Notes under the pieces: generated by a model | Seen by the model: the letters and a program-made list of their open reading frames with translations, nothing else | The model's database searches: none | Told to the model about the DNA's origin: nothing | Origin: a virus | Length of the DNA: 64,000 bases | IMG/VR virus record: IMGVR_UViG_3300031951_000087 | Location: 21,006 to 85,005 of that record | Reading direction: 5' to 3' (one strand) | Translations under genes and position numbers: made by a program | Shown: in pieces, positions 1-64,000 of the stretch | How the letters are laid out: each line of letters starts with the position of its first letter | How positions within the stretch are numbered: position 1 is the first letter of the stretch

Positions 1-3000
1 CCTTTTAATCCTTGACCACCAATAAACTTGAAACCCATTGAAACACTAACAATCATCGGTTGAACACCAATACCCTCAGGGTTCAAATCAAATTTACCAT
101 CCTCATATGAAAAATTACAACTGTCAATAACGACTTTAGAATGGTAAAAATCACCAATTCTCAACACACAAATTGGGGGTGCACCAAACGAAGTATTTCT
201 TGCATCTGTGTCCTTTAGTGTACCGCCAGCTTGTTTGGTTGGGACGGTGTCACCAGGTCTTGTACATTGTAACAAGAAAGTTAATCTTTCGTTCAAACCC
301 TCAGGTGTCATTGAGTGAAACGCTGGATGAAAATATTTTAATTTTTCTTTCAAAGAATCATAAACAAAAGGATTACTTTCTTTCATAAATTTGAAGTAAT
401 CAGCCTCACTTAGTAGTTTTCTAATAACCTGTTTGTTAATTGATTCTTGTGTTGGTACACTTGGGTTGTTATTGTTGTTTCCATTTTGTCTTTGTGTTTC
501 AGACAATAATCTATCAATAACTGATATTGGACCTGTTTCAACACCTCCGTTTGGATTGTTGATGTTTGGCAGTGGGGTCTCAATAATGTCCTCAATAATA
601 ACCCTTCTACATCCAACAGGTCCAGCACCGTATTGGTCAGTTGTTTCTGTGCTACACTTATAATTAATTGGTTGTATAGTCTCGTCAACAGAACCATTAC
701 TTTTTGAAATTTTTACTCTCTTGTCGTTGTTTATTAAAGATTTTATTGTGTCTTCAATACATGTATTTCTTTCCGAATCAATTCTATTTCCCTCATTATA
801 AGACACGTTTGAACGTAATCTAATTTCAATTTTTACATTAGCGTTTGATGATAAGACCGTTTTAATATTTTCGGTGAACGCAGTTAGAGCGTTTTCAGAA
901 GATGAAATTAGAGTTTGTTGTGTTGGTGCTATTTTACTGAAATTACCACTTGTTGTATATGTTACAACATTGTTTGAGTAGTTTCCTCCACCACCATCGT
1001 TATAATCAAAATAAAATTGTGTTGACTTATAACCACTTAGTTGTGGCGTATATACTTGTTGTCCAACATTTGAGTTTGAGCTTAATGAACCACCAGCTGC
1101 GTCCCCACCAATATTCAAAGATTGATTAATAACGTCTTTAATTTTTTCTGGGTTACCCGAACCGTTTATAATCTGTTGAATTTTAGATAGTTCTGTTGTC
1201 GAAAAGTTATTATATCTTTTAGATAATTCGTAAATATCAAATTTGGTTAGTCCAGCAAAGAATGAATCAATAACTTGGTCAGCAATTTGACTCGAAGCTG
1301 TATTACTCAAAACCCTATTCACCAACAAATTCATTACAGACGGATGGTCAACTATTACTTTAAAACCCAAAGTACCACCTCTACTTGTATTCTTATAGGT
1401 ATATATTTCTTCAGGTCTTCCTAAAAAAGAGTTTCCTTCCCATTGAACCGAGTTGTTTTCGGCGAATGTTAAATCATATGGTGGAAACCACATAACTCTA
1501 CCACCATTAGGACCTCTTTCTGATTCCGCTAAATCGGTGTATCTAAAACCAGGTCTTCTTGATGTTCTCCAAGCAAGGTTTTCTAATGACAACATATACT
1601 TCTTAACTTGCCCCCCTTCTAAAGTTGTTGAATCGGGACCTGATGTTGGGTACATATTTAAGTTATATGTCTTGTCTAAGATTGAATATGGGTTTTTTCT
1701 AATGTTACCATCACTTCTTACCAACTTTTGGTTGTCATAATATGGAATGTCTTTGGCAAATACTCTACCGTATTCTTCTCCTTTAAACACACCATTGTTG
1801 TCGGTGTATCTAATTACCCTTGAACCTTTTGTTATTTCCTTATATCCATCGTTAAACACCTTAGATACTTGGTCAATGGCGTTACCAACGTGCTGTAATC
1901 TTTTTGAACCAGCGGGTTGTGAATTAATTAATCTTTGTGTATCATCCAAAATACCACCTTGTTTAAGTGGGTATTCGGTTGATTCACTTCTTGTATAGTT
2001 CGCAGCAATTGGTTGGTATCCTGTGTCTTGTCCTTTAATGTCACCACCAACACCAACTTTAAATCCTGCGTTTCCTTTGTATTTTGGTGATACCCATGTG
2101 AATCCACCTTGTACACCACCGCCCTCTATGGTTGGTGTTTGATTTAATCCAAATTTAAAATCAACATTGTTTTCATATAACTTACCTAAGTTACTTGGTC
2201 CGTATACGTTTGTTTCAACCTCAACACCAAATTGGTTAACAGGAATTTGTCCTGAAGGTGATAAAATATCTAATGGTTCTGATGTTCTACTACCAATGTA
2301 GTAGTTTCCTTTAGGTGCGGTTAAATTTAAATTACTTAGGAAATTGGCTTTGTAGTCAGGTGTATAATAGTTTAATGATAAATTATTAAAAAGTACTTTT
2401 CTTGTTCCACCACTTGTGTAAGCTAAAAATACATCTGATGAACTTTTTTTACTTGGTAATACTGCAGGAAAACCAAAAAGTCTTGATACCGCATTTACTG
2501 TTTGGTTCAACACACTTTTTTTTCCAACGTTGTTAAAATAATCACCAGGTATATATGAGTATGGTGAATAAACACCTGTGACTCTTGATATAAAATCCAA
2601 TCCCTTACCCACAAAACTATCGGGTACAGTTATGTGCCAATCAGGTTCAATAAGTGGTTGTCTACCTGTTATTAAATTTAAAATTCTATATGGGTCACTT
2701 CCTGTTTGAAGGAAGTTTGCTCTACCTACAGTTTGTTGAAGTGTTTCAAAAGCAATCGACGCTTCAAATAGTTTTCTTAGATTGGTTGCACCAATTTGTG
2801 CCAGTGCGGAATCCTGTGATAATGTACCTAAGGTACCTGTTGGGTCTTTACTTAATAATATGTTTATTGGTGAATAACTTGAAGCTTTATATGTGTAATA
2901 TTCTGCTCTTGTTGTTAATTGTCTAATTATTAATTCTAACTCTGATGATGCATCACCCCATCCATCTTGTGGTCCAAATAAGTTTTTGGTAATTAGATTT

Positions 3001-3353
3001 TTTTGTAAAAATTGTGATTCATCGAATTTTTTTGTTTGTGGACTTGTAAAATTAAATTCACCTTCGTTAGAATTATTTACAATAACTTCATTGTTGGCAC
3101 TAGTTTTATAACCACCTTCAGGACCATATTGATTGACGGTATATAGTCGTTTTTTTTCTGAAACACCAGTATCAACCATGTCTGGCTGATTAATTAAAGG
3201 AACATCAATCCACGTTGTTTCTTTAGTATACGTAAGATTTTTGGGTACAGTTTGTGTTGAAGAACCTTTTACAAAATAAGGCTCTAAATTAGAAACAATC
3301 AATCGTTTTCTAAATTGTTCGGATGCTGAAAATGATAATAAGCTGTCTGCCAT
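1..3353 (-). CDS. Large tail/baseplate virion protein, C-terminus beyond window
   Basis: An open minus-strand frame starts at ATG 3353 and is still open at base 1, giving at least 1117 residues; the stop lies outside the window. The protein begins MADSLLSFSASEQF. About residues 800-900 contain a stretch (VKIEIRLRSN, then NRIDSERN, then GCRRVII) whose spacing recalls an OmpA-like peptidoglycan-binding domain, but the match is loose. The last visible 100 residues (RLTFLLQCTRPG, PPICVLRIGDFYHSK, DLNPEGIGVQPMIVSVSMGF) form a signature I associate with large tail or baseplate proteins of contractile phages. It is the last gene in the minus-strand tail run, after the tape-measure candidate, which supports a baseplate/hub role. 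Exact T4 counterpart not recognised. Confidence 0.7.
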   Translation of the reverse strand, partial: MADSLLSFSASEQFRKRLIVSNLEPYFVKGSSTQTVPKNLTYTKETTWIDVPLINQPDMVDTGVSEKKRLYTVNQYGPEGGYKTSANNEVIVNNSNEGEFNFTSPQTKKFDESQFLQKNLITKNLFGPQDGWGDASSELELIIRQLTTRAEYYTYKASSYSPINILLSKDPTGTLGTLSQDSALAQIGATNLRKLFEASIAFETLQQTVGRANFLQTGSDPYRILNLITGRQPLIEPDWHITVPDSFVGKGLDFISRVTGVYSPYSYIPGDYFNNVGKKSVLNQTVNAVSRLFGFPAVLPSKKSSSDVFLAYTSGGTRKVLFNNLSLNYYTPDYKANFLSNLNLTAPKGNYYIGSRTSEPLDILSPSGQIPVNQFGVEVETNVYGPSNLGKLYENNVDFKFGLNQTPTIEGGGVQGGFTWVSPKYKGNAGFKVGVGGDIKGQDTGYQPIAANYTRSESTEYPLKQGGILDDTQRLINSQPAGSKRLQHVGNAIDQVSKVFNDGYKEITKGSRVIRYTDNNGVFKGEEYGRVFAKDIPYYDNQKLVRSDGNIRKNPYSILDKTYNLNMYPTSGPDSTTLEGGQVKKYMLSLENLAWRTSRRPGFRYTDLAESERGPNGGRVMWFPPYDLTFAENNSVQWEGNSFLGRPEEIYTYKNTSRGGTLGFKVIVDHPSVMNLLVNRVLSNTASSQIADQVIDSFFAGLTKFDIYELSKRYNNFSTTELSKIQQIINGSGNPEKIKDVINQSLNIGGDAAGGSLSSNSNVGQQVYTPQLSGYKSTQFYFDYNDGGGGNYSNNVVTYTTSGNFSKIAPTQQTLISSSENALTAFTENIKTVLSSNANVKIEIRLRSNVSYNEGNRIDSERNTCIEDTIKSLINNDKRVKISKSNGSVDETIQPINYKCSTETTDQYGAGPVGCRRVIIEDIIETPLPNINNPNGGVETGPISVIDRLLSETQRQNGNNNNNPSVPTQESINKQVIRKLLSEADYFKFMKESNPFVYDSLKEKLKYFHPAFHSMTPEGLNERLTFLLQCTRPGDTVPTKQAGGTLKDTDARNTSFGAPPICVLRIGDFYHSKVVIDSCNFSYEDGKFDLNPEGIGVQPMIVSVSMGFKFIGGQGLK

Positions 3354-3397
3354 CTTATACTGTTTCTAATAAATAGATGTAACAGGATTTTTTATTC

Positions 3398-4996
3398 TTA
3401 TTTTTTACCAGGTGATGACGAGCCAACACTATATCCACTACTATCTGATGCGCTTACCTTGATTGATTTTGCAATCTCATTCGCAATATGTGTTTTAATA
3501 ACATCTGACAATCCAACATCAATACCCGTAACCTTAACATCAATTACCGGATTACCCTCAACTTTAATAAATTTATCTTTAGAAACCGCTTGTGTGTATT
3601 CATTTATTCTATCTAAAAAAGTATCCTTATCACCAGCAGAAAAAGATGTTTTTAAATCACCAAGTATTTTAGTACCTCCTTCAATTGATTTATCTAAAAT
3701 GTTTTTTACTTGTTCTTGAGCCTTAACAACCACACCTGTGTAACCTTCTAATGTAGTTGAAAAATTACCAGCCTTTAAAGTTGCCATTGAAAATGCGTTT
3801 GTTAACTGATTATTAGCTGAAATAACCGATTCTGTTGCGGATAAATTTCGTTGTATACTATCAATATTAGCTTCTGTATTATTTTTTAATTCACTACCTG
3901 AACCTTGTATATTTGATAAAATTTCTTTTACTTTATCAGGACTTAACCCACCAATATCTTGACCTTCAATTGTTACAACTCCACCTTTTTGTAGTTGAGC
4001 ATAACCTGCAAGTGTTTCTTGTTCTTCTTTAGATAATCCCTCAAACTGTGGTTTAAATTGGAATTGACTTATAATTTTTTCTTGTTTGGCTAATTTTAAA
4101 GCGGTCTCCTCAATTTCTTTAGATTCAATGCCTAAATTTTTTAATCCCCTTAATCTTAATCTTTCATTAGCACTTATTTCAAATTGACCAGTTTCTTCAT
4201 TAAATGTTGCAATACCTCTAGTTGCGTTAATTAATTGGTCATTTAATCCTTTTAAGTCGTTTTGTGCCATGTACAATAACTGAGCACCATCTCCAAGTTG
4301 TGAAAATGAACCACCCAGTGTTTGAAGTTGTGCGGCGTATTCGTAAGCTTTTTCCGGACTATCCATAATTTGGTCAGCAAAACCTTGAGCAACACTCAAT
4401 GTATCACCTAAAAGTTGTGATTTGGCGACCATTGACGCTAAATCTGAAACACCTTTTGGAAAACCATACTTGTTTACTATATCTAATTTTTCACCGACGG
4501 TACCAAGAAATTTACCGACATTTAATCCATACGCCTTTGCCGTGTTAACTAATTGAATTTGTTTTTCTGTGGCGGCATCCATACCACCACCAACTTTATC
4601 AAAGAACTTAACAAAAGAATTAATAGTCTCACCTTTAACACCGTATTTTTCAATTGCTTCAACATTTTCATAAAATTGTTGAGACAAATATGTTGTTCTA
4701 CCTATTTGTGAATTAATTTCGGTAAATGTTTTAATAACACCTTCCAAAGACCCACCCATTTTGATTACATTAACAGCGGCTCTTCCTAATTCGTTTTCAA
4801 CACTTTTTGCGTAAGCAGCACTTTGTCCTAAATTTCTGGCACCAGAAATTAACTTGGTATCAAAATTTGATACCGTGTTAAGAGTTTCTTTAAAATTACC
4901 TTTTAATCTTTCAGATATCTTACCAACCTTTTCAAGTTCGGCTGCAAGTCCTGTTACTTGTGTGGTTGTTTGGGTTACTTCGTTTTCTCCTGCCAT
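3398..4996 (-). CDS. Probable tail tape measure protein (gp29-like)
   Basis: 532 residues, largely helical, with Ala/Gln/Lys-rich segments and no catalytic motif. It starts MAGENEVTQTTTQ, and the middle carries AAQLQTLGGSFSQLGD, of the type seen in phage tail tape measure proteins. T4 gp29 is about 590 residues, so the length suits a T4-like tail. It lies directly downstream of a gp26-like gene with a start-less +1-frame extension, the classical position for a tape measure gene after its tail assembly chaperones. It is followed by a giant baseplate-type protein. The start ATG 4996 is preceded after 3 bases by the TATTTATT element. The assignment rests mostly on position and composition; another virion protein is possible. 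Confidence 0.6.
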   Translation of the reverse strand: MAGENEVTQTTTQVTGLAAELEKVGKISERLKGNFKETLNTVSNFDTKLISGARNLGQSAAYAKSVENELGRAAVNVIKMGGSLEGVIKTFTEINSQIGRTTYLSQQFYENVEAIEKYGVKGETINSFVKFFDKVGGGMDAATEKQIQLVNTAKAYGLNVGKFLGTVGEKLDIVNKYGFPKGVSDLASMVAKSQLLGDTLSVAQGFADQIMDSPEKAYEYAAQLQTLGGSFSQLGDGAQLLYMAQNDLKGLNDQLINATRGIATFNEETGQFEISANERLRLRGLKNLGIESKEIEETALKLAKQEKIISQFQFKPQFEGLSKEEQETLAGYAQLQKGGVVTIEGQDIGGLSPDKVKEILSNIQGSGSELKNNTEANIDSIQRNLSATESVISANNQLTNAFSMATLKAGNFSTTLEGYTGVVVKAQEQVKNILDKSIEGGTKILGDLKTSFSAGDKDTFLDRINEYTQAVSKDKFIKVEGNPVIDVKVTGIDVGLSDVIKTHIANEIAKSIKVSASDSSGYSVGSSSPGKK

Positions 4997-4999
4997 AAT

Positions 5000-5007
5000 A
5001 ATAAATA
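5000..5007 (-). promoter_or_regulatory. TATTTATT element before tape-measure gene
   Basis: On the minus strand this octamer reads TATTTATT and ends 3 bases before ATG 4996. It belongs to the window-wide TATTTATN family placed just upstream of starts. Confidence 0.55.
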
Positions 5008-5190
5008 TTATTTATTGGATTTTTCACGAGCCTCCATAATCATATCGTGTTCTTGAAGAACCTTACCAATAAAATATTTTCTTTCATATGTTGGCATATT
5101 CATAATATCAACATATGAAAAGTTAGCGTTTTTAACTAAAAAAAATGTTTCGTCTAATAGTATTTTTTTATACTCCGAAGAAAGGGCGAA
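5008..5190 (-). CDS. Start-less +1-frame extension of gp26-like gene (frameshift product)
   Basis: This is a minus-strand reading frame of about 60 codons with no usable start. In-frame TAG at 5199-5197 blocks it upstream, and the first ATG would leave only 31 residues. The encoded sequence (ALSSEYKKILLDETFF, then MNMPTYERKYFIGKVL, then EAREKSNK) looks like a real protein tail. It sits in the +1 frame relative to the gp26-like gene, whose zero frame ends at TAA 5170-5168. Between those two stops the zero frame reads TTT TTT CGC. A P-site Phe-tRNA on TTT could slip forward to TTC, with CGC an uncommon codon in this AT-rich genome. Tail assembly chaperones upstream of tape measures often use programmed frameshifts, so I infer a fused product. 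A sequencing indel is the alternative. Confidence 0.6.
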   Translation of the reverse strand, partial: FALSSEYKKILLDETFFLVKNANFSYVDIMNMPTYERKYFIGKVLQEHDMIMEAREKSNK

Positions 5191-5920
5191 AAAAGTCTAC
5201 CCCAAAATTGACAGTGATGTCAATTATTTCTCCTGACGGGGTTCTGACTTGTTTGGTTAAATCCAATCTTGGCTCAACCTCTTTTAAAAATTTTCTAATA
5301 AATTTAGAATCGGCAATTGGCATTTGTTGAACATACTTTACAATAGATTCTCTATCCGAACTACCATTTATTGAAATAATCTGAGCTTCCAACTTTCTTG
5401 TAATAATTGGTGCTATCATACTTTTTGGGTAGATTTCCATTTCCTTGTCAATCATGTTCTCTTCACCATATGTTAAAAGTTTTAGTTTAACAATATCTTT
5501 TGAAGTGGGTAATGTTGTTTCAAACAGACCTTCTTGGTCAGGTGTTAGGTCAACTTTTTTTATATTTAATTCGCTCAAATCAACCTCAGCATCAAATCTT
5601 TGATTTGTTTTTGGGTCATATGATGACAATATATATTTTGTTCCAAATGCGGTATTTCTTAAAAAAAGTAAAATAGCTTCAATATCACCACCTAACATTT
5701 CATCAATCCTAAAATCAGGTTCGTAAATTTTTGATTTCAATAATTGATTAATCACATTATCACTATTTGAACTCATTAGCAGATTTTCATCTTGGGCCGT
5801 CAAATATCCAACCTTAACCGATTTCTTTTTATTTTTATAAAATAAACCTTGTGAAGGTAGTGGTACCACATCGTGTGGTAAGTTAAAATTCATTTGTCCG
5901 TATTGTATTTCGTTTTCCAT
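5168..5920 (-). CDS. gp26: gp26-like baseplate hub / tail assembly chaperone protein
   Basis: 250 residues from ATG 5920 (MENEIQYGQMNF). A TTG four codons upstream falls in a terminator stem and is not preferred. The pattern LPSQGLFYKNKKKSVKVGYLTAQDE, then LLKSKI, then LGGDIEAILLFLRNTAFG resembles the T4 gp26 baseplate family (Pfam T4_baseplate), in which LPS-G-FY and an ILI-LR segment are typical. In T4 gp26 is about 208 residues and acts in hub/tail assembly. Its place between tube gp19 and the tape measure is that of tail assembly chaperones. The C-terminus ends VDFFRPFFGV before TAA 5168; a +1-frame extension follows. Family assignment is moderate, positional role reasonable. Confidence 0.6.
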   Translation of the reverse strand: MENEIQYGQMNFNLPHDVVPLPSQGLFYKNKKKSVKVGYLTAQDENLLMSSNSDNVINQLLKSKIYEPDFRIDEMLGGDIEAILLFLRNTAFGTKYILSSYDPKTNQRFDAEVDLSELNIKKVDLTPDQEGLFETTLPTSKDIVKLKLLTYGEENMIDKEMEIYPKSMIAPIITRKLEAQIISINGSSDRESIVKYVQQMPIADSKFIRKFLKEVEPRLDLTKQVRTPSGEIIDITVNFGVDFFRPFFGV

Positions 5921-5949
5921 AAAAAAAGCCAAGGATTACCCCTGGCTTT
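5921..5949 (-). terminator. Factor-independent terminator after tail tube gene
   Basis: The minus strand reads AAGCCA, a loop containing GG and CC, then TGGCTT and a run of T. The arms are at 5943-5948 and 5926-5931. It follows the gp19 stop at 5986 by under 40 bases, and its T-run directly abuts the gp26-like ATG at 5920. Transcripts reaching gp26 and the tape measure therefore probably come from read-through. Confidence 0.75.
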
Positions 5950-5985
5950 AAATATAAACTGACTTTGTTTTTTGTAAATGAAATA

Positions 5986-6474
5986 TTAATAAACTAAGAT
6001 ACATCTATCAGGACGAAGTGTTGCTGAGATGGTTTGTAAACCGTCATCAGTATAAGACACACCCTGAAAGTCCACGTCTGTTAGGAAACAACCTTGTAAA
6101 ATCCATTTTTCAACCGCAACACCTGTCGGGTCTAACATTTCCAAAGTAATATCCTTTTTATAACCAGCAGCATATCCCATACGACCTGTTACTGATTCAG
6201 CGTGTAAACGAACCCATTCCATAAGTGCTTGAGCAGCTGATGGTCCAATAGGGTCACGGAAAGTAACACCAATTGTTCCCCATTCAAACATACCAGCAAC
6301 ATAAGTTTTGGTATTTAAGAAAGGAATATCTTTTGATGCAATTGTTATTTTTGGTCTGGCAGCAGATTCTACATACCAAGAATTAATACCCAATGAAGTA
6401 GGAAACGTTAAAATAAATCGGTTTTTACGTTTTGGTTCATACGGGTCGGGCATTTTCATTAATAAGTCAGCCAT
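5986..6474 (-). CDS. gp19: Tail tube protein gp19
   Basis: 162 residues beginning MADLLMKMPDPYEPKRKNRF. The order PxxYEPKRxNRFxLxFP, then the aromatic-rich FEWGTIGVTFRDPIGPSAAQ, then the Asp/Gly C-terminal strands ending DRCILVY fits the T4 gp19 tube family (T4 gp19 is about 163 residues). Hexamers of this protein stack into the inner tube through which DNA passes, inside the gp18 sheath. The gene has its own upstream TATTTATA element 40 bases before the ATG and its own terminator immediately after. This monocistronic layout suits a highly expressed structural protein. Sheath gp18 lies upstream, separated by two small genes. Identification is confident. Confidence 0.92.
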   Translation of the reverse strand: MADLLMKMPDPYEPKRKNRFILTFPTSLGINSWYVESAARPKITIASKDIPFLNTKTYVAGMFEWGTIGVTFRDPIGPSAAQALMEWVRLHAESVTGRMGYAAGYKKDITLEMLDPTGVAVEKWILQGCFLTDVDFQGVSYTDDGLQTISATLRPDRCILVY

Positions 6475-6514
6475 TTTATTATATTTTTGTTTTAGTTATT
6501 TTAGTTTATTTACC

Positions 6515-6522
6515 TATAAATA
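6515..6522 (-). promoter_or_regulatory. TATTTATA element upstream of gp19
   Basis: The minus strand reads AAGTATTTATAGGTAA here, 40 bases before the gp19 ATG at 6474. It is nearly identical to the copies at 20756-20763 and 25609-25616. Confidence 0.6.
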
Positions 6523-6587
6523 CTTGATTATCCAAATTTTTTCTCTTATATTATCTAGGCGTTCTAGTTTATTATTTATTTAAATAT

Positions 6588-7442
6588 TTAATATCTAGTT
6601 TTAGTTTGAGCTTTTGTTAAATATGTAGTTACTGGATGCTCTAGACCAAATTCTTTATTTAAGAATTCTTTAACTTTTTCCACATTTCTTTCATCGTCAT
6701 CTGAGAAACCTATTGAAGGTACCACGAAATTATTGGACACATCATTTTTGAACAATACTTTCCCCCCCACCTTGTTTGCAAGTTCCTTACAATAACTGAT
6801 AAACTCTCTTAATGCGTTTATTTTTCCTTCTTCAGGATTGGCTTCAGAACCAGTTCCGAAAGATACAGGGTGAAAACGACACATGTCCAAATATTCTTTA
6901 ATCATTGTATTGTCATCTTTAATATCCTCACCTGTAAAATCACGGTATTTCTTTAATGATTCCACCAATTTTTCTTGGTCCAAACCACTCACATTATTTT
7001 TGATGAGTTTGTAAACCGCTTGTTTTAAAATCATCGGATTGTGTCCACGAGCTGTGATGATGGAAAAAATTGACCCACCATTAATACACTCAACAAAATC
7101 ATCCCATGATGGTCCCAAACTCGCCGACATTACATCAACCAAAAATTGTCTTTCACCCTCACCTCTAAAATTTCTAAAAGGATTTGATGCAAAACCAACA
7201 ATAGTTTTTCCGTTGTACACAAATGGTTTTTTACCCAATTCGTTTCTATATTCAGCAAAATCATCAGTAGACATACCAATCTCATTATCTTTGTCATCTA
7301 ATACCATAATTTTTGTTGGCATATTCATTACATTGTCATCCCAATCAAAAGCGTAATATTTGTGGTCAGGTAATCCTGATGGGTCCATACCCTCAGTTAC
7401 CATTTCTAACAATTGTCTTCTAATTGATTTTTTTAAATTCAT
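6588..7442 (-). CDS. HAD-like phosphatase-family protein
   Basis: 284 residues. An N-terminal AFDWDDNVMN (Asp33, Asp35) matches HAD motif I (DxD). SIITARGH near residue 130 matches the Ser/Thr of motif II, and an acidic GFSDDDERN near residue 250 could be motif IV. HAD enzymes are phosphohydrolases or phosphotransferases acting through an Asp-phosphate; the substrate cannot be read from the sequence. It sits between tube and sheath genes, an odd place for an enzyme, and its ATG overlaps the stop of a 48-residue ORF (TAATG), implying translational coupling. The gene ends 113 bases before gp19. Two other HAD-type proteins occur in this window. Confidence 0.7.
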   Translation of the reverse strand: MNLKKSIRRQLLEMVTEGMDPSGLPDHKYYAFDWDDNVMNMPTKIMVLDDKDNEIGMSTDDFAEYRNELGKKPFVYNGKTIVGFASNPFRNFRGEGERQFLVDVMSASLGPSWDDFVECINGGSIFSIITARGHNPMILKQAVYKLIKNNVSGLDQEKLVESLKKYRDFTGEDIKDDNTMIKEYLDMCRFHPVSFGTGSEANPEEGKINALREFISYCKELANKVGGKVLFKNDVSNNFVVPSIGFSDDDERNVEKVKEFLNKEFGLEHPVTTYLTKAQTKTRY

Positions 7443-7588
7443 TACTTTTTGTCTTTTGATAATTTTGCAATGATACTTTCTAACTGTGATTCAGTTAAAA
7501 CAATGTTTTGTGGTTTTTTAGAATAAGTTTTTTTACCATTAGTTGGTACTTCTAAACTTTCCATTAATACTTTTTTTGTAAATTCCAT
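7442..7588 (-). CDS. Small hypothetical protein coupled to HAD gene
   Basis: A 48-residue ORF from ATG 7588 (MEFTKKVLMESLEVPTNGKK) to TAA 7442, too short for many gene callers. It is Lys-rich with a helical C-terminus (LTESQLESIIAKLSKD). The stop overlaps the next ATG by one base (TAATG), and a TATTTATA element sits 9 bases before its start, so it is probably the first gene of a two-gene unit. No family recognised. Confidence 0.6.
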   Translation of the reverse strand: MEFTKKVLMESLEVPTNGKKTYSKKPQNIVLTESQLESIIAKLSKDKK

Positions 7589-7597
7589 AGTTTTATA

Positions 7598-7605
7598 TAT
7601 AAATA
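7598..7605 (-). promoter_or_regulatory. TATTTATA element before small ORF/HAD pair
   Basis: The minus strand reads ATTATTTATATATAAAAC here; the octamer ends 9 bases before ATG 7588. Confidence 0.55.
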
Positions 7606-7608
7606 ATA

Positions 7609-7634
7609 GGGAGGGGGTTTTTATTTCCCCTCCC
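7609..7634 (-). terminator. GC-rich hairpin after sheath gene
   Basis: GGGAGGGG (7609-7616) and CCCCTCCC (7627-7634) pair perfectly around an AT loop, 10 bases after the gp18 stop. The T-run on the minus strand is poor, so it could be a terminator or an mRNA 3'-end stabiliser. It is an unusual GC block in this AT-rich genome. Confidence 0.65.
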
Positions 7635-7644
7635 GTGTTTATTT

Positions 7645-10600
7645 TTAAATATTTTCAAACGAAGCTCCTGTTGGTGTAATCAAGAACTCAATGTCAATGA
7701 ATTCAAGAGCTTTTGTTGGTTTAAGGTAAATTTTACCTGTCATTGTGTTTCTATCCAAGTCTTCAGGTGTGTTTGTTACAACAACTCTAAAGTCAATTAA
7801 ACCTCTATCTCTTCTGATTGAATCCAAAATTGGATTAACAGAGTCTAAGAAATCTTGTCTAACTTTGTCATCGTTTTGTTCAAACAACAATCTGACAGCT
7901 ACAGCTGAAATCAACTTACGAGCTTGTAACAACAATCTTCTTACGTTAATTCTATCAAGAGCAGATTCTGCGACTTGAGTAGTCTTGTTACCAAAAATTA
8001 ATGTTCCAACATCAGAGAATGTTGCGATTGGGTTGATTCTACCTTGATATAATGTATCTCTATCGTCTTGTGTAAGTTTCTTACGAGCTTTAACTGAATT
8101 TACAATACCTCTTGTGTAACCTGCTGATGCGAACCAAGGGAACGAAATGTTATCAGTCAATGCTAAGTTTCTACAAACCTCAGCGGTTGGTGGAAGGTAA
8201 ATTTGAGTATTATTGACAGTGTCTCTTGTTAATACCCAAGGGTAGTAAGTTGCTGTGTAGTTAGAATCAATTCCTGTTGTGTCTAAATTGTCGACAGCTT
8301 CAGTTGGATAAATTAAATCAGTTTCGTACGATGTTGTTGTATCAACAAACATATTGTAATCAGGACAAGTCATTACATATAAAGAGTCTGCCCTTTGAGA
8401 TTCAATCATATCAATTGCGTCTTCAACTAAGTTAGAGTTATTAACAAAATCGATACCCGGTGTTACAAACACGTTGATATTTGTAGCCTCAGGGTTAGCA
8501 AATGTTTGTTGACCTAGTAAGTATGCGTAGTAGTCGGTGTTAGCAAAATCAGTTGTATTACCTTCTACAGATATTTGTTTGAACGCTCCCCAACCAGTTG
8601 CACTTGGGAACTGAGTTGTTGGTGATGCACCTTTTAAGTAACCTGAACCACCTAATACAAAGTTATCACCGTTGGTTCTTGATTTTCTATAAATGTCCCA
8701 ACCATCAAAACCTCCACGAGCAAACAACGTGAATTTTCTTGATTGGATTCTAAAATATGGATTTGTAGGGTCACTTGAGTCAGTTGGTCCAAAAGAAGCG
8801 TTTCCAACTTCAAAAGCAGAAGTGCCCGAAGTACTATAACCATTTGATATAGTAACAACAGTAGCACCTGAATCCATGTGGAATCCCTTAGATAAGAAAT
8901 CCCAATAACTTGGTGAAGTTTCGATTGTTAAATTTGAAGGTGTGATAATACCTTTATAATTAAAATATTCAGGGTCATAACCAATTGTGTTGGACAAACC
9001 TAAGAATACTCTATTAATTTTATCACCTGAACTTCTTTGAACAGATGATAAAGGTGGTTGGAATATAACCTCACCTGCAACATCATATTTAGTTTTATAA
9101 ATTGGGAATGGTGTTGTTGAACCATAATAATTTCTCATTGAATATCCTTCGAACCCACTCGGTAATGCGTCTGTCGGTGCTTCAGAACTAATTTCTAACA
9201 TTACATATTTAGACCTTACTTGATATTCACCATCACTAGTTCCAATTTTTACACCAACGAAACTGTTAGAAGCTGGGTTCATAGAACAATTTGTATATTT
9301 TTCTAAGAACACTGGATTTGCATCTGTATCATTATATGCTCTGATACCAACATCAAAAGTACCATTGTTAAACGAAACGTTTAATATTGATATTTTTACT
9401 TCTTGGTTAGCGTCGTTACCATCAGAAATTAAAATAAACTTGAATAATTTATAAACAGTATTACCTCTCAATTCTGAAACTAAATAAGGTGTTTCAGGAG
9501 TTTGATATTTTTCTAAGTAACAACCAATAGATTGTAAAGTACCGTTATCGTCTTGAGCGGATGGTAAAGCTGTGATGGTTTCGTTAATACCTCTAATGTA
9601 ACCTTTCTTGTATGAATAATTAAGAAAATTCGTAAATTGTTCTTCAACAAATAAAGGAACTTCATCTGAAGGTTTACCGAAGTTAGAAAAACCAAATACT
9701 TTAGAAATATAATTACTGTCTGTTGAATCCAAAGACACTTTAAATTCAAACGTACTACCATCATTAGTAACACCCGAAATTCCGAACGGTGCGTAAGGAC
9801 TCATTGTTACACCACTATAAACGCCATTACTATCCAATACAACACTAGTCGTACCCGTAACTTCATAAACAGGATTTGTTCCTGTTGTATATGTTGACAG
9901 ACCTCTTGAACGTAAAGTCGCAACAACAACATCATTGTATTCTGTAAAGGCAGTACCAATTTGTGTAAAAGCCGATAATTGAACCGAACCCGAAAACGAA
10001 CCTGACGCACCTGTTAAGGTGTCAATTTTTGAACTAAACGAATATCCCGAATATCCATTACCAGTTGTTGGGTTGAATTGAGCGTAGTACCAAGCGTCAT
10101 TATCTCTACTTGGATAATCAGTATCAGCGTCTTTTAAACTCGGAACATCATAAACATTTGTTAATCCTGTCCATCCACCACCCGTAAGTGAGTCATAATA
10201 AGAGTCGGGTATTGTACCAAATACGTAAGCAGTTGTTGCACTTGTTGATGCCGCAGATGCGTTAGAACCAATTACACCACTAACAAATGTCTTTAACTCA
10301 GAACTGATAGTTGATGTTGTACCATCCGATAATGTGAATTGACTATTTAAATCAGGACTAAAAATAGTTGATGGGAATGGAGACTCAAACAAAATAGTTG
10401 ATGTCCCACCAGTTGTTCCTGTAAAAGTTACGGAAACCGACGAAAGAACACTATCTTGTGAAACTGAACCACCACTCACGTTCGCAATAGTACTAATAGA
10501 CCAAGATGGTCCCGCATCATAACCCGACAAACCAAGAATTCTTGATACGAATAATTGGTTAGATTGTGATAAGTATGATTTGGCGATATACGCCGCTTCG

Positions 10601-10824
10601 TATTTTGGTATTTGTGTATCTACAAATTTTTCAGGTGAAGTACCCCCAAAAATTGCTGAAAATTCATCGAAACTTGATACGAAGATTGGCTCAAAAGCCG
10701 GACCTCTCAAAGTTTCTCCTACAATACCTAACGTTGTAACACCTACACTCTGTGCTACAAATGATAAGTCACGTTCTGAAGTGTATACTCCAGGTGAAAC
10801 GAAAACTTTATTTGATGTTGCCAT
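7645..10824 (-). CDS. gp18: Tail sheath protein gp18
   Basis: 1059 residues starting MATSNKVFVSPGVYTSERDL, the usual N-terminal VSPGVYxxE-D of contractile sheath proteins. Near residues 890-1059 come FASAGYTRG, then RINPIATFSDVGTLIFGNKT, then the helical NVRRLLLQARKLISA and the closing IEFLITPTGA strands, all characteristic of the conserved sheath C-terminal core. Sheath subunits form the contractile outer tube around gp19. T4 gp18 is about 659 residues, so this copy carries roughly 400 extra residues, mainly Ser/Thr/Gly-rich between about 100 and 650, likely surface-exposed insertion domains. A TATTTATG element precedes it by 34 bases and a hairpin follows the stop. Confidence 0.93.
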   Translation of the reverse strand: MATSNKVFVSPGVYTSERDLSFVAQSVGVTTLGIVGETLRGPAFEPIFVSSFDEFSAIFGGTSPEKFVDTQIPKYEAAYIAKSYLSQSNQLFVSRILGLSGYDAGPSWSISTIANVSGGSVSQDSVLSSVSVTFTGTTGGTSTILFESPFPSTIFSPDLNSQFTLSDGTTSTISSELKTFVSGVIGSNASAASTSATTAYVFGTIPDSYYDSLTGGGWTGLTNVYDVPSLKDADTDYPSRDNDAWYYAQFNPTTGNGYSGYSFSSKIDTLTGASGSFSGSVQLSAFTQIGTAFTEYNDVVVATLRSRGLSTYTTGTNPVYEVTGTTSVVLDSNGVYSGVTMSPYAPFGISGVTNDGSTFEFKVSLDSTDSNYISKVFGFSNFGKPSDEVPLFVEEQFTNFLNYSYKKGYIRGINETITALPSAQDDNGTLQSIGCYLEKYQTPETPYLVSELRGNTVYKLFKFILISDGNDANQEVKISILNVSFNNGTFDVGIRAYNDTDANPVFLEKYTNCSMNPASNSFVGVKIGTSDGEYQVRSKYVMLEISSEAPTDALPSGFEGYSMRNYYGSTTPFPIYKTKYDVAGEVIFQPPLSSVQRSSGDKINRVFLGLSNTIGYDPEYFNYKGIITPSNLTIETSPSYWDFLSKGFHMDSGATVVTISNGYSTSGTSAFEVGNASFGPTDSSDPTNPYFRIQSRKFTLFARGGFDGWDIYRKSRTNGDNFVLGGSGYLKGASPTTQFPSATGWGAFKQISVEGNTTDFANTDYYAYLLGQQTFANPEATNINVFVTPGIDFVNNSNLVEDAIDMIESQRADSLYVMTCPDYNMFVDTTTSYETDLIYPTEAVDNLDTTGIDSNYTATYYPWVLTRDTVNNTQIYLPPTAEVCRNLALTDNISFPWFASAGYTRGIVNSVKARKKLTQDDRDTLYQGRINPIATFSDVGTLIFGNKTTQVAESALDRINVRRLLLQARKLISAVAVRLLFEQNDDKVRQDFLDSVNPILDSIRRDRGLIDFRVVVTNTPEDLDRNTMTGKIYLKPTKALEFIDIEFLITPTGASFENI

Positions 10825-10858
10825 TATTTGTTTTTTTTATAAGTTGTTTTATTTACTA

Positions 10859-10866
10859 CATAAATA
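10859..10866 (-). promoter_or_regulatory. TATTTATG element upstream of gp18
   Basis: The minus strand reads AATATTTATGTAG, 34 bases before ATG 10824. It is a single-base variant of the window consensus. Confidence 0.5.
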
Positions 10867-10902
10867 TTATTGATTTTTGTAAAAATCTTAGTATAGGGAT
10901 AC

Positions 10903-10910
10903 TATTTATA
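10903..10910 (+). promoter_or_regulatory. TATTTATA element before small plus-strand gene
   Basis: The plus strand reads ATACTATTTATAAATC, 36 bases before ATG 10947. It lies back to back with the gp18 element on the other strand. Confidence 0.5.
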
Positions 10911-10946
10911 AATCAGTATGAATAAATTCTTCCTTTTTTCTGCCCA

Positions 10947-11117
10947 ATGAAAAAAACACCCAAAAAAATAAAGAATATCAAGATATCTGAAGAATCACAC
11001 ACAATTCTCAAAAAGTATTGTGAAGAAAATGGACTTAAGATTTATGGATTTTTAGAAAATATTATCAAAGAAAAATGTCGTATTAAGACCGACATTTACG
11101 GTGACCCGTTAGACTAA
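10947..11117 (+). CDS. Small ribbon-helix-helix-like protein
   Basis: A 56-residue ORF (MKKTPKKIKNIKISEESHTI, ending DPLD). After a basic N-terminus, IKNIKISEESH followed by LKKYCEENGLKIYGFLENII has the strand-helix-helix layout of small Arc/MetJ-type DNA-binding proteins. It would be a plausible transcriptional regulator, but the fold is inferred from pattern only. It is a lone plus-strand gene between gp18 and the gp15-like gene, and its last 9 bases overlap the convergent gp15-like gene. A TATTTATA element lies 36 bases upstream. Confidence 0.55.
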   Translation: MKKTPKKIKNIKISEESHTILKKYCEENGLKIYGFLENIIKEKCRIKTDIYGDPLD

Positions 11118-12173
11118 TTTAATATCAAACAAAATATTTGAATCATTATTTGTTTGACCAGTCTTTTTTTCAATTTGAATCACCAAACCAATTTGTGAAC
11201 TCATTGGAAAATAAGACAAATCCTGTCCAATATACTCTTGAACACCATGAGTCAATGTATATGCACTATAATGTTCAACATTTTCAGAACTTACAAAATT
11301 AAAGTCATAATTTGTTGGTAATGAACTTTGTGTTAAAGTGGTATTTGAACCAATAAATTGATAATTTGTTGGTATATTGTTTGGATTGGGAGTCGAAGCT
11401 ATTGCTTTTCTTGATTTGGTTTTAGTACTAACGTCAACCATAGTTAATACTCTTGACACCGCAGGTGCCACTTCAAACTGTTCTTCATCCAATAAAACAC
11501 CTAACATTTTGAATGTATAATTCTGAATGAAGTATCTTCTTTTTTGTAATTCAACCACCGATTCATCTGAAATACTATCCATAATAATCGGAATGTATCT
11601 TCCCTTAATTAAAGCATATGATTGTCTTGATGAAAATTTATCTAAAACCTTTTGATTAAACGCATTCAACTCTCGCATTCTATTTGTAAAGATTTTTATT
11701 TCGTATGTAATATCAACAGGAATTGGTTGTGGTATTTTATAAACATCCATACCATTTCTTGCTCCGTCAAAATTGGGAACCAAAGCGTATTGAAATAATG
11801 GTCTACCAGGTATTCTATAATTTGTTGCTCCCTGATTTGTTCCATAGGGTGTTTCAGGTTTTCTAACTGTTGCAACAAAAGGTGGTTTAATGTTCGAATC
11901 TAAATCTTGAAAATTCCAAGTTTGTGTAAACTGTGCCCAGTTCTGAGTGGTAATAATAACATCAACTGTGTTAACAACTTTTCCGTTAACACTAATTCCT
12001 AAATCATTCTTTACAAAATCTAACATCCCCCTATCCAAATCGGCGTGATAAATTCCTTTTGGAAGATATGTTCCATCTTTTTGAATTTGTTCCAATAATT
12101 CTTCCCTTCTAGGTTGAAGAATTTTTTTTGGTGTTAAAGAAATTGTTTTAACAAGTTTTTTTGGTGTTGCCAT
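11109..12173 (-). CDS. Tail completion / sheath stabiliser protein (gp15-like)
   Basis: 354 residues. The central PQPIPVDITYEIKIFTNRMR, then FNQKVLDKFSSRQS, matches the P-P-I-L-IxTKN layout of gp15/gp3-type tail terminator proteins, in which a PVPY segment is followed by a long helix. The N-terminal third has a basic leader (MATPKKLVKTISLTPKK). T4 gp15 caps the sheath and joins the tail to the neck. The gene follows the gp14-like gene with a shared base (ATG 12173 overlaps the upstream stop) and precedes gp18, as in T4 gene order 13-14-15-18. The C-terminal 100 residues resemble nothing I recognise. Positional support is stronger than sequence support. Confidence 0.55.
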   Translation of the reverse strand: MATPKKLVKTISLTPKKILQPRREELLEQIQKDGTYLPKGIYHADLDRGMLDFVKNDLGISVNGKVVNTVDVIITTQNWAQFTQTWNFQDLDSNIKPPFVATVRKPETPYGTNQGATNYRIPGRPLFQYALVPNFDGARNGMDVYKIPQPIPVDITYEIKIFTNRMRELNAFNQKVLDKFSSRQSYALIKGRYIPIIMDSISDESVVELQKRRYFIQNYTFKMLGVLLDEEQFEVAPAVSRVLTMVDVSTKTKSRKAIASTPNPNNIPTNYQFIGSNTTLTQSSLPTNYDFNFVSSENVEHYSAYTLTHGVQEYIGQDLSYFPMSSQIGLVIQIEKKTGQTNNDSNILFDIKLV

Positions 12174-12685
12174 TATATTCCTTTAAATTCGTCTTCACTT
12201 ACAGGTGTACAAACAAATGTTCTATAAAATGGTTTGTATCCACCATATGTGTGTTTATTGTCCGAAACAATCCTTCCGTCATCTGCAACAGAATAATATC
12301 TCATCCTACTTTCAGTTTCAGGATATCCAATGTAATCACCATATGAAATTGTAATTGCTTCTTCTTCCAAATAGTGAAGATATACACTCATAATCAAATT
12401 ACCTGGTTCAGTTTGACTTAATTTTGAATTACCAAAAGTCGCTTGACTTGGTGCTTCGATTTTAACAAACGCTTTAATTTCAACAGGTGCCAAATAAGAC
12501 ACCGAATCTGTTAACGCCTCACCATATACATCATCTTGATTTGTTTTACTCTTGTCAACACGATATAAAACCAATGTAAAGTTCATATCACCGTACAACC
12601 ATTCCTCACCCATAGATATATTTAGGTTAAAATCCTGTTCACCAAAGAATTTGGATATTCGTGTAATTGGTACTTTATTTGTCAT
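12173..12685 (-). CDS. Neck protein (gp14-like)
   Basis: 170 residues from ATG 12685 (MTNKVPITRISKFFGEQDFN); an upstream TTG at 12700 lies in the regulatory element and is not preferred. Features include DVYGEAL near residue 60, then PVEIKAFVKIEAPS, then a Tyr/Gly-rich GDYIGYPE and HTYGGYKPFYR at the end. This pattern fits neck/head-completion proteins of the gp14 type found in T4-like phages of environmental bacteria. With gp13 it would form the collar where the tail joins the head. It is joined directly to the gp15-like gene and is upstream of gp18. Its T4 partner gp13 is on the opposite strand 3.4 kb away, so the neck module is split. Confidence 0.5.
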   Translation of the reverse strand: MTNKVPITRISKFFGEQDFNLNISMGEEWLYGDMNFTLVLYRVDKSKTNQDDVYGEALTDSVSYLAPVEIKAFVKIEAPSQATFGNSKLSQTEPGNLIMSVYLHYLEEEAITISYGDYIGYPETESRMRYYSVADDGRIVSDNKHTYGGYKPFYRTFVCTPVSEDEFKGI

Positions 12686-12689
12686 TATT

Positions 12690-12697
12690 GATAAATA
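12690..12697 (-). promoter_or_regulatory. TATTTATC element before gp14-like gene
   Basis: The minus strand reads TTGTATTTATCAATAATG, with the octamer 4 bases before the ATG. No exact copy faces the divergent helicase gene on the plus strand. Confidence 0.55.
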
Positions 12698-12738
12698 CAA
12701 TAAAATTGATTATATTTCTTTATTAAAACTATTTTGAT

Positions 12739-14505
12739 TTGGAAAACCCCATAATTGAAAACTCAGGATTATTAGAACAAAAAGCCCTTAATACCCTACA
12801 TGATTATCAGGGTGCAAATAACTATATCCTAAAATTAAAAGGTATTTTCAACCCAAACAAACGTGGTATTCCAACAAGAAGTCAATGTGAATACATTTTA
12901 AACCACTCAAACACAACACCAAAAGTTGCAAAAAAATGGGTTGAATTGGATGATTATTTTTCTGAAAAAATATCAAACGAAAAATTATATACAGTTCCAC
13001 CAAAACAAGTGTGGATTGAAAAGTTATTAGTTGAAAAAGATAAGTCTTATCATATTTGGGGTCGTTTTTTTGATAGTGAACCTTTAACAGATTTTTGGTT
13101 ACCAAAGGCGGCAATCATTAAAAACCCTGAACAATACTATAAAGAAATTGATTATTCAAAGTATTCACATAGACCACTTCTTTCACACCAAGTTGAGGCG
13201 GTAGAAAAACTTGTAAAAACAAAAAGGTTTATTTTGGCTGATGATATGGGATTGGGTAAGACAACATCAACCATTGTGGCGGCGTTGGAAACTGAAGCCA
13301 AAAGAGTTTTAATTATTTGTCCTGCGTCATTAAAGATTAACTGGCAAAGAGAAATTGAAAATTACACAAAACGCTCAACATATATCTGCGGAAGTAAAAG
13401 ATATGAGGATGCTGATTTTGTAATTGTTAATTACGACATTCTAAAAAACTTTCACGACCCAAAAGATAGGGACAACTCTCGTGTTTTAAAAAGTAATTTT
13501 GATTTGGTTATTATTGATGAAGCACATTATATTCAAAATAAAACCGCACAAAGAACAAAATTAATCAACGACTTTGTGAAGGGGGTTGACAGATTGTGGT
13601 TGTTAACGGGTACACCAATGACATCACGACCAATGAATTATTTTAATTTGTTAGAACTTATTGAATCACCCGTTGCAGCAAATTGGATGGCATATGTTGT
13701 TAGATATTGTAATGGGTACCAATTCAAAGTTGGTAATAGAAAAGTTTGGAATGTTATGGGAGCTTCAAATTTAGAAGAGTTAAGAGACCGAACAACAAGA
13801 CAAGTATTAAGAAGATTAAAAACAGATGTATTAGATTTACCTGATAAAATTATCACCCCCGTTTATTTGAGATTAAAATCAAAAGAATATGAAGAATTAA
13901 TGGGTGAGTATTTTGATTGGTATGAAAAAAATACCGATGAGAGTTCATCATTAACCGTTCAATTTACCAAGTTAACAAAGGTACGTCAGGTAATTGCACA
14001 AGAAAAAATACGGTCAACCATTGAATTGGTTGAGAACATATTAGAACAAGATAAAAAAGTAATAGTTTTCACAAACTTTACCGATTCCCTAAATAAAATT
14101 TATGACCATTTCGGTAAACAAGCCGTTTACTTGGATGGTTCATGTTCACCAGCAAAAAGACAAAACGCTGTTGACGAATTTCAAAACAATGAAAAAATAA
14201 AAGTGTTTGTTGGTAACTTAAAAGCGGCGGGTGTTGGTATTACACTTACTGCCGCTGAGGCGGTTATTATGAATGATTTATCATTTGTTCCATCCGACCA
14301 CGCACAAGCTGAAGACCGAAGTTATAGATACGGACAAAAATCAAACGTATCGGTATATTATCCAATATTTGAAAATACTATTGAGGGTACAATTTATGAT
14401 ATTCTCAATAAAAAGAAAAATATTTTTGAAACCGTAATGGGTGATAACGTGGGCAGGGCAGAGATTGTACAAGAAATTATGAATCAAATTTTTGGTAAGA
14501 GGTAA
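12739..14505 (+). CDS. SNF2-family DNA helicase/ATPase
   Basis: 588 residues with a complete superfamily 2 core of SNF2 type: HQVEAVEKL (Q-like motif, about 150), ADDMGLGKT (motif I, 168-175), IICPASLKINW (Ia), DEAH (260-263), WLLTGTPM (III), then FTNFTDSL, AAGVGITLTAAE and AEDRSYRYGQ (IV-VI). The layout recalls the SMARCAL1/HARP branch, ATP-driven annealing or remodelling enzymes. In T4 a related task, branch migration and R-loop removal, is done by UvsW, so a replication/recombination role is likely. The start is TTG 12739 (MENPIIENSG); an in-frame TAA lies just upstream and no ATG is near. The gene separates the two halves of the neck module. Confidence 0.88.
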   Translation: MENPIIENSGLLEQKALNTLHDYQGANNYILKLKGIFNPNKRGIPTRSQCEYILNHSNTTPKVAKKWVELDDYFSEKISNEKLYTVPPKQVWIEKLLVEKDKSYHIWGRFFDSEPLTDFWLPKAAIIKNPEQYYKEIDYSKYSHRPLLSHQVEAVEKLVKTKRFILADDMGLGKTTSTIVAALETEAKRVLIICPASLKINWQREIENYTKRSTYICGSKRYEDADFVIVNYDILKNFHDPKDRDNSRVLKSNFDLVIIDEAHYIQNKTAQRTKLINDFVKGVDRLWLLTGTPMTSRPMNYFNLLELIESPVAANWMAYVVRYCNGYQFKVGNRKVWNVMGASNLEELRDRTTRQVLRRLKTDVLDLPDKIITPVYLRLKSKEYEELMGEYFDWYEKNTDESSSLTVQFTKLTKVRQVIAQEKIRSTIELVENILEQDKKVIVFTNFTDSLNKIYDHFGKQAVYLDGSCSPAKRQNAVDEFQNNEKIKVFVGNLKAAGVGITLTAAEAVIMNDLSFVPSDHAQAEDRSYRYGQKSNVSVYYPIFENTIEGTIYDILNKKKNIFETVMGDNVGRAEIVQEIMNQIFGKR

Positions 14506-14523
14506 GTTTTTTGAAAATCTATT

Positions 14524-14531
14524 TATTTATA
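14524..14531 (+). promoter_or_regulatory. TATTTATA element before dismutase fusion
   Basis: The plus strand reads TATTTATTTATAAGATAATG; the octamer ends 15 bases before ATG 14547. Confidence 0.5.
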
Positions 14532-14546
14532 AGATAATGATAGATT

Positions 14547-16109
14547 ATGAAATTTAAAAAATTAAAAGCCGAAATTGAAGAATTAGAAGACAAATTAACT
14601 ACCAACGAAGACCTACAAGAATCAATACAAAACGAACAAAAAGAGATTATTAATGAAATGAAAAAAATTGGGATTGAAAGATTACCATATTCATATTCAT
14701 CACTTGGTAGATTTATTGACCCAAAAACAATGAATGTTCATTACAACAAACATTATAAAGGGTATGTTGAAAAATTAAATGCGGCACTTGCAAATCTTAA
14801 AGGTGCCGATGCTGAACTTGAAGAAATTGTAAAAGGTATTTCAAGATATAACAAAACTGTTAAAAACAATGCGGGTGGTGCCTTTAACCACGCTTTGTTT
14901 TGGAAAATGTTATCGCCAAAGAAACAAACCATTAACGGTCCTGTAGAAGAAAAAATTAAAAAAGACTTTGGTTCTTACGAAGAATTCAAAAAACAATTCA
15001 CGGAAAAATCACAAAAGAATTTTGGTTCAGGATGGTGTTGGTTGGTAATTAATGGTCAAGGTAAATTAAAAATTGTTACGACATCAAACCAAGATAACCC
15101 ATTAATGAATACCGTCAAAGATGGTGGATATCCAATATTGGGTCTTGATTTGTGGGAACACGCATATTATTTAAGATACCAAAACAAAAAAGATGAATAT
15201 ATAGGAAAATTTTTCTCAGTTATTAATTGGGACTTTGTTAACACACTTCTTATATCTAAAAACGAAAAAAAACTTAACGAAGAAAAGTTAGCTGGTGAAT
15301 TACTTGTTGAAACAAGAGAAAGTATAGGTTGTTCAACAACAGAGGTTAAAGAAATAAACAAAATGTTTTCAATGAACACACAAGTAAAATATAAATTCAT
15401 GAATACAATCAACACAATCATGAAAGAAAAATTTTCAGAATATTGGTTTGAAAAAGACCAATATGAACCAGGTTCAATGTCAGGAATTTATAATTACGGA
15501 AAACCAGGTCGTTCAGTTATTAACAAATTAAATACAAATTACAGTTCGTTTTGTATTTTGATGAATGATTTAAATTTTTATTTAATTAAAAACAATATAA
15601 AACCTATATCATTTGGGGATAAAGATAAATTTGCACAAATTAAAGAAGTTGAAAGATTTACAAAATATCTTTATGATTTAAGAGACCGAATCTTTAACTT
15701 GTCAACATCTAAAACTTTTCAAAATATTGTACAGAAATTAGTACAAACCGATTCCAAAGGTGAGGAAAGAGAAGATATTACTGTTATAGCATTAAGAAAA
15801 ATATTTGGAACTGAAGACGTTCACAAAATTGGTGGATTGGGTTCTGAAGAAGATATGATTTCGGGTGTTGATGCGATTATTAATAAAGATGGTCAAAGAT
15901 TGACAGCACAAATTAAACCATTTAGTGGTGTAAAAGATTTTAATGATGATAGTGTTATGGTGTTCGGAGCGAGCGCACCAAAACAATATAAAACTGATTA
16001 TTTAGTTTTTAATAATAAAAACAAGACAGTCGTATTCAAAAATCAAAATACAAAAATTATTGATGGTAATTATGTATTTCCAAAATCAAACATATTTGGA
16101 GATATTTGA
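14547..16109 (+). CDS. Mn-type superoxide dismutase fused to nuclease-like domain
   Basis: 520 residues in three parts. Residues 1-45 form a charged coiled coil. Residues 46-235 are a complete Fe/Mn superoxide dismutase: LPYSYSSLGRFID, MNVHYNKHYKGYV (ligand His65; His69 and Tyr73 also conserved), NNAGGAFNHALFW (ligand His115), NFGSGWCWLV, and GLDLWEHAYY (ligands Asp201, His205). All four metal ligands are present. The Gly-rich NNAGG and the NQD at 181-183 are of the Mn type. Residues 240-520 are not dismutase; near the end, GVDAIINKDGQ plus AQIKPF (Asp442, Gln455, Lys457) suggests a PD-(D/E)XK nuclease core. The dismutase would detoxify superoxide; the role of the fusion is unknown. Neighbours are an SNF2 helicase and neck gp13. 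Confidence 0.82.
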   Translation: MKFKKLKAEIEELEDKLTTNEDLQESIQNEQKEIINEMKKIGIERLPYSYSSLGRFIDPKTMNVHYNKHYKGYVEKLNAALANLKGADAELEEIVKGISRYNKTVKNNAGGAFNHALFWKMLSPKKQTINGPVEEKIKKDFGSYEEFKKQFTEKSQKNFGSGWCWLVINGQGKLKIVTTSNQDNPLMNTVKDGGYPILGLDLWEHAYYLRYQNKKDEYIGKFFSVINWDFVNTLLISKNEKKLNEEKLAGELLVETRESIGCSTTEVKEINKMFSMNTQVKYKFMNTINTIMKEKFSEYWFEKDQYEPGSMSGIYNYGKPGRSVINKLNTNYSSFCILMNDLNFYLIKNNIKPISFGDKDKFAQIKEVERFTKYLYDLRDRIFNLSTSKTFQNIVQKLVQTDSKGEEREDITVIALRKIFGTEDVHKIGGLGSEEDMISGVDAIINKDGQRLTAQIKPFSGVKDFNDDSVMVFGASAPKQYKTDYLVFNNKNKTVVFKNQNTKIIDGNYVFPKSNIFGDI

Positions 16110-16117
16110 TATTTATA
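16110..16117 (+). promoter_or_regulatory. TATTTATA element before gp13
   Basis: It begins on the base after the dismutase-fusion stop and ends 6 bases before ATG 16124. It supports ATG 16124 over the in-frame start at 16106. Confidence 0.55.
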
Positions 16118-16123
16118 AAGAAG

Positions 16124-17239
16124 ATGGCAATTATTGTAGAACCAGAAAGAAGTAAACTCTATAGAAGAATTAAAGCCCTTCTTGGTGCACCTGTTAGAGG
16201 TGTTGAGTTAGAAGATGAGCAAATGGACTCATTATTAGAACTTGCGATTGGGGATTACGAACAATATATTTTAGATTGGTTAATTGAAGCACAATGGACT
16301 TCTTTATATGGACTGAACCTTGACGAACAGTCTTTAACAAGGGCACTTACCAAAAGAAGTTTAGATTGGGAAACACAATACACTTACGCATATTCAAAGA
16401 TAGTTGGATTACAAGCTGGTGGTGATTGGGTACTTAAAAAAGATTATGTTGATTTGGTTCCGAACCAACAAATTTATGAAATACCTAAGGGTCGTGAAAT
16501 TAATGAACTTTTATGGTTCATGAGAGCCGAATTAAACAATTCATTATTCGACCCATTTATGGGTGGATTTGGAGGATTTGGTGGAACTGGATTAGGTGGT
16601 CCTGGCGGATTTGCACAATTTGGTGCAAGTGGAAGTTATTTTATGATGCCAGCGTTTGACGTTGTGTTAAGAATGGCGGATAGAAATCTCAAACAAAGAA
16701 TGATTGTTGGTGATTTGACATATAGAATTACAGCATTGCCTGAAGGAAAAAAAGCATTACACTTATACAACACACCTGGTGGAAGATTTGATTTTTCAAA
16801 TATTGGATTTAACGAATATAGATGTTGGTATTGGTACTACGATACTGATGGTGACCGTGATGATTGTTTGGCTGCAAATCCTGACATTGTTAGATTACCA
16901 TCTGACATACCATTAGAAGCGTTAAATTGGCAGGACCTTAATACACCCGCACAACAATGGGTTAGAAGATGGTTTACCGCTTACTGTAAAGAAACATTAG
17001 GTCGTATTTATGGTAAATACAGTGGTAACCTTAAAACCCCTGACTCTGAACTAACATTGGACTACACATCTTTGTTAGGTGAGGCTAAAGATGAAAGAGC
17101 AAAACTTGAAGAAGAATTAAAATTACGTCTTGAAAGATTAAGTCCTGTTAAACAAATGGAAAAGGAAGCCTTAATTGCTGAAAACCTAAATAAACAATTA
17201 AAATATAGAGCGTTCCCAAGTCCCTATAATGTAATTTAA
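16124..17239 (+). CDS. gp13: Neck/head completion protein gp13
   Basis: 371 residues from ATG 16124 (MAIIVEPERSKLYRRIKALL). Helical N-terminal half with LLELAIGDYEQYILDWLIEAQW, a Gly/Phe-rich loop at about 155-180 (GGFGGFGGTGLGG), then WVRRWFTAYCKETLGRIYGK followed by LTLDYTSLLGEAKDE and an acidic helix (LEEELKLRLERL). The last part corresponds to the C-terminal pattern of T4 gp13 and its relatives, in which the chain ends with a Pro-rich tail (here FPSPYNVI). gp13 binds the portal vertex after packaging and recruits gp14. It is separated from the gp14-like gene, which lies on the other strand beyond the helicase and dismutase genes. Confidence 0.72.
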   Translation: MAIIVEPERSKLYRRIKALLGAPVRGVELEDEQMDSLLELAIGDYEQYILDWLIEAQWTSLYGLNLDEQSLTRALTKRSLDWETQYTYAYSKIVGLQAGGDWVLKKDYVDLVPNQQIYEIPKGREINELLWFMRAELNNSLFDPFMGGFGGFGGTGLGGPGGFAQFGASGSYFMMPAFDVVLRMADRNLKQRMIVGDLTYRITALPEGKKALHLYNTPGGRFDFSNIGFNEYRCWYWYYDTDGDRDDCLAANPDIVRLPSDIPLEALNWQDLNTPAQQWVRRWFTAYCKETLGRIYGKYSGNLKTPDSELTLDYTSLLGEAKDERAKLEEELKLRLERLSPVKQMEKEALIAENLNKQLKYRAFPSPYNVI

Positions 17240-17243
17240 TTTT

Positions 17244-17579
17244 ATGCCAATATTAAGGAGTATACCGAGTAAAAAAATTATTAACGGAATTGAAGTAAAA
17301 ACATCTGAGGTCGCTTTAATTTCCGAATCAAATTACACAACAACAGGTGAATACGCAATTGTGATTAAAACTGTTGAACATTGTGATTTGTTATTAGATA
17401 GTAAAACAACTGACCACATTGTTGTCAAAGCTCTTACCAAAGTTACAATTAGACCCGATAAGAGCAAAATTGACGAACAATATGATGAAGTTGAAATTGG
17501 AAAAGGTGCATGTGTTGAGTTTCACTTTATAGGTGGAAACTGGTACATCTTATCTTCAGACGGTCTCAAATTGGACTAA
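17244..17579 (+). CDS. Small beta-rich hypothetical, possibly virion protein
   Basis: 111 residues starting 4 bases after gp13 ends (MPILRSIPSKKIINGIEVKT). Alternating hydrophobic strands and the closing GKGACVEFHFIGGNWYILSS resemble the beta-sandwich ends of small capsid- or fibre-associated proteins, but I cannot name a family. It is probably co-transcribed with gp13. Its last 24 bases overlap the convergent DNA polymerase gene (17556), and no terminator is visible between the two. Confidence 0.6.
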   Translation: MPILRSIPSKKIINGIEVKTSEVALISESNYTTTGEYAIVIKTVEHCDLLLDSKTTDHIVVKALTKVTIRPDKSKIDEQYDEVEIGKGACVEFHFIGGNWYILSSDGLKLD

Positions 17580-20285
17580 TTCTTGTTCCCATCCATCTTC
17601 AGCTAAATCATAGATATAGTCAGGACTAATACCAACCCTATCCCAAAACTTCACTTCTTGTTCAGAAACCGTTAAAACATCTACCAATTTATCTTGGTCG
17701 GTATCCTCGAAAGGGTGACCATTGATTAATTGACATTGTTCTTTTGTATAGAATTCCCTCTTACTTGGGTTATCAATAATCAAAGAATCTCTAACATCAT
17801 CTTTAAACACAACCATCAAAGGTTCAATACGTTTGTTAAATGTTGTTATTGCTCTCGCTATATTATACTCACCCAACATATCAGGATTTCTTTCAAGTTC
17901 CTCATTGTCCAATCTATAGGCATTGATTACCAATGAGTCAACTTTTTTAACAACATCACCATGTGATGCTTTTGTACCGTTGTTAACATAAAAAATTACA
18001 TCACCCAAGTTAGCCGCAATACCATCATGAATAATAAGTTCCATATGTGCTTGTCTTGACATCATACTTCCTGATTTGGTTTTTTGACCACATCTTACTT
18101 TGTAATCCTCAATAGAAATTTTAACTTTAGCACGAGACGCAATTTGTTTTAATGGAATTTGTTTGTTAAAGATTTTTTCTAAGTATTCATAATACCACTC
18201 AACAAATTGTTGACCTTCACCCATCAATAACATTTTGATTCCTTTGTCCAAAAACGCTTCAATATACAACGGTAATTTCTTTGATTTGATTGTATTACCA
18301 ACCAATTTAATTTTACCTTTGTCAGTCATCAAGGCATAGTTCTTACGTGCTAAGTTAATACAAGATGGCCAAACACCATCATTATCCAAAGCCATTTCAC
18401 CTTTCATGAACAAGTCATTATATTCTGCAATGTCAGCTGCGGCACCCATATATTCCTTACCTTCAACCACTTTCCAATTCAAACCTTTACCAATGTATTT
18501 ACGGGATTCAACATTCACAGGTGATGAAAAGTTCACACCATCCGTATCCATAACCAACGGGTCATATCCACGATTCATAAAGAACTTAATCATCTGACGT
18601 AGATATTGTCTACCTGTACAAGTAATCCTTTCACCCTGATTCATATCACCCCAGTGAAATACTTGAGGTGCTGATAAAGCTCCAAACATTGAGTTAATAA
18701 AAATCTTAATTGGTAATTGTTTACGGTCATAAGATTTAGATTTTACAGGGTCACTCTTTTCAAACTCTTCGGCCAATTGTTTATACATAATACGAGCATT
18801 TCTAAAGTACGTTAACATACCTTTCATTACTCCTGTTATATCACAATCAGGGAATACGTCGTGAACCAACTGAATTGACGGATACAGTGAACTAAAGTCA
18901 AGTTTCAATACATCGGTTGAATACCCAACTTTAACCAAACGTGACAATCCACCAACAAAGTCTTGTTTCTGTTGTTTAGCGGGAATTGCAAGTCCATGTT
19001 TATACGACCAAGCTCTCATTTGGATTTCCCAGAGTGTTGCTGTTCCCATCGTGGCAATCCTTTGATATGTTGTTGGAACCAAAGAAGCCAACAGGAATGA
19101 ACCCTGATTAAACTCTTCATCAACTCTTAATGTCTCAATTAAGTCATCGTCAAGATATCTTTCAACAATGTTATCACCTGTTGTTTTAATATAGGTATCT
19201 TCTCTTCTTTCACACACTTCATCAACCTTTGGGTCAATACCACATTTTTTGTACTTACCATTTTGGGTGTTTAACCAATAATCTTCTTTCTTGGCATACA
19301 TGGAACCAATATCGGTATGGTCAATGTAGATACGGTCAGCGTCTTCAGCTTCCAAATATTGAACAATATATTTCAAACCAGCAGATTTGATATTTGAGTT
19401 AATAGCTTGTGCACGTCTTACTGAGTGTAATGCGTCAATAACATTATAACCCCAAATTGATGTTTGAACGTAATCCTCAATTTCGTTTGCCAATTTCAAC
19501 AAACCTTTTGATTGTGTAATTGATTTTTCAGGGTTAAGTGATTTACAGATTCTTTTCATATCCAATCCCAAAGCTTTTGCCCTTTCAAATATCCAATGCC
19601 AGTCAAACGCAAATCCGTTATATGACACAATAATGGATGGTTTAATTTCATGGATATAGTTAAAAAAATCTATGATACCTTGTTTTTCCTGTTCCTCATT
19701 TGAACATTCAATAACCTTGTGAAACCCTTTGTTTGTCTTTAATCCAAACATGAATATTCTACCATCTTTTGGTTCCAAAGCGGTAGTTTCTAAGTCAAAT
19801 ACAAAACGGGTTACGTCATCATAACTTTCAAACCCTTTGAAAAGACGTTTTTCTTTTTGAATCAAAAATTGTTCAATCGGTGGAAGAATCAAAACTTTTT
19901 CTTTTGCCTTTTCACCATATGGGTCAATTCCACCATCACGGAAAAATTGTAATAATGTTCTATAACCCTTCAAAGATTTAACCATAAATGATAAACCTTC
20001 TTCAAGTCTTTTATTTCCTTCTGTTTTTAGTTTTTCAATAACAATTCCGTATTTGGACATTGCTTCTTTTTGTAACCCCTTTGAACCTTGATAAAAGTTG
20101 AGACCACGTAAATCACCAACCCAAGCAAATGGAATAAAGGTATCACGTTTAACAATCTTCCCTTTTATGGGGTCTTCAATAATTTTGTAGATGGAGTCAC
20201 TAACGTAGTCAAATTCAACACTGACTATGTACTGTTCAGGGTCAGAGCCCTTCAAAAAATCTTCAATTTCTTCTGCTGGTATCAT
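17556..20285 (-). CDS. gp43: Family B DNA polymerase with proofreading domain
   Basis: 909 residues. The exonuclease domain has FDLETTAL (Asp164, Glu166; Exo I) and SYNGFAFDWHW (Asn223, Asp228; Exo II). The polymerase domain has LKLDFSSLYPSIQL (motif A), KIFINSMFGALSAP (motif B) and VMDTDGVNFSSP (motif C), so both active sites look intact. T4 gp43 is 898 residues, so this copy is full length. It is the replicative polymerase and should act with the clamp and clamp loader, which are not in this window. Start ATG 20285 is preceded by a leader of about 60 bases with a small hairpin and a TATTTATT element. It is unusual in being surrounded by virion genes and overlapping a small plus-strand gene at its 3' end. 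Confidence 0.95.
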   Translation of the reverse strand: MIPAEEIEDFLKGSDPEQYIVSVEFDYVSDSIYKIIEDPIKGKIVKRDTFIPFAWVGDLRGLNFYQGSKGLQKEAMSKYGIVIEKLKTEGNKRLEEGLSFMVKSLKGYRTLLQFFRDGGIDPYGEKAKEKVLILPPIEQFLIQKEKRLFKGFESYDDVTRFVFDLETTALEPKDGRIFMFGLKTNKGFHKVIECSNEEQEKQGIIDFFNYIHEIKPSIIVSYNGFAFDWHWIFERAKALGLDMKRICKSLNPEKSITQSKGLLKLANEIEDYVQTSIWGYNVIDALHSVRRAQAINSNIKSAGLKYIVQYLEAEDADRIYIDHTDIGSMYAKKEDYWLNTQNGKYKKCGIDPKVDEVCERREDTYIKTTGDNIVERYLDDDLIETLRVDEEFNQGSFLLASLVPTTYQRIATMGTATLWEIQMRAWSYKHGLAIPAKQQKQDFVGGLSRLVKVGYSTDVLKLDFSSLYPSIQLVHDVFPDCDITGVMKGMLTYFRNARIMYKQLAEEFEKSDPVKSKSYDRKQLPIKIFINSMFGALSAPQVFHWGDMNQGERITCTGRQYLRQMIKFFMNRGYDPLVMDTDGVNFSSPVNVESRKYIGKGLNWKVVEGKEYMGAAADIAEYNDLFMKGEMALDNDGVWPSCINLARKNYALMTDKGKIKLVGNTIKSKKLPLYIEAFLDKGIKMLLMGEGQQFVEWYYEYLEKIFNKQIPLKQIASRAKVKISIEDYKVRCGQKTKSGSMMSRQAHMELIIHDGIAANLGDVIFYVNNGTKASHGDVVKKVDSLVINAYRLDNEELERNPDMLGEYNIARAITTFNKRIEPLMVVFKDDVRDSLIIDNPSKREFYTKEQCQLINGHPFEDTDQDKLVDVLTVSEQEVKFWDRVGISPDYIYDLAEDGWEQELVQFETV

Positions 20286-20311
20286 AATATTTTCTAGAGT
20301 GGTTTATTAGC

Positions 20312-20328
20312 TTCCGAACACGTCGGAG
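20312..20328 (-). promoter_or_regulatory. Leader hairpin of DNA polymerase mRNA
   Basis: On the minus strand TCCGA and TCGGA (arms 20323-20327 and 20313-20317) enclose CGTGT, a 5-bp GC-rich stem about 28 bases before the polymerase ATG. T4 gp43 represses its own translation at a leader hairpin; a similar role here is only a suggestion. Confidence 0.35.
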
Positions 20329-20341
20329 TTTACCTTGTCTA

Positions 20342-20349
20342 AATAAATA
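20342..20349 (-). promoter_or_regulatory. TATTTATT element upstream of DNA polymerase
   Basis: The minus strand reads ATATATTTATTTAGAC, 56 bases before ATG 20285, the longest spacing seen. Confidence 0.4.
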
Positions 20350-20370
20350 TATGTTACAGAATTGGTATTA

Positions 20371-20751
20371 TCAACAACAGTATTGAGTTTTAATAAAAGA
20401 AGGGGTTATGTTGATAAACAAAGATTCTCTTATTGGAACAATCAATTCACCGTCAGTTGTTGTGATGCTAAACTCACCCAAATATCTACCGGGTGTTCTT
20501 GTGTCGTTTGGTGTAAAATTATAATAAATGTAATATTCTTCAGGTGCGTCGGGATTATCTAAAAACTTTTGTGTGATATACGCTGGTTTTGACGCAATTT
20601 TTAAAATACCATTATCGGAATTAATCATTGAAAATGTAATAATTGCATTCTGAAGTGTCTCCATAAAACTTCTGAAGTCGTTTCTTCCGTCTTTTACAAC
20701 TTGTAGTTTTAAAGTTGGTAAGGTTGCGTTTTGTTTTATAAAGAATTCCAT
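20371..20751 (-). CDS. BppU-like N-terminal domain virion protein
   Basis: 126 residues (MEFFIKQNATLPTLKLQVVK). The order of strands - a short N-terminal strand with LPTLKLQVVKDGR, a middle ITFSMIN, YYIYYNFTPNDTRTPGRYLG, then FSITTTDGELIVPIRES - matches the N-terminal domain of baseplate upper proteins such as BppU, which join receptor-binding fibres to the baseplate. It follows the large Thr/Pro-rich fibre gene by 29 bases, so a fibre attachment or chaperone role is plausible. The C-terminus ends with two cysteines. A TATTTATA element sits 4 bases before its ATG. Confidence 0.55.
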   Translation of the reverse strand: MEFFIKQNATLPTLKLQVVKDGRNDFRSFMETLQNAIITFSMINSDNGILKIASKPAYITQKFLDNPDAPEEYYIYYNFTPNDTRTPGRYLGEFSITTTDGELIVPIRESLFINITPSFIKTQYCC

Positions 20752-20755
20752 TATC

Positions 20756-20763
20756 TATAAATA
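20756..20763 (-). promoter_or_regulatory. TATTTATA element before BppU-like gene
   Basis: The minus strand reads AAGTATTTATAGATAATGG, 4 bases from the ATG at 20751. It is one of the clearest examples of the consensus. Confidence 0.6.
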
Positions 20764-20780
20764 CTTTAATTTTAATATTA

Positions 20781-23681
20781 TTATAAACCGTATTTTGATT
20801 TATCGGCATTAAAGTTTTGTAATACTTGTGTTGATGTTAATGATGTGTCGTACATTCTTATGACACCAATAGTTCCTTTGAACTTGTTTAGGGCTGAACT
20901 TCCGTCTGCAGTAACTCTACCAGCTATACTTACAAAATTTGTGTTACTTACTTGATTAACACCAGCTAAACTTATACTTCCCGCGGAAACACCGTTTCTA
21001 TAAACCGTGAGAGTCTTGGCAACACCAAAATTAAAGACAGCAACCGCTTGTACCCAAGTATTCACCGTAAATCCCGTCATAATAATATTAGGGTTGTTAG
21101 CCCCGTCGTAAGCTGCCACGAACATATTACTTGCACCTTCATTAAATCTAATTGTGTAAGGGTATCTAAGAGGTGAGAAGCTGGTATCCCATTTTTCCAA
21201 TAGTTCCGCTTCACCTGAGTTTGGTTGACCATTTGAAGGATTAAACCATATTTCAACCGTGTATTGTTCAGTATTTGTAAAGTTTGTAACACCATTAACA
21301 CTTGGGATTCTACCATAAGAAGAACTTCCATTGAAAGTAAAACCACTTAATGCGTTGTAAGTTGGACTACCCGATAAAGTTGCATCCGTACTACCCACAG
21401 TTGTGTCCCAAACAGTTCCTGAACCAACATAACTACTTGGTAATAACTGTAGTTGTAAGTTTGATGTTACAATATTAGGTGTTACTGATGGTGTTGGTGT
21501 CTGAGTATTAGTTGGTGTTATTGTATTTGTTGGGGTAACCGTAGGTGTTGATGTTGATGTAGGGGTGGGTGTTGGTTCAACAAATCTTGGAGACAAGAAA
21601 TTATACTGTTGTTGTATTTCAGAAAGTGACAACTGTCTATTGTAGAAATACATGTTGGCAACATACCCCCAAGGCTGAGGAACGACATCATTATTACCCC
21701 AACCCCAGTGTGTAGTTCCACCAGCACCAAAAGCAATTTGACTTCCAACTTCAGAACCATTTATGTAGAATTTTTGAGATGAATTTGTTCCAACAACCGC
21801 ATATTGAACCCAAACACTTGTTTCACCTGACAAGTCATACCCTGAACTTCTAAACGCACTGTCCCAATAACCCAATATATCGGAGTTATTTGGGATGGTA
21901 ATTGGAGTGTATTTAGGTGAGTTTGTATAAAGTAATGTTCTAAATGATGCAATATTATTTAATTCTAATCTTGCCCAAGTAATATATGTGTATCCTGAAT
22001 TTGGTAATAAAGGTCCTGTTGCGTTGTAATTAACTCTATTAGTCCCTGTAGTACAATCAAAACATTTTATACCGTTAAGAACTGTGTAAGTTGCACCGAT
22101 TAATGTGTGATTATACCCCCCTGTTATATCATAAACTGTTGTACCTGTTCCGGGATAGCTTGAACTTGTATGTGCGTCAAGTTGGATTACCAAACCATTT
22201 GTTACAAGATTTGGCGTTGGCGTAATTGTTGGTGTAACCGTTGGTGTTGATGTATTAGTCGGCGTAATTGTTGGTGTAACCGTTGGTGTTGATGTATTAG
22301 TTGGTGTTGGTGTTGGACAAATATAATTTGAGGATGTGTTAATATAGTTTGAATACGTTTGTCCACTTGTTAAGGATGTTGTATAAATTTCTAAACTACC
22401 AAGTCTGTAATCACCAAATCCTCCGTCACCCATATTTGTACCATCCTGATGTGCAAGTAAATAAAATAGTCCTGACCCGGCATTATAAGGGGCCAATCTA
22501 TTTAAGGTTATATTACCAGCACTTACACCATCAACATATGCGGTTAAAGTTGACCCATCATATGTCATACCAACATAATACCAATTATTAAGTGGTGTTG
22601 ATATAGATGAGGTAAAATTAATATTTCCTGTAGTAGTCCATAAACCAAACTTAAGTGTTCCCGAAACCATTTCAATTATAGATGTGTGCCATCCCGATAA
22701 AGAATTTACAACCCCCACTTCAGAAAGTATAACCCCATCACCTTGAGGATAAATCCACATAAATATTGAAGTCACTTCAGACTTGTTTGGAGAAACACCA
22801 GAAAACAATGAACTTAAATTAGTGTTGGTATAGATATACTGTGAAGTACCATTGAAATCTACGAAAGTTCCACATCCTGTACTACCACTTGAAGGAGAAT
22901 TCACAATAGTACCATTACTATTATTTTCTAAATCAAATACGGTTGTAGTTCCTGAATATGAATTACTATCACTAAAATCGTAATATAGTATTCTACTACT
23001 CAACACATTTGTTGGTGTTACAGTGGAAGTTGGTGTTGGGGTTGGTGTGGAATTACTCGATGTCGGCGTAATGGTTGGTGTAATAGTTGGCGTAACTGTT
23101 GGAGTCTCCGTTGAAGTTGCTGTTGGTGTCTGAGTAGGAGTTTCGGTATTGGTAGGAGTTGGTGTTTGGGTAGGAGTTTCGGTATTGGTAGGAGTTGGCG
23201 TTTGGGTAGGAGTCTCGGTGTTAGTTGGTGTTGGTGTTTGGGTAGGAGTTTTGGTATTGGTAGGAGTTGGCGTTTGGGTAGGAGTCTCGGTGTTAGTTGG
23301 TGTTGGTGTCTGAGTTGGTGTTTCGGTATTGGTAGGAGTTGGCGTTTGGGTAGGAGTCTCGGTGTTAGTTGGTGTTGGTGTCTGAGTTGGTGTTTCGGTA
23401 TTGGTAGGTGTAACCGTATTTGTTGGTGTTGGCGTTACGGTGCTAGTTGGTGTTGGTGATGGATTTGGTGTTGTAATATCAATTACAAATGTTTGGTCGG
23501 TACCTGAAAAATATATAAACACTTTACCTTGTGGTGTACCATCGGCAGGAAAATAATCAAAAGGGATAGTTTCTACTCCCAACTCAAAAGTTTCATTTAA
23601 TGTTGTATCCAAAAAGGTAACCAAACATGTTTGACCACTATATTCAGTACTTTCAACTCTAAATCCGTAATTATTTGACAT
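20781..23681 (-). CDS. Adhesin-type tail fibre with Thr/Pro linkers and LamG-like domains
   Basis: 966 residues. Residues 1-70 form a small beta domain. Residues about 71-225 are almost pure Thr/Pro with a 12-residue unit [12 protein letters not shown]. Then come three lectin-like (LamG/concanavalin-type) modules at roughly 231-455, 490-700 and 745-966, each with a YDFSDSNS- or [10 protein letters not shown]-type opening strand and a VYxNGV or FYINGS motif, separated by shorter Thr/Pro linkers ([14 protein letters not shown]). The architecture suits an extended host-binding fibre carrying carbohydrate-binding tips on a mucin-like stalk. The Thr-rich stalk is a possible O-glycosylation substrate for the glycosyltransferases encoded nearby. 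The gene shares its first bases with the stop of the upstream fibre gene. Confidence 0.8.
23094..23411 (-). repeat. 36-bp coding minisatellite (about 9 units)
   Basis: Tandem units of 36 bases encode [12 protein letters not shown] in the fibre protein. There is a leading partial unit, seven near-identical units (one with Lys for Glu) and a degenerate last unit. Synonymous differences group the copies into two alternating types, suggesting expansion by pairs of units. Such arrays can change length by slippage or recombination. Confidence 0.85.
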
Positions 23682-25582
23682 TATGGTGCCGGTATTAATG
23701 TTGCTGTAAAATCCCCACTGTTAACAATACATGCGTTATCAGGACAGTTAAAATTAAACAAACCAAATTTATTTTTTAATATTCTATAATTATGTTGTAC
23801 TTGTGCAGAACCCAATGGTTCAACATACATTCTGAACTCAGATATACCGCCCATAAATGTCCCACCAAAATTTTGTTCTAATAAAATATTTGTGGTAAGT
23901 CCTGATAAACTTGTTCCACTTAATGTATTATCACACATAACTTCAGGGTCTTGGATATATGGACCTGTTGTCCCGCTACAACCACTAAATGTTAATGATT
24001 CTCTTAATCCAAAAGTTCCACCACCCCATGATATATTAAATGGAACCCCAATTTGTTTTTCTTTAACTTCGTTCAATTCTCTTGGAATAATTTCTTCAAA
24101 ATCTTCAATGGTCATAAACAATTTACCATTAACAAAGAATTTAAGTTTTCCTAATCTATATTCTCTTTGGTCTAACCATTTTCTGTTCAGTTGAATTGTC
24201 TCAACTTTGCTTGGATAGGTATTTCCCGAGTGTGTTGCTGGTGGTCCAATTAATGATACAGTGTTACCATATGTTGATGCCGTATAAGTCATTCGTCTAA
24301 TATCACCCAATCCTCCCATGTTCAATAAATCACATTCATCCCAAGTTATATTTCTTTCAAACACAACATCTAACATCAACCATTTTTCAATACCTGTTGA
24401 ACCTGTTGTACATACATCATAGATTCCATCTGTTGAACATATTTCAGTAATGGTATATCCCGATTCAAAAGTTAATCCTGTTGTTTCACAAGCTCCCGTT
24501 GTTGAACAACTACCTGTTAATAATAAAAATTTAACACACAAATGTGGGTTTGATGGGTCACCCTCGAATCGTAGTGATAATGCATTTGAAAAAACATCAT
24601 CTTCAGGATTGTGGTCTTCTTGTACTACAGTTGTTGTGGTACAATTGTGTGATATAGTAATTGCTGAAGATGGGTATAATGTATGACAATCAGAATTAGT
24701 GAATGCAGTATTCGAACACGCACAAGTTGTTAAACAATCTGTTAATCCTGATGTCACTCTTGTGTACCCTGAAAAAGTATCAGCGGTTCCTGCTGCGTAA
24801 TGATAGAATTTGTTTTCAGCTCTTGCTCCCATAAAGAAGAAGGTACCTGAATTTTCAGTATAAATGTTATTTAGATATGTTTGTCCCGATGAAGGAACAT
24901 ATTCATCAACCAATCTTGGTTTTAACATCATTTCTACCGTCCACCCTTTATGCATCCTTTCAGGTAAAACTTCATAATCATAACCGTATAACTTATAAAA
25001 CCCTTGTAAATAACCACCGTATAATTCATAGTATTGACCAATAGTTGTTGCTGTTTTGGATACAATATTATATAATGTTTGTGCGGTAATTCCTGAAAAT
25101 CTTTGATTTGGGCTTTGAGTATAACCTGTAACAGGTCTCATTTTAAATCTCCTATCGTAATGTAATGGGTCAAACTTAAAAACATCACTAATACCCATTG
25201 AATAATATAATGTTTGTCCTGTCATTTCAGTCACAAGTCCATTATCAATTCCTGTTAATCCAACATCACAAACACCTGTAAAGGCACTATAACAAGTATC
25301 GTTTAATGGGTTAACATTATAATTGTTTAAAGAAATAATTGTATTACCTGAAAAATAATCACCATATGAATATGAAAAATTTTGTGAACAACCTGTGTTA
25401 GATAATTCAATTGATATTGGTAATCTATTACCATCATTGTATCCAATTAAGTAAGGTGAATAAATAACCTCTTGGTCATATTGTTTTTCATCGGCAACAA
25501 GAAAGAAATCGGTGTATGAACTATCATCCGCTCTTATGTCCAATCTATTAAAATAATAGTTATTTATGTTCTGTGTTGCCAT
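23681..25582 (-). CDS. Cys-rich virion/fibre protein
   Basis: 633 residues ([20 protein letters not shown]). Rich in Gly, Thr and Tyr, with an unusual cluster of cysteines at about 275-380 ([10 protein letters not shown], then [13 protein letters not shown], ending CTTGSTG) and more near 530-550 and the C-terminus ([10 protein letters not shown]). A C-terminal segment with [17 protein letters not shown] and [12 protein letters not shown] is lectin/LamG-like. Phage proteins made in the reducing cytoplasm rarely carry so many cysteines; they could bind metal or form disulphides after release. It is encoded directly upstream of the Thr/Pro fibre, so the two are probably parts of the same fibre or adsorption structure. 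No named family recognised. Confidence 0.65.
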
Positions 25583-25588
25583 TCAATA

Positions 25589-25596
25589 GATAAATA
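25589..25596 (-). promoter_or_regulatory. TATTTATC element before Cys-rich fibre gene
   Basis: The minus strand reads TTGTATTTATCTATTGAATG; the octamer ends 6 bases before the ATG at 25582. A mirror copy faces the other way 12 bases further on. Confidence 0.55.
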
Positions 25597-25608
25597 CAAA
25601 CAATATGG

Positions 25609-25616
25609 TATTTATA
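25609..25616 (+). promoter_or_regulatory. TATTTATA element of divergent plus-strand operon
   Basis: The plus strand reads GGTATTTATAGATAAAC, 16 bases before ATG 25633. With the minus-strand copy it makes a 50-base divergent control region, each gene having its own oriented element. Confidence 0.6.
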
Positions 25617-25632
25617 GATAAACTGTTTCAAT

Positions 25633-26364
25633 ATGTCTGAACATAAATATAAAACAAAAAAGGAAGCTTTAGACGCAGCTGAAAAACTTGGTTGTCTTGG
25701 ATATCACAAAATGGGTGATGATTCGTATATGCCGTGTAAATCACACGAAAGATTTAAAAAATTAAATTCAACAAAAACTAAAGAAGAACCCGAAGGTGAA
25801 CTTGAAGAATTTGTGGATGCCGATGGTACAATGTTGAATTCTAAGATTCCAATTTTAGACCCAGCATTACACCCAAGAAAAACTATGGACCAAACCGTTC
25901 AAGCTGCAAGAAATGTTTATGACATTTTTAGAATGGGTTATAGAAGATATTTTAGTGAGTCGGCTAAAGAAATTGAAGAGCATGATATGGAACATGCGTT
26001 TTCTTATGATGAAACCAAATTTATGAACGCCAAAGAAACAATAAAATATTTGGAAAAAGAATTAGGTTTGGATAGTGAGGATGCTAAAGACAGAGCAAAG
26101 GAAATGGGTAAAGACCCAAAGATGGATAAAAAATCTAAATTTAAAGACGATAAGAATTTTGTTAATCGTGGTGTAATTGCGGAAAAAGATGTTGATGAAG
26201 TTAAAGAAGAAATTATTTCAAAAAAATCTAATGACCAAGAAATTACAGAAAAATCTAAAATTTCATCAAAGGTAATTTCAAGAAATGTAACCGCACTTAA
26301 AAAACAGGCGGAAAAAGAAGGTATATCAATAAACGACTTAATAAAAATGTTGAAAAGTGAATAA
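25633..26364 (+). CDS. Hypothetical, N-terminal Cys-containing conserved phage motif
   Basis: 243 residues. The first 50 residues (KEALDAAEKLGCLGYHKMGD, then YMPCKSHERF) make a compact motif seen in many T4-like phage proteins of unknown role. The rest is Lys/Glu/Asp-rich helix, with a segment DQTVQAARNVYDIFRMGYRR in the middle and a C-terminal EISINDLIKML-type ending. No catalytic motif is visible. First gene of a five-gene unit whose members overlap or nearly touch; the composition would suit a scaffold, injected or regulatory protein. I do not recognise a named family. Confidence 0.55.
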   Translation: MSEHKYKTKKEALDAAEKLGCLGYHKMGDDSYMPCKSHERFKKLNSTKTKEEPEGELEEFVDADGTMLNSKIPILDPALHPRKTMDQTVQAARNVYDIFRMGYRRYFSESAKEIEEHDMEHAFSYDETKFMNAKETIKYLEKELGLDSEDAKDRAKEMGKDPKMDKKSKFKDDKNFVNRGVIAEKDVDEVKEEIISKKSNDQEITEKSKISSKVISRNVTALKKQAEKEGISINDLIKMLKSE

Positions 26365-26818
26365 AGACCTGTATGGTAAGGAATATCAAATTCCACCACA
26401 TTTATTAAACATGATTGCGAAAGGTTTAGCTAAGTATTCAAATCAGAGTACTGAAAATGTTAAACGTGCACAAGATTTAATATCAACAGGTAATGCAACT
26501 TATCAACAATTAAAAAGAATAAAAAACTGGTTTGAATCAAACTCCAATACATCAAACCCTGAATTTCATCTTTTAGGTGGTGGAGCGTTTAAAGGATGGG
26601 TTGACCAAACATTAGACTCAGATAGAGGGGCAATTGATTTATCTAAAAAAGCAAAGAGTGTTGCGATGTCAAATCAATACAGTGACGAACACGAAAAAAA
26701 TAATGACTTGAGAAAAGATTTCAGACCAAGTCAATCACATAAAAAAAGTGGGCACAAAATAACAGGTGTTCATGAAGAAATTGAAAGAATAAACACGTGG
26801 TTTAAAATATTAATATAA
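26357..26818 (+). CDS. Hypothetical phage protein
   Basis: 153 residues from GTG 26357 (MNKDLYGKEYQIPPHLLNMI), overlapping the previous stop by 8 bases. It is helical and basic, with NVKRAQDLISTGNATYQQLKR, then LGGGAFKGWVDQTL and a Lys/His-rich tail. The sequence YQIPPHLLNMI and the small repeated helices recall short conserved proteins of T4-like phages that lie near virion genes, but I cannot assign a role. The gene is probably translated by coupling to its upstream neighbour. Confidence 0.5.
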   Translation: MNKDLYGKEYQIPPHLLNMIAKGLAKYSNQSTENVKRAQDLISTGNATYQQLKRIKNWFESNSNTSNPEFHLLGGGAFKGWVDQTLDSDRGAIDLSKKAKSVAMSNQYSDEHEKNNDLRKDFRPSQSHKKSGHKITGVHEEIERINTWFKILI

Positions 26819-27123
26819 TGAGTACACAAAACGACAGATTAGATTTTTCGCAACCTGCTGGTGACAACAATCAGTTAAGTTTTTATGCGGAACAACAAAG
26901 AGCAAAATTATTTCCGAGAAATGATTTTAACACAAAGAATCAATACGGTCCAACAAACAAAGACGCATTAGCAGACGGTGACGCTATGGGTAGAGGGACT
27001 GGTGGATTTTTGGACGTTAACAATGATAAAATTGGAAATAGTGCTGATATTATGGATAGAATTGATAATATCAAAACAAACAAATATAACTCAAAAGCAC
27101 CTTATACAACACCAACACCATAA
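26818..27123 (+). CDS. Small hypothetical, possibly virion protein
   Basis: 101 residues, starting one base into the previous stop (TAATG). Polar and Asn/Asp-rich (MSTQNDRLDFSQPAGDNNQL, then GRGTGGFLDVNNDKIGN) and ending in a Thr/Pro tail. No hydrophobic core pattern typical of an enzyme is seen. It is part of the tight 25633-28122 unit. Family unknown. Confidence 0.5.
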   Translation: MSTQNDRLDFSQPAGDNNQLSFYAEQQRAKLFPRNDFNTKNQYGPTNKDALADGDAMGRGTGGFLDVNNDKIGNSADIMDRIDNIKTNKYNSKAPYTTPTP

Positions 27124-27530
27124 TGAAACTTTTTTCATCATTTAAAGATGTATTAACTGAAGCAGTGTCTTTTGATGACTTACAAAAAGCCATCAAAAGC
27201 TTGGATGTTATTACAATTACTTACGATGGTGATGAACCGGGCGGTAAAGGATATAGAACTGTTTACCCCGTTTGTTTGGGTAGGTCAAAATCTGGTAATT
27301 TGGTTTTAAGAGCTTATGATATTGAAGGAGCATCCCACAGAGCATCACTTGGATTAAAACCTTTACCGAGTTGGAGAATGTTTAGAATTGATAAAACATT
27401 TACTTTTAACCGAACTGGTGAGAAATTTAATGAACTACCTGTGGACTATAACCCAAATGGAGATAAATCAATGACACAAGTTTACATAAACGCAAAACTA
27501 GGTCAAACCCCTGAAGAAATAATAGCATAA
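27123..27530 (+). CDS. Stand-alone WYL-like domain protein
   Basis: 135 residues, linked to the previous gene by TAATG. The middle VITITYDGDE, then RTVYPVCLGRSKSGNLVLRA, then RMFRIDKTFTF follows the WYL domain order: first strand with Y-D, R-V-P-x-LG, a G-NL-LRAY core, and a closing RxFRxDK strand. WYL domains sense ligands or nucleic acid in many anti-phage regulators; here there is no helix-turn-helix, so it would act alone or by pairing with another protein. An N-terminal helix (residues 1-30) precedes it. Moderate confidence in the domain, low in the role. Confidence 0.5.
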   Translation: MKLFSSFKDVLTEAVSFDDLQKAIKSLDVITITYDGDEPGGKGYRTVYPVCLGRSKSGNLVLRAYDIEGASHRASLGLKPLPSWRMFRIDKTFTFNRTGEKFNELPVDYNPNGDKSMTQVYINAKLGQTPEEIIA

Positions 27531-27531
27531 T

Positions 27532-28122
27532 ATGAGCAACGATTTAATGGCAAAATTAGCCTTATCCAAAAAAATAATGGATAGACACCAAGTAATACCA
27601 AGAGGTAATGCAAGTGGTACCCCAAATTATAATACACCAATGGTTGAAAACTACGAAGCAGTTCCTGCAACTTATAACATACCACAAGAATACGCCTCTG
27701 ATACATCTTTATCAGAAGTTAAACAACCTGAATTACCAACACAAGATAGAATTTTAAATTCAAAATTACCTGATGAAATAAAACAATTAATGATTGAAAA
27801 CCCAATTGCTCAAGCAAGTTTACCGGGAACTACAAATGTTTTATCTAATGAAATTATTGAAGGAGCACAAAAGTTAATGGGAACAACACCCAAAAAACAA
27901 AGCCAACCTCAATCAAATAATACATCCGGTTTTGACATGAATGCATTAAAAACAATGATTAGAGACACTGTTAGAGACACAGTTAGAGATGTGGTTAGAG
28001 AAGAATTATCTAAATCAGGAATTATTGTTGAAAATGAACAAAAAACTAATGAATTTCTAAGTTTAAAAGTTGGTAAACATCTTTTTGAAGGTAAGGTTAC
28101 AAAAATTAAAAAGATTCAATAA
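27532..28122 (+). CDS. Hypothetical, helical C-terminal repeat
   Basis: 196 residues, starting one base after the previous stop. Residues 1-140 are polar and low in structure (Asn/Pro/Thr-rich). Then comes a heptad-like repeat IRDTVRDTVRDVVREEL at about 143-160, which should form a coiled coil, followed by a short basic C-terminus (HLFEGKVTKIKKIQ). The DNA for the repeat has 15-base near-duplicates. Such proteins are often virion or core components in T4-like phages, but no family is recognised. Confidence 0.5.
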   Translation: MSNDLMAKLALSKKIMDRHQVIPRGNASGTPNYNTPMVENYEAVPATYNIPQEYASDTSLSEVKQPELPTQDRILNSKLPDEIKQLMIENPIAQASLPGTTNVLSNEIIEGAQKLMGTTPKKQSQPQSNNTSGFDMNALKTMIRDTVRDTVRDVVREELSKSGIIVENEQKTNEFLSLKVGKHLFEGKVTKIKKIQ

Positions 28123-28139
28123 GGTTTGATTATTCAATT

Positions 28140-28165
28140 AATATTTCTATATTTTAAGAAATATT
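28140..28165. promoter_or_regulatory. Inverted repeat before the glycosyltransferase cassette
   Basis: AATATTTC (28140-28147) and GAAATATT (28158-28165) are perfect 8-base arms around 10 bases, ending 5 bases before the first cassette ATG. No exact TATTTATN copy is present in this gap. It could be an operator or a weak hairpin. Confidence 0.4.
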
Positions 28166-28170
28166 AACAT

Positions 28171-29382
28171 ATGTCAAAGATTAAAATACTAGTTTTACCA
28201 TCAGACAGAACGGGAGTTGGTAAATTTCGTTCAATCGAACCTCACATTTTTTTACAGAATAAATACCCTGAAGATTTTCACGTAGATATTGATTTTGAAC
28301 CAAAAATGGATGATATATCCTATTGGACAAAATACGATATGGTTTGTTTTCACAGGAGTTTGAATCCTGATTATGATAAATCCAATACACTAATCCAAGT
28401 TTTAAATAGCTTAGGTATTATTACCGTGATGGATTTAGATGACTATTGGCTACCCACAAAAGAACATCCAGCATATCATTTAGTTGTACAACACAAAATT
28501 CATGAAAAAATTTTAGCGAACATCAAGGTCGCAAAATATGTGACGACAACTACATCTATTTTTGCAGATGAAATTAAAAAGTATAACAAAAATGTATTTG
28601 TTTTACCAAACGCTATTAATCCAAATGAACAACAATTTATGGAACCAACAAAACCATCAGAAAAATTACGATTTGGTTGGTTAGGTGGTTCTTCACACTT
28701 GCATGATTTGGGATTAATGAAAGGTTTTACAGATGCTATTGGTCAAGAATTTAGAGATAAGTCACAAATATTTCTTTGTGGTTTTGATACAAGAGGAACA
28801 ATGACTGAAATTAACGCACAAACTGGTGAACAAAAACAAAGAGCAATTCTACCACAAGAAACTGTGTGGGCGAGATATGAAGAAATTTTTACAAAAAATT
28901 ATGAATTCACAACACCTGAATACAAGGATTATTTGATGAAATTTAGACAAGACTCTTGGAATGGTAGTGAACAATTTTATAATCGTGTTTGGACTGAACC
29001 AGTGACATCTTACGCGAAAAACTACGCTAAATTTGATGTGTCTTTGGCACCAATTATGAATCACACATTTAATAGAGTTAAATCACAATTGAAGGTAATT
29101 GAAGCTGGTTTTTATAAAAAAGCAATTGTGGCATCAAATATTGGTCCTTACACAATTGATTTGAAACATTCATTGGAAAATGGTAACTTTGTTGATGGAA
29201 ATGCAATCTTAGTTGAGGAAAAAAGAAATCATTCAGATTGGGCTAAAGCAATGAAAAAACTAATTCAAAACCCAACATGGGCGGCAGATTTAGGTGAAAG
29301 ATTATACGAAACAGTAAAAGACAAATACGATTTAAATATTGTTACAGACCATAGAGCACAACTTTACAAATCATTAAAATAA
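28171..29382 (+). CDS. Glycosyltransferase, GT-B type
   Basis: 403 residues. N-terminal domain MSKIKILVLPSDRTGVGKFR with ITVMDLDDYWLP near residue 90, then the C-terminal domain LRFGWLGGSSHLHDL at about 165 and VIEAGFYKKAIVASN near 310, the GT4-like nucleotide-sugar binding half with its E-A-x-x-x-x-xP/V pattern. It would transfer a sugar from an activated donor to a glycan or protein. It is the first of a long cassette of glycan genes, transcribed with the exonuclease and dUTPase genes that follow with hardly any gap. Substrate unknown. Confidence 0.75.
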   Translation: MSKIKILVLPSDRTGVGKFRSIEPHIFLQNKYPEDFHVDIDFEPKMDDISYWTKYDMVCFHRSLNPDYDKSNTLIQVLNSLGIITVMDLDDYWLPTKEHPAYHLVVQHKIHEKILANIKVAKYVTTTTSIFADEIKKYNKNVFVLPNAINPNEQQFMEPTKPSEKLRFGWLGGSSHLHDLGLMKGFTDAIGQEFRDKSQIFLCGFDTRGTMTEINAQTGEQKQRAILPQETVWARYEEIFTKNYEFTTPEYKDYLMKFRQDSWNGSEQFYNRVWTEPVTSYAKNYAKFDVSLAPIMNHTFNRVKSQLKVIEAGFYKKAIVASNIGPYTIDLKHSLENGNFVDGNAILVEEKRNHSDWAKAMKKLIQNPTWAADLGERLYETVKDKYDLNIVTDHRAQLYKSLK

Positions 29383-29383
29383 A

Positions 29384-30091
29384 ATGTTACCATATCCAAA
29401 AACCAAATTATTATTCTTTGACTTGGAAACTGTTGGTGGTTATCCAACACTAAAAGAATTTGAAAAAAGTAATCCTGAACTTCATAAAGTTTTTATGAAA
29501 TATCAAGATTGGTTTATTAAAAAATTTCCTGAGGACAAAGACAAAACACCTGAGGAAATTTACGAAACAAGAGCCGCTCTTGTTCCTGAATTTGCCAAAA
29601 TTGTTGTGGCAAGTTTTGCTTTTATTTCACCTGATGGAAAAATGCAAATGCAAACATTCGCGTTGGACGATGAAAAACAACTACTTAAAAATACAATTCA
29701 ACTTTTAAATAAGGTTCACAAACTTAATTTTTTTATGTGTGGACATAACATTAAAGGGTTTGATATTCCAATGTTGGCAAAACGGATGATGATTAATGGT
29801 TTTGTACCACCGGCAATTATCCCAACCGCAGATACCAAGCCATGGGAAATTAAAGCCCTTGATACAAAAGAATTATGGAATGGTACAAACCCATTCACAA
29901 TCGCGTCGTTAGAATTGATTTCAGTATCAATGGGTTGTGAATCATCAAAAGGTGGACCTGTTACTGGTGGTGTTGTTCACCACTCTTATTGGGAAGCAGG
30001 AATTCTTGATAAAATTGCGGAATACTGTGAAGACGATGTAAAAGCGTTGGTAGACTTAATAGAAAAATTTGATAAATTACAATATGTTTAA
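29384..30091 (+). CDS. DEDD-type 3'-5' exonuclease
   Basis: 235 residues. FFDLETVGGYP (Asp14/Glu16 region) is Exo I, CGHNIKGFDIPML is Exo II, and YCEDDVKALVDL is Exo III with its Tyr, making a full DEDDy RNase H-fold exonuclease like the polymerase-associated exonucleases. It has no polymerase domain. It might degrade host or phage single-stranded DNA or RNA during infection. It starts one base after the glycosyltransferase stop and overlaps the dUTPase ATG by 8 bases. Confidence 0.82.
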   Translation: MLPYPKTKLLFFDLETVGGYPTLKEFEKSNPELHKVFMKYQDWFIKKFPEDKDKTPEEIYETRAALVPEFAKIVVASFAFISPDGKMQMQTFALDDEKQLLKNTIQLLNKVHKLNFFMCGHNIKGFDIPMLAKRMMINGFVPPAIIPTADTKPWEIKALDTKELWNGTNPFTIASLELISVSMGCESSKGGPVTGGVVHHSYWEAGILDKIAEYCEDDVKALVDLIEKFDKLQYV

Positions 30092-30680
30092 AAATCTAAA
30101 ACAAATGAATAGTTTAATTTCTGAAATGAAGAAATTAACAAATGACCCAAATGCTTTGAAAGACCCACAAGCAATGATGGAATCTATGGGTATTGACCAA
30201 GATGAAATTGAAAAACAATTATCGGGTTTATTAACCAAAAAAGCAACTTTAAAATTTACCAAAATTCATCCTGATTCGGTTGAACCAAAGTATAACTATG
30301 AAAGTGATTCAGGATTTGATTTACACTCAACCGAAGATTTGGAAGTTGGTCCATTTGGTAGAATTTTGGTACCAACAGGATTAAGATTTGATATTCCAAT
30401 GGGTCATGAAATACAAGTAAGACCAAAGAGCGGTTTAGCTCTTAAACAAGGTTTAACTGTATTAAACACACCGGGAACAGTAGATGCTGGATATGACGGT
30501 GAAGTAAAAGTTATTGTATATAATACAAATAATCACGTTGTAATAATACCAAAAGGTATGAAAATTGCACAAGCAGTTTTATGTCCAGTAATAAATGGTA
30601 AATTTGTAACACTACACGAAGTAATCGAATTAGATGAAAAAGAACGAGGCTCAAACGGATTTGGTTCAACAGGAATCTAA
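30084..30680 (+). CDS. dut: dUTPase with helical N-terminal extension
   Basis: 198 residues from ATG 30084, chosen over TTG 30069. The last 140 residues contain the trimeric dUTPase motifs: SDSGFDL (74-80, motif 1), RPKSGLA (113-119, motif 2), GTVDAGYDGE (131-140, motif 3), and RGSNGFGSTG (188-197, motif 5). It converts dUTP to dUMP and pyrophosphate, keeping uracil out of phage DNA and feeding thymidylate synthesis. The first 55 residues form an extra Met/Lys/Asp-rich helical region not usual in dUTPases. The end overlaps the next gene by 47 bases. Confidence 0.92.
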   Translation: MFKNLKQMNSLISEMKKLTNDPNALKDPQAMMESMGIDQDEIEKQLSGLLTKKATLKFTKIHPDSVEPKYNYESDSGFDLHSTEDLEVGPFGRILVPTGLRFDIPMGHEIQVRPKSGLALKQGLTVLNTPGTVDAGYDGEVKVIVYNTNNHVVIIPKGMKIAQAVLCPVINGKFVTLHEVIELDEKERGSNGFGSTGI

Positions 30681-31056
30681 TACTAGTCCTGTGTTGGCAA
30701 ATGGTGTTAAGAACTATCTAATTGACATTGATGGTACAGTAACTGAAGATGTGCCAAATGAAGAATCTGAACGTATGGCAACTTGTTTACCATATGAAGG
30801 TTCGGTAGATATGATTAACACTTGGTATGATGATGGACATATTATAACATTCTTCACATCGAGGACTGATGAACATGAAATAGTAACCAAACAATGGTTA
30901 GATAAACATGGTTTCAAATACCACAACTTGTTACTTAATAAACCAAGAGGTGGAAACTATCATTGGATTGATAATCACATTGTACGAGCGACTCGTTATG
31001 ATGGTAAATGGGGTGAATTAGTTAAAAAAGAACACACAATAGAAGTATTTGAATAA
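30634..31056 (+). CDS. HAD-like small phosphatase
   Basis: 140 residues. NYLIDIDGTVTED near residue 28 is a HAD motif I (DxDGT), and IITFFTSRTDEH near residue 72 provides the motif II Ser/Thr; HWIDNH near residue 109 may supply the acidic residues. It resembles short phage HAD proteins that remove phosphates from nucleotides or sugars. Its first 47 bases overlap the dUTPase 3' end and its stop overlaps the next ATG (TAATG), suggesting coupled translation. Substrate unknown. Confidence 0.65.
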   Translation: MKKNEAQTDLVQQESNTSPVLANGVKNYLIDIDGTVTEDVPNEESERMATCLPYEGSVDMINTWYDDGHIITFFTSRTDEHEIVTKQWLDKHGFKYHNLLLNKPRGGNYHWIDNHIVRATRYDGKWGELVKKEHTIEVFE

Positions 31057-32696
31057 TGATTACAATTGGATATAGTACCCGAAGTTCAAAACCTGAACTA
31101 CAAGAATATTTTAAAAAAACTTGTGGTGTAAAAAATATACAGGTTATTGAAAAAGTTAACCCAAATGGTCAGTCGTTGACTGACGTTTATAACGATATTT
31201 TAAATGAATCTGAAAATGACATTGTGGTACTTTGTCACGATGACATTTATTTTGATAACAAGAGTTGGGGATTTAAGATTTTGGAACACTTTAAAAAGAC
31301 CGATTATGGTATCTTAGGGGTTGCAGGTTCAACTAACTTACCTAAGTCAGGTATGTGGTGGGAAGACCGTCGCAAAATGGTTGGTATTGTAAATCACGAA
31401 CACGAGGGTAAAAAATGGGAATCAAAATATTCAAATGATTTAGGGAACAAAATTCATCAGACAGTTTTGATTGATGGATTGTTTATGGTTGTGAATAAAA
31501 GTAGAATCCAAGAAAATTTTGATACCAATGTTAAAGGTTTTCATTTGTATGATGTTGATTTTTGTTTTAGAAATTACATTAAAGATGTAAAAATTGGTGT
31601 AATGTTCAATATTAGAATAACCCATAAATCAATTGGAATGACAAATGAACAATGGGATTTAAACAGACAAGAATTTTCAAACAAATACCAAGACCAATTA
31701 CCTATTAAAATCAAAAAAACAAAAGAAGATAAATTAAAAATTCTTTTATCTTGTTTAAATTTTAAAACATTTACAGGTTCAGAAGTTTATGTTTATGAAT
31801 TAGCCAAAGGATTAGTTAAAATGGGTCACGATGTTACAGTTTTATCTGAAATTGGTGGTCCGTTAACTGATAAAGCAAAAAAGATTGGTATTAAAGTTAG
31901 ACCATTTAGTGAACCGCCAGGTTTTAAAATGGGTGATGGTAAATGGTCAGTGTCAACACCAAACGGTGTTGAGGTTTCTAAAGAAGGTATGCTGTACAAA
32001 ATACAAGATATTAACTACGATATTATTCACGTTCAACATGAACCAGTTACTAATATGGTACTACAATTATACCCAAATATTGAAAAAATTGCCACCATTC
32101 ATTCAGAAGTTATTGATTTAGAAAAACCTGTGAAACATGAATCAATTAAGAGATATATCGCAATTAGACCTGAAATTAAGGAACATATTGTTGAGCAAGA
32201 TGAAATTACTGAATCACTAGTTGATGTTATTTATAACCCAATTGATGATACAAGGTTTAATGAAAAAGAAACCACAGAAGAAAATGCCGTGTTGTTTGTT
32301 GGAACAATAGATTATCTAAGAGAACAAACAATTAAAGATTTGATTGAATATACTAATGAAAATCAAATGGAATTGTGGATTGTAGGTGAAAACAAATCAG
32401 ATTATTTAAATGATATTTTATTAAACAAACACGTCAAAAGATTTACACCAACTTGGAATACCGAAACATTTATTAGAAAGGCAAAAGAAACTGCTGGTAT
32501 TCTTTTAGGTAGAACAACAATTGAAAGTTGGATGTGTGGTAAAAAATCTTGGATATATAACGTAGACAAATCAGGTGGCATTTTATCAAAAGAATTGGTT
32601 TCTCCACCACAAGATATAAATAAATTTTATGGTTCAACAGTTTGTGAAAAATTGGTGGACTCTTACCTTAATATTATCAATGAAACTTTTAATTAA
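31056..32696 (+). CDS. Two-domain glycosyltransferase (GT-A plus GT-B)
   Basis: 546 residues. Residues 1-225 resemble a GT2/GT-A domain: MITIGYSTRSSKPELQEYFK, then VVLCHDDIYFDNK (DDxYF, sugar-nucleotide binding) and LYDVDFCFR. Residues about 228-546 form a GT-B glycosyltransferase: KILLSCLNFKTFTGSEVYVY, then LFVGTIDYLREQ and GILLGRTTIESWMCGKKSW. Two transferase active sites in one chain suggest building of a disaccharide or alternating polymer. It overlaps the next gene's start by 17 bases. Confidence 0.78.
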   Translation: MITIGYSTRSSKPELQEYFKKTCGVKNIQVIEKVNPNGQSLTDVYNDILNESENDIVVLCHDDIYFDNKSWGFKILEHFKKTDYGILGVAGSTNLPKSGMWWEDRRKMVGIVNHEHEGKKWESKYSNDLGNKIHQTVLIDGLFMVVNKSRIQENFDTNVKGFHLYDVDFCFRNYIKDVKIGVMFNIRITHKSIGMTNEQWDLNRQEFSNKYQDQLPIKIKKTKEDKLKILLSCLNFKTFTGSEVYVYELAKGLVKMGHDVTVLSEIGGPLTDKAKKIGIKVRPFSEPPGFKMGDGKWSVSTPNGVEVSKEGMLYKIQDINYDIIHVQHEPVTNMVLQLYPNIEKIATIHSEVIDLEKPVKHESIKRYIAIRPEIKEHIVEQDEITESLVDVIYNPIDDTRFNEKETTEENAVLFVGTIDYLREQTIKDLIEYTNENQMELWIVGENKSDYLNDILLNKHVKRFTPTWNTETFIRKAKETAGILLGRTTIESWMCGKKSWIYNVDKSGGILSKELVSPPQDINKFYGSTVCEKLVDSYLNIINETFN

Positions 32697-33342
32697 ATTT
32701 CCGACAAGGTCCCGTAGAAAACAATTCTTTGAAACCTTTAACAGGTATCAAGAATACATAAGTGAACCCACCACAAGGTTTTTAATTACCATAGATGAGG
32801 ATGACTCAGACATGAACAATGATGAGGTACTGGCAATACTTGAATCATACGATAATGTATCTTTTGTAATTGGTCAAAGTAATTCTAAAATTCACGCAAT
32901 TAACCGTGATATTGATACATCAGAAGATTGGGATATTATCTTATTGGCATCTGATGATATGATACCACAAGTTAAAGGGTTTGATAAAGTTATTAATACT
33001 TTGATGAACGCAAATTACCCTGACACAGATGGAATCCTTTTCTTTAATGATGGATTTAAAGGTCAAGAATTAAACACATTGTGTATTTTGGGTAAGAAAT
33101 ATTATGAAAGATTTAATTACATTTATTATCCTGAATATAAATCAGTTTGGTGTGATAATGAGTTTATGTTAGTCGGAAACTTACTAAGAAAACAAAAGTA
33201 TTTCCCAATGGTTATTATCAAACATGAACACCCTGATTGGGGATATGGTAAACATGACGTAATACACAATAAAAATCATTCAGACTTGTCTTTTGATATG
33301 AATTTATTTAAAGATAGACAATCCAAAAATTTCTACATATGA
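32680..33342 (+). CDS. GT-A-like glycosyltransferase
   Basis: 220 residues from ATG 32680 (MKLLIKFPTRSRRKQFFETF). The N-terminal half has TRFLITIDEDDSDMN and WDIILLASDDMIPQ, both acidic clusters of the kind that bind metal and nucleotide-sugar in GT-A enzymes, and the second half has FFNDGFKG. It resembles small phage glycosyltransferases that act in capsule or virion glycan pathways. It overlaps both neighbours by a few bases. Acceptor unknown. Confidence 0.62.
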   Translation: MKLLIKFPTRSRRKQFFETFNRYQEYISEPTTRFLITIDEDDSDMNNDEVLAILESYDNVSFVIGQSNSKIHAINRDIDTSEDWDIILLASDDMIPQVKGFDKVINTLMNANYPDTDGILFFNDGFKGQELNTLCILGKKYYERFNYIYYPEYKSVWCDNEFMLVGNLLRKQKYFPMVIIKHEHPDWGYGKHDVIHNKNHSDLSFDMNLFKDRQSKNFYI

Positions 33343-33998
33343 AAAAAATCATATCATTTTGTTTGTGGGGTGATAATCCAAAATACACAATCGGAGCGAT
33401 TGAAAACGCCAAATTAGCAAAAACAATATATCCTGATTGGACATGTAGATTTTATGTTGGTACTTCAACACCCGATGAAATTTGGGATGAATTATACGAC
33501 ATGGACAATACCGAAATGATTAATATGGAAATTGATGGTAATTGGTCAGGAATGTTTTGGAGATTTTATCCAGCGTCTGAAAATGACGTAGATGTTTTTA
33601 TTGTCAGAGACACTGATTCAAGATTAAGTCAAAGAGAAAAAGAAGCCGTTGATGAATGGTTATCATCAGATAAAGGATTACATATTATGAGGGACCATCC
33701 TTTTCATAATAGTTTAATTATGGGTGGTATGTGGGGAATGAAAAAAGACACGTTTCCTAAAATGAAGGAACTGATTGACATCTACAAGGGAGGTGATTTT
33801 TGGCAAGTTGACCAAAACTTTTTAAATGAAATGGTTTACCCTTTGTGTAAAAATAATACCATTATACATGACGAATTCATGAATTTTGAAAGTTGGAAAA
33901 AACCATTTCCAAGTGAAAGAAAAGACAAGGAATTTGTTGGTGATGTTTTTGATGAACATAATCAAAGACACCCAGAATATTATACATTTATACCATGA
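33339..33998 (+). CDS. Glycosyltransferase-like protein with DxD
   Basis: 219 residues overlapping its predecessor by 4 bases (ATGA). The N-terminus MKKIISFCLWGDNPKYTIGA and the core VDVFIVRDTDSRLSQRE (Asp91-Thr-Asp93) form a DxD nucleotide-sugar site of GT-A folds, and GMWGMKKDTF follows. Proteins of this pattern are usually annotated as glycosyltransferases in capsular and LPS clusters. It would act at the same step range as its neighbours; specificity cannot be read. Confidence 0.62.
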   Translation: MKKIISFCLWGDNPKYTIGAIENAKLAKTIYPDWTCRFYVGTSTPDEIWDELYDMDNTEMINMEIDGNWSGMFWRFYPASENDVDVFIVRDTDSRLSQREKEAVDEWLSSDKGLHIMRDHPFHNSLIMGGMWGMKKDTFPKMKELIDIYKGGDFWQVDQNFLNEMVYPLCKNNTIIHDEFMNFESWKKPFPSERKDKEFVGDVFDEHNQRHPEYYTFIP

Positions 33999-34855
33999 AA
34001 ATACTAATAATACAAGAAGCCGGAAGAAATGAACCAAACAAAGAATTTAGAGAGGCCAAAAATTTTCATAGGGGATTTCAAAAATTAGGGATTGATAGCG
34101 TCGTATGGGGGTTAAACCATGAAAATTTCAATATCCCTTACAATGAAATATCTAAAGATTGTGATGTTATTTTTTTATTAGAAAATTATGAAACAGGTGG
34201 ATGGGTACCCGATTTATCAAATGAAAAAAAATTAAAATTGTTTTGGTCTATTGATTCTCATTGTGTACCCACATCACATTTTAACACCGCAAAAAACCAT
34301 AATATTGATATTGTACTTTATGCGGTATATAATCACGGAAAATTATTTGGTAGTCGTAAAACAATTTATTTACCTAATGCATATCCAGATGATTTAATTT
34401 ACCCCATTAATGAAATTGAAAAAATTAATGATGTTGGGTTTTGTGGTTCTATTTTAAATCGACAATCACATTTAAATTTATTATCAAAAAATTTTAATTT
34501 TAAAAATGATACTTTTGTTTTGGGACAAAAAATGGTTGAGACTATTAACTCATATAAAATTCATTTTAATAGAAATTTATCTGATGATATTAATTTTAGA
34601 ACGTTTGAGACTTTAGGGTGTAAAACGTTTTTAATAACAAACCCAACACCAGGTATTAATGAATTATTTGAGATTGATAAACATTTAGTTGTTTATAAAA
34701 ATAACGATGAATTAATTGAAAAAATAAAATATTATTTAGATAATGAAAATGAAAGAAAATTGATTGAAAATCAAGGTTATGAATTTGTTAGAGAAAACCA
34801 CACTTATTTTCAAAGAGCTAAACAAATTGTAAAAATAATAGAAGAAAATGTTTGA
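33995..34855 (+). CDS. CgeB-like glycosyltransferase
   Basis: 286 residues. An N-terminal Rossmann-like domain (MKILIIQEAGRNEPNKEFRE, then DVIFLLENYE) is followed by a C-terminal domain VGFCGSILNRQSHLNLLS, HFNRNLSDDINFRTFETLGC and LDNENERKLIENQGYEFVR. This is the order seen in the CgeB/YkvP-type family, with the conserved Arg-Phe-Glu segment in the donor site. Its likely role is sugar transfer to a surface glycan or protein. It overlaps the previous and next genes by 4 and 8 bases. AT content is higher here than in the virion genes. Confidence 0.68.
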   Translation: MKILIIQEAGRNEPNKEFREAKNFHRGFQKLGIDSVVWGLNHENFNIPYNEISKDCDVIFLLENYETGGWVPDLSNEKKLKLFWSIDSHCVPTSHFNTAKNHNIDIVLYAVYNHGKLFGSRKTIYLPNAYPDDLIYPINEIEKINDVGFCGSILNRQSHLNLLSKNFNFKNDTFVLGQKMVETINSYKIHFNRNLSDDINFRTFETLGCKTFLITNPTPGINELFEIDKHLVVYKNNDELIEKIKYYLDNENERKLIENQGYEFVRENHTYFQRAKQIVKIIEENV

Positions 34856-35627
34856 TAGAATTGTCACAAGTACTAATGAAAATAGTACTTATTTAGGATT
34901 TTGGGAGCTTCAAATTTTATCCCATAAAAAGTTTTTCCCTGAAAAAAAAATAACAATAGCTTTTTTAACCGATAGAACATATGAAGATGAATTAGTTAAA
35001 GAAATGATTAGTTATGATATTGACGTACAGATATATAAACCAATTAATGGTATTCCCGAAGGAAACCATGCTAAAATATTAAGATACCTATGTGCATCAC
35101 AATATGATAATGAAATTTGTTGTATTACTGATATGGATACAATACCATTGCAAAAAGAATATTTAACCAATCAAACTAATCTTAGAGAACCAAATAAATT
35201 ATTATGTATTGGTGCCGAGGTTTATAAAAACACACCCCACTATGGTAAATTTCCCGCACACCACATGACAGCTGAAGGAAAAATATTTAAACAATTATTT
35301 AACCCTAATAATTTAAATTATGAAGACAGTGTTAAAGAAATTTCAAATTTTAAAGTTTTTGATTCAAAAGAAAGCCTTGTTAATTCAAGGGATGGTTTTT
35401 CGGATGAATCATTAATTAGAGTTTTAATAGAAAAAAATAGTGTCCCTGTTCAACATATAGTAAGAAATGTTGACATATATAATGATTGGATTGATAGAAG
35501 TTGGTGGAATATTGATATTGAAAAATTAAAAAATTTAAAATATATAGAGTCAAATTTATTAAGACCTTATGATGAAAATAAACAACAAATTGAACCAATT
35601 TTACAATTTTTAAAAGATGAATCATAA
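34848..35627 (+). CDS. GT-A type glycosyltransferase (DMD motif)
   Basis: 259 residues. IAFLTDRTYEDE near residue 40 and CCITDMDTIPL (Asp95-Met-Asp97) form the donor-binding core of a retaining GT8-like or capsular glycosyltransferase. HMTAEGKIFKQ and DGFSDESLI follow. It overlaps the CgeB-like gene at its start and the methyltransferase at its end. Probably part of the same glycan assembly pathway. Confidence 0.6.
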   Translation: MFDRIVTSTNENSTYLGFWELQILSHKKFFPEKKITIAFLTDRTYEDELVKEMISYDIDVQIYKPINGIPEGNHAKILRYLCASQYDNEICCITDMDTIPLQKEYLTNQTNLREPNKLLCIGAEVYKNTPHYGKFPAHHMTAEGKIFKQLFNPNNLNYEDSVKEISNFKVFDSKESLVNSRDGFSDESLIRVLIEKNSVPVQHIVRNVDIYNDWIDRSWWNIDIEKLKNLKYIESNLLRPYDENKQQIEPILQFLKDES

Positions 35628-36207
35628 AAAAGCGGTTTTAGAAGGATTGGAAACTGGTAAACAGTTACCACATAATGATAGATTAACACAAGTATTTAAT
35701 AACCTACTTAATATTGAAGATGGTTATTGCGTTGAAATAGGTGCGGGATACGGTGAAACTACTGTTAAATTATTAAACTCAGTTAAAAACTATAAAATAA
35801 TCGTTGTTGACCCATTTGAAGATGGTTGGGGTAGTATGCCTGAGTCCTACGGAAAACCATATCCATTTTTTCTTTTTCAAAATGCAATTAAACAATTTTC
35901 AGATAAAGTAATATTAATTAAAAAATCATCTGATGATTCATCGGTTATTGATGAATTATTAAAATACAAACCAATAATTTTTTCATTTGTTGACGGATTA
36001 CAATATACCGATAATGTATTGTACGATTTAAATATGATGGATAAATTAAATTGTAAAGTAATATGTGTTGACGATTATAATAGATTAACTAACATTAGTC
36101 AGGTCCCTTTAGCAATTGAGGAATTTATAAAAAATAATAAAAATTATGATGTTGTTTATCAAAACGACAATAAAGAAATTTATTTAGTTAGAAATGAAAA
36201 AAATTAA
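35617..36207 (+). CDS. Class I SAM-dependent methyltransferase
   Basis: 196 residues. CVEIGAGYGETTVKLL (motif I, residues 38-53) with Gly-x-Gly and IIVVDPFEDGW (motif II acidic residue) identify a Rossmann methyltransferase. KPIIFSFVDGLQY and VICVDDYNR resemble the FkbM/Methyltransf_24 type, which methylates sugars. In this position it would methylate a glycan made by the flanking transferases. Overlaps neighbours by 11 and 14 bases. Confidence 0.72.
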   Translation: MNHKKAVLEGLETGKQLPHNDRLTQVFNNLLNIEDGYCVEIGAGYGETTVKLLNSVKNYKIIVVDPFEDGWGSMPESYGKPYPFFLFQNAIKQFSDKVILIKKSSDDSSVIDELLKYKPIIFSFVDGLQYTDNVLYDLNMMDKLNCKVICVDDYNRLTNISQVPLAIEEFIKNNKNYDVVYQNDNKEIYLVRNEKN

Positions 36208-36760
36208 ATATTTTAGATTTGATGATGTTTGTATTAATGCTGATATAGATTTGATAAACAAAATGACAACATTTATGTTTGAAAAATTTCCAGACTGTGT
36301 TGTATTGTACGGAGTATCACCATTAGTTCACGACATGAGTTATGAAAAGAATGATGTTGAGAAACAAAGAATTTTTCCAAGAATATTAAACGCGTTATCG
36401 GATTATAAAAACTTCTATAAGGTTGACATGGCTGGATTGCCTGAGTTTCACCCAAAAGCAACATTAGCAGCACATGGATTAATACATGTTGACCATAGAT
36501 TATTACCAAAGTCAGTACAAGAAATTAGTATATTAATTAGTGCTAGTTTAGTTAAATCAAAAATATTTATTCCACCATTTAATAAATGGAATAAAGATAC
36601 TGAAGAAATATGTGATGAACATGGAATTGAATTAGTTAAATTTGAAGACGGTTGGTTGAGTATGGAACATAACAATTTTTCTGATATTCATAATAAATGG
36701 TATCTTCATGCTAGAGAATTTGAGTATGAAGATTTTGTTAAATGGTTTGGAAATGTATAA
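36194..36760 (+). CDS. Polysaccharide deacetylase-like protein
   Basis: 188 residues. KYFRFDDVCINAD (Asp10, Asp11) near the N-terminus, LAAHGLIHVDHR (His94, His98) in the middle and KIFIPPFNKWN (about 123-133) match motif 1 (Asp-Asp), motif 2 (His-x-x-x-His) and motif 3 (R/P-x-P-x) of carbohydrate esterase 4 or DUF2334-type deacetylases. It could remove acetyl groups from a sugar polymer. It is shorter than most CE4 domains. The end overlaps the next gene. Confidence 0.62.
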   Translation: MKKIKYFRFDDVCINADIDLINKMTTFMFEKFPDCVVLYGVSPLVHDMSYEKNDVEKQRIFPRILNALSDYKNFYKVDMAGLPEFHPKATLAAHGLIHVDHRLLPKSVQEISILISASLVKSKIFIPPFNKWNKDTEEICDEHGIELVKFEDGWLSMEHNNFSDIHNKWYLHAREFEYEDFVKWFGNV

Positions 36761-37535
36761 AGTAGGTATTGTAGGTATGGGATTTGTGGGGAAAGCTGTG
36801 TTTCACGGTTTTTCTTTATTTTGTGAAACTAAAGGGTATGATATTGACCCTAAAAAAAGTACACATACTCTTGATGATGTTTTAAATTCTGATTTTGTTT
36901 TTGTTTGTTTGCCAACGCCAGAATCTTCAAATGGCTCAGCAGATTTAACCTACATACATGATTTTTTTAATTCGTTAGAAAATAAAAATCCAATTTTTAT
37001 TTTAAAATCAACAGTACCAATAGGGACAACATCTAATATTGAATCGTTGTATTCGGTTAAAATTGTTCATAGTCCAGAATTTTTATCCGCCAGAACCGCA
37101 GACATTGATTTTATAACATCTAATCGTGTTATTGTTGGTTCTAACAATTTAGAAATTTCATTAAAAGTTAACGAATTATTCACACAAAGATTTCCAGGTA
37201 TTAATACTGTCACAACAACCCCAAATGAATCAGAATTAATTAAGTATTTTTTAAATTGTTTTTTCTCAACAAAAATAACATTCTTTAATGAAATGAGATT
37301 ATTATCCGATAAACTTAATTTAAGTTGGGATAGTATTATGAATGGTGTATTAAGTGATGGTAGAATTGAAAAAATGCACACGGATGTTCCTGGACATGAC
37401 GGTAAATTTGGATTTGGTGGTGCTTGTTTTCCTAAAGACACAAAAGCCCTTAGAGACGTGTTTATTCAAAACCAAATTCAACCAATTGTTTTAGATTCAG
37501 TTATTAAACAAAATAGTATTATTAGACATGATTGA
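36753..37535 (+). CDS. UDP-glucose/GDP-mannose dehydrogenase-like, C-terminal domain missing
   Basis: 260 residues from ATG 36753 (MYKVGIVGMGFVGKAV), in the overlap ATGTATAA. Gly-x-Gly-xx-Gly (8-13) binds NAD. FVCLPTPES, LKSTVPIGTT, ELIKYFLN (Lys164, Asn168) and FGGACFPKDTKAL (catalytic Cys225) are the conserved steps of UDP-sugar 6-dehydrogenases. Complete enzymes are about 430-450 residues and need a C-terminal nucleotide-binding domain, which is absent here: the chain stops shortly after the Cys motif. It may be a minimal version, pair with a host subunit, or be decaying. Confidence 0.72.
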   Translation: MYKVGIVGMGFVGKAVFHGFSLFCETKGYDIDPKKSTHTLDDVLNSDFVFVCLPTPESSNGSADLTYIHDFFNSLENKNPIFILKSTVPIGTTSNIESLYSVKIVHSPEFLSARTADIDFITSNRVIVGSNNLEISLKVNELFTQRFPGINTVTTTPNESELIKYFLNCFFSTKITFFNEMRLLSDKLNLSWDSIMNGVLSDGRIEKMHTDVPGHDGKFGFGGACFPKDTKALRDVFIQNQIQPIVLDSVIKQNSIIRHD

Positions 37536-38007
37536 ATTAAATGATATAAATTGGGGCGGTTCAGGAATTGAAAAATGTTTATACGATTTTTTAATTAATA
37601 AATTTCCTAAAGGAACTAAAATGTTAGAATTTGGTGGAGGTAAAGTATCAACAAATGTTTTTTCTAATTACTTTAATTTAACAACAGTTGAAGAAGATTT
37701 AGAATGGTTAAACATTTTTAAAAATAGGTACATTTATGCACCAATAAAAAATGATTGGTATGACAATGAAATATTATCTAAAGAATTAGATAATGATTAT
37801 CAAGTTATTTTTGTTGATGGTCCATTAGGCGAAGGAAATCGTGTTGGATTATTAAATAATTTAAATTTATTTAATGAAAATATTACTTGGGTTTTTCATG
37901 ATACATACAGAGTATCTGAAAAAAATTTAGCGACTGAATTCTCTGAAAAAACAAACAAAAAAATAACGTTTTATTCTGAGTGTGATTATTGGGCAATTGT
38001 AGAATAA
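37528..38007 (+). CDS. Small methyltransferase-like protein
   Basis: 159 residues, overlapping the dehydrogenase end by 8 bases. KMLEFGGGKVSTN (33-45) resembles a motif I, VIFVDGPLGEGNR a later acidic/Gly motif, and ITWVFHDTYR a terminal strand with His-Asp. The overall order fits a reduced class I methyltransferase as found in sugar clusters. It lacks the usual C-terminal extensions. Confidence 0.55.
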   Translation: MIELNDINWGGSGIEKCLYDFLINKFPKGTKMLEFGGGKVSTNVFSNYFNLTTVEEDLEWLNIFKNRYIYAPIKNDWYDNEILSKELDNDYQVIFVDGPLGEGNRVGLLNNLNLFNENITWVFHDTYRVSEKNLATEFSEKTNKKITFYSECDYWAIVE

Positions 38008-38008
38008 T

Positions 38009-38575
38009 ATGAAAATATCTATACACCAACCTAATTTTATGCCTTGGTTACCATTTTTCAAAAAAATTGAAATTGTTGATAAATTTGTTATTTTACAAAA
38101 TTGCCAATTTGAAAAAAACAATTTTCAAAATAGATTTAATATTGAAGACAAGTGGTATACCTTAAGTACCAATAGAGGATTAGAACCAATTATAAATAAA
38201 AAATATGTTAATCATGTTAAAGATTGGTTAAAAATTAAAAACAATCTTAAAGACTATAAAGAAGTTTTAGACATGTTTGATGATTGTATTACTGAAAATT
38301 TATCAGAAACAAATTCTAAAATTATAAAAAAAGTTTGTAATATGTTAGATATTAAAACTGAAATTGTGTTTGATTACCCGACTGATTTAAAATCAACGGA
38401 AAGGTTACTTGATATCTGTGTTAAACATGGCGCAACTGAATATGTTGCGGGAAGTAGTGGAAAAAAATACATGGACATTAAATTATTTGAAGATAGAAAC
38501 ATTAATGTAATTTTTCAGTCAACAAATAAAGAAGATATGATACCAATAGTTGAGGTATTAAAAAAACAACTTTAA
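38009..38575 (+). CDS. WbqC-like family protein
   Basis: 188 residues. MKISIHQPNFMPWLPFFKKI is the hallmark N-terminus of the WbqC family (I-x-Q-P-x-F-x-PW), followed by FVILQNCQFEKNN and QNRFNI, and the C-terminal AGSSGKKYMDI. WbqC-like proteins occur in O-antigen and capsule clusters and are thought to act on amino-sugar residues; the reaction is not well settled. It closes the first glycan block, one base after the methyltransferase gene. Confidence 0.82.
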   Translation: MKISIHQPNFMPWLPFFKKIEIVDKFVILQNCQFEKNNFQNRFNIEDKWYTLSTNRGLEPIINKKYVNHVKDWLKIKNNLKDYKEVLDMFDDCITENLSETNSKIIKKVCNMLDIKTEIVFDYPTDLKSTERLLDICVKHGATEYVAGSSGKKYMDIKLFEDRNINVIFQSTNKEDMIPIVEVLKKQL

Positions 38576-38605
38576 TTTTTAAAAAAAAATAATACTTTAT
38601 ATATA

Positions 38606-39352
38606 ATGGATAAAAAACCTAGAAGAACCCCTACAGTATCTGTAGAAGACTCAAACCAACAACACAAATCAAAAAAAGAAATTATCGGTACTTTGATTAA
38701 GAAAAAAACAAAAGATAAATTTTTATCAGATAGTCAAAAAGAGTATTATGAAATATTACAAAACAATCAGATAACAATTTGTTCAGGTCCTGCAGGTGTA
38801 GGTAAATCATATATTGCAATGAAAGCCGCAATTGATTTATTAGCCGACCCCAACAATTCTTACGAAAAATTAATTATTGTAAGACCCGCAGTTGAAGCCG
38901 AGGAAAAACTTGGTTCACTACCTGGGAATGTTGAAGAAAAATTAGACCCGTATATTTTTCCGTCTTACTATCTTTTAAATAAAATTATTGGAAAAGATGT
39001 TAGGGAAAAATTAAAAAATATGGAAATTATTGAAGTTTTCGCCTTGGCTTATATGAGAGGTATGAACATTGATAACTCAATTCTTATTTTTGAAGAAGCA
39101 CAAAACTGTACACCAAAACAAATGAAACTTCTTTTAACAAGAATTGGTTTTAACAGTAAATTTTTTATATCTGGTGATTTAGAACAAACTGACCGATATA
39201 AGGACAAAACACATTCAGGACTATGGGACGCTTTAGAAAAGTTTAAAAACATTGATGATATAGGAACTTTTACATTTAAAGATTCTGACATTGTTAGAAA
39301 TGCGATAATTACAAAAATATTAAAAAAATACGAAGATGAAGTTCGCTTTTGA
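38606..39352 (+). CDS. phoH: PhoH-like ATPase
   Basis: 248 residues. A Lys/Arg-rich N-terminus is followed by ICSGPAGVGKSYIAM (Walker A 61-68), LIIVRPAVEAEEKLG, SILIFEEAQNCTPKQMK (Walker B-like) and FFISGDLEQTDR, all conserved in PhoH P-loop ATPases, which have RNA helicase/binding roles in bacteria and are common in phages. Phage phoH genes are used as a marker in marine viruses. In the 30-base gap upstream only a partial TATA-rich sequence appears, no exact TATTTATN. Its 3' end overlaps the next gene. Confidence 0.9.
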   Translation: MDKKPRRTPTVSVEDSNQQHKSKKEIIGTLIKKKTKDKFLSDSQKEYYEILQNNQITICSGPAGVGKSYIAMKAAIDLLADPNNSYEKLIIVRPAVEAEEKLGSLPGNVEEKLDPYIFPSYYLLNKIIGKDVREKLKNMEIIEVFALAYMRGMNIDNSILIFEEAQNCTPKQMKLLLTRIGFNSKFFISGDLEQTDRYKDKTHSGLWDALEKFKNIDDIGTFTFKDSDIVRNAIITKILKKYEDEVRF

Positions 39353-39947
39353 TACCGATGAAGTTTTAAGAGACACAATCTCTAAAATGAAAGCTACTTA
39401 TGAAAAGTTTTTTATTGAGGACTATGTTTCTGAAGAAGGTGAAGAAGAGTTTGAGTATAAAATAATTGAACCAATTACTTCACACAAATTTTCAGAACAT
39501 TTTTTATTCCCATCTGAAAGTGACTATATTAATTTTTTATACTTGGATTTCCCAATGAATATTTTTGGTCACTCACCATCAATGTCGGCAAATACATTTA
39601 ACACTTTTTCTGAAATTCAAAAAAATGTTTTATCTAAAAGAGACAAATTAAGTGTTATAGGAATGGGTGTGGCAAAAATAAAACCAGCATCATTATTTTT
39701 TTACTCAAAATATGGTATGGAAGTAGACAACATACAATTTTACAATAAAAAAACCATCAAAAAAATATGGTCTAAATTTGATGTTATAGTTACAGCAAAC
39801 CCAGATTTACTTGAAATTAAACCAAAAAACAAAACATCAATTAAAATAAACACGGATTATAACCAAAACTATGAGTCTGATTATTCAATTGATTCTATTG
39901 AAGGTTTTACTTCGGTATATAATCAATTAAAATTAAAACATGCTTAA
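39336..39947 (+). CDS. HAD-like protein of unknown substrate
   Basis: 203 residues. MKFAFDTDEVLRDT (Asp5, Asp7; motif I DxD) is followed near residue 105 by LSVIGMGVAKIKPASLFFYS and near 148 by FDVIVTANPDLL. This suggests a HAD hydrolase with a large cap inserted, resembling phage 5'-nucleotidase-type proteins. It overlaps phoH by 17 bases. The third HAD-type gene of the window; the fold is inferred from pattern only. Confidence 0.5.
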   Translation: MKFAFDTDEVLRDTISKMKATYEKFFIEDYVSEEGEEEFEYKIIEPITSHKFSEHFLFPSESDYINFLYLDFPMNIFGHSPSMSANTFNTFSEIQKNVLSKRDKLSVIGMGVAKIKPASLFFYSKYGMEVDNIQFYNKKTIKKIWSKFDVIVTANPDLLEIKPKNKTSIKINTDYNQNYESDYSIDSIEGFTSVYNQLKLKHA

Positions 39948-40206
39948 TATATTTGGAGAAACATATCACATTGATTTTGATAAAATTGAGAATTTAATTT
40001 CTATAAAACAAACAGACACTGGTGATACTAAACAAAATGTTAGTATCGTTAAATTTGAACTTATTAAAACAATGTTAGATGTTGTTCTTTCAGAGTCGGG
40101 TGAAATTGATGAAAAGATGGGTTTAAAAGGTAGTAATGATTTAACTATTCCCTTTAAAATTGCTTTTAATACATTATTAAGATACGAAATATTACAAACA
40201 TTATGA
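39940..40206 (+). CDS. Small hypothetical protein
   Basis: 88 residues, overlapping its neighbours by 8 and 4 bases. A short beta start (MLNIFGETYHIDFDKIENLI) is followed by mixed helices (FELIKTMLDVVLSESGEIDE). No motif recognised. The two overlapping ends indicate that it is translated as part of the cassette. Confidence 0.5.
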   Translation: MLNIFGETYHIDFDKIENLISIKQTDTGDTKQNVSIVKFELIKTMLDVVLSESGEIDEKMGLKGSNDLTIPFKIAFNTLLRYEILQTL

Positions 40207-41258
40207 ACACAGAACTTATAACAAAATTAGAATTATCAATTAGTAATTTGGAAGAAAAAAAATCAAGAATATATTTTTTAGTTCAAGATACTAAAGGTAA
40301 CGCCAAAGCTTCTATTAGAGTAATTTATGAAATGGCTTACCATTTATTTGAAAATGGTTACAACGCAATTATTATGCATGAACAAACTGACTATAAAGGT
40401 GTTTCATCTTGGTTAGATGAAAAATACATGTCATTACCACACAAACCAATTGAGGGACAAAACTTAGAAATTTCACCTGAAGATTTTATGATAATTCCTG
40501 AATTATATGGACACGTAATGGAACAAGTTTCAAAATTTCCATGTGGTAAGATTGTATTATGTCAATCATATGATTACATAATGGAAACATTAAGTCCCGG
40601 TACATCTTGGTCACAATACGGATTTTTAAAGTGTATCACAACTAGCGAAGAACAAAAAAAATATTTGGAAAAAATAATGAAAAATGTTTCATTTGATGTT
40701 ATTGAACCAACAATTTCAAATTCATTCGAAAGAAAACCAATACCGTCAAAACCAATAGTGTCTGTTCACACAAGAGACCAAAGGGACACTATGAAGTTGA
40801 TTAAAACTTTTTATTTAAAATACCCACAATTTAGATGGATTACTTTTAGAGATATGAGAGGTTTGAGTGAATTAGAATTTGCAACAATACTAAAAGACTC
40901 TTTTGTGTCTATATGGGTTGATGACATTTCAGGTCTTGGGACATATCCATTAGAATCAATGAAAACAGGTACACCTGTGATTGGAAAAATACCTAATTTA
41001 AAACCTGATTGGATGAATGAACACAATGGTATTTGGACAAATGATACAATAAACATGGTTGATATATTAGCGGAATTTACACAAAACTGGCTTGAGGATA
41101 ACATTTCAGAAAAACTTTACGAATCAGGTTATGAAACAGCTGAAAAATTTACAAATACTGATGATTTCAAATCAAAAGTTTTAGAACGTTTTTCATCATA
41201 TATAAACACGAGATTAAGTAATTTTAATTCTCAATTAGAAAAATTAAAAACAAATTAA
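40203..41258 (+). CDS. GT-B glycosyltransferase-like protein
   Basis: 351 residues. IYFLVQDTKGNAKASIRVIY begins a Rossmann half; FDVIEPTISNSFERK, PIVSVHTRDQRDTMKLIKTF and FVSIWVDDISGLGTYPLES (donor-site E-S/T) form a GT4-like second half, with MKTGTPVIGKIPNL following. It would transfer sugar like its neighbours. A C-terminal coiled-coil of about 40 residues (RLSNFNSQLEKLKTN) may mediate pairing. It starts in the previous stop (ATGA). Confidence 0.6.
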   Translation: MNTELITKLELSISNLEEKKSRIYFLVQDTKGNAKASIRVIYEMAYHLFENGYNAIIMHEQTDYKGVSSWLDEKYMSLPHKPIEGQNLEISPEDFMIIPELYGHVMEQVSKFPCGKIVLCQSYDYIMETLSPGTSWSQYGFLKCITTSEEQKKYLEKIMKNVSFDVIEPTISNSFERKPIPSKPIVSVHTRDQRDTMKLIKTFYLKYPQFRWITFRDMRGLSELEFATILKDSFVSIWVDDISGLGTYPLESMKTGTPVIGKIPNLKPDWMNEHNGIWTNDTINMVDILAEFTQNWLEDNISEKLYESGYETAEKFTNTDDFKSKVLERFSSYINTRLSNFNSQLEKLKTN

Positions 41259-41260
41259 TT

Positions 41261-42070
41261 ATGGAAAATAAAGTAGATATTTCAGTTATATTACCAATCG
41301 CATCATCATTTGGAAAAGATTTTGACATTCTTTTTGAAAAAGCGATTGACTCAATAAAAAAACAACAAGTTTCAATTAATGAACTTATTATTGTTCATTC
41401 GGATGAAGAATCATTATGTACTAAATTAAATTCATTTGATTTTGGTGATTTAAATGTTGTTAAAGTATTAAACACATCAGAACATACTGATTACGCATCA
41501 CAAGTTAATCTTGGTGTCAAAAACGCATCATCAACATGGGTTAGTTTCTTTGAACACGATGATGAATATTCGTTTATATGGTTTAAAAATGTGAATGATT
41601 ATATTAAATACCACCCTGAGTGTGATGGATTTTTACCAATCGTTGTTGATGTTGATGAAACAGATGTATTCGCGGGATACACAAATGAAGCAACATTTGC
41701 GGCTTCATTCAACACTGAAATTGGTATTCTAACTAATGAATTGTTAAATCAATATCAAAATTTCCAAACAAGTGGAATGGTTGTTAAAAAATCAATTTTG
41801 GATAATTTTGGTGGTTTTAAAAAATCAATGAAACTAACATTTGTTTATGAATTTTTATTAAGATTGACATATAACTCAGCAAGAATAATGACTATTCCAA
41901 GATTGGGATACAAACATGCTAACATGAGAGAATCATCAATTTTTTGGGGATATAAAAACGGAAAAAATGTTTTGACCGACAACGAGGTTAAGTTTTGGAT
42001 TGATACAGCAAAAAAAGAATATTTTTTTACAAATGACCGTGACATAAAATACGAAGAAACCACTAATTAA
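41261..42070 (+). CDS. GT2-family glycosyltransferase
   Basis: 269 residues. VDISVILPIASSFGKDF is a GT2 first strand, INELIIVHSDEES the second, and STWVSFFEHDDEYS carries the DxD-like HDDE motif, then TSGMVVKKSIL and MKLTFVYEFLLR with the ED-like catalytic region. Last gene of the glycan block; its stop overlaps the sigma factor ATG (TAATG), linking the cassette to the late regulator in one transcript. Confidence 0.75.
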   Translation: MENKVDISVILPIASSFGKDFDILFEKAIDSIKKQQVSINELIIVHSDEESLCTKLNSFDFGDLNVVKVLNTSEHTDYASQVNLGVKNASSTWVSFFEHDDEYSFIWFKNVNDYIKYHPECDGFLPIVVDVDETDVFAGYTNEATFAASFNTEIGILTNELLNQYQNFQTSGMVVKKSILDNFGGFKKSMKLTFVYEFLLRLTYNSARIMTIPRLGYKHANMRESSIFWGYKNGKNVLTDNEVKFWIDTAKKEYFFTNDRDIKYEETTN

Positions 42071-42825
42071 TGATAGTTTCCGAAACAATTCCAAGCGGGA
42101 ACACTGAATCCGCAGACTCAAAACGCAGTAAAAAAATTAAGTCAAATAATTATTTTGACGTAAGAGAAGAGACTGCGGTTGTTATGTTTTTGGAAGCTGA
42201 AACTATGAAAGAAAGAAACGAAATTTATAATGAGTTTCTTAAAAAACCAATAGAAAAAATGGTTTCTTCTATAATTAGAAGATACAAATTATATAGAAAG
42301 GACATGTCATTTGATGAAATATTAAATGACACCCATTCTTTTTTAATTACAAAATCAGACAAGTTCAAACCAGATAAGAACAAAAAAGCATATTCTTATT
42401 TTGGTACGATTTGTAAAAATTATTTGATGGGTCAAATTATAAAAGACCAAAAGGATACCAATAGAAAAGTATCTTATGAAGATATTTCATCTAGTTTAGA
42501 AGAAAGACCTGATTTGGTGTATTACATTGAAGATGACATAATTGAAACTGATAAAATAATAATAGATTATATCGCTCAACTAAAAACGTTCATTGACGTA
42601 TCATCATTAAACGAAAATGAGGTTAAATTAGGTTATGCTTTGTTAGAATTATTTGAAAATTATGATTCAATTTTTGTTGGTAATGATAACAAAAAATTTA
42701 ACAAAAATTTGGTTTTAATGTCAATTCGTGAAATGACAAACCTTTCAACAAAAGAAATTAGATTAAGTATGAAAAAATACAAAAAACTATATTTTGATTT
42801 TGTTAAAAGTATTGATAACAGATAA
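42070..42825 (+). CDS. gp55: gp55-like late sigma factor
   Basis: 251 residues. Residues about 35-130 contain a sigma-70 region 2 pattern, with the FDEILNDTHSFLITKSDKFK segment followed by KAYSYFGTICKNYLMGQII, as in T4 gp55 and relatives. Region 2 binds the core polymerase clamp and opens the -10 element. A short C-terminal helix cluster (KEIRLSMKKYKKLYFDFVKS) may include a sliding clamp contact. T4 gp55 recognises TATAAATA; here the repeated upstream element is TATTTATN. It starts in the stop of the last glycosyltransferase. Confidence 0.65.
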   Translation: MIVSETIPSGNTESADSKRSKKIKSNNYFDVREETAVVMFLEAETMKERNEIYNEFLKKPIEKMVSSIIRRYKLYRKDMSFDEILNDTHSFLITKSDKFKPDKNKKAYSYFGTICKNYLMGQIIKDQKDTNRKVSYEDISSSLEERPDLVYYIEDDIIETDKIIIDYIAQLKTFIDVSSLNENEVKLGYALLELFENYDSIFVGNDNKKFNKNLVLMSIREMTNLSTKEIRLSMKKYKKLYFDFVKSIDNR

Positions 42826-42839
42826 AATCCGTTGTTAAA

Positions 42840-42847
42840 TATTTATA
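42840..42847 (+). promoter_or_regulatory. TATTTATA element after gp55-like gene
   Basis: The plus strand reads AAATATTTATAAGTATG: 3 bases from ATG 42851. If it were a -10 box, transcription would start inside the gene. Confidence 0.55.
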
Positions 42848-42850
42848 AGT

Positions 42851-43228
42851 ATGTCTAGACCGAAGAAAAAAGAAATATCATTAAATAAAGAATCTGTATT
42901 ATCATTAATGCAGGAAATATATAATGAGCTTGTTGAACAAAGAGCAACCGCATTAAGAATTCAAAACAAAATGTTGGCTTTAATGAAGGATTCTTCAGAC
43001 ATGGCAATCATTGGACCAATTATTAAAGAACAACAAAAAATAATTAATGATACTGTTGAGAAAAAATTAACATTATCAAAACTACAGTCGACTGTTTGGG
43101 AAAAGTCACAACAAAAAAACAATGAAGAAAATTTCTCAATGTCAGATATTGATGACGCATTAATTCAAGACTTACTTAAAAAAGACATATCAGACGAAGG
43201 TTCAGGCGGATATAAACTTAATAAATAA
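42851..43228 (+). CDS. Hypothetical, possible late co-activator
   Basis: 125 residues, charged and helical (MSRPKKKEISLNKESVLSLM, then QRATALRIQNKMLALM, ending DALIQDLLKKDISDEG). It directly follows the gp55-like gene. T4 gp33, a 112-residue late co-activator that bridges RNA polymerase and the clamp, is of similar size and composition, but I see no firm sequence match. It could equally be a baseplate chaperone for the next gene. Confidence 0.4.
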   Translation: MSRPKKKEISLNKESVLSLMQEIYNELVEQRATALRIQNKMLALMKDSSDMAIIGPIIKEQQKIINDTVEKKLTLSKLQSTVWEKSQQKNNEENFSMSDIDDALIQDLLKKDISDEGSGGYKLNK

Positions 43229-43237
43229 TTTAATATT

Positions 43238-45418
43238 ATGGCTGAAGAAACACCTTCCGAAGGACACGATAAAGTTAGGAAAAAAATTAATGTTTACAAA
43301 ACCGCTGTAGATGTCAATAAAAAACAAAAAGCGCTCAAGAAAAAAAAGAAAGCTCTTAATACAACTGTTGACAATGCTGAAGGTAAGTTTAAATCTAAGA
43401 TTGAATCTTATAGTCAAAAAACTAAAGACGCACCAAAACAATTTAAAGAGGCCGCGAGAAATCAATTATCACAATTAATTGAAACTTTCAAAATGTCGGC
43501 ATCTGACGGTGAAGACCCAAGTTCTAATTCTGAAACTGAAACAATTGATGTAAATAAATTAAAAAAGGAAGAAGCAGAATTAGAGGCAGAGTTAAAAGAA
43601 GAACAAGCTAAAACACCAAAACCAGACGCAAGAATAGCTGAAATTAAATCACAACTTAAAGAGTTAGATAAAGAAATTGGTAAGGCAAATTTTAGTCAAC
43701 TTAAAATAAATACACCAAAAAACGCGACCGAAGCCTTAAGAAATACCTTTATTCAAACGGTCAATAGAACCAAAGAAAGATTACAAGAAGTTTTATCTAA
43801 GGAAATGGTATCAGCCTTAGGTTGTTCACAAGAACAAAATTACGAAACTAACAAACCACTTTACATTAAAGTTTTGTGTATTGATGTGTTTGGTAAAACA
43901 TTACAAACAGACCCTAATACCTCACCAGGTCAATACATCTATGAGGTTAATCCCTTTAACCCCAAAAAACGACCATACTCATTTAACAGAGAATTATATA
44001 ATAGATTACAAAATCCTGGTAAGAGTTATAAAGAAGAATACAATGTAAATTTTTTGGGTGCGACAAACCAAGAATTATTTAATATAACGTATGTTAAAGA
44101 CCCCACACAAATAGATGGAAAACAATTGTATGGTGACTATTATAAAGTTGAATTGTCACCAAGAGTAAGTGGTGAAAAAGTAGTTGATTTTTTAAATGAT
44201 TATTTAAATTCAATAGACATTTTAAACTTTAATGAACTTTACAGTAACGTATTGAACTTATTAACAGGGTCAATCAATATTAAATTAAAAACAGGTGAAG
44301 ATGATTTGAGAAGTCAAACTGAGTTTGAAAAAATATTACAAAGAATACTTGGTTTATGTTTTGACAATAAACAAGAAATTGATGTAAGTGGTTCAGGGAA
44401 ACTAGACTCTTTAGACCAAATTGACGATAGTTTTTTTGTTTTAAGTCCTCAAGAAATGGTGGAAGTTGAAAACAAAGTAAAAAATGTCTTGGAAAGTGTG
44501 GTTCAATACAGGGATTGTGGTACACTTTTACTACCTGTTAACGCAGACGCTAATTTAGGTTTGTTAGACAAATTTTTAAATCCTGATGTAAACGCATCAA
44601 ATGCTGATAGGATTGCTCAAGATTTATTGGATGAACTTTCCAAAAACCCAGATTGGAAAATTAGATTTCCTCAGTTGGATGTGCCAGACAAGTTAAGGGA
44701 CATTATCAATACTGAATTTTTAGAATTGATTCCAATTGCTATATTTAATTCATTATTATCACCAAAACACTTATTTCCATTAATGGTTATGGCGAAAGCA
44801 CTTCAAAATGAATATGTCGATAATATTGAAACCCTACAAGATTTCCTACGTGAATTTAGGAAATTTATCATTAATTTACAGTCCAAAATATCGGGAATAT
44901 TTGTTGAGGAGTTAGTCAAACAAATTCGTAAAAATATTAAGGATTTGATGCAAACAATTGTACAACAAACAACAAATGAATTATTAAATAAAAAAGCGAA
45001 AATTATATTAGCAAGTATTAATTTAGCGTTAACATTAGCAACCGCAATTACTGATTATAGAAGATGTAAGAGCATTATTGAAGAGTTACAAAGAATGTTA
45101 TCTTTAACTTTGCAAATTAGGGGTTTAGCGGGAAATAGTGTTCCCACTTTGATTAACTATTTGGCAAATTTAAAACCAGGTATGTCACCGACATCGTTAC
45201 TTACAAGATTTATCGATAAGTTAGAAGAAGCTGGCGTTCCAACAGGTGATTTGCCAGATGGAGGTCCAAATTTGAGTTTAATAATTCAACAATCTTTTAA
45301 CCAATCGTTAATTGATGAGATTGCTGAAAATGGAAAAACAGATGTTACCATAACTGGTATTGAAGTTGCTGATTTGTCAGCAAAAGGATTTACCAAAGTA
45401 TCAGGAAATTTATTATAA
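43238..45418 (+). CDS. Large virion or baseplate protein
   Basis: 726 residues. The first 130 are a basic coiled coil (VRKKINVYKTAVDVNKKQKA), then a Lys/Glu-rich region (EEAELEAELKEEQAK), then a mixed domain from about 195 (ALGCSQEQNYETNKPLYIKV) and a largely helical C-terminal half with LSPKHLFPLMVMAKALQNEY, TTNELLNKKAKIILASINLA. It is located between the gp55-like and gp5-like genes, so a virion part is likely, perhaps baseplate. No T4 counterpart recognised. Its stop overlaps the next ATG (TAATG). Confidence 0.5.
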   Translation: MAEETPSEGHDKVRKKINVYKTAVDVNKKQKALKKKKKALNTTVDNAEGKFKSKIESYSQKTKDAPKQFKEAARNQLSQLIETFKMSASDGEDPSSNSETETIDVNKLKKEEAELEAELKEEQAKTPKPDARIAEIKSQLKELDKEIGKANFSQLKINTPKNATEALRNTFIQTVNRTKERLQEVLSKEMVSALGCSQEQNYETNKPLYIKVLCIDVFGKTLQTDPNTSPGQYIYEVNPFNPKKRPYSFNRELYNRLQNPGKSYKEEYNVNFLGATNQELFNITYVKDPTQIDGKQLYGDYYKVELSPRVSGEKVVDFLNDYLNSIDILNFNELYSNVLNLLTGSINIKLKTGEDDLRSQTEFEKILQRILGLCFDNKQEIDVSGSGKLDSLDQIDDSFFVLSPQEMVEVENKVKNVLESVVQYRDCGTLLLPVNADANLGLLDKFLNPDVNASNADRIAQDLLDELSKNPDWKIRFPQLDVPDKLRDIINTEFLELIPIAIFNSLLSPKHLFPLMVMAKALQNEYVDNIETLQDFLREFRKFIINLQSKISGIFVEELVKQIRKNIKDLMQTIVQQTTNELLNKKAKIILASINLALTLATAITDYRRCKSIIEELQRMLSLTLQIRGLAGNSVPTLINYLANLKPGMSPTSLLTRFIDKLEEAGVPTGDLPDGGPNLSLIIQQSFNQSLIDEIAENGKTDVTITGIEVADLSAKGFTKVSGNLL

Positions 45419-45615
45419 TGGAACCGAGTAAAATTAAAGAAATTATCAGTGAACCAAAAAATCAATCAAATATTGATTTAATGGAATGTATGGATTTTTT
45501 ATCTAATGAACATGAACAATTAAAAGACACAATTTTAAAATTAACATATCATTTAGATGAAGTTGAATTTTCATACAATAAAATTTTAGAAGAATACAAA
45601 AATAGAACCAAATGA
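45418..45615 (+). CDS. Small coiled-coil hypothetical
   Basis: 65 residues, tied to its neighbours by TAATG and ATGATG overlaps. Mostly one helix (LSNEHEQLKDTILKLTYHLD), suggesting a small assembly chaperone for the gp5-like protein that follows. No family recognised. Confidence 0.5.
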   Translation: MEPSKIKEIISEPKNQSNIDLMECMDFLSNEHEQLKDTILKLTYHLDEVEFSYNKILEEYKNRTK

Positions 45616-47171
45616 TGGATGATGTAAAACACCACTCTTCTTTACCCAAAAAGTATACACAGGTTGTTAATTACGGAAAAGTAATTAGTAACAATGACCC
45701 TATGAACTTGGGTAGGATTAGGGTTGAACCAGTTTCATGGCAAAATGAAGACCTTTACAGTGCATTTAAAAGTCCATTTGGAGCTAGACTTGACACAAAG
45801 AATTTTTGGACATCACAAGACCCATTTGTGTACATGCCTTTATTACCCTTGTTTATTTATCAAGTTCCAAAAGTAGGTGAATATGTTCACGTAGTATATT
45901 ACAACACTGAGTTTCAAGACAGAAATAAATTTTATATTCAAGGAAGTTTTTCAAGTCCAAATAATACCAAATTTGAACCATTCGATTCGGCTTTAGCATT
46001 TACTGCAAAAGGTGAAAGAAATTCATTACCAAACAATATTAGAAATAGTAATGGTGAATATATTAACGTTGACCAAGTTGGTTTATATCCTGATATTAAT
46101 ACTATTGGTTTATTAGGTAGATATAATTCAGATATTTTATTACCTGAAAATGGTTTTGTTTTAAGGGCAAACACCATATTAGATGGTTCGGACCAATTAA
46201 ATCCTACCTTCAACAAGAAACATAGTTTTATTTCATTACAAAAATACGATTCGAAAACCATTGATAATGGTCCAACAACTTATTTAGAAAACAATAAGGT
46301 GGTACAACCAGTCAAATATTTGATTGAATATAACGTATATGGTGGTCTTGGAACATTAACGGGTAATTACTCAGCGTATGCCTATGTATATAAAATTTCT
46401 GAATACCAACCTGTTTACACAAATAGTGTTGACAAAGGATTCTATGAATTTCCTGAAATATCTAAAATTGGTCCAATTTATAAAGAGGACTATACCTTTA
46501 AATCTTACGATGAAATTGTAACAGGAATTAATAATTTAATTCAAAAAGTTAATAGTGGTAAATTCTTAGTGGGTAATACTCTAATCACAGATATATTCCC
46601 ATTTGTTTTTCAACCTGAAAAACCTCTTTATGACAAATATAGTTTAAATAATATAACAAATGCAAATGTGGCCATTAATGCTCAAAGATTTATTTCATCT
46701 GTTTATCTAAATGAAACCGACACCAACAGAGGGTTGGGATTAGTTTGTAAACAAGGAGAATTGGGGCCTTTAACTCAATTAACATCATTCGAAGTCCAAA
46801 ACATTTCGTCTGACCCAACTCCAATAACCTACGGTATTAACGTTTCAGATATATCCTTTTTTTTATCACATGATTCACAAATACCAGGTACAAATAAGAT
46901 TGATTTTGATACCGCTGACTTTTCAGGAACTACCATATCACAAAAATTTATTGAGGAATCTATAATACCAAATACCGCATCAATGGTACGAGGTGAACAA
47001 CTTTTGAACTTAATTGAATTGATTGTCAAATACTTAACATCACATGTTCACCCTTATCACCAAATGGGTCCAAATCAAGTTTCGTTGGATGGAACACAAT
47101 CACAAAAAATACTTGCAGAATTATTTAACGCGACAGAAACCGTATTAAATAAAAACTTACGAATTAATTGA
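45612..47171 (+). CDS. gp5-like baseplate hub / OB-fold protein
   Basis: 519 residues. The first part (YTQVVNYGKVISNNDPMNLG, then VEPVSWQNED, YMPLLPLFIYQVPKVGEYVH) has the N-x-G-R-V and P-P-x-GE-V pattern of the OB-fold in T4 gp5 and other spike proteins, in which the second strand carries the I-x-P-x-VGE motif. There is no lysozyme domain like that of T4 gp5 and no obvious spike repeat. The C-terminal LIELIVKYLTSHVHPYHQMG has His pairs typical of hub/spike proteins. It may join tube to spike. A start at 45612 or 45615 cannot be decided. Confidence 0.6.
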   Translation: MMDDVKHHSSLPKKYTQVVNYGKVISNNDPMNLGRIRVEPVSWQNEDLYSAFKSPFGARLDTKNFWTSQDPFVYMPLLPLFIYQVPKVGEYVHVVYYNTEFQDRNKFYIQGSFSSPNNTKFEPFDSALAFTAKGERNSLPNNIRNSNGEYINVDQVGLYPDINTIGLLGRYNSDILLPENGFVLRANTILDGSDQLNPTFNKKHSFISLQKYDSKTIDNGPTTYLENNKVVQPVKYLIEYNVYGGLGTLTGNYSAYAYVYKISEYQPVYTNSVDKGFYEFPEISKIGPIYKEDYTFKSYDEIVTGINNLIQKVNSGKFLVGNTLITDIFPFVFQPEKPLYDKYSLNNITNANVAINAQRFISSVYLNETDTNRGLGLVCKQGELGPLTQLTSFEVQNISSDPTPITYGINVSDISFFLSHDSQIPGTNKIDFDTADFSGTTISQKFIEESIIPNTASMVRGEQLLNLIELIVKYLTSHVHPYHQMGPNQVSLDGTQSQKILAELFNATETVLNKNLRIN

Positions 47172-47179
47172 TATTTATA
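47172..47179 (+). promoter_or_regulatory. TATTTATA element before virion protein gene
   Basis: The plus strand reads TTGATATTTATATATAATG, 4 bases from ATG 47184. It begins one base after the previous stop. Confidence 0.55.
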
Positions 47180-47183
47180 TATA

Positions 47184-48683
47184 ATGTCAATACACAAATC
47201 GTATTTTAGCAAAAACAACACCATTATTTTAAGTGGTAATACAAACACTGGTTTAAATCCTGTGACAGAACTATTTTTTGGTAGAACTGATAACGTATTA
47301 TCCACACCTGGCTTCTCAAGATTTATTTTTGATATTGATTTAAGTCAATTACAACAAAAAATAAGTGATGGTGTGGTTTATACAGGTAGTCCTATGACCC
47401 ATAAGTTAAAGATGACAAATACAATCATGTTTAATTATGAGTTATTAAATACCACAACATCTGATAACAGAAGAAGGGCTTCAGCATTTGATTTAAGAGT
47501 GTTTAATATTCCCAAATTAAATTACACAGGAAGTTCTCAAACTTGGGATGAAGGTGTCGGTTATGATTATTATGATAACAATACATTAAATTCATCAAAC
47601 GCCAGTTTGACATCAAGAAATTACAGAGACAATGATAAGTCATACTCCAATAGACCATCAAATTGGTTCAATAGAAACCTAATAAACACTTGGAGTACAC
47701 CTGGTGTATACTTTAATAATAACAGTGGTTCAGGGACGCAAATTAACTATTCAGGACTAACACAAGTTGGCCTACAACATTTTCAATTCGGAAATGAAAA
47801 CTTAGATATTGATATTTCTTCAACAATCAATGATATATTAACGGGAGCTACCACAGGTTCAACAGGTTATATTATGGCATTTTCACCTGAATTAGAAAAT
47901 ATTACGGGTTTAACAGAAAATTATTCTGTTGGTTTCTTTACTAGACATACTCAAACGTTTTATGAACCTTATTTGGAAACAACATATGATGACCTAATTT
48001 TAGATGATAGAACAGCATTTTTTGAAAATAAAGTTAATAAGTTATATCTTTATTCATATATTAATGGGACACCAACTAATTTTGATTTTAATCCAAAAGT
48101 TAATATTGCCGATTCTAATGGTGATTTAATTTCATCTTTAACAGGTTTAACAACAGTTAGACGTACTGAAGGAGTTTATGAGTGTACAATACCCGCACTA
48201 ACGGGTTACACAACACCATGTCAGTTTAGTGATATTTGGAGTGGTGTAACTATTAACGGTGTGTCATTAGGAGATATAACAAATGATATAATATTAAGAC
48301 CGGCAACAGAATATTATCAAGTTGGTCCATTGGCTAAAGACCCTGTTTTATATGGTTTTGAATTTTCAGGTATAAAACAAGATGAAAAAATATTAAATAC
48401 TGATGTTCGTAAAGTAATTGTTAAAATAAAACAAGCGTATACATCAAATGTTATTTATCCAAATTTCAAAGCTTATTATAGATTATATGTCAAAGAAGGT
48501 ACAACAGAAGTTATTGTACAAGATTGGACAAGAATAAATCAAACACCAAACGAGTATTATTTCATCTTTGATACTAAAGATAAAATACCAAATGAATATT
48601 ATGTTGATATTAAAGTTTTAACTTCGGGAGAAGTAGATACTTATAAAAGAGAATTAAAATTTCAAATAGTTAACCAAAAATGA
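47184..48683 (+). CDS. Virion protein, probable baseplate or fibre subunit
   Basis: 499 residues. N-terminal FGRTDNVLSTPGFSRFIFDI, DLSQLQQKISDG and THKLKMTNTIMF resemble the opening of the DNRLRE-type or beta-jelly-roll modules in phage adhesins. There are repeated short beta stretches rich in Asn, Tyr and Thr in the middle, and a C-terminal domain with KIKQAYTSNVIYPNFKAYYR. I infer an outer baseplate or tail fibre component. It is between the gp5-like gene and a gene with a basic cysteine domain. No T4 counterpart identified. Confidence 0.5.
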   Translation: MSIHKSYFSKNNTIILSGNTNTGLNPVTELFFGRTDNVLSTPGFSRFIFDIDLSQLQQKISDGVVYTGSPMTHKLKMTNTIMFNYELLNTTTSDNRRRASAFDLRVFNIPKLNYTGSSQTWDEGVGYDYYDNNTLNSSNASLTSRNYRDNDKSYSNRPSNWFNRNLINTWSTPGVYFNNNSGSGTQINYSGLTQVGLQHFQFGNENLDIDISSTINDILTGATTGSTGYIMAFSPELENITGLTENYSVGFFTRHTQTFYEPYLETTYDDLILDDRTAFFENKVNKLYLYSYINGTPTNFDFNPKVNIADSNGDLISSLTGLTTVRRTEGVYECTIPALTGYTTPCQFSDIWSGVTINGVSLGDITNDIILRPATEYYQVGPLAKDPVLYGFEFSGIKQDEKILNTDVRKVIVKIKQAYTSNVIYPNFKAYYRLYVKEGTTEVIVQDWTRINQTPNEYYFIFDTKDKIPNEYYVDIKVLTSGEVDTYKRELKFQIVNQK

Positions 48684-49399
48684 AAAATATAAATGAATTA
48701 GATGTCGCAAGTTTTATTAAGAACATTGTTGGCGATACAGGAAGAAACGTATTAACAAGTATTCCAGGTGTGGGAACCGCTGTAGGTGTAGGTGCGTCAA
48801 TAAAAAACTTTAGTGAATTAAATGATGATTTAGAAAAATACAAACAACTTAAATCTGAAATAGTTGATGGAGAAGTTATAAAATCAGAAACGTTTGAAAA
48901 ACTACTTGATGTTCAAGATGAACTCGAAGTTGATTTTATTGATTTACTACAGTCAATTGCTGGAATTACAAGTATTCCTGGTCTCGGATTTATTGCAAAA
49001 GGTTTAGGACCGTTTTTAGTAAAGTTGAGTATTGAAGAAATACTTGAAAAAATTAGTAGTGTTGTACCTATAGATAAAGAGGCTGAAGAATCATTCATTC
49101 CATATTTAGCGGCAATCAAAGATATCGAGGATTTGAAACAAAAGGCTAAGGAACTCGAACCTCTTACCAAAGACGCAGACAAATTTATGGACCAAATGCT
49201 CGAAAGAAAAAATTTAGAAGAAGCTAAGAAAAACAGAAAAAAAACGGGAACTAAATTATGTGCACGTGGAAAAGCGGCCGCTAAAGCAAAATTTGATGTT
49301 TATCCATCTGCATATGCTAACGGATACGCAGTACAGGTCTGTCAAGGTCGTATAAAGGGATTAGACGGAAAGAAAAGGTCCTCAGGGGCATATTCTTAA
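48680..49399 (+). CDS. Helical protein with conserved phage Cys motif at C-terminus
   Basis: 239 residues. Residues 1-110 have two Gly-rich hydrophobic stretches (SIPGVGTAVGVGASI and GITSIPGLGFIAKGLG) that could insert in membrane or pack as helices. The last 50 residues (TKLCARGKAAAKAKFDVYPS, then AVQVCQGRIKG) are a short basic domain with two Cys that recurs in T4-like phages; its role is unknown. The convergent gene on the other strand carries a related-looking Cys domain. It overlaps the previous gene by 4 bases. Confidence 0.55.
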   Translation: MKNINELDVASFIKNIVGDTGRNVLTSIPGVGTAVGVGASIKNFSELNDDLEKYKQLKSEIVDGEVIKSETFEKLLDVQDELEVDFIDLLQSIAGITSIPGLGFIAKGLGPFLVKLSIEEILEKISSVVPIDKEAEESFIPYLAAIKDIEDLKQKAKELEPLTKDADKFMDQMLERKNLEEAKKNRKKTGTKLCARGKAAAKAKFDVYPSAYANGYAVQVCQGRIKGLDGKKRSSGAYS

Positions 49400-49401
49400 C
49401 A

Positions 49402-49436
49402 AAATAAAAAAAAGGGGTTTTAAGACCCCTTTTTTA
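49402..49436. terminator. Bidirectional terminator between convergent genes
   Basis: GGGGT (49414-49418) and ACCCC (49425-49429) form the stem, flanked by A-run upstream and T-run downstream, so it works on both strands. The minus-strand gene's own stop codon lies inside the loop (49420-49422), so its last codons form part of the stem. Confidence 0.8.
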
Positions 49437-50307
49437 ATGAATATAGAATTGTGTTAACCCATTGTTTGGTTTTGTCACCTCCGAGTAATAAATAATTTAA
49501 ATCATTGGTTTCTGACTCATTCAAAACATTTTTGTTTAATGATGCATGAAGTTCTGTGACCATTTTTTCGGTAAATGGAACTCTGTTGTATAAATTTTTA
49601 ATTACGGTCAAATTTTCGTTGATACCTTTTTTTTTCATCTCGTATAAAATTTTACCAGCCAATTTTGCTAAAGTAATTGGTGGTAAATAATTAACTGATT
49701 CCTTTGTTGTTTTGTAAGATGAGTAAACAGGTTTTTGTCCTTTACCTGTTTGTGTATCTGCTTTCTCAGCCTTTCTTTTTTTAGCACAAGCGGCTCTTTT
49801 TTGAAAATCACTCATACGTGCAGCAACACCTTTGGCCCTACATTTAGGATATGACTTTGGGTCTGCTTCGGCTCTTCCACAAGGTGGATGTCCACCACCT
49901 TCTTTTTTTCTACAAATATTGACCCAAGGACCTGCGGGTTGTTTAGAACCCTTAGGTTTTTTCTTAGTACCAAACCAAACCGCTAAATCCTCATTGACAA
50001 CAGGAACACTATTGACTTCAGTGTTATGTGTACCACCAACATTTTTTTTTAATTCAACAATATTTTTTTTGATTATATTTGTTATTTTTTTTTGTTTTTT
50101 TTCTTTATCAGTTTGGTCAGAAGGATTTTCAGTAAACGGACCTAATTCTGAATTATTCCATTTTTTTTCACCAAATACAAGAACTTTATTATAAACACCA
50201 GTACCTACTGAAGTTGACGAACTTTCATCAATTGATAAACTATTTTTAGACAAAGACATAAAATATTCATTAAGAATATTTTTGATTAGTGCTTTATTGT
50301 TGTTCAT
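49420..50307 (-). CDS. Hypothetical with central Cys-rich basic domain
   Basis: 295 residues. The middle (WVNICRKKEGGGHPPCGRAE, then YPKCRAKGVAARMSDFQKRA and CAKKRKAEK) contains four spaced cysteines and many Lys/Arg. This resembles conserved short domains found in T4-like phages of environmental bacteria and looks like a zinc- or nucleic acid-binding patch. The N-terminal 110 residues are Lys/Ser-rich, and the C-terminal 80 are helical. It is convergent with the previous gene, whose C-terminal cysteine motif is similar in spirit. No function can be assigned. Confidence 0.55.
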   Translation of the reverse strand: MNNNKALIKNILNEYFMSLSKNSLSIDESSSTSVGTGVYNKVLVFGEKKWNNSELGPFTENPSDQTDKEKKQKKITNIIKKNIVELKKNVGGTHNTEVNSVPVVNEDLAVWFGTKKKPKGSKQPAGPWVNICRKKEGGGHPPCGRAEADPKSYPKCRAKGVAARMSDFQKRAACAKKRKAEKADTQTGKGQKPVYSSYKTTKESVNYLPPITLAKLAGKILYEMKKKGINENLTVIKNLYNRVPFTEKMVTELHASLNKNVLNESETNDLNYLLLGGDKTKQWVNTILYSLKKGS

Positions 50308-50325
50308 TTTTTTACGATTATTATA

Positions 50326-50333
50326 TATAAATA
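50326..50333 (-). promoter_or_regulatory. TATTTATA element before Cys-rich gene
   Basis: The minus strand reads AAGATATTTATATATAATAA, 18 bases before ATG 50307. It also sits 7 bases before the divergent plus-strand ATG 50341, but in the opposite orientation for that gene. Confidence 0.5.
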
Positions 50334-50340
50334 TCTTACT

Positions 50341-50562
50341 ATGATTAATAATAACACAAAACTATTCGATTTTTTACAATATAACTCAAATGACGAGCTT
50401 GAAAAAATAATTAATTCTATTGAAAAGGAGCAATCTTTATTTTATTTAATACAATCAGTAAAATCTGCGTATAAACGAGGTTGTTTTACATTAGAAGAAT
50501 CTGAAATTATTTCAAAATCATTACGTGTTTTAAGTACACCCGATAAAAAAGATGAAGCATAA
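50341..50562 (+). CDS. Small hypothetical protein
   Basis: 73 residues (MINNNTKLFDFLQYNSNDEL). Helical, with one Cys. It is a single-gene plus-strand unit flanked by minus-strand genes and closed by a strong hairpin 5 bases after its stop. No family recognised; the short isolated unit might be regulatory. Confidence 0.5.
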   Translation: MINNNTKLFDFLQYNSNDELEKIINSIEKEQSLFYLIQSVKSAYKRGCFTLEESEIISKSLRVLSTPDKKDEA

Positions 50563-50592
50563 AAAAAGGGACAATTTCTTGTCCCTTTTTTA
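50561..50592. terminator. Bidirectional terminator by gp23
   Basis: GGGACAA (50568-50574) and TTGTCCC (50579-50585) form a perfect 7-bp stem with A-run before and T-run after. It ends the small plus-strand gene and also follows the gp23 stop (50609) on the minus strand. Confidence 0.85.
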
Positions 50593-50608
50593 TTTCATTT
50601 AGAAAAGA

Positions 50609-52405
50609 TTATCTCAATTCTCTTAAGTCAAATGTTCTAACACCATCAACTGTGATTTTACCGTAGAAACGGTTGTTCACCATCTTCTTAGCGTATCTTG
50701 TCATGATACCTTTGATAGGTGTGAAGTTGAATGGGTTATACATTGTTGGAGTCAATTGTAATGGTACGTATGGTGCGTACACATAACCTGTGTCTAACAA
50801 TGAGTTACCTTTATGACCAATCAACACTGTGTTTGGTGGAAAATAAGGGTCTCTGTAAACTTGGTATCTACCAGCCAAAGTTCCAACTCTTTCAATACCC
50901 ATGTTATATTGGTCTTGCTCAGGAGCTGCGTTTGATACGTGGAAGTATTCCAAATCATCAAAGATTGCACTGATTTCAGAAGAAACAACAATCCAGTTAG
51001 CTCCACCTCTCAATGTTGATTTGTGGATTTGAGCTGAAAGTTGGTTGATTGCTGTAATCAATGTTTGGTTCCAATCTTTTTGTGTGTATTGTGTTAATGG
51101 ATTTGCAGTTGTACCTCTCTTCCAACCGTTGTAATCCCATCTCAAAGTCCATGCTGCACCTTTTCTCAAATCTCTCAAGATTTCTCTATCAATTTCTGCC
51201 GCAACTTGCTCAGACAATAAAGCTGTTAATTCAGCTTCAGCGTCAATGTTGTGGAATGCTGCAACGTCTTGTGCTAATTCAGGAGACCATTGTGCTCTCA
51301 ATTTTCTTTCAGTTACAGAAACTGTTACTGATTCCAAATCAAAAGAAACTTCACCGATTTCATCTTCAAATTCTAAGTTTTGATAAACTCTATATGTACA
51401 TTTGAATGCTTGATTATATGCGGTTGTTACAGATGTTGTAACACCTGAGTAACCATCTAAAGAATCAGCACCGATTGAACAAGGAACTTGAGTATCCACC
51501 TCTAAGTAAATAATACCAAGAGCATCACAGATATTGTCATAAGAACCTCCATTACCTGTACTTGGGAATGATGTTGTTGCTTGTGAACCATATTGTACAA
51601 TACCTTTACCGTATTTTTGAGTTACAACTCTAAATAATTGGTTACCAGACAATCCTGAAAAACCATTTGAAGTAGCATCTGTAATTGGTGTTACAGATAA
51701 GCTAGACAAAAACTCTTCAGAATCCATTTCGTTACCGTTAGGACCAATTAATTTACCAGCACCAGCTGTGTTAAATCCTGATAAAGCAATAATAACTTTT
51801 CTGTATTCACCAGCACTGTAACCACTTTGGATTAATTCTGAACCACTCCAAACTTGTGTAGACGCTGTGTATGTTTCAGCACTAAACTTACCTTTAGAAT
51901 AGTCAAATAACCCTGGAGGGTCTAATGATGCTTCGTTACCTTCGTAGAATCTGTCATACAAATTCTTATCGTTTGCGCCATAACCAGCATTTGTTGATGA
52001 TGGTCCATTAGGTGCTCCAAAAGGTGCGAAGTGTGTACCACCTTCAGTTGGGTCTTGACCCATGTCATAACCCTGAATTTTAGGTACGAAGTAGAACAAT
52101 TTACCGATAGGTAAGTTCATAGCTTGTACAGATACGATGTCGTTAGCCAACAATTTAGAGAAAACTCTTCTTACGATTGGAAATACAACCGTTTCGAAAG
52201 AACCGTCTGATGCTGTGCTAGCAGCTTCGTTAATTAAGTGAGATGCTTGGTTTTCATAAAGTTGAGCGATGTTTTCTTTAACATGTCCTCTCAAACCTTC
52301 CAAGAATCCTAATTTGTCCCATTTGTTAATAGTATCTTCTTTGATAACTTTAAGGTGCTTAAGACCGATGTTACCAACAAGACCTGATTCTAATAATGCT
52401 CCCAT
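50609..52405 (-). CDS. gp23: Major capsid protein gp23
   Basis: 598 residues. The N-terminus MGALLESGLVGNIGLKHLKV, then WDKLGFLEGLRGHVKENIAQ and FPIVRRVFSKLLANDIVSVQ with PxGKLFY, is the gp23 family. The later FEDEIGEVSFDLESVTVS and the RLRAQWSPELAQDVAAFHNI segment are conserved core parts. Hexamers make the shell. The prohead protease gp21 cuts gp23 after (L/I)-x-E; LINE|A at residues 57-61 fits that rule (T4 cuts after residue 65). It is downstream of gp22, closed by a strong hairpin. The gap before it has no exact TATTTATN copy. Confidence 0.95.
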   Translation of the reverse strand: MGALLESGLVGNIGLKHLKVIKEDTINKWDKLGFLEGLRGHVKENIAQLYENQASHLINEAASTASDGSFETVVFPIVRRVFSKLLANDIVSVQAMNLPIGKLFYFVPKIQGYDMGQDPTEGGTHFAPFGAPNGPSSTNAGYGANDKNLYDRFYEGNEASLDPPGLFDYSKGKFSAETYTASTQVWSGSELIQSGYSAGEYRKVIIALSGFNTAGAGKLIGPNGNEMDSEEFLSSLSVTPITDATSNGFSGLSGNQLFRVVTQKYGKGIVQYGSQATTSFPSTGNGGSYDNICDALGIIYLEVDTQVPCSIGADSLDGYSGVTTSVTTAYNQAFKCTYRVYQNLEFEDEIGEVSFDLESVTVSVTERKLRAQWSPELAQDVAAFHNIDAEAELTALLSEQVAAEIDREILRDLRKGAAWTLRWDYNGWKRGTTANPLTQYTQKDWNQTLITAINQLSAQIHKSTLRGGANWIVVSSEISAIFDDLEYFHVSNAAPEQDQYNMGIERVGTLAGRYQVYRDPYFPPNTVLIGHKGNSLLDTGYVYAPYVPLQLTPTMYNPFNFTPIKGIMTRYAKKMVNNRFYGKITVDGVRTFDLRELR

Positions 52406-52440
52406 TTTTTAAAATATTTAGTTTGTTTTTAGTTTATTTT

Positions 52441-53724
52441 TTATTTATTCATTTTTGACATAAGGTCCTTCATTCTTAAGAACTGTGGATTTTCATATGT
52501 CTTACTTTCAACCAAATTAGTTGAACCTTTTGATGGTGTTCTATCAATGTTTTCAACGATAGATTCTTTAACCATTGGTTTTTCAACTGAACCCAATTCC
52601 TCTTTAATAGTTTGATAAAGATTTTTAGATTCTTTGATTGTTTCGACGTTGTCAAAACGTCTCATGATATTTATTTTTTCTGATTTTGTAGTTGTATGTT
52701 CAGTAAACAATCTTGTAGCGTAAGCTAAGTTAGAATTGAAAACAGCAACTTCATTTAATTTTTCTCTGAAAATATTTAATGCTTTTCTGTACTCTTCATT
52801 TTTAGCTCTCAACTTTTCAACTTCTTCTTGTAAAGCGTCATTTGTAATAACTTTCATTTTTGGAAGACCTTTTCTTTTTGGAAAATTTCTACTTCCATTT
52901 CCGTAAGTTCTAGCAGCTTCTTTTGTTTCAGTTTCTTTTTCTTCAACATCATGTTCACCTTCCTTAAATTCAAATTTCTTAGGACCTTTAAAGTTTTCTT
53001 TGTGTTGTGACATGTTAGATTTGAAACCTTGCATGTTTACTTTACCTGAAGATTTTTCTGATTTAACTTTTCCCATACCCATACCTTTTGGTTTAACCAT
53101 CATACTAGATTCCGTTACTGTAGAGTCATCTTCATCAACATTATCATCTTCACCTAATTCAATTTCGTAAACAATTTCTTCGTCGTATGATTCATTAGTA
53201 TCATTAGAGTTGTAATAATCTGACTCTTCTAATGATTCCATCATGTCATCGTCTTGGAAAGTAATTTTGTCTACATCTAAATCTTCACCAGTTTTCTTAA
53301 TGATAACTCCGTCATTATCGCCCATACCGTTAAGTACTGCCATAATTTCTTCCATAGATGCTCCCGTCATGTCTAACGGTTCTAGTTCATCATCATCATC
53401 TTCCAATCCCATGTCATCCATGTCATCCATGTCATCCATTTTCATAGAATCTGAATCATCGGACATCATATCATCACCCATCATAGGTGTCTTCATGTCC
53501 ATAGCCATCAATGAATCTTCTTCTTCATCTTCAGTAACATCTTCGTTACTATAAGACTCATCTACAGCATAAGTGTCAGCCTCTTCAAGAGACTCTTTTA
53601 CTAACTCTTCGATTTCTTCCTTCATTGTAGAAGCAAGTATTCCTTTTGCGTTTTCGGTAACAACTTGTTCCAAATTTTTCATTTGTAACAACGCTTCCTC
53701 AACTAATGATTTTTTTTCGCTCAT
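52441..53724 (-). CDS. gp22: Prohead scaffold core protein gp22
   Basis: 427 residues, strongly acidic with many Met (MAMDMKTPMMGDDMMSDDSD, then DDMDDMDDMGLEDDDDELEP), and Lys-rich helical ends. It lies between the gp21 protease and gp23, which is the T4 location of the main scaffold. The protein is a soluble core that is cut to small peptides by gp21 and lost during head maturation. T4 gp22 is about 269 residues, so this one is larger, mainly because of the acidic insert. Low-complexity content limits sequence matching; position is the main support. Confidence 0.72.
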   Translation of the reverse strand: MSEKKSLVEEALLQMKNLEQVVTENAKGILASTMKEEIEELVKESLEEADTYAVDESYSNEDVTEDEEEDSLMAMDMKTPMMGDDMMSDDSDSMKMDDMDDMDDMGLEDDDDELEPLDMTGASMEEIMAVLNGMGDNDGVIIKKTGEDLDVDKITFQDDDMMESLEESDYYNSNDTNESYDEEIVYEIELGEDDNVDEDDSTVTESSMMVKPKGMGMGKVKSEKSSGKVNMQGFKSNMSQHKENFKGPKKFEFKEGEHDVEEKETETKEAARTYGNGSRNFPKRKGLPKMKVITNDALQEEVEKLRAKNEEYRKALNIFREKLNEVAVFNSNLAYATRLFTEHTTTKSEKINIMRRFDNVETIKESKNLYQTIKEELGSVEKPMVKESIVENIDRTPSKGSTNLVESKTYENPQFLRMKDLMSKMNK

Positions 53725-53756
53725 TTTTTGTGTAATAAAATAGTTTTTATTTACAC

Positions 53757-53764
53757 TATAAATA
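53757..53764 (-). promoter_or_regulatory. TATTTATA element upstream of gp22
   Basis: The minus strand reads GCATATTTATAGTGTAAAT, 32 bases before ATG 53724. It may drive gp22 and gp23. Confidence 0.55.
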
Positions 53765-53800
53765 TGCCCCTAATCAAAAAAATCTTAAATGGTGATATAA

Positions 53801-53832
53801 TAAAATAAAAAAAACCCGATTTCTCGGGTTTT
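53801..53832 (-). terminator. Terminator after DUF4494-like gene
   Basis: The arms (AAAACCCGA at 53811-53819, TCGGGTTTT at 53824-53832) form a perfect stem, and the minus strand then runs into a long T-tract (plus-strand A-run from 53801). It closes the 53836-54778 unit. Confidence 0.8.
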
Positions 53833-53835
53833 AAA

Positions 53836-54045
53836 TTATTCAAAAACTTCATCGATTTTACTTTCACTGACTGCCGTTATTCGCCAATCATGTTGAAATC
53901 CTTTGAATTTTTCGGTTACTTTAGCTTCAACATCTGTTACGCTGTAACCTTTAACTAATTTTTCTTCTCTAACTTTTTTGATTTTTCCTGTGTTTTCATC
54001 AATCAAGTCGTACTGAATTTTTGCTACAAAATATTTTTCGTCCAT
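53836..54045 (-). CDS. Small protein of DUF4494 type
   Basis: 69 residues (MDEKYFVAKIQYDLIDENTG). The pattern YFVAKIQYD, EEKLVKGYSVTDVEAKVTEK and SKIDEVFE matches the small DUF4494 family seen in Bacteroidota. Function unknown. It follows gp21 by 10 bases, so it is in the head operon, and is closed by a hairpin. Its presence in a phage supports exchange with a Bacteroidota host. Confidence 0.65.
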   Translation of the reverse strand: MDEKYFVAKIQYDLIDENTGKIKKVREEKLVKGYSVTDVEAKVTEKFKGFQHDWRITAVSESKIDEVFE

Positions 54046-54055
54046 AATAATAATT

Positions 54056-54778
54056 TTATCTATATCCCAAAAAATCGTTCAATTTTCCCATTAAGTCAAG
54101 CGATTTACCTAAACCACCATCAATTCTTCCATCTTCTTTTGATTTTTTTTCTTCTTCAAGATTTTCATCGTATTTGTGACGGTCATCCTTATTAAGGAAT
54201 AGATAAGCGCCGGGTGTAGATGGATTCATAACCAAGTCAAAACAAATCATTTCATAATCATTTTGAACTTCATTGTGTTCTCCCTTTTTAGCTAAAGAAC
54301 CTACACCACGTGAAGATACCCCCATCGTAACACCTTGTCTCATTAAGTTTGCCGCTACATCACCCTTAGATGATACAATACCTCTTTCATGGAAACCTGG
54401 TGTTGTTAATAACCTTAGTTTACCCATAAGAACGTTATCATCCCACCATATATCATCAATAATGTGTGATACTCTGTCTAAATCAATCAAAGATGATTCA
54501 GGGTGATTAAGTTCTGATGTTGCCAAACCTTTAGATATTGTTTGTTTATATTTTTCAGCTTCTCTTTTAAGAATATTTTCAGGATATACACGACCATTTC
54601 TATTAGGTGTACCATACTTTTGTAGAGTTGCGTAAAATACAAATGGTTTAGAGTGGTCTAATTGTGATTTTTGTTCATTAACTAAATCAGTATCTACGGC
54701 ATTTTTCATAGATATATGACCTGCATCATATTCTATCAATATTCCTTTACCTATTTCATTCGGTTTAAGTATCTTCAT
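54056..54778 (-). CDS. gp21: Prohead protease gp21
   Basis: 240 residues. NGRVYP (61-66), ELNHPES (His92) and GVSSRGVGSL (Ser155/156) are the signature motifs of the gp21-type (family U9/S80-like) serine protease. It cuts scaffold gp22 and capsid gp23 during head maturation. T4 gp21 is about 212 residues. The C-terminus is charged and likely removed by self-cleavage. It lies upstream of the scaffold gp22 in T4 order. The start ATG 54778 has the TATTTATT element 15 bases upstream. Confidence 0.9.
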   Translation of the reverse strand: MKILKPNEIGKGILIEYDAGHISMKNAVDTDLVNEQKSQLDHSKPFVFYATLQKYGTPNRNGRVYPENILKREAEKYKQTISKGLATSELNHPESSLIDLDRVSHIIDDIWWDDNVLMGKLRLLTTPGFHERGIVSSKGDVAANLMRQGVTMGVSSRGVGSLAKKGEHNEVQNDYEMICFDLVMNPSTPGAYLFLNKDDRHKYDENLEEEKKSKEDGRIDGGLGKSLDLMGKLNDFLGYR

Positions 54779-54793
54779 ATTAAAATATTTATC

Positions 54794-54801
54794 AATAAAT
54801 A
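54794..54801 (-). promoter_or_regulatory. TATTTATT element before gp21
   Basis: The minus strand reads TAATATTTATTGATAAAT, 15 bases before ATG 54778. It abuts the stop of the upstream gene. Confidence 0.5.
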
Positions 54802-55260
54802 TTAGAATATCTCAAAGTTTTTGTTTTTCAACTTGTTTTTAGAATATTGAATGGTAAAATACTTTGATTTCTTTAAAACATTGTCGTGAACTTCTTTTAA
54901 TACGTGATTTAATTCTGTTGATATATTTTCAGATTTGAACTCAATATTTTCTTTTGTAAAGAATGTAATTTCAAGATTTAAAAAACTTGCTTTATCTACT
55001 TTTATCCCACTTGTTCTTAAATCTAAATCAACAATAAAATGTTCTTTGAATAATGATTTATTGTAAACTTCTAAAACTTTATGTTTAATAGTTCGAGATA
55101 TTGTCCCAACTACTCTTTCCCAATTATCCCTTTCTTGTGTGGGTGTTACCCATGTTTGTAATACTAAATAAATTGATTTTAATTCTGTCGCATCTACACT
55201 ACCGTAATAGCACTTAGCATCTTGGAATAAATCCAATTTTGATGTTTTTCCTTTTTTCAT
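54802..55260 (-). CDS. Hypothetical head-region protein
   Basis: 152 residues. Basic N-terminus (MKKGKTSKLDLFQDAKCYYG) and a series of helices and strands (WERVVGTISRTIKHKVLEVY), ending in a Lys-rich tail. It sits between the portal region and gp21. No motif or family recognised; a head assembly or DNA-packaging accessory is possible. Confidence 0.5.
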   Translation of the reverse strand: MKKGKTSKLDLFQDAKCYYGSVDATELKSIYLVLQTWVTPTQERDNWERVVGTISRTIKHKVLEVYNKSLFKEHFIVDLDLRTSGIKVDKASFLNLEITFFTKENIEFKSENISTELNHVLKEVHDNVLKKSKYFTIQYSKNKLKNKNFEIF

Positions 55261-55343
55261 TCTTTTTCATTTGTGAAATGTTTATTTGTTGTAGTGAAAA
55301 GATAATAAAAAAAAACTTATTAACAAATTTAATTTTATTTGTA

Positions 55344-55351
55344 TATTTATA
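55344..55351 (+). promoter_or_regulatory. TATTTATA element before bS21 gene
   Basis: The plus strand reads TGTATATTTATATCAATAAC, 21 bases before ATG 55373, in a 112-base divergent gap. Confidence 0.55.
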
Positions 55352-55372
55352 TCAATAACACACATTTTTTAT

Positions 55373-55567
55373 ATGATAAAAATAATTTTAGAAAAAGGTG
55401 AAAGTTTGGAAAAAGCTTTAAAACGTTACAAACACAAAGTTATCAAAACAAAACAAATTGAACAACTTCGTGCAAAACAAGAGTATGTTAAAAAAACAAC
55501 TTTGAAAAGGGAACAAATAAAAAAAGCAATATACAAACAACAAATCGCCCAAAGTAACTTTGACTAA
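55373..55567 (+). CDS. rpsU: Phage-encoded ribosomal protein bS21
   Basis: 64 residues. MIKIILEKGESLEKALKRYK, then KTKQIEQLRAKQEYVKKT and a Lys-rich end with KKAIYKQ, follow the bS21 family, being closest in pattern to the Bacteroidota form (KRYKRK, LRxRQxxxKP, KAxYxQ). Tyr54 corresponds to the tyrosine that, in Flavobacterium ribosomes, is reported to help hold the anti-Shine-Dalgarno end of 16S rRNA. bS21 is the small-subunit protein that most influences initiation. A phage copy could replace the host protein and tune ribosomes to phage mRNA. It is co-directional with a small membrane protein on a short plus-strand unit inside the head operon. Confidence 0.85.
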   Translation: MIKIILEKGESLEKALKRYKHKVIKTKQIEQLRAKQEYVKKTTLKREQIKKAIYKQQIAQSNFD

Positions 55568-55575
55568 TATTTATT
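55568..55575 (+). promoter_or_regulatory. TATTTATT element before membrane protein
   Basis: The plus strand reads CTAATATTTATTGGTAAC. It overlaps the TTG at 55574, arguing for the later ATG 55595, which it precedes by 19 bases. Confidence 0.5.
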
Positions 55576-55594
55576 GGTAACAAATACCAAGAAT

Positions 55595-55834
55595 ATGAAA
55601 AACTTTATTATGAATTTACTAGGAAACGGTTCTGACGTTTCATCAAAAAGATTCGCATCTTTATTCACTTTATTAAACGTAATTATCTTAGCTTATGTTG
55701 CAACATTTACATCTAAAGATGGTGTAACACCTGAGTATATGTTTGATGCACTTTGTTTAATTGCTGGTGGTGGATTGGGTCTTACAGTTGTTGAGAAGAT
55801 TTTCTCAAAAGGTTCAGACAAAAAAGCTGAATAA
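55595..55834 (+). CDS. Small two-helix membrane protein, holin candidate
   Basis: 79 residues from ATG 55595. TM1 about 21-39 (FASLFTLLNVIILAYVATF), then a polar loop, TM2 about 50-67 (FDALCLIAGGGLGLTVVEKI) and a Lys-rich C-terminus. Length, two helices and a basic tail fit class II holins, which open the cell membrane at lysis. No lysin is seen next to it, so this remains a suggestion. It follows the bS21 gene by 27 bases and ends at a bidirectional terminator. Confidence 0.55.
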   Translation: MKNFIMNLLGNGSDVSSKRFASLFTLLNVIILAYVATFTSKDGVTPEYMFDALCLIAGGGLGLTVVEKIFSKGSDKKAE

Positions 55835-55838
55835 CAAA

Positions 55839-55863
55839 AAACCCCTCTTTTGAGGGGTTTTTA
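55839..55863. terminator. Bidirectional terminator after bS21 unit
   Basis: AAACCCCTC (55839-55847) and GAGGGGTTT (55852-55860) form a perfect 9-bp stem with A-run and T-run flanks. It serves the plus-strand unit and the convergent gene whose stop is at 55866. Confidence 0.85.
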
Positions 55864-55865
55864 TT

Positions 55866-56591
55866 TTAAAGTCCTTCTGACAACTTTTTAAGTTTGTAAT
55901 ATGATAAGGAATCAATCGGTGTTGATTCTATTCTTACCTTTGTTTCATTTAATTTTTTGTTGGTATCATCATCACTTTCGTTAATACTTGAAAGTTTTCC
56001 AAGAACCTCAGTTTTCAATCTTTCAATACCTTCACTCAATTCTTCTTGTGACATTCTTAAGATTGATTTTAATTCAAACAATTCAGATTCACTTAATTGT
56101 GAATATTCTTTTGCGAATGTGTCAGCTGCCACACCAAACATAGATTCTAATGGAATGTTAACTGATTCTGTGATTGTTGATTCTTCTTTTGTTTCTGACA
56201 TTAACTTCCACATTTGTTTTCTTGATTCAACCAATTTAGTAAAATCATCGGCGGTTTTTGCATAAACCATGTTATCTAATAACTCATATTGATTATCAAT
56301 ACTTTCTCCTAAAGTTTCAACCCAGCTGTCGAACTGTTCAAATTCACGTTTGTTACTGTTAATTGTATTTTTTATGAAATCAACTGAAAGTCCCAAAAAT
56401 TCTTTCGCAACTTCTTCGTTCAATCCTTTGGTTTTCATTAAGGAACCGTATTCAACATATAGTTCACCAACGGATTTGTTGTCCTTAATAAAATCTCTAA
56501 ATTCTTTTATAATTTGTTTAAAATCTTCAGTTTTGTATGTTTTAACTAAAGCATTTTCAACAATACTTTTTAATAATCCAAAATTTCTCAT
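55866..56591 (-). CDS. Hypothetical, helical, next to the portal gene
   Basis: 241 residues, nearly all helix and acidic (MRNFGLLKSIVENALVKTYK, then ESESELFELKSIL-like and NKKLNETKVRIE). It follows the portal gene by 13 bases on the same strand. In T4 small core proteins gp67/gp68 lie between gp20 and gp21; a similar core or internal protein role is possible here, but there is no sequence match. A TATTTATT element lies 3 bases from its ATG. Confidence 0.5.
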   Translation of the reverse strand: MRNFGLLKSIVENALVKTYKTEDFKQIIKEFRDFIKDNKSVGELYVEYGSLMKTKGLNEEVAKEFLGLSVDFIKNTINSNKREFEQFDSWVETLGESIDNQYELLDNMVYAKTADDFTKLVESRKQMWKLMSETKEESTITESVNIPLESMFGVAADTFAKEYSQLSESELFELKSILRMSQEELSEGIERLKTEVLGKLSSINESDDDTNKKLNETKVRIESTPIDSLSYYKLKKLSEGL

Positions 56592-56594
56592 ATC

Positions 56595-56602
56595 AATAAA
56601 TA
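56595..56602 (-). promoter_or_regulatory. TATTTATT element before hypothetical head gene
   Basis: The minus strand reads AAGATATTTATTGATATG, 3 bases before ATG 56591. Confidence 0.5.
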
Positions 56603-56604
56603 TC

Positions 56605-58446
56605 TTAAGTATTTAATAATTCGTTTAATTTGGTTTCAATTTCATTAATTGATGTTCTACCTTTAGATAAATCAATTTCATCTCTACCACTAATTAAATC
56701 ATCTTCCAAAATTAAATTTAAATCGTTCATTTTACTTTCAGGTGTTACTTCACCTCCAGCCGGTGGTTCAGGGGATTCAGGAATATCAGGTGCTCCACCC
56801 ATATCTTCAGGTCCTCCACCTATTCCACCTAAACTACCCATATCACCACTTGGTGGTGCTCCACCCATATCGTCACCCTCAGCAGGTGGCGTGGCTGTTT
56901 CACCGGGTTTCTTACCATACAATCTATCAATATTATCAAAAATACCTGTATGAATAATTACCTCAGGAGTTTTTTGTAATTCAGCCCCAACTGCTTTTTC
57001 AATTCTTTGTTGTTGGATATCCAATTTAATTTCCTCATCAGAGAATCCAAGAATGTGTTTTTTTGCCCATGTTGTTGATACCGCTTGGATACCGTTACCT
57101 GGGTCAGAAACCGCATCTTTATAAAGAAGTATTTTTTCTTTCCAATTCTCAATCTTTAATAAATCAGCTTGAGTTGATGGGTTAGTTAATCCTAATGTGA
57201 AGTTTGTTAATTCATCTTCAAAACCAAGAATAAACAAGTGAATAATTGCAATCTTATTTAATTCCTGAATCATTGATTTTTGAATTCTATTAATTGTTCT
57301 CGCAAAACGAATATCTTGTAATGCCAAGTTCTTACCATCACCAACAACTTCTTCAAAACCTAAGAACGCTTTTGGTACACGAAGAGCGGTTAATAATTTC
57401 TTTTGGATATATTCAATATCGGCAATTTCAGAAAGGTTCTGTGCTCCCGCCAATGTTTCAATAGGACTTGTTTGTGCTGGGTCACGAACAGGAATGAAAT
57501 AATCTTGGTCAACCGCCATTTGGTTCATTCTTAAGTCAACGTTACCTGTTTTTGAGTCAACAACTTGGTCTCTCTTAAACTTATTAGCAATTCTTTGAAT
57601 GTATGGTTCAACGTCCTTATCATCCATGTTACCAACATAAACTTTGAATACACGTCTTTCAGGTGCTCTTGATGTTCTATACACCAACATTGCATCTTCT
57701 GATAATAACAACTGTTTCCAAGTACGTCTTGCTTTTTCCAACATAGCAGTACCATAAGGAAGTTTTCTATCATCACCTAACAAACGGAAGTGTGCGACCT
57801 CCCAAGTATTCATTTCCATATCTTTTACTTTCCATACGAATTTCAAAGATTTTGCATCCTCAGTTGTATTATGTGATGGTTTGATTTTCATACCACGTTC
57901 CAAACGTTCAATTTCAATGTTTGGAAGTTGTTGACAACCCATAATACCTTTTTCAGAATCTAATTTTAAGTAAACAAAGTTATCACCATACTTACAAGTG
58001 TTTCTTGTCCACATTGGTAAGTTGGTGTTAATATCTAATCTGTTATTAAATAAATCCGCTAATATTCCCTTAATTCTATTTGATTCTGAATATATTTGTA
58101 GAATATATCCATCTTCATTTGTTGTTGTTGATTCTTCAGCGTAGATATCTAAAGCTGCGGAAATTTCAGGAGTGTATTCCATTGATTCATAATCATAATA
58201 TGATGCCAATCTTGTTGGTTCATAATAAATTGCCTGAGAATATAAATTATTTTCTACTTTACCCCATTGTTGACCAAGATACATTGTCTGTTGAGCTTGG
58301 AGTTTTTCCTTCTCAAATTCTTGCTTATCTGTGGTTTTTAATAATTCCTTCTTATCAAATTTATAAACTGGAGGCTGTTGACCCAAAGTTGAGTCGGGAC
58401 CAAAGACTTTGGTAAGTCGTTGCCATATGGTGAAATTGTCTGCCAT
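56605..58446 (-). CDS. gp20: Portal vertex protein gp20
   Basis: 613 residues. YYEPTRLASYYDYESMEYTP and AALDIYAEESTTTNEDG, then MWTRNTCKYGDNFVYLKL, KPSHNTTEDA, GTAMLEKARRTWKQLLLSED and RAPERRVFKVYVGNMDDKDV, are conserved gp20 blocks. The dodecamer makes the head's DNA entry/exit ring. T4 gp20 is 524 residues; the extra length is a Gly/Pro-rich C-terminal region (about 520-575). The gene follows gp17 as in T4 order 17-20 with sheath and tube genes moved away. Upstream the gap has a TATATTTAG variant with an AGAGGG just before ATG. Confidence 0.93.
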   Translation of the reverse strand: MADNFTIWQRLTKVFGPDSTLGQQPPVYKFDKKELLKTTDKQEFEKEKLQAQQTMYLGQQWGKVENNLYSQAIYYEPTRLASYYDYESMEYTPEISAALDIYAEESTTTNEDGYILQIYSESNRIKGILADLFNNRLDINTNLPMWTRNTCKYGDNFVYLKLDSEKGIMGCQQLPNIEIERLERGMKIKPSHNTTEDAKSLKFVWKVKDMEMNTWEVAHFRLLGDDRKLPYGTAMLEKARRTWKQLLLSEDAMLVYRTSRAPERRVFKVYVGNMDDKDVEPYIQRIANKFKRDQVVDSKTGNVDLRMNQMAVDQDYFIPVRDPAQTSPIETLAGAQNLSEIADIEYIQKKLLTALRVPKAFLGFEEVVGDGKNLALQDIRFARTINRIQKSMIQELNKIAIIHLFILGFEDELTNFTLGLTNPSTQADLLKIENWKEKILLYKDAVSDPGNGIQAVSTTWAKKHILGFSDEEIKLDIQQQRIEKAVGAELQKTPEVIIHTGIFDNIDRLYGKKPGETATPPAEGDDMGGAPPSGDMGSLGGIGGGPEDMGGAPDIPESPEPPAGGEVTPESKMNDLNLILEDDLISGRDEIDLSKGRTSINEIETKLNELLNT

Positions 58447-58483
58447 CCCTCTAAATATAGTATCTTTTTTTTATGAATAAACT

Positions 58484-60253
58484 TTATCTTCTACCGAATA
58501 ACCATAAATACTGTTCATAATCCTTTTTTGTTGGATTTGATGAAAAAGCATCGTTATATCCTGTTGGTGATAAAACAGGCATTCCCGGATTAAATTGTGT
58601 TATTTCTCTATTTGTACTGTCGTCAGCTACGGTCCAAGAGCTTAACATAGCCTTTGTTTGTTCATTAACCTTTTCAAGTTGATTATATGCGTTTTGTCCA
58701 ACATATAAAGCCATTGACATTGACATAATTAAATCATCATGTTGCCCTTTCATGTGGTCAGGTCGTCCGTTTATATAAACATACGTATTCATCTCACCAA
58801 GTAATCTAGCAGAATACAATTTAAATCCATGTCTTAACGCTTCCTCAAACGCCGCAATAATTTGAACCCTTTTACCATTAAAGTTTATACCCGGTATTTT
58901 TTCATTAGACTTAACAGTTGACTCCCAAATATTACCATAATTAATTCCATCAACATATAAGTTTTTATAACCCAATTCTTGTAATTTTCTTGATGTTGAA
59001 ACTCCCATACCACCCGTAATATCAATAACAATAAACGCATCGTAGTAATTTCCCCACTTATAAGCAATTTCAGCCGCAACATCAGGAGGAAGTTTTCCAA
59101 CATACTCGGCAACTTGTTCCCTTTCGTCAAAATCGATAACTTGGAATGATGTAAAATCCTCAGAGTCACCCCTTGATACGTCCATACCCATAATGTATCT
59201 GTGACCAACAACTGGTTCTTTCCAAATCCATAATTGATTTTGAACCATCTTTGATTCAGGTTGACGAACCATTTCAGTTCTAATCTTATCAGTTAATTGT
59301 GCATCGAATACGTTATCTCCCGAACCTAAAAAGTTACATTCCAACTCCTGAGAAATTTTTCTCTTATCAAATTTTAACTTTTTGGCCATAGTTTCAAACC
59401 AACCAGAACTTACTTTGTAACCATCATCCATTAATTTTTTGAAATCACCAAAATTTCTTTGACTTGTTGGTACACCATCAAAACTAATAATCTCAGGGTT
59501 GGGGTATTCATCACGATTTAAAAAATAGTGAATTAAATCTTTGACTTTAATAAAGTATAAATCTTTAGTATATCTTGGGTCTCTCCACCAATACATTTCA
59601 GTAACTTTAAAACTATTCATTCCTTTAATAGCCTGTTCATAGATACTGTAATAGATTGCATCATATCCGTTTGGTGTTGAAATTACAATAACTTTACCAC
59701 CTGTTGATAACGATGCCATACAAGCTGCCCAGAAATCGTCATTAGCTTCGATGTACGCAGCCTCGTCAAATATCAATACGGTAGGGGTATAACCACGAAG
59801 TGCATCAGGTGAAGTTGCAACCGCTTTGACTTCACACCCATTTGATAATTTAAAGTGTCTTTGTGAATTCTTTTCAGATGAAAATGATACCCCCATCCAA
59901 TTTGGCCACTGTTCCGTAAACCCTCTAATTTTATTAGCAAATTCTACCGCAGTATCTAATTTGTTGGCAATTACAAGAATTTTTTCAGGTTTTTGTTTGT
60001 TTGCAAAAACTACTTTTTTAGACGCCCAAGCGGCAGTAACTGTTGATACACCGGCTTGACGATATTTTAAGGCAATGTTTTCCTCGTAGTTATCATAATC
60101 TTCTACTAAGGTTTCTTGGTCAGGAAATAAATCCAACGGAACGTATTTTGACTGTGTGTTGTCATACGTTTGTAAATAATTTCTTAAAGCGTATGGAGTG
60201 TTTTTGACACACTTAGCATATTCTATAAGGGCTTGTTCTTTTGTGATACTCAT
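58484..60253 (-). CDS. gp17: Large terminase subunit gp17
   Basis: 589 residues. The ATPase half has ALKYRQAGVSTVTAAW (Walker A type, Arg65-Thr71), VLIFDEAAYIEAND (Walker B, Asp163-Glu164) and VIVISTPNGYD (coupling motif). The nuclease half has GMDVSRGDSEDF (first Asp), DAFIVIDITGGMG and HDDLIMSMSMAL (last acidic cluster). gp17 is the packaging motor that cuts concatemers and pumps DNA through the portal. T4 gp17 is 610 residues. The small subunit gp16 is not evident here. A TATTTATA element lies 4 bases before ATG 60253, with AAGGG between. Confidence 0.95.
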   Translation of the reverse strand: MSITKEQALIEYAKCVKNTPYALRNYLQTYDNTQSKYVPLDLFPDQETLVEDYDNYEENIALKYRQAGVSTVTAAWASKKVVFANKQKPEKILVIANKLDTAVEFANKIRGFTEQWPNWMGVSFSSEKNSQRHFKLSNGCEVKAVATSPDALRGYTPTVLIFDEAAYIEANDDFWAACMASLSTGGKVIVISTPNGYDAIYYSIYEQAIKGMNSFKVTEMYWWRDPRYTKDLYFIKVKDLIHYFLNRDEYPNPEIISFDGVPTSQRNFGDFKKLMDDGYKVSSGWFETMAKKLKFDKRKISQELECNFLGSGDNVFDAQLTDKIRTEMVRQPESKMVQNQLWIWKEPVVGHRYIMGMDVSRGDSEDFTSFQVIDFDEREQVAEYVGKLPPDVAAEIAYKWGNYYDAFIVIDITGGMGVSTSRKLQELGYKNLYVDGINYGNIWESTVKSNEKIPGINFNGKRVQIIAAFEEALRHGFKLYSARLLGEMNTYVYINGRPDHMKGQHDDLIMSMSMALYVGQNAYNQLEKVNEQTKAMLSSWTVADDSTNREITQFNPGMPVLSPTGYNDAFSSNPTKKDYEQYLWLFGRR

Positions 60254-60257
60254 CCCT

Positions 60258-60265
60258 TATAAATA
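60258..60265 (-). promoter_or_regulatory. TATTTATA element before gp17
   Basis: The minus strand reads GAGTATTTATAAGGGATG: 4 bases from the ATG. The AGGG between is the nearest thing to a Shine-Dalgarno in the window. Confidence 0.6.
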
Positions 60266-60270
60266 CTCCG

Positions 60271-61602
60271 TTACTTGGTTGGCGGAGTATCAATACCTAA
60301 ATCACTTAAGAAACTCAAGTCAACATCATCGTCATCATCATCGTCAGATGGATAACCCATAGTGTCGTCATCGTCATCATCTTCATAGTTTGAACTACCT
60401 AAAATTTCTTCTAAATCTTGTTTGTTTAACTCATCGATGATTTGGTCAGCAATACGTTCCATTTCAGTATACGCAGTTGCATCACCCTTATTAACTCTTT
60501 GGGCTAATGATGTGAATTTGTTTTTTGGTAATTTAGAAAACTCTCTGAAAATTAAACTTTGAACAATCTTCATGTTGTCTTCTAATACTTTTGCAGGATA
60601 TGTTTCCAACAATTTTTCCCACAAATATGTACCTGTGATAATATCAAATATTTCGTTTACTAATGTGTCAGCAGTTTGTTTAACCATTTGAGCTTGAATT
60701 GGGTCAGTTGGTAAAGATGCCGCACCTAAAATATCGTAATAACCTTTAATTAATTCATGAACCAAAATTGGGAACATAACCGCCTTTGCTCTAACAACAA
60801 AATTACCAGTATATTCACCGTCCTCATCTTGTTCCATTTCTACTTCTTCAGAACCACCCATATTTTGTCCCGCCGCAGCCATTTGTTGTACCATTTCAGG
60901 TGGTAATAACCAATACAAGTAATCATTCATTGCCATCAAAGCACCATACTTGTCAGTAATACCAGGTTCCATTTCTTCCAATGAATCTCTGATTAATTCA
61001 AACATAAAGTGACCCTTTTTAGCGGCACCTTGAATAATTGCGTTCATAAATCTACGTTTTGCAACCATGTAATCAAAGTTTTCAAACGCATCTACAAATT
61101 CTTCTAAATCTTCACCTGAATCTTCAAATGCTAATTCAATATCTTCAGATGAAAACTCTTCAGGTTCTGCTTGGAAATTTTCATTCCCCGCTTCACCCAT
61201 TCCAACCAACTTAGGGTCAAATTGTATAAATTCGGCATATTTTGGGTCAACCAATTCATTTGATACTAAATCTTTTGCCAATTGTTCAAGTTCTTGTCTT
61301 CTTGAACTTTCAAATTGACTAACCTCACCAAACAATCTCATCATCATCATTTGAAGTCCACCCATATTGTTAGGAACATTCATTCCCAAATATCTTTCAA
61401 GTTTTGTCACAACATCTCTAAATCTTTTAGATGCTGCAATTTCTTCAAATGATTGTCTATCATCTTCACCCTTTTTAGGAATAAATGGACTATTAGAAAG
61501 TGGTGTTTCACCTCTTTCAATTGCCCTTTTTAAATCAGGGTTTATACTAAAACCTGTTGGCTCATCAATTGGAGCTTCAAATATTTTTCTTTTGTTTTTC
61601 AT
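60271..61602 (-). CDS. Hypothetical acidic head/packaging-region protein
   Basis: 443 residues, acidic, with Met-rich helices (LQMMMMRLFGEVSQFESSRR) and Asp-rich low-complexity stretches at the C-terminus (YEDDDDDDTM, SDDDDDDDVDL). It is immediately upstream of gp17 with 17 bases between. Such acidic proteins are often core or internal virion proteins. No enzyme motif seen and no family recognised. Its ATG overlaps the previous stop (TAATG). Confidence 0.5.
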   Translation of the reverse strand: MKNKRKIFEAPIDEPTGFSINPDLKRAIERGETPLSNSPFIPKKGEDDRQSFEEIAASKRFRDVVTKLERYLGMNVPNNMGGLQMMMMRLFGEVSQFESSRRQELEQLAKDLVSNELVDPKYAEFIQFDPKLVGMGEAGNENFQAEPEEFSSEDIELAFEDSGEDLEEFVDAFENFDYMVAKRRFMNAIIQGAAKKGHFMFELIRDSLEEMEPGITDKYGALMAMNDYLYWLLPPEMVQQMAAAGQNMGGSEEVEMEQDEDGEYTGNFVVRAKAVMFPILVHELIKGYYDILGAASLPTDPIQAQMVKQTADTLVNEIFDIITGTYLWEKLLETYPAKVLEDNMKIVQSLIFREFSKLPKNKFTSLAQRVNKGDATAYTEMERIADQIIDELNKQDLEEILGSSNYEDDDDDDTMGYPSDDDDDDDVDLSFLSDLGIDTPPTK

Positions 61603-62546
61603 TATTTTAACTTGTAACCCATTGAGGTGAATGTATTATAGCTCAACCATTTTGGACCTTTAGCTTTTGGATTTGGTTTTTGTGCCGGTTCAATCTTGAA
61701 AGGATTTTTCTTACCAGGTGCTTTACTTGGTGTTTTTGTTGGTGTCTTAACAGGTGCTTTTGTTGGAGCTGGTGCTCCAACTCCCGCTTCAGTCATCTCA
61801 GCTTTTGGATTTGGTTTTTGCGCAGGTTCAATTTTAAAAGGGTTCTTCTTACCAGGTTGTTTTACTTTTTCACCTGGTTTTACAGTTGGTACCTTTGCAG
61901 GTGCCGGTGCCGATTTAGTTGAACCTTCAAACATTTTCATTAATTGACCTTTAGTGATATGTTCAGGTATATGCTTTTCAATTAACTTAGTCAAGCTTTC
62001 CTCCAATTCTTGCATATCTTTCTTCTTTTTTTCAGGTAATTTACTGAAATCAGTATCATCTGAAAATTCTTTAGCCCATTTACACCATTTTCTTTTGGCT
62101 TTCTCAGTTCTTGAGTTTTCACATTTTGCCCAAAATAATCTTTGTTGTGATTTTGATTGAAACTTTTCGGTTACTTCAGTTTCACCTACCATTTTTCTAT
62201 CATTATTTTGTGGTGATGTATCATCATCCATACCATCATCGGCAGATTGAATCTCACCGTGAGCACCTAATTGTCCTGTATAATCTTGGTCAGCGTCTAA
62301 TCCAAAATCATCTTCATCAATATTTTTTTCGGCTAAACCTAATTTTTTCATTTTTAACTCAACATCGGTTAATTTTCTATTCAATAAATCCAATCCCTGA
62401 ATGTTTTTTTCTAAGTTAGGATTTGTTGGTTGTTCAACCAATCTTGTATATAATAACCCAATCTGAGATTCATTCAAACCTCTTAGGGTGTTGTAAGTAA
62501 AACCATTACTTATCAATTTTTCTATTTTTTCACCAATGTTAGACAT
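61602..62546 (-). CDS. Hypothetical with repeated Lys/Pro motif
   Basis: 314 residues. Residues about 125-185 include SKSQQRLFWAKCENSRTEKA and a KWCKWAKEFSDDTDF stretch, a small conserved domain with Cys and Trp found in T4-like phages. The last 110 residues are Lys/Pro/Ala-rich, with the 18-residue segment GKKNPFKIEPAQKPNPKA occurring twice, separated by about 30 residues. The repeat could bind DNA or an assembly partner. Function unknown. It overlaps both neighbours. Confidence 0.5.
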   Translation of the reverse strand: MSNIGEKIEKLISNGFTYNTLRGLNESQIGLLYTRLVEQPTNPNLEKNIQGLDLLNRKLTDVELKMKKLGLAEKNIDEDDFGLDADQDYTGQLGAHGEIQSADDGMDDDTSPQNNDRKMVGETEVTEKFQSKSQQRLFWAKCENSRTEKAKRKWCKWAKEFSDDTDFSKLPEKKKKDMQELEESLTKLIEKHIPEHITKGQLMKMFEGSTKSAPAPAKVPTVKPGEKVKQPGKKNPFKIEPAQKPNPKAEMTEAGVGAPAPTKAPVKTPTKTPSKAPGKKNPFKIEPAQKPNPKAKGPKWLSYNTFTSMGYKLK

Positions 62547-62943
62547 GTGTTAAATTTTTTTCAAATGTTAATATAATATCCCTCTCGTATAGTTTTGACA
62601 TAACATCTTGTTCACTATCACCATAATGAAATACCAATCTTGTATCTTCTTCATTATAGTATTCATTTTCAATGTCTTCCCACGATAATGCAATCACTTT
62701 ATCAACTGCGTCGTAGAAAGAAAAAAAGTCAGAGTTCTGAATAACGTTAAGTTTTATTTTATCGTTTTTTAGAACTCCAACTTTTGTTATGTAGTCTATA
62801 TGAGGGGGTTGTGGATTTCCACCAGCTGGTGATGATTCCCAATCTTCCCCGCTTACGTCTTCGTTGTCTGAGAATATAAACTCATAAAGGTTGTCGCCTC
62901 TAAAGTTTGGTCCTAACTCATTTACGAAAACTAAACGGTTCAT
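62539..62943 (-). CDS. Small hypothetical protein
   Basis: 134 residues (MNRLVFVNELGPNFRGDNLY). A single compact mixed domain with FYDAVDKVIALSWEDIENEY and no known motif. It overlaps the following gene by 8 bases and the preceding by 4, so it belongs to the minus-strand packaging operon. Confidence 0.5.
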   Translation of the reverse strand: MNRLVFVNELGPNFRGDNLYEFIFSDNEDVSGEDWESSPAGGNPQPPHIDYITKVGVLKNDKIKLNVIQNSDFFSFYDAVDKVIALSWEDIENEYYNEEDTRLVFHYGDSEQDVMSKLYERDIILTFEKNLTHV

Positions 62944-64000
62944 AGAATTTCACCTTTTGGAGAAACCTTAATTTGTTTTCCCTCGTTTTCAAATACTAAG
63001 TTTTTCAAGTTAGTTTTACCAATAAATTTAGCACCTTCATTTTCCCTTAAAATAAATTCAGATGTTAATTCTTGTTCAATTGTTTCTGAAAGATTTTTAA
63101 CTTCTTCCATAACACTAACTTTGTTTATTTTTTTCTTAATATAAGTTTGTACTTTTTTTGATTCGTTAAGTTCTTTTTCTTCAGGTGTTTCAACAAAATA
63201 CTTAGATAATATTTTATCAACTTTAGACTCAGTAAACATACCGTCCATAATTGCATTTATCTTAGAATTGTAACTATTACCTTCACCTACTTCAGGTTCA
63301 GCAGTAATTTCATCACCCATGTCCAAATCAGAAGTATCAGGTTCAGTTGGTTCCATACCGATTTCGTCATAACTAGAACCATCTTCACCACCTTCCTCTC
63401 CTTCAAATCTTGATAAGATATCCTCCTTATCAGTTTCGTCCAATAAATTCAAATCAACAGCTGATAAGATAGAATTAAGAACATACTTAACATCTTCAGA
63501 AGTCATTTCTTGTTCAGATGCGTAAGCTCTTAATTTTTGCCCCAATTTACCGGTTAACTTTTGAACTTGTTTCAATGTCACAGGACCTTCATCTCCTTCA
63601 CCACCCATATCATCTGGCATCATATCATCACTTGGTGGTTCTTCCATACCCATATCATCCGGCATCATATCATCACTTGGTGGTTCAGGCATTGCCTCAT
63701 CTCCCATAGGAGCAGGTGCTGGTTCAGGTGATGGTGCTGCCGGCATTTCAGGTGCGGGTGCAACGGGTGCAGGTGCGGGAACATCAGATTTTGGTGTTTT
63801 TAAAACAAACTTTTTTTGTTCACCAAACAATGCAGTACCTTGTTCATTTTCATTCAATCTATTTAATTCACCTGCAATTAAATTTAATTTCTTTAATGCT
63901 TGTGAATAAGATGAATGATATTTTCTATTTTTCATTGGGTCAATGTAATCCAAAGTAGATTCATCAATACCTTTTTTAACGATATATCCGTTTCTTTCTT
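62940..64000 (-). CDS. Acidic low-complexity hypothetical, N-terminus beyond window
   Basis: The frame is open to the right edge (upstream codons read ERNGYIVKKGIDESTL before the TTG at 63953), so the N-terminus is outside the window and the TTG is probably an internal Leu. Residues after DYIDPMKN contain a Pro/Ala-rich stretch (VPAPAPVAPAPEMPAAPS) and a tandem EPPSDDMMPDDMG repeat, then acidic helices. It is upstream of the packaging genes. Likely a virion or core protein; no match recognised. Confidence 0.5.
   Translation of the reverse strand, partial: ERNGYIVKKGIDESTLDYIDPMKNRKYHSSYSQALKKLNLIAGELNRLNENEQGTALFGEQKKFVLKTPKSDVPAPAPVAPAPEMPAAPSPEPAPAPMGDEAMPEPPSDDMMPDDMGMEEPPSDDMMPDDMGGEGDEGPVTLKQVQKLTGKLGQKLRAYASEQEMTSEDVKYVLNSILSAVDLNLLDETDKEDILSRFEGEEGGEDGSSYDEIGMEPTEPDTSDLDMGDEITAEPEVGEGNSYNSKINAIMDGMFTESKVDKILSKYFVETPEEKELNESKKVQTYIKKKINKVSVMEEVKNLSETIEQELTSEFILRENEGAKFIGKTNLKNLVFENEGKQIKVSPKGEIL

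Follow-up and report, generated by a model that had tools for sequence, protein, structure and literature searches.

A sense-oriented TATTTAT element before genes of a T4-like virus, probable core of a variant late promoter

Many genes in the virus record IMGVR_UViG_3300031951_000087 are closely preceded by the word TATTTAT, which raises the question of what reads this element, and in which direction. The window analysed here is a stretch of 64,000 nucleotides from this 85-kb record. We consider it probable that the late promoter of a T4-like clade has TATTTAT as its core and is read by a phage sigma factor related to gp55. The evidence is best read as a variant of the T4-type late promoter that works in the same direction as the T4 box and would give leaderless or short-leader mRNAs. 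The clade comprises mostly uncultivated T4-like viruses presumed to infect Bacteroidota, and we take it to be the group called 'Far-T4'.

Within the window, 40 gaps were scanned by script over at most 150 nt ahead of each gene. TATTTAT occurred there 22 times in sense, or 21 times after a recount, since the copy at 36564 lies within an ORF. The shuffled gaps held a mean of 2.8 sense copies and a maximum of 9 in 1000 shuffles. Two of the 21 recounted copies overlap (14520/14524), and the copy before the bS21 gene at 55344 stands outside the 21 because the bS21 ORF falls below the gene-call threshold. There are eight antisense copies, four of which are the sense copies of the adjoining divergent gene (25590, 25609, 50327 and 55344); the divergent 50-bp gap at 25583-25632 holds one copy per gene, each facing its own gene. 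Counted across all 64,000 nucleotides, the 7-mer shows no enrichment (44 versus 40.6 expected, with 36 of 100 shuffles reaching 44), and the signal is one of placement and orientation, not of overall abundance. The remaining 21 kb of the record, with 11 gaps, contain four sense and no antisense copies, against a mean of 0.21 and a maximum of 2 sense copies after shuffling.

The placement of the element in sense before genes, claimed by the initial annotation, is thereby confirmed and extends to DNA beyond the stretch on which that claim was made. Its count of 21 agrees with the recount, and all 13 example positions show TATTTATN on the coding strand. At least eight copies had been said to lie very near a start codon; we find nine at 4-7 nt (shuffled mean 0.51 for 3-8 nt), of which two (12691 and 16110) depend on a TTG start shifted to the first ATG. 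The statement that copies often read GTATTTATAGATAA was too strong, as the 85-kb record has two exact copies. ORF starts are uncurated first-ATG calls, and nine ORFs of the record with TTG or GTG as first start were shifted to the first ATG (one by 507 nt, one by 315 nt). The sites are collected in Table 1.

Table 1. Copies of the TATTTAT core in the window and related features (distances are to the start of the gene named; orthologue counts are those carrying the motif).
Positions	Strand	Feature
3369..3375	-	core, 15 nt before ORF starting at 3353 (1551 aa, runs beyond the window)
5001..5007	-	core, 4 nt upstream of the ATG of 3398-4996 (spacing of the leaderless kind); 5009-5015 is an inverted copy
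6516..6522	-	core, 41 nt upstream of tail tube gene 5986-6474
7599..7605	-	core, 10 nt upstream of small ORF 7442-7588
10860..10866	-	core, 35 nt upstream of tail sheath gene 7645-10824
12691..12697	-	core, 5 nt upstream of the ATG at 12685 (original ORF call from TTG 12700, shifted to first ATG)
14520..14530	+	two cores that overlap, 16 and 20 nt upstream of 14547-16109
16110..16116	+	core, 7 nt upstream of ATG 16124 (ORF to 17239 resembling a head-tail adaptor; TTG shifted to first ATG)
20343..20349	-	core, 57 nt upstream of DNA polymerase gene 17556-20285; the weakest of the sites
20757..20763	-	core, 5 nt upstream of the ATG of 20371-20751
25590..25596	-	core, 7 nt upstream of the ATG of 23681-25582, divergent 50-bp gap
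25609..25615	+	core, 17 nt before 25633-26364, opposite gene of the divergent 50-bp gap
42840..42846	+	core, 4 nt before ATG of 42851-43228; 12/12 orthologues, 11 at 4 nt
47172..47178	+	core, 5 nt before ATG of 47184-48683; 26/26 orthologues
50327..50333	-	core, 19 nt before 49420-50307; 38/45 orthologues
53758..53764	-	core, 33 nt before 52441-53724 (gene preceding gp23); 57/58 orthologues
54795..54801	-	core, 16 nt upstream of prohead protease gene 54056-54778; 69/69 orthologues
55344..55350	+	core, 22 nt before bS21 gene 55373-55567; 43/72 orthologues
55568..55574	+	core, 20 nt before ATG 55595 (TTG shifted to first ATG)
56596..56602	-	core, 4 nt before ATG of 55866-56591; 72/74 orthologues
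58504..58510	-	core inside terminase gene end, 57 nt before portal gene 56605-58446; 56/69 orthologues within 60 nt
60259..60265	-	core, 5 nt upstream of the ATG of terminase 58484-60253, with an in-frame TAA just upstream
42070..42825	+	putative sigma factor of the gp55 type, candidate reader of the element
50609..52405	-	gp23 major capsid gene, no element of its own (1/60 orthologues)
54802..55260	-	gene adjoining bS21, late element 0/74; conserved TTGACA / TAnnTT pair

The full element reads RTATTTATA, followed by an A-rich block 11-13 bases from the first T. At offsets 11-13, A occupies 68-100% of sites in each class from N=11 to N=18 taken separately, with one exception (N=11, offset 11, 50% A), compared with 39-58% at positions -1 to -24 of 784 motif-free starts. 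At sites 19-53 nt from the ATG the A-block is weaker and later. Its spacing is constant relative to the motif and not to the ATG, and it is therefore read as the region where the RNA would start. No -35 element appears in a logo averaged over 64 clusters and 485 sites. In the relatives the distance to the ATG, which overall ranges from 4 to more than 40 nt, is bimodal at 4-5 or mostly 12-17 bases: three copies lie at 0-3 nt, 62 at 4-5, 22 at 6-10 and 207 at 12-17, and 74 of 492 sites fall into the 4-5 class versus 262 of 492 at 11-18 nt. For 64 of the 74 starts of the 4-5 class, an in-frame stop precedes any other upstream start.

In the mechanism that we propose, the phage sigma factor would steer the RNA polymerase of the host to RTATTTATA, an extended -10 element that has no -35 partner, and RNA would start on an A about 11-13 bases past the first T. 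At about 15% of the sites in relatives, only 4-5 bases separate the element from the ATG and the mRNA would be truly leaderless, while most other sites would give leaders of about 6-13 nt; leaders in Flavobacterium johnsoniae average 33 nt. A T4-type box stands about one helical turn ahead of its RNA start. The first T of the T4 late promoter is at -13 (PMC2988020); with that geometry +1 would fall at offset 13, which in the 4-5 class is already one or two bases into the ATG. If these mRNAs are leaderless, RNA must therefore start at offset 11 or 12, one or two bases closer to the motif than in T4.

The most plausible reader is the product of 42070-42825, which is likely a gp55-like sigma factor and would bind the element, although its homology to gp55 is weak. 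The gp55 family phrog_234 matched seven of nine records (that of the window, T4, four of five IMG/VR relatives and the cultured Flavobacterium phage immuto), none of 14 cellular controls, and neither the remaining IMG/VR relative nor RM378. E-values were 1.7e-4 for the window's record as a whole, 0.013 for the single protein and 0.008 for immuto. Profile-profile comparison by hhalign with four gp55s gave E 3.9e-5 and a probability of 71%; the sigma alignment consisted of 11 homologues, with that of immuto left out. The highest-scoring rows for the predicted fold are sigma factors by title, and 4lup (sigmaE region 2 on -10 DNA) ties for first place (Z 8.0, 3.1 A, 91 residues), though the model is of moderate confidence (pTM 0.45) and a Z near 8 is middling and may reflect an arrangement common in helical folds. 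A PDB sequence search with the sigma alignment returned one chance-level row, and nothing in a viral fold library matched at E <=0.001.

The same operon heads are marked in 104 non-redundant IMG/VR relatives. Conservation was counted over 229 protein clusters from 105 records, after removal of 54 of 158 loci as near-duplicates; the relatives were gathered via gp23 and the portal, using the best 80 of about 600 candidates for each, and genes near these two are therefore over-represented. Within operons the motif is rare or absent, with a few copies before the genes at 53836 (5/72) and 48680 (5/37). Only 11 of 51 terminase orthologues carry the exact motif; among those without it, the one-mismatch form TAATTAT is found at the expected spacing (11 hits in 40), while one-mismatch forms at that spacing occur in none of 59 gp23 orthologues. 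Both gp20 and gp23 had been listed as exceptions. The portal gene gp20 is not a true one, because its copy lies within the terminase end and most orthologues have the motif, whereas gp23 is, and the element at 53758..53764 would also serve it. The motif map fits the metatranscriptome units described in PMC9723584, which join the major capsid gene (MCP) to its upstream gene and the protease to its downstream gene. The same source reports bS21 and its divergent neighbour at similar transcription levels although the motif is missing before the neighbour, which speaks against the late-promoter reading; the TTGACA / TAnnTT pair of that gene looks like a host-type promoter. An exact 14-mer scan of IMG/VR looked unspecific and was set aside.

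Going by annotation, the motif-bearing genes would be late, and the element in immuto favours such presumably late genes. There, 17 of 27 gapped genes in virion-gene blocks have the motif versus 12 of 70 elsewhere (p=3e-5, the blocks having been drawn from annotation after the motif hits were known), and a different motif shows 0 in these blocks versus 14 elsewhere. The element does not extend throughout the wider group, since enrichment is lacking in RM378 (2 TATTTAT upstream of 145 ORFs) and in LR756508 and LR756511 (one copy each in the 50 kb examined), even though LR756508 has a sigma relative.

Other readings of the element have to be weighed. UAUUUAU near the AUG might act in the RNA, as an entry site, either free of structure or bound by a protein, for ribosomes that do without Shine-Dalgarno (SD) pairing. 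Such a signal would suit the clustering of copies at 4-5 and 12-17 nt, the SD-like words at only 4 of 77 ORFs of the window's record, and the mRNAs of F. johnsoniae, which lack SD sequences and for which A-rich upstream motifs are discussed as favourable (PMC6847099). We nevertheless regard it as unlikely. Genes inside operons have to be translated in the same way, yet they seldom carry the motif or lack it altogether; the conserved A-block is tied to the motif and not to the ATG; and the distance from motif to ATG varies from 4 to more than 40 nt. In Microcystis phage Mel-JY01, 14 of the 22 copies are found 32-44 nt upstream, and an SD is present for 13 of the 22. The initial annotation's option of an RNA-level initiation or processing signal fits poorly for the same reasons. 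Its interpretation holds only in part, the options of leaderless promoters and of a promoter for a gp55-like sigma factor being the best supported. A degenerate host-type Bacteroidota promoter is very unlikely. The consensus of sigma ABfr, TAnnTTTG at -7 with TTTG near -33 (as quoted in PMC7366714), is likewise AT-rich and -10-like, and the gene at 54802 does show a TTGACA / TAnnTT pair, but the core differs, the logo has no -33 element, and immuto early-region genes bear a separate element. As raw counts, TAnnTTTG is found only 8 times before the 211 ORFs of immuto and 7 times before the 77 ORFs of the record, and with so few hits it was set aside as a promoter of either.

The remaining alternative is that the opposite strand is functional, so that TATAAATA would be an ordinary T4 late promoter from which transcription runs away from the gene or in both directions. 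The initial annotation was correct that TATTTATA is the exact reverse complement of TATAAATA, and the similar levels of bS21 and its neighbour (PMC9723584) would agree with firing both ways. However, the relation looks like a by-product of a near-palindrome, because the two words read in the same direction match at six of eight bases and differ at the two central ones. Copies in relatives are sense to the downstream gene in 434 cases versus 91 antisense, the antisense copies have no peaks at 4-5 or 13-14 nt, the A-block is on the downstream side, and the divergent genes at 25582 and 25633 have one copy each. T4 itself, in the same scan (100 kb of its 169 kb), shows TATAAATA in sense, 13 versus 5. 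We therefore hold this alternative to be extremely improbable.

The proposed late promoter read in sense resembles that of T4 (TATAAATA; sigma gp55, with activation by the co-activator gp33 and the sliding clamp gp45), likewise an extended -10-like box with no -35 and an AT-rich start region (PMC2988020), and in its placement before annotated virion genes of a genome with a gp55-family sigma. It differs in having TT for the central AA of T4, in a spacing that permits leaderless mRNAs and in a longer sigma (251 versus 185 aa). Sense copies upstream of ORFs are 12 TATTTATA versus 4 TATAAATA in the record and 24 versus 6 in immuto, and the clamp family phrog_223 was found in T4 only and in 0 of 8 others, including immuto and Mel-JY01, both titled complete. 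Late promoters of KVP40, 44RR, S-PM2 and Aeh1 are in silico versions of the T4 box, and the Aeh1 variant (a/gC at -13/-12), the only one spelled out in that passage of PMC2988020, differs from the element here. In phiKZ, late promoters (TATG, with G as the start) likewise begin RNA at an ATG-like sequence, but there a phage multisubunit polymerase reads another sequence; as phage transcripts are often leaderless according to the same source (PMC5312081), leaderless phage mRNA as such is not new. The window shares with the bS21-encoding phages of Chen et al. 2022 (PMC9723584), whose predicted hosts are Bacteroidetes, the layout of terminase, portal, opposite-strand bS21, protease and capsid genes. 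Their main text contains no words beginning with promoter or leader, promoter, motif, sigma and gp55 are all absent from the Far-T4 paper (PMC4360716), and the element is not named among the matches listed from open papers.

Short leaders may have a further meaning. It is possible, though doubtful, that the late promoter is coupled to a translation switch, in which late mRNAs start at or within ~10 bases of the AUG, a class seldom seen in the Bacteroidota studied to date, and phage bS21 tunes ribosomes to prefer them; late virion mRNAs would then outcompete leadered host mRNAs. A bS21 relative was found in 6 of 10 records searched. Against strict coupling, immuto and the relative G004 have no detectable bS21, and immuto keeps the element, with four copies at 4-5 nt. 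The finding is relevant to the question of why phages of this kind may encode a bS21 themselves, and the scarcity of spacings for leaders of 1-5 nt poses the question of how ribosomes handle very short leaders. It offers a testable late-promoter code for a mostly uncultivated T4-like clade, with immuto as a cultured member and a named candidate sigma. Late mRNAs are predicted to be nearly without a leader, in contrast to the majority of messages in such bacteria: in F. johnsoniae 87% of predicted transcripts have leaders >10 nt (PMC6847099), and 5' UTRs <10 nt make up only about 3.7% of the total in Bacteroides thetaiotaomicron (PMC7366714).

The TATTTAT element is real and conserved. Across the full window the heptamer shows no enrichment (44 copies, 40.6 expected); in the 40 window gaps, with the bS21 copy left out of the count, there are 22 sense and 8 antisense copies, and 1000 shuffles of the gaps gave a mean of 2.8 sense copies and a maximum of 9. 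One of the 22 sits inside an ORF, leaving 21, the same number of coding-strand copies upstream of genes that the initial annotation had counted, and the sense enrichment it claimed is borne out. Four of the eight antisense copies are sense copies of an adjacent divergent gene. The bias recurs in the previously unseen 21 kb of the record outside the window (4 sense and 0 antisense copies in 11 gaps; shuffled mean 0.21). An inverted repeat of two cores lies four bases ahead of an ATG (Table).

Relatives were gathered by gp23 and portal searches of IMG/VR (best 80 of about 600 candidates each), giving 158 loci and, after removal of near-duplicates, 104. Within 80 nt upstream of their 881 ORF starts we found 434 sense versus 91 antisense copies. 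Orthologue groups were built from 105 records including that of the window (1283 ORFs, 229 clusters); genes near gp23 and portal are over-represented, the loci having been picked around them, and cluster-averaged figures are used where relevant. The search in related phages suggested at the outset shows the element recurring before the same genes (Table). The supposed exception of gp23 holds, while that of gp20, the portal gene, does not.

Table. Coordinates of features and orthologues with the motif within 60 nt of the start (genes named by window coordinate)
Feature	Coordinates	Orthologues with motif
Protease		69/69
Gene 55866		72/74
Gene 52441 (before gp23)		57/58
Portal		56/69
Gene 47184		26/26
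Gene 42851		12/12
Gene 49420		38/45
bS21	55373-55567	43/72
Terminase		11/51
Gene 53836		5/72
Gene 48680		5/37
gp23		1/60
Gene 60271		0/34
Gene 54802 (bS21 neighbour)	54802-55260	0/74
Operon-internal genes 61602, 62539, 45612, 45418, 43238, 42070, 41261		0
ORF of gp55-like sigma candidate	42070-42825	
Sigma gene and 125-aa gene	42070-43228	
Inverted repeat of cores	5001-5015	
Sigma relative of 484-kb phage	LR756508.1:100288-100971	

Averaged over 64 clusters, the element reads (A/G)TATTTAT(A). It lacks a -35, and offsets 11 and 12 (counted from the first T of the core) are A in 78% and 70%. At sites 11-18 nt from the ATG (262 sites, 37 clusters), A at offsets 11, 12 and 13 reaches 83, 89 and 91%; this A-block is fixed in every distance class of that range (68-100%, bar one 50% value in a class of ten). 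It is weaker and slightly later at 19-53 nt, a class drawn from fewer clusters. Distances in the relatives are bimodal, with 37 copies at 4 nt and 25 at 5 nt, a second peak of 65 at 13 nt and 54 at 14 nt, and 3, 22 and 207 copies at 0-3, 6-10 and 12-17 nt; antisense copies have no peaks at 4-5 or 13-14 nt. Of 33 copies in Flavobacterium phage immuto, 28 lie 11 nt or more from the ATG, 4 lie 4-5 nt away and one lies 2 nt away, the 6-10 nt range being empty.

In sigma-70 promoters the first TA sits at -12/-11. Were the element read likewise, offset 12 would be +1. At a spacing of 5 nt the RNA would then start on the A of the ATG, and at 4 nt it would have to begin on the A one base further upstream. 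Spacings of 3 nt or less would cost the start codon, and it is there that copies disappear. T4 numbering would instead place +1 at offset 13, which is ill-suited to the 4-5 nt class. With +1 at offset 12 assumed, 302 of 492 sites would give leaders of 10 nt or less (74 at 4-5 nt, 25 at 6-10, 203 at 11-15). An in-frame stop precedes any upstream start in 64 of the 74 starts of the 4-5 nt class, and the protein N-termini inspected look similar within clusters. The geometry is most likely one of leaderless and very short-leader mRNAs, their starts being predicted from sequence; the leaderless promoters first proposed would fit the 4-5 nt class, and most other copies would have short leaders.

The element is most likely a late promoter and a variant form of the T4 late box, with the direction of reading unchanged. 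The initial comparison with T4 promoters probably holds as to late-promoter kinship; the reverse-complement match it noted probably stems from the near-palindromic sequence. A scan of T4 (100 kb) yields TATAAATA in sense (13 versus 5 for TATTTATA) and thus reads orientation correctly; the same scan favours TATTTATA in immuto (24 versus 6) and returned neither in RM378. The immuto motif favours virion-gene blocks, delimited after motif positions had been seen (17/27 versus 12/70 gapped genes elsewhere, p=3e-5), and a second, different motif, TTTAGGTAT, precedes 0 genes there versus 14 elsewhere. At about 60-74 kb of immuto a repeated element consists of AGTTG, ~20 nt (by eye), then TATATTTAGGTATCAATAATTAAAA or near variants.

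The predicted user is probably the phage's gp55-like sigma, one of the options named in the initial annotation. The T4 gp55 family phrog_234 matched seven of nine records (T4, the window record with a hit inside ORF 42070-42825 at E 1.7e-4, the IMG/VR relatives in four of five cases, and immuto with a weak 0.008), with no match in one IMG/VR relative, RM378 or any of 14 cellular controls. A profile of 11 homologues matched four gp55s (E 3.9e-5, probability 71%) and found relatives in Mel-JY01 and LR756508, and none in LR756511. The LR756508 relative has one in-frame TAG, which may reflect TAG recoding. The AlphaFold2 model is helical (pLDDT 72, pTM 0.45), and the solved structures ranking highest against this predicted fold carry sigma-factor titles. 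Tied for first at Z 8.0, a value that the tool rates middling for helical folds, is sigmaE region 2 bound to its -10 DNA; unrelated proteins start at Z 4.9. Directly 3' of the sigma gene, a 125-aa gene with no convincing family match has the most invariant leaderless spacing (4 nt in 11/12 orthologues).

The window covers bases 21006-85005 of a virus record 85,005 bases long. The record carries T4-like head and tail genes (capsid, portal, protease, terminase, sheath, tube) with DNA polymerase and helicase genes, and a small ORF matching ribosomal protein S21 (E 4e-4). Its best-ranked isolates were Microcystis phage Mel-JY01, immuto and Rhodothermus phage RM378 by capsid, with uncultured LR756508 beside them, and Mel-JY01 and immuto by portal. 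bS21 was found in six of ten records searched and not in immuto, which carries the element, so that the element is independent of bS21. The gene neighbourhood matches that given for bS21-encoding phages of Bacteroidetes in PMC9723584, and the motif map predicts the transcription units reported there from metatranscriptomes, MCP with its upstream gene and protease with its downstream gene. It does not explain the similar transcript level of bS21 and its neighbour reported in the same paper. Upstream of that neighbour are a conserved TTGACA (50/74 orthologues versus 84/1269 over all genes, those 74 included) and a spaced TAnnTT (60/74), a pair that looks like a host-type promoter.

SD-like words precede 66/130 ORFs in T4, 67/231 in Mel-JY01, 6/211 in immuto and 4/77 in the record; among motif-bearing ORFs the counts are 13/22 in Mel-JY01, 0/33 in immuto and 1/22 in the record. 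From these latter counts, one box appears to serve both the cyanobacterial phage, with longer and often SD-bearing leaders, and the Bacteroidota phages, with short ones.

Follow-up and report, generated by a model that had tools for sequence, protein, structure and literature searches.

A probable +1 ribosomal frameshift at a conserved UUU_CGN site in a phage tail assembly chaperone gene

The tail assembly chaperone locus

The window analysed here is a 64,000 nt stretch of DNA, positions 21006-85005 of the 85-kb virus record IMGVR_UViG_3300031951_000087. Its minus strand carries, in order, genes for a tail tube protein, a tail assembly chaperone, a C-terminal extension of the chaperone in the +1 frame, and a putative tape-measure protein. 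The tail tube protein (5986..6474) matches phrog_4542 (E 6e-25) and phrog_45 (E 4e-11). The 532 aa product of the downstream neighbour (3398..4996) is assigned as a putative tape-measure protein from its position and length, its match to phrog_4094 being weak (E 0.003). Between the tail sheath and tube genes there is also a 284 aa ORF (6588-7442, minus strand) containing an FDWDDN motif, which is possibly a HAD-type phosphatase.

The chaperone gene (5168..5920, minus strand) encodes a gp26-like protein of 250 aa in the zero frame, the short form or TAC-N, which is matched by PF12322 (32.3 bits, cut-off 24.5) and by phrog_150 (E 4e-13). It ends at a TAA (5168..5170), 21 nt past the start of the candidate slip codon. 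The junction sequence is GGG GTA GAC TTT TTT CGC CCT TTC TTC GGA GTA TAA, within which the TTT TTT CGC tract spans 5194-5186, the candidate slip codon UUU (5189..5191) would occupy the P site with a C next to it, and the A-site codon is CGC (5186..5188). Upstream, the glycine codon GGG (5203-5201) and the G of the next codon make up a Shine-Dalgarno-like GGGG (5200..5203, minus strand), at a distance of 8 nt from the slip codon. A TAG at 5197..5199, just 5' of the slip site, closes the +1 frame, which is then open down to a TAA at 5010-5008, 11 nt short of the putative tape-measure gene, whose ATG is at 4996. No ATG, GTG, or TTG is present between this TAG and the conserved part of the +1 frame. 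The extension, or TAC-C (5008..5187, minus strand), consists of 59 aa and the stop codon, begins ALSSEYKK and ends SNK; joined to the zero frame it would give a fused product of 303 aa.

A first-pass annotation, made by reading the window alone, had drawn the same outline, with the zero frame stopping at 5168, the +1 frame blocked at 5199-5197 and lacking a usable start, TTT TTT CGC between the two, and a +1 tail stopping just before the tape measure. All of these features are borne out. The annotation also described a sensible coding tail of 60 residues, of which the coding character holds and the length does not, the extension after the shift being 59 residues.

The extension adds to the family assignment. 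For the fused product the phrog_150 match improves to E 1.9e-15, with 58 bits versus 50.3 without the extension, and residues 12-284 align to positions 10-273 of the 282 in the profile, nearly end to end. PF12322 and phrog_150 include T4 gp26 as well as T4 gp51; along the phrog_150 profile gp51 reaches the C-terminus, while gp26 stops short. Comparison of profiles built from the fused +1 products and from the fused -1 products gave a probability of 98.6% (E 7.6e-16), and the +1 and -1 tails alone gave 95.2% (E 2.6e-8). Judged by these profiles, both parts of the protein have homologues in the family of T4 gp26/gp51 and in the products that -1 frameshifting is predicted to give in other T4-type phages. 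Profiles were needed for this, comparisons with a lone gp51 being too weak; single-sequence alignment of the extension against gp51 found nothing. The predicted structure of the zero-frame protein has a pLDDT of 82.9. A Foldseek search of the PDB with this predicted short form returned no match (best E 0.9), as did a comparison of the chaperone sequence profile with the PDB, so that neither fold nor sequence in the PDB backs the chaperone assignment.

Conservation of the slip site and the +1 frame

Two scans of viral contigs were made for relatives. The first used the zero-frame protein and identified 50 loci, 47 of which are readable to the zero-frame stop, and all 47 have the +1-frame tail. 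The second, an alignment search, identified at least 569 relatives, and the tail is in the +1 frame in 80 of the 80 that were kept for analysis. The arrangement is therefore found in 127 of 127 readable loci, a few contigs being common to both scans. A set of 78 loci was left once redundancy was removed at 95%, judged on the 300 nt upstream. At the junction of the zero and +1 frames of all 78, a P-site UUU is followed by CGN, with the TTT, the next C, and the next G invariant; the pattern behind the 78-locus alignment demanded TTTCG, and the two scans, which made no such demand, agree with it.

The A-site codon is unusual for these genes. Arginine is encoded by CGN at this position in 78 of 78 loci versus 83 of 723 arginine codons elsewhere in the same genes, where AGA is usual, and all four CGN codons are in use. 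CGC is at the A site in 29 of the 78 loci versus 1 of the 723 other arginine codons, and it is rare in the phage of the window as a whole (in 25 genes of the window, 4 codons out of about 12,700). TTT CGN is found in frame twice in the 18,005 codons of the window ORFs of at least 150 aa, one of the two being the slip site. Three lineages (L157, L168, and L174) have TTC as the first phenylalanine codon and thus read UUC UUU CGN, breaking the homopolymer, which narrows the core of the site to UUU_CGN. In-frame TTT-C seems to be avoided in the rest of the gene, but GAT-C is just as rare, and the effect was set aside as not specific.

A second biased codon lies upstream. Four codons ahead of the slip codon, 76 of 78 loci use GGG for glycine, a choice made at 108 of 1058 (~10%) other glycine positions. 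Fisher tests of the codon biases give p values of 5e-31 to 3e-64, that for GGG being about 3e-64, all of them overstated because the lineages are related. The GGGG can pair with the anti-Shine-Dalgarno sequence of 16S rRNA (CACCUCCUUU); such pairing is strongest just upstream of the tract, with a mean of about -7 kcal/mol and a background of -0.07. Starts of window genes reach a Shine-Dalgarno energy of -4.4 or lower in 2 of 41 cases and are otherwise without such sequences. Bacteroidota ribosomes rarely use Shine-Dalgarno sequences (PMC8710568). The start sites in the window resemble those of Bacteroidota, which, on start-site composition alone, may be the host. A host search in bacterial genome contigs gave four weak matches, none from this clade, and a nucleotide search against cultured phages gave no match. 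An RNA structure that might act as a stimulator was sought as well; mean z values lay between -0.3 and -0.9, and no structure common to the loci emerged.

The zero-frame stop is 15-24 nt past the start of the slip codon in 78 of 78 loci, and in 76 of them the tail is followed by a long ORF with an ATG start. In 7 of the 78 the +1 frame opens just 5 nt before the slip codon. Past the zero-frame stop, the +1 frame has a pN/pS of about 0.26 and the other two frames 0.84-2.0; the value for the zero-frame gene upstream is about 0.36. The tail is under purifying selection as coding sequence, and in the +1 frame only. The suggestion in the first-pass annotation that a programmed +1 frameshift joins the gp26-like protein to a start-less frame is strongly supported by a conserved site, a conserved frame, and a conserved tail.

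Proposed mechanism and competing explanations

It is probable, at roughly 0.9, that a programmed +1 ribosomal frameshift yields two forms of one tail assembly chaperone from this gene. Predicted from the sequences are the shift itself and its efficiency, the slip in the P site, the action of the protein as a chaperone, and whatever part the GGGG may play. Most ribosomes would read ...GAC UUU UUU CGC CCU UUC UUC GGA GUA UAA and produce the 250-residue short form. In a minority, the P-site tRNA-Phe (anticodon GAA) would move from UUU to the better-matched UUC during the delay at the A site, where a rare CGN codon is decoded slowly; re-pairing in the +1 direction on UUU_C is favourable because this tRNA pairs better with UUC than with UUU. 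Shifted ribosomes would continue with GCC CUU UCU UCG to the 303-residue long form, which would carry a second small domain. The slip may also take place one codon earlier, with the same product, where the preceding codon is UUU as well, as it nearly always is. If the two forms divide the work as gpG and gpGT do in lambda, the tape-measure protein would be coated by the part common to both, and the long form, the rarer one, would recruit tail tube subunits.

A mixed mRNA could have the same outcome, if the polymerase slipped on the run of six U (losing one U or gaining two) and the ribosome remained in frame. TTTTTTC is present in most loci, and TTTTTTT in most of a related group typified by phage Mel-JY01, and the loss of one U would give the same +1 product. 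However, the tail is kept in the +1 frame where there is no long homopolymer: in L157, L168, and L174, which have TTCTTTC, in most loci of a third group typified by LR756508, which have TTCTTTTGG, and in LR756508 itself, which has AACTTTCTATT. Nor does transcriptional slippage explain the conserved rare CGN codon, and it is considered improbable.

Marginally less probable again is separate initiation of the tail, from a non-canonical start or by re-initiation coupled to the stop codon, with no fusion being made. The long form is a separate paralog in T4 and in Campylobacter phage CP220, the tail ORF has its own ATG in two loci of the third group (L270 and L275), and many of the clade's loci carry an upstream +1-frame TTG, a triplet that can stem from the conserved Phe-Gly codons TTT GGG. 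Set against this are the 8 of 78 lineages, that of the window included, whose conserved tail is not preceded by an ATG, GTG, or TTG anywhere after the last +1 stop, and the conserved rare CGN and GGG codons, which would have no role in downstream re-initiation. The first-pass annotation had considered that relatives might have an ATG-started separate tail gene. None was found within the clade, but L270 and L275 of the distant third group (2 of 19 loci) do have one, and T4 and CP220 also do in a sense, through their separate paralogs.

A shift of -2 reaches the same downstream frame as +1, with one extra phenylalanine in the product, and -2 shifts do occur in some phages, such as Mu. The tRNA-Phe would, however, re-pair poorly two bases back on TTC TTT CGN and on the AAC TTT CTA of LR756508, whereas its +1 re-pairing to UUC is perfect, and the rare A-site codon suits +1; a -2 shift is very improbable. 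That a single indel, through sequencing error or gene decay, has split one chaperone gene is hardly credible: a one-base difference would indeed join the frames, but the same offset is present in 127 loci from many metagenomes and in 78 non-redundant lineages, with purifying selection on both sides, and this conservation, which also answers the indel check named in the first-pass annotation, refutes it.

The GGGG is harder to account for, as it lies 8 nt from the slip codon where prfB has a spacing of 3 nt, and as the ribosomes of the host, if this is one of the Bacteroidota, would largely ignore Shine-Dalgarno sequences.

Frame direction and known systems

Searches with phrog_150 and inspection place the tail in the -1 frame in P-SSM2, S-PM2, HTVC008M, Cr30, phiM12, phiW-14, and Vi01, the offset being taken from coordinates for HTVC008M and from reading frames for phiW-14 and Vi01. 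The -1 offset is also found in 82 of 82 loci in a set of Kyanoviridae-type contigs. The -1 tail is at a U-rich site in the Kyanoviridae, Cr30, phiM12, phiW-14, and Vi01. T4 and CP220 have separate paralogs. Outside the clade of the window, two sister groups have the +1 offset. A scan gave at least 600 relatives of the Mel-JY01 group, of which 80 were analysed, and all 80 loci are at +1, with the sequence UUU UGG CCU; CGN is therefore not the sole A-site codon of the family, since this group uses UUU_UGG. In the LR756508 group 17 of 19 loci are at +1. In the other two, L270 and L275, the ATG-started tail ORF lies just after the zero-frame stop, which would be a further way to express the C-terminal part besides +1 and -1 shifting.

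In a tree of zero-frame proteins the +1 and -1 sequences are split across a branch (support 95/90), with T4 gp26 and gp51 on the -1 side; the tree is unrooted and its long branches limit this split. It is conceivable, if somewhat doubtful, that the direction of frameshifting has reversed during evolution within one chaperone family, from or to -1 in the Kyanoviridae (U-rich tract, GGAGGG about 10 nt upstream) and +1 in the clade (UUU_CGN, GGGG 8 nt upstream), where UUU_CGN, a +1 signal familiar from viruses of eukaryotes, would be paired with a Shine-Dalgarno-like stimulator in a host whose ribosomes ignore Shine-Dalgarno sequences at initiation. The family can be seen as a natural experiment on what determines frameshift direction, with one branch linking the two domains by -1 and the other linking the same pair by +1.

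Vladimirov and colleagues (2022) reportedly found frameshifting to be kept in several T4-like groups, with T4 using separate genes. In the arrangement of a short form and a C-terminal extension from the same family, the chaperones of the clade resemble those of T4-like phages, and they differ from T4 itself, which has two paralogous genes, gp26 and gp51, where the clade has one gene and a +1 shift. T4-like tail assembly chaperones were identified by Vladimirov, Gautam and Davidson 2022 (Virology 566:9-15), as cited in PMC10885494 and PMC12846349, and the latter paper describes the poly-T sites of that study as -1 signals. Frameshifting in tail assembly chaperones is a classic case, and a 2016 review describes the G-T shift as widely conserved 'except T4' and that of HSTV-2 as 'very likely +1' (Atkins, PMC5009743). 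The first-pass annotation knew of no such arrangement among T4-type gp26 proteins, but T4-like phages had been described before as having frameshifted chaperones of the gp26/gp51 type; its view that +1 would be unusual is upheld by the seven phages and 82 Kyanoviridae-type loci at -1. As far as could be found in the literature, the +1 direction with UUU_CGN is new for this known system.

The likeness to lambda gpG/gpGT is one of gene position and arrangement: short and long forms come from one gene in lambda and are predicted to here, and the chaperone lies between the tube and tape-measure genes, the tape measure here being putative, from position and length. Lambda differs in shifting -1.

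The site itself resembles one known from elsewhere. A +1 shift at UCC_UUU_CGU was shown for influenza A PA-X and was lost on mutation to UUC_AGA; the same study predicted that UUU_C sites form a class of +1 signals (Firth et al. 2012, PMC3498833). UUU_CGN has been proposed for plant amalgaviruses (Nibert et al. 2016, PMC5052127), and in HF1-like haloviruses the junction of the chaperone gene has a TTT-CGC motif, a proposed +1 site (PMC7230728). The clade shares with this class the P-site UUU, the C that follows, and the CGN in the A site. It differs in the E-site codon, which is UCC in PA-X and UUU or UUC here, in being of bacteriophages, with another gene and another ribosome, and in the conserved GGGG added upstream. 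Halovirus HF2 was rejected as a homologous comparator; it has no phrog_150 match and its TTCTTTCGC is not a chaperone junction. With prfB (RF2) the site would share a +1 P-site slip on a pyrimidine-rich codon, a slow A site, and an upstream Shine-Dalgarno-like sequence. In prfB the A-site codon is UGA and the spacing is 3 nt, whereas the clade has a sense codon and 8 nt, and no autoregulation is implied.

A large and mostly uncultured set of phage contigs thus apparently makes a pair of the T4 gp26/gp51 type from one gene by a +1 shift. This supports the idea that the two genes of T4 are one solution among several for producing short and long chaperones, and it places the UUU_CGN motif of influenza PA-X and the amalgaviruses in phages, with deep conservation. 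Annotation tends to split such genes, as in the Mel-JY01 record, where they are two hypothetical proteins.

A different junction was seen in the record of Pseudomonas phage QdP_Psa3, in which phrog_150 did not detect the chaperone family. At about 4660-4840, the ORF that precedes a long one placed like a tape measure closes with GAC TTC TTT CCC TAA C, and its +1 frame stays open past this stop. CCC_UAA is similar to the +1 site in SPP1 gp17.1.

Some other genes of the window are also worth recording. A 520 aa ORF (14547-16109, plus strand) contains by eye a stretch like iron/manganese superoxide dismutase within a larger protein, which is unusual in a phage. The 966 aa protein at 20781-23681 (minus strand) has long repeats between LamG-type-looking domains and is probably a fibre or adhesin. 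A run of genes at 28171-38575 (plus strand) resembles glycosyltransferases, a methyltransferase, and nucleotide-sugar enzymes, suggesting glycosylation of the surface or of DNA. The sole other in-frame TTT CGN of the large window ORFs, a TTT CGT at 28225 (plus strand), is near the start of a glycosyltransferase-like gene.

Follow-up and report, generated by a model that had tools for sequence, protein, structure and literature searches.

Why a phage should carry a superoxide dismutase (SOD) and a nuclease in a single protein is the question raised by one gene in the window, the whole stretch of DNA analysed here, which comprises 64,000 nt of the 85,005-base virus record IMGVR_UViG_3300031951_000087. 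The original prediction had placed the gene next to an SNF2 helicase and a neck gene, and both neighbours were recovered by family searches (Pfam SNF2-rel_dom and phrog_211, respectively). The locus is made up as follows:

12739 to 14505, plus strand: helicase of the SNF2 type, bordering the slot upstream (Pfam SNF2-rel_dom, 5.6e-29)
14547 to 16109, plus strand: SOD-nuclease fusion gene, 520 amino acids, a single unbroken open reading frame
16124 to 17239, plus strand: neck/head-tail adaptor, downstream border of the slot (phrog_211); listed from TTG at 16106, with ATG at 16124 the likelier start

Full-length relatives of the 520-amino-acid fusion were found in public viral contigs at 44–100% identity, with 174 related stretches in one viral-contig scan; a profile scan raised the number to at least 454. 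A survey for the fusion in relatives had been proposed. In a nuclease-anchored set of 316 loci, drawn from public viral contigs chiefly through their similarity to the nuclease, the fused frame was open in 247, so the fusion is no assembly error. Sixty-six further loci carried the nuclease without SOD, and two had the parts in separate frames, one (L012) through a frameshift and the other (L188) as a split gene with a stop between the SOD and nuclease parts. Such a stop had been named beforehand as a result that would count against the fusion; it does occur in that locus, yet it leaves the fusion in the window unaffected, and it fits modular cargo. Both catalytic domains are under strong purifying selection, with dN/dS values against close relatives of 0.02–0.09 in the SOD and nuclease domains alike. 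PHROGs held no family for the 520-amino-acid fusion, no cellular homologue was found in a GTDB genome scan, and a literature search of open-licence papers returned no paper describing such a fusion. The family is nevertheless already in databases, contrary to the initial view that no such fusion was known: UniProt A0A6J5L953, a 501-amino-acid protein of an uncultured Caudovirales phage, has the same architecture and is 47% identical to the window fusion over 487 alignment columns, its title ('superoxide dismutase') mentioning SOD only. Together with A0A8D9CCA0, it was one of two distant full relatives in the viral fold library BFVD.

The SOD part was matched by Sod_Fe_N at residues 44–123 (Pfam 6.9e-21) and by Sod_Fe_C at residues 131–232 (Pfam 1.7e-39), and its best PDB relative was S. 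aureus SodA (5n56, 1.3e-58):

14658 to 15281, plus strand: Fe/Mn-type SOD, residues 38–245, proposed mature chain ending L243-N-E245

The metal ligands His65, His115, Asp201 and His205, together with Gln182, lie at the positions originally given, and all five were invariant in 140 of 140 distinct fusions; G199 was kept in 133 and L200 in 136 of these, and most second-sphere residues were also invariant. The dismutase had been thought to look active, a view supported by the kept catalytic residues. By published criteria for manganese preference in SodFM1 enzymes (a C-terminal Gln and Gly at D-2; PMC10172142, PMC7264356), Q182, G199 and L200 accompany that preference, and an active, Mn-preferring enzyme of the SodFM1 type is thus to be expected. 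S. aureus SodA-like SodFM1 enzymes share the ligands, the C-terminal Gln and the Gly-Leu preceding the Asp ligand, whereas these cellular enzymes are without the leader and nuclease of the phage fusion. Stand-alone phage SODs (Vibrio phage 2.275.O and Pseudomonas PA5oct-like phages) are likewise of the Fe/Mn type at about 27% identity, and nothing in them matches the nuclease part.

Past residue 236, Pfam and PDB-HMM searches with the sequence yielded nothing significant, only weak and unrelated matches, and 50,697 phage records contained no match to this region; the C-terminal part was placed solely by its structure model. It divides into two sections:

15312 to 15698, plus strand: helical part with a GRSxxNxxNTN motif, of no known family (residues 256–384, from conserved columns)
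15699 to 16106, plus strand: PD-(D/E)XK nuclease core with E409, D442, Q455 and K457 (residues 385–520, from the fold search)

The AlphaFold model of residues 257–520, built from 46 sequences, reached a pLDDT of 91 and a pTM of 0.80. Structure prediction followed by a fold search had been suggested as one way to check the C-terminal part, and it returned a PD-(D/E)XK fold: the top 16 Foldseek matches in the PDB were all PD-(D/E)XK enzymes, among them I-Ssp6803I and archaeal Hjc-type resolvases, with probabilities of 0.69–1.00 and E-values of only 0.01–0.37, and a BFVD search added further annotated PD(D/E)XK and resolvase entries. The catalytic residues sit on the expected helix and strands of the model. 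The D-x(12)-Q-x-K pattern recognized at the outset corresponds to D442, Q455 and K457, which together with E409 were invariant in 168 of 168 distinct proteins (140 fusions and 28 SOD-less proteins); the conservation of the catalytic residues of SOD and nuclease far exceeds chance. Fold and motif together support the assignment of residues ~385–520 to the PD-(D/E)XK superfamily, the same fold by model comparison as Hjc resolvases and I-Ssp6803I, although no sequence similarity to these was detected and the phage protein has the extra GRSxxNxxNTN helical part. In BFVD, part of A0A8D9CCA0, an uncharacterised marine phage protein of 1113 amino acids, matched the nuclease model with a TM-score of 0.80 and 24% identity.

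The gene occupies a conserved slot. Among loci chosen by their nuclease and having enough flanking sequence, SNF2 lay upstream in 151 of 151 and the neck gene downstream in 135 of 135. Because these loci had been chosen by nuclease, the neck gene was then taken as bait, yielding 160 neck-anchored loci: 79 with SOD fused to the nuclease (NucA), including nine loci whose single 520-amino-acid open reading frames had first been tagged as separate; 53 with SOD without NucA; 22 with NucA without SOD; one with separate SOD and nuclease genes (L468); and five with neither, including L428, which has two NucB genes and no SOD. In four neck-anchored loci the gap held neither SOD nor nuclease, and nuclease types were exchanged between loci. 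The SODs without NucA were bare, preceded by an N-terminal HExxH peptidase-like domain, or followed by C-terminal NucB, NucC or NucD:

NucB loci: L437, L448, L452, L462, L429, L450, L434, L131 (8859–9938) and L428
NucC loci: L437, L476, L465 and L422
NucD loci: L426, L427, L444, L458 and L475
HExxH-SOD loci: L380, L385, L387, L398, L426, L440, L453, L461 and L476

NucB, a second nuclease-like family, is a remote NucA relative (hhalign probability 98.3, E 1.8e-14) with E, G-x-D and Q-x-K invariant in 10 sequences; some of its members are joined to SOD, while others are encoded by genes of their own. NucC gave no hhalign match to NucA, and NucC and NucD, having no family match, are nuclease-like by motif only. 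The domain N-terminal to SOD has an invariant HEWxH followed by GGxxE, with weak SprT-like and DUF6055 matches. A scheme in which the nuclease is the core and SOD dispensable was rejected, as it reflected the sampling bias of the nuclease-anchored set, SOD without NucA being also common among neck-anchored loci. In L210–L218 a deletion is directly visible, the leader and first SOD residues being joined straight to the nuclease, and the long SOD-less records (152–318 kb) were free of any other SOD. A polB tree with an extremely distant outgroup nests the SOD-less forms inside the fusions, which in general may reflect either gain or loss. Two individual loci showed further insertions: an HNH-like endonuclease gene, recognized by eye, lies between SNF2 and the nuclease gene in L131 (7289–7948), and an apparent intein (VDEC...SNCHY) interrupts the SNF2 helicase gene in frame in L188 (2279–5125).

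The boundaries between the domains carry a recurrent [ILV]xE motif. T4 gp21 cuts after L/I-X-E, and T4 internal proteins have targeting propeptides of 10–19 residues (PMC9026906). The elements concerned are:

14547 to 14657, plus strand: helical leader with I35-N-E37 at its end, a propeptide proposed to target the capsid (residues 1–37)
15282 to 15311, plus strand: linker, proposed excised spacer ending V254-E255 (residues 246–255)
50609 to 52405, minus strand: major capsid protein with LINE/A (predicted cut before A) at residue 60 (phrog_138, 7.3e-68)
54056 to 54778, minus strand: head maturation protease of the T4 gp21 type, proposed to carry out the processing (phrog_207, 1.2e-42)

Among 70 non-redundant fusions, [ILV]xE was present at both E245 and E255 in all 70 and within residues 28–42 in all 70, with [ILVM]xE exactly at E37 in 61. 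Against a background of 2.2% per residue, only four of the 520 columns had [ILV]xE in at least 85% of the 70 fusions, namely E37, E204, E245 and E255; E204 is a structural SOD residue neighbouring the active site, whereas the other three mark domain boundaries. The N-terminal 39 residues are predicted, with low confidence, to be helical. Linker residues 241–256 have a pLDDT below 50 and are predicted to be disordered, which makes a folding reason for the conservation of the motif at E245 and E255 unlikely. In the neck-anchored proteins [ILV]xE was found in 68 of 68 linkers, also where other domains follow, mostly 11 and 21 residues past SOD, and [ILV]xE-x-[KR] stood directly N-terminal to SOD in 85 of 95, some of the other ten perhaps having mis-assigned starts. 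A site also preceded the nuclease in 24 of the 28 SOD-less proteins, as compared with 24% of random 16-mers from the same proteins. Peptidase_S77 was detected in 9 of 12 records (that of the window and eight relatives), while no gp21-type protease was found in the other three, possibly fragments. The capsid protein carried LINE/A at the gp23-type processing site in 7 of 7 genomes. Portal and terminase proteins are also encoded in the window, and on its minus strand 20781 to 23681 encodes a 966-amino-acid protein in which long repeats alternate with seemingly lectin-like domains.

The fusion gene shares an upstream motif with structural genes:

14520 to 14533, plus strand: promoter-like motif TATTTATTTATAAG upstream of the fusion gene, function presumed

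The sequence TATTTATA occurs in sense upstream of many window genes, for example at 14524–14531 and 16110–16117, and is the reverse complement of TATAAATA, the T4 late promoter consensus. In sense, TATTTAT preceded the fusion gene in 67 of 80 relatives, the neck gene in 87 of 88 and the sheath gene in 81 of 81, and only rarely SNF2 (6 of 55) or g111 (0 of 83). Within the window it was enriched, being found in 15 of 49 upstream regions against ~0.9 expected. Mononucleotide shuffles were the sole control for the upstream motif, and the loci compared are related to one another. The distribution of TATTTAT suggests that the fusion gene may be co-expressed with structural genes.

The junction motifs shared across unrelated domains, the protease, a capsid protein of the processed type and the modular slot together point to the fusion being a capsid-packaged polyprotein from which SOD and nuclease are released as separate chains, both injected; we assign this a probability of about 0.63. 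The helical leader would steer the precursor into the prohead, and the phage's gp21-type protease is predicted to cut exactly after residues 37 (I-N-E37), 245 (L-N-E245) and 255 (L-V-E255), releasing an Mn-type SOD of canonical length (38–245), a ten-residue spacer and the PD-(D/E)XK nuclease (256–520). SOD and nuclease would then enter the next host along with the phage DNA, where SOD would remove superoxide and the nuclease would cut DNA, perhaps host, rival or branched DNA. That the SOD-nuclease protein is packaged, cleaved and injected is a prediction, as are the activities of its two enzymes and what they act on; the leader's role in capsid targeting is likewise proposed. Several observations weigh against capsid cargo: [ILV]xE is short, and E204 shows that it can be invariant for structural reasons; the exact leader site is absent in 9 of 70 fusions and in 10 of 95 neck-anchored SODs, 4 of 28 SOD-less nucleases are without a site, and the protease was not found in 3 of 12 records. 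A packaged nuclease must, moreover, be restrained from cutting the packaged genome; T4-packaged staphylococcal nuclease cut DNA once calcium was added (PMC3012670), an example indicating that a nuclease can travel with DNA if kept inactive. Of the two explanations first offered, the packaged protein is favoured on new grounds: the prohead-protease-type motifs, the gp21-type protease and an upstream motif shared with structural genes. It is possible that SOD shields packaged DNA from superoxide, and delivery into the host fits equally. With somewhat less assurance, we lean towards the broader view that a group of T4-like environmental phages keeps a modular slot between the helicase and neck genes, delivering protease-split enzyme polyproteins (SOD, several nuclease types and a peptidase-like domain) via the capsid, so that the host would receive detoxifying and DNA-cutting activities along with the genome.

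It is also conceivable, if unlikely, that the fusion remains uncut inside the infected cell, with a Holliday-junction-type nuclease acting late in replication or packaging and SOD protecting the DNA or the enzyme. The fold is nearest to Hjc resolvases and I-Ssp6803I, the gene adjoins the SNF2 helicase and the neck gene behind a late-type upstream motif, and RuvC, RusA and Hjc families were not found elsewhere in 12 long relatives (the Hjc model PF01870 matched 0 of 12 genomes, that of the window included, its control being positive in 4; Endonuclease_7 was likewise not found, in a search without a positive control). Despite the absence of a PF01870 match, the nuclease may still work like an Hjc resolvase. 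Nuclease and SOD are, however, each found without the other, and an intact fusion leaves unexplained the two invariant linker [ILV]xE sites, which are kept with other domains as well. Those protease-type motifs are equally unaccounted for if homing-type endonucleases colonise the SNF2-neck gap and were joined by chance to a resident SOD gene, a scenario we consider improbable even though the homing endonuclease I-Ssp6803I is the single best PDB match and the gap holds several nuclease types and one HNH gene in a patchy distribution. The catalytic residues are invariant over deep divergence under strong purifying selection, and no instance was observed of the mobility by which homing is defined.

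Two further proposals would give SOD a role in the nuclease itself. As a catalytically idle scaffold, SOD might dimerise the nuclease, and Hjc-type nucleases do act as dimers. The related SodFM1 enzymes, too, are homodimeric (PMC10172142), but a scaffold would have no need of the metal ligands and second-sphere residues, all of the former and most of the latter being retained in 140 of 140 fusions, and with SOD also occurring alone and the nuclease also without SOD, we regard this as very improbable. Least probable of all is the redox-controlled nuclease originally entertained, in which SOD would be a superoxide or peroxide sensor that turns the activity of the nuclease on or off: only the covalent joining of the two in the precursor speaks for it, whereas the same nuclease active site occurs in SOD-less proteins (66 nuclease-anchored loci), SOD is joined to other domains or stands without NucA in 53 of the 160 neck-anchored loci, and the flexible linker carries cut sites.

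The reading as injected capsid cargo has its closest counterpart in T4. The internal proteins of T4 are diverse cargo that shares a targeting sequence and acts against host defences (PMC3012670); like the fusion, IPI, IPII, IPIII and Alt have an N-terminal leader ending L/I-x-E and a gp21-type protease in the genome, and, like the slot proteins, they represent varied cargo behind one delivery signal. They differ in that the fusion links two enzymes in one chain, with proposed cut sites inside it, and that packaging is here predicted. We know of no T4 internal protein that is a SOD or a PD-(D/E)XK nuclease. Among other viruses, the chlorovirus PBCV-1 encodes a Cu/Zn SOD (A245R), the product of a late gene, which is packaged in the virion and associated with lower superoxide in infected cells (PMC7019647); A245R and the phage SOD are both virus-encoded, whereas the former has an unrelated Cu/Zn fold, belongs to an algal virus and has no nuclease.

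What appears to be new here among head-delivered proteins is the proposed enzyme polyprotein as cargo. Where a phage genome fuses a SOD to another domain, the two may simply be packaged together, without their functions being coupled, and an [ILV]xE motif at the places where domains meet could serve to find injected proteins. T4 provides the best-known examples of injected head proteins, directed there against the defences of the host; if the reading proposed here is true, the injection principle would extend to multi-enzyme cargo in an abundant group of environmental phages, and phages would bring with them, as they enter the cell, their own means of controlling superoxide.

What the first reader, a model, noticed from the sequence alone, without database searches (positions are those of the whole stretch)
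55373..55567. Phage bS21 of Bacteroidota type
The 64-residue protein follows bS21 throughout, including Tyr54, the residue reported to contact the 16S 3' end in Bacteroidota. In that phylum bS21 helps hide the anti-Shine-Dalgarno sequence. Most genes here lack a Shine-Dalgarno but carry the TATTTATN element, so replacing host bS21 might retune initiation toward phage mRNAs.
Basis: partly seen in the sequence, partly recalled or inferred. Interest (0 to 1): 0.72.

Follow-up and report, generated by a model that had tools for sequence, protein, structure and literature searches.

The report
Phage-borne ribosomal protein bS21
A virus of Bacteroidota bacteria carries its own copy of a small ribosomal protein, a kind already described in print; the DNA motif thought to go with it is most likely an ordinary switch for reading the virus's late genes, not a ribosome signal.

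Summary
55373-55567 (+) encodes a full-length bS21: Pfam PF01165 38.3 bits against a cut-off of 27, TIGR00030 32.8 against 28.95, best solved match Flavobacterium johnsoniae bS21. Tyr54 aligns; 57 of 60 distinct phage proteins have Tyr there. This is not new. Chen et al. 2022 (PMC9723584) described Bacteroidetes phages with bS21 on the opposite strand among terminase, portal, protease and capsid genes, aromatic residue 54, late expression, and the same substitution hypothesis.

What I add: (1) Phage bS21 genes lack the extended Shine-Dalgarno of many host rpsU genes: 0 of 19 and 0 of 32 distinct upstreams (the two sets share 4), against 40 of 43 and 5 of 27 in two host sets. The phage copy looks free of host bS21 autoregulation. 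(2) TATTTATN is not a translation element. In the window it precedes 20 of 33 leading genes and 0 of 31 tightly packed ones. Relatives without bS21 have it too. It behaves like a T4-type late promoter, often 11-13 nt before ATG, which predicts leaderless late mRNAs. The proposed link between bS21 and TATTTATN mRNAs is not supported. Entry into ribosomes is untested.

The parts
55373..55567 (+). phage bS21 gene (64 aa, Tyr54)
   Evidence: PF01165 38.3 bits, cut-off 27; TIGR00030; 7jil best PDB match
55344..55350 (+). TATTTAT, predicted late-promoter element of bS21 (first T at -29 from ATG)
   Evidence: sequence; statistics; same element within 50 nt upstream in 68 of 70 close phage bS21 loci but only 16 of 32 distinct upstreams of a wider set
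55595..55834 (+). small protein downstream of bS21 (79 aa; looks membrane-spanning by eye), own TATTTAT at 55568-55574
   Evidence: no family match; homologue only in G004 among the five other records compared
54802..55260 (-). 152-aa protein of unknown function, divergent from bS21; candidate for Chen's opposite-strand conserved neighbour (not shown)
   Evidence: homologues of 49-91% identity in the five other phage records; no family match
54056..54778 (-). prohead (head maturation) protease
   Evidence: phrog_207, E 1.2e-42
50609..52405 (-). major capsid protein, T4 type
   Evidence: phrog_138, E 7.3e-68
56605..58446 (-). portal protein
   Evidence: phrog_213, E 3.2e-64
58484..60253 (-). 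large terminase subunit
   Evidence: phrog_2, E 2e-39
42070..42825 (+). candidate late sigma factor (gp55-like)
   Evidence: phrog_234 'late sigma transcription factor' E 0.013, 5.5e-4 in relative L384; T4 gp55 among top PDB profile matches, E 0.12; fold search returns mostly sigma factors

Best explanation
It is a genuine, conserved phage copy of bS21. It is probably transcribed late from a phage promoter (TATTTAT at -29) and translated like any SD-less Bacteroidota mRNA. It probably enters host 30S subunits in place of, or in addition to, host bS21. It keeps the C-terminal part with Tyr54 that covers the 16S 3' tail, so ribosomes stay blind to Shine-Dalgarno sequences and fit for SD-less phage mRNAs. 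Because the phage gene lacks the extended SD through which host bS21 controls its own synthesis, it can be made when host rpsU is switched off, and by filling empty ribosomes it should keep host rpsU off. Shown here: identity, conservation, synteny, selection, absence of SD, promoter-like element. Inferred: late timing in this phage, incorporation, displacement of host bS21, effect on rpsU. The changed residues around positions 21-30 and 41 may alter mRNA choice; no evidence here says how.
For: Family scores. Purifying selection. Tyr54 column 57 Y, 2 H, 1 F of 60 distinct phage proteins. 36 of 38 terminase loci with enough flank carry bS21 on the opposite strand. Phage upstreams with SD pairing of -9 kcal/mol or better: 0 of 19 and 0 of 32 (28 of these new), against 40 of 43 in the host set. 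Phage bS21 proteins are one side of a branch against 68 bacterial ones, support 90/92, not starred. Literature: F. johnsoniae ribosomes lacking bS21 or its C-terminus start faster on rpsU and worse on SD-less mRNAs, and rpsU is autoregulated through its extended SD (PMC9976891, abstract and passages); pelagiphage bS21 enters E. coli ribosomes (PMC6375957, passages); related phage bS21 is transcribed with structural genes (PMC9723584).
Against: No experiment on this protein. In the Flavobacteriales sample only 5 of 27 distinct host upstreams had a strong SD, so the true host may not use the rpsU autoregulation at all; the host is unknown. In the wider phage set only 16 of 32 bS21 upstreams have TATTTAT, and several have host-type TAnnTTTG instead, so late expression may not be universal. 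E. coli ribosomes with pelagiphage bS21 were about 5% active, which fits poisoning as well as substitution. Close relatives without detectable bS21 exist (G089, L292, L299), so it is dispensable in some of them.
Confidence: 0.6

Rival explanations
1. One reading: phage bS21 retunes initiation toward mRNAs that carry TATTTATN as a translation element.
For: bS21 and TATTTAT occur in the same genomes; TATTTAT precedes bS21 itself.
Against: TATTTAT is in front of 132 of 295 leading genes against 15.5 expected from shuffles, but 3 of 175 tight genes, at several distances from ATG. Relatives without bS21 have it too: G089 86 of 272 leading, 1 of 159 tight; immuto 26 of 96 and 1 of 69.
Confidence: 0.05
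2. Simple dosage: phage bS21 only tops up a loosely bound, limiting protein when late translation is heavy, with no change of mRNA choice.
For: Tyr54 and the conserved core are kept; phage mRNAs are SD-less like host ones; lack of bS21 harms SD-less initiation (PMC9976891).
Against: Residues at 14, 21, 23, 24, 27, 28, 30 and 41 differ consistently from 26 distinct Flavobacteriales bS21, in line with Chen's divergent positions; pure top-up would not need that.
Confidence: 0.25
3. Host shut-off: ribosomes with phage bS21 are poor at host mRNAs or inactive without another phage factor.
For: E. coli ribosomes with pelagiphage bS21 had about 5% activity in vitro (PMC6375957).
Against: Heterologous pair; no partner factor identified here.
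Confidence: 0.12
4. The protein is packaged in virions and acts at the start of infection (suggested in PMC9723584).
For: Gene lies among head genes and is probably late.
Against: No direct evidence; some phage bS21 genes have host-type promoter boxes instead.
Confidence: 0.08

Closest known systems
bS21-encoding Bacteroidetes phages, clades a-e (Chen et al. 2022, PMC9723584)
   Same: bS21 on the strand opposite to terminase, portal, protease and capsid genes; Tyr54; divergence at positions 21, 23, 28; G+C 32.0% (theirs 31.0-33.7%); bS21-carrying relatives of 308-321 kb.
   Different: Their sequences were not held, so exact identity was not tested; the word promoter does not occur in their main text, and the SD of the phage gene is not discussed in the parts I read.
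Flavobacterium johnsoniae bS21 / rpsU (PDB 7jil; McNutt et al. 2023, PMC9976891)
   Same: Same length, family and Tyr54; best PDB match.
   Different: Phage gene has no extended SD; residues 21-30 and 41 differ from Flavobacteriales bS21.
Pelagiphage HTVC008M bS21 (Mizuno et al. 2019, PMC6375957)
   Same: Phage bS21; shown to enter E. coli ribosomes.
   Different: Alphaproteobacterial type, different host.
T4 late promoter TATAAATA with sigma gp55 (PMC1524935, passage)
   Same: Single short AT box ahead of genes, in the matching position if starts lie about 12 nt downstream; candidate gp55-like sigma present.
   Different: TATTTAT(A) instead of TATAAATA; sigma match is weak in sequence; many sites 11-13 nt before ATG.

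Membership tests
bS21 (PF01165 / TIGR00030) | Score above curated cut-offs over the full domain | tested here: met
   38.3 > 27 and 32.8 > 28.95 bits
bS21 (PF01165 / TIGR00030) | Part of the 30S subunit | not testable with these tools
   needs ribosome proteomics
Bacteroidia-type bS21 | Tyr54 that stacks on A1534 | tested here: met
   Tyr54 aligned to 7jil; the stacking itself was not tested; role from PMC9976891
Bacteroidia rpsU gene | Extended SD ahead of the gene (many Flavobacteriales, Chitinophagales) | tested here: not met
   0 of 19 phage upstreams, this one included, reach -9 kcal/mol
Chen 2022 bS21 phages | bS21 opposite in strand, within the terminase-portal-protease-capsid region | tested here: met
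Chen 2022 bS21 phages | Terminase tree places it in clades a-e | not tested
   their sequences not held
Chen 2022 bS21 phages | Genome of 293-331 kb | tested here: inconclusive
   record is an 85-kb fragment; a 133.8-kb record is 99.97% identical over 85 kb; bS21-carrying relatives of 308, 317 and 321 kb
T4-type late promoter (for TATTTAT) | AT box ahead of transcription-unit starts, not inside operons | tested here: met
   132 of 295 leading vs 3 of 175 tight genes
T4-type late promoter (for TATTTAT) | Consensus TATAAATA | tested here: not met
   the two central A are T
T4-type late promoter (for TATTTAT) | Phage sigma gp55 | tested here: inconclusive
   weak matches, sigma-like fold

The most novel reading that the evidence does not exclude
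The phage copy is an escape from, and a jammer of, the host's bS21 feedback loop. Without an extended SD it is made by normal SD-blind ribosomes. Once it fills bS21-less ribosomes it re-covers the anti-SD and so silences host rpsU, giving one-way replacement of host bS21 on the ribosome pool, just when late mRNAs, many of them predicted to be leaderless or nearly so, dominate.
Probability: 0.25. Interest if true: 0.7.

Novelty: new member of a known kind. Interest (0 to 1): 0.42.

Why it matters
Phage ribosomal proteins are a published puzzle: bS21 is the commonest, and its function in infection is unproven. Bacteroidota give the cleanest test because bS21 there controls whether Shine-Dalgarno sequences are read at all. 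The contrast found here (host rpsU with an extended SD in many species, phage copy never in the sets examined) turns a vague hijack idea into a reporter test. Removing the TATTTATN link prevents a false lead, and the late-promoter reading predicts unusually many leaderless late mRNAs in hosts where only 5.5% of mapped mRNAs are leaderless (F. psychrophilum, PMC9723704, passage).

Tried and rejected
TATTTATN as translation element: rejected. Leaderless spacing as a trait of bS21 phages: rejected, since G089 without bS21 has 41 of 91 sites at -13..-11, like G078 with bS21, 49 of 99. All bS21 phages using TATTTAT for bS21: rejected, 16 of 32. All hosts having the extended SD: not upheld, 5 of 27 in the Flavobacteriales sample; that sample is the 30 best-scoring loci of 58 genomes with a match, of 60 searched. 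L072 as a phage gene in a MAG: left open; its neighbours look bacterial by eye. First structure model of the sigma candidate from 4 sequences was poor (pLDDT 61); the second, from 26, was better (75.7) but pTM only 0.40. No PDB fold match reached E 0.001. A paper search for TATTTAT with promoter and phage gave 4 papers, none about such a promoter by title and abstract start; two searches on late promoters or leaderless phage mRNAs in Bacteroidetes/Bacteroidota likewise by listing only. One search for phage-encoded, bS21, autoregulation and Shine-Dalgarno gave two papers, PMC9976891 (passages read) and PMC9578407 (listing only). So any 'not in print' rests on these listings. Jha et al. 2021 (PMC7797042) is not held; nothing from it was seen. 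Dropped rows: locus L208 out of the residue comparison, L026 (cut off) out of protein counts, L075 and L238 (no ATG found) out of upstream counts.

Limits: genes were called by a simple longest-ATG script with greedy overlap removal; start sites may be wrong. The phage records are related, so counts are not independent. The spacing test (32 of 138 at -12/-11, p 7.5e-17) assumes uniform placement.

Full report
What is there. The 64-codon ORF 55373-55567 (+) is a complete bS21 gene. It passes the curated cut-offs of Pfam PF01165 (38.3 bits, cut-off 27) and NCBIfam TIGR00030 (32.8, cut-off 28.95). PHROGs gives its S21 family at E 0.0004. The best solved match is the F. johnsoniae protein 7jil at 46.9 bits, collinear over residues 2-60, with Tyr54 aligned. 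The window is bases 21006-85005 of an 85,005-base IMG/VR virus record. A 133,752-base record is the same phage, 99.97% identical over all 85 kb.

Context. Around the gene, on the other strand, lie terminase, portal, head protease and major capsid genes of T4 type. In the viral collection 70 loci encode relatives of the protein. Of 80 terminase loci, 38 had at least 5.5 kb downstream of the terminase, and 36 of these carry bS21 there, on the opposite strand; L292 and L299 do not. In six close relatives pN/pS was 0.09-0.30 in all 15 pairs, so the gene is kept as a protein.

What is already known. Chen et al. 2022 (PMC9723584; I read parts 1-3 of 6 and searched the main text) described five clades of freshwater Bacteroidetes phages with this arrangement, an aromatic residue at 54 in all of them, divergence from host bS21 at residues 21, 23, 25 and 28, late transcription, and the proposal that the phage protein replaces the host's and favours phage transcripts. 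Mizuno et al. 2019 (PMC6375957, passages) showed that a pelagiphage bS21 enters E. coli ribosomes, which then had about 5% activity. McNutt et al. 2023 (PMC9976891, abstract and passages) showed that F. johnsoniae bS21 is autoregulated through an extended SD and discuss phage bS21. So the finding is a member of a described kind and its interpretation is largely in print.

Phage versus host bS21. In a tree of 97 distinct proteins (65 columns, so weak) the 29 phage proteins are one side of a branch, support 90/92, not starred. Sixty distinct phage proteins from two searches have Tyr (57), His (2) or Phe (1) at column 54. Against 26 distinct Flavobacteriales proteins, the 29 phage proteins of the first search differ consistently at positions 14 (K for R), 21 (mostly Y/H/F for R), 23 (V for F), 24 (mostly I for D), 27 (K/R for G), 28 (Q in all), 30 (mostly acidic for basic) and 41 (mostly K for P).

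The Shine-Dalgarno contrast. I took the 16S tail from Flavobacteriales genomes and computed duplex energies for the 24 nt before each start. Phage bS21: 0 of 19 distinct upstreams at -9 kcal/mol or below, median -0.2; wider set 0 of 32, of which 28 were new. Bacterial bS21 found with the same query, mostly Chitinophagaceae or unclassified Bacteroidota by record title: 40 of 43, median -12.9. A Flavobacteriales sample (30 loci, 27 distinct upstreams): only 5 of 27, median -2.3. The last number goes against a universal host feature; McNutt et al. report about 80% of Flavobacteriales under their criteria, and my sample holds many small genomes. The phage gene is thus built like other phage genes (SD-less) and not like the autoregulated host gene. 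For hosts that use the loop this predicts escape from it. That step is inference.

TATTTATN. In the window it occurs within 60 nt upstream of 20 of 64 genes: 20 of 33 leading genes (divergent, or gap of 9 nt or more) and 0 of 31 tight genes. In six related records it precedes 132 of 295 leading genes against 15.5 expected from dinucleotide shuffles, and 3 of 175 tight genes, and it is the most enriched 7-mer. It is strand-specific: its reverse complement is found before 38 of the same 295 (summed). Distances to ATG cluster at -11/-12 (32 of 138 sites) and -20 to -22 (37 of 138). In sites at -19 to -24, positions 11-13 after the first T are A in 91-96%. The F. johnsoniae sigma-A box lies at -12 to -5 (PMC6847099, passage) and the T4 late box at -13 to -6 (PMC1524935, passage). 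Put in that register, transcription would start about 12 nt after the first T, so the element would lie outside the mRNA and the -11/-12 class would be leaderless.

Control for a link with bS21. A 309-kb relative in which no bS21 was found (G089; terminase 66% identical) has TATTTAT before 86 of 272 leading and 1 of 159 tight genes, with 41 of 91 sites at -13..-11. Relatives with bS21: G078 97 of 248 and 4 of 146, 49 of 99 sites; G091 93 of 238 and 3 of 152, 33 of 103 sites. Cultured Flavobacterium phage immuto, with no bS21 match, has 26 of 96 and 1 of 69 in the three stretches fetched (130 of 160 kb), but only 3 of 26 sites at -13..-11. So neither the element nor the leaderless spacing depends on bS21. 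For bS21 itself, TATTTAT is within 50 nt upstream in 68 of 70 close loci but in 16 of 32 distinct upstreams of the wider set, where some have host-type TAnnTTTG boxes.

A candidate reader of the promoter. The 251-aa protein at 42070-42825 (+) matches the PHROG of late sigma factors weakly (E 0.013; 5.5e-4 for relative L384, 0.28 for L308 and 0.5 for immuto). Profile searches of the PDB list T4 gp55 first (E 0.12) or second (E 0.12), never significantly. An AlphaFold model from 26 sequences (pLDDT 75.7, pTM 0.40) retrieves mostly sigma factors from the PDB (best E 0.01) and many among viral models (one unnamed match at E 2.7e-4). Immuto has a homologue (E 6.5e-16). I read it as a gp55-like late sigma, probable but not shown.

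Conclusion. The mechanism most likely is substitution or topping-up on host 30S with the anti-SD kept covered, under phage control rather than the host's feedback loop. The part of the interpretation that ties bS21 to TATTTATN mRNAs is not supported.

Noticed in passing
window-wide, e.g. 55344-55350 (+); relatives G078, G089, G091, immuto: TATTTAT behaves as a T4-type late promoter of Bacteroidota phages; in the three 308-321-kb records about a third to a half of sites lie 11-13 nt before ATG, predicting many leaderless late mRNAs.
   Followed up: partly
42070-42825 (+): Conserved 251-aa protein, likely gp55-like late sigma factor; its immuto homologue (gp118) is annotated only as hypothetical.
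   Followed up: partly
upstream of bS21 in many relatives, e.g. L027, L036, L039, L268, L303: Conserved AGTCAAA/TTGTCAAA element at very different distances from the bS21 ATG, sometimes directly before it; role unknown.
   Followed up: no
relatives G078, G089, G091: Host-type TAnnTTTG boxes are also concentrated before leading genes (38, 54 and 38 sites against 2, 8 and 3 before tight genes), suggesting a second, host-read promoter class.
   Followed up: no
L072, L183, L187 (genome G012): A Flavobacteriaceae MAG holds three bS21 genes; two (L072, L187) are divergent and without SD, and group apart from other bacterial copies.
   Followed up: partly
55595-55834 (+): Small, apparently membrane-spanning protein just downstream of bS21 with its own TATTTAT, with a homologue only in G004 of five other records; holin-like by eye, no family match.
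   Followed up: partly
about 32629-38575 (+): Cassette of genes mostly without homologues in the related records, inside a long run of genes without TATTTAT.
   Followed up: no
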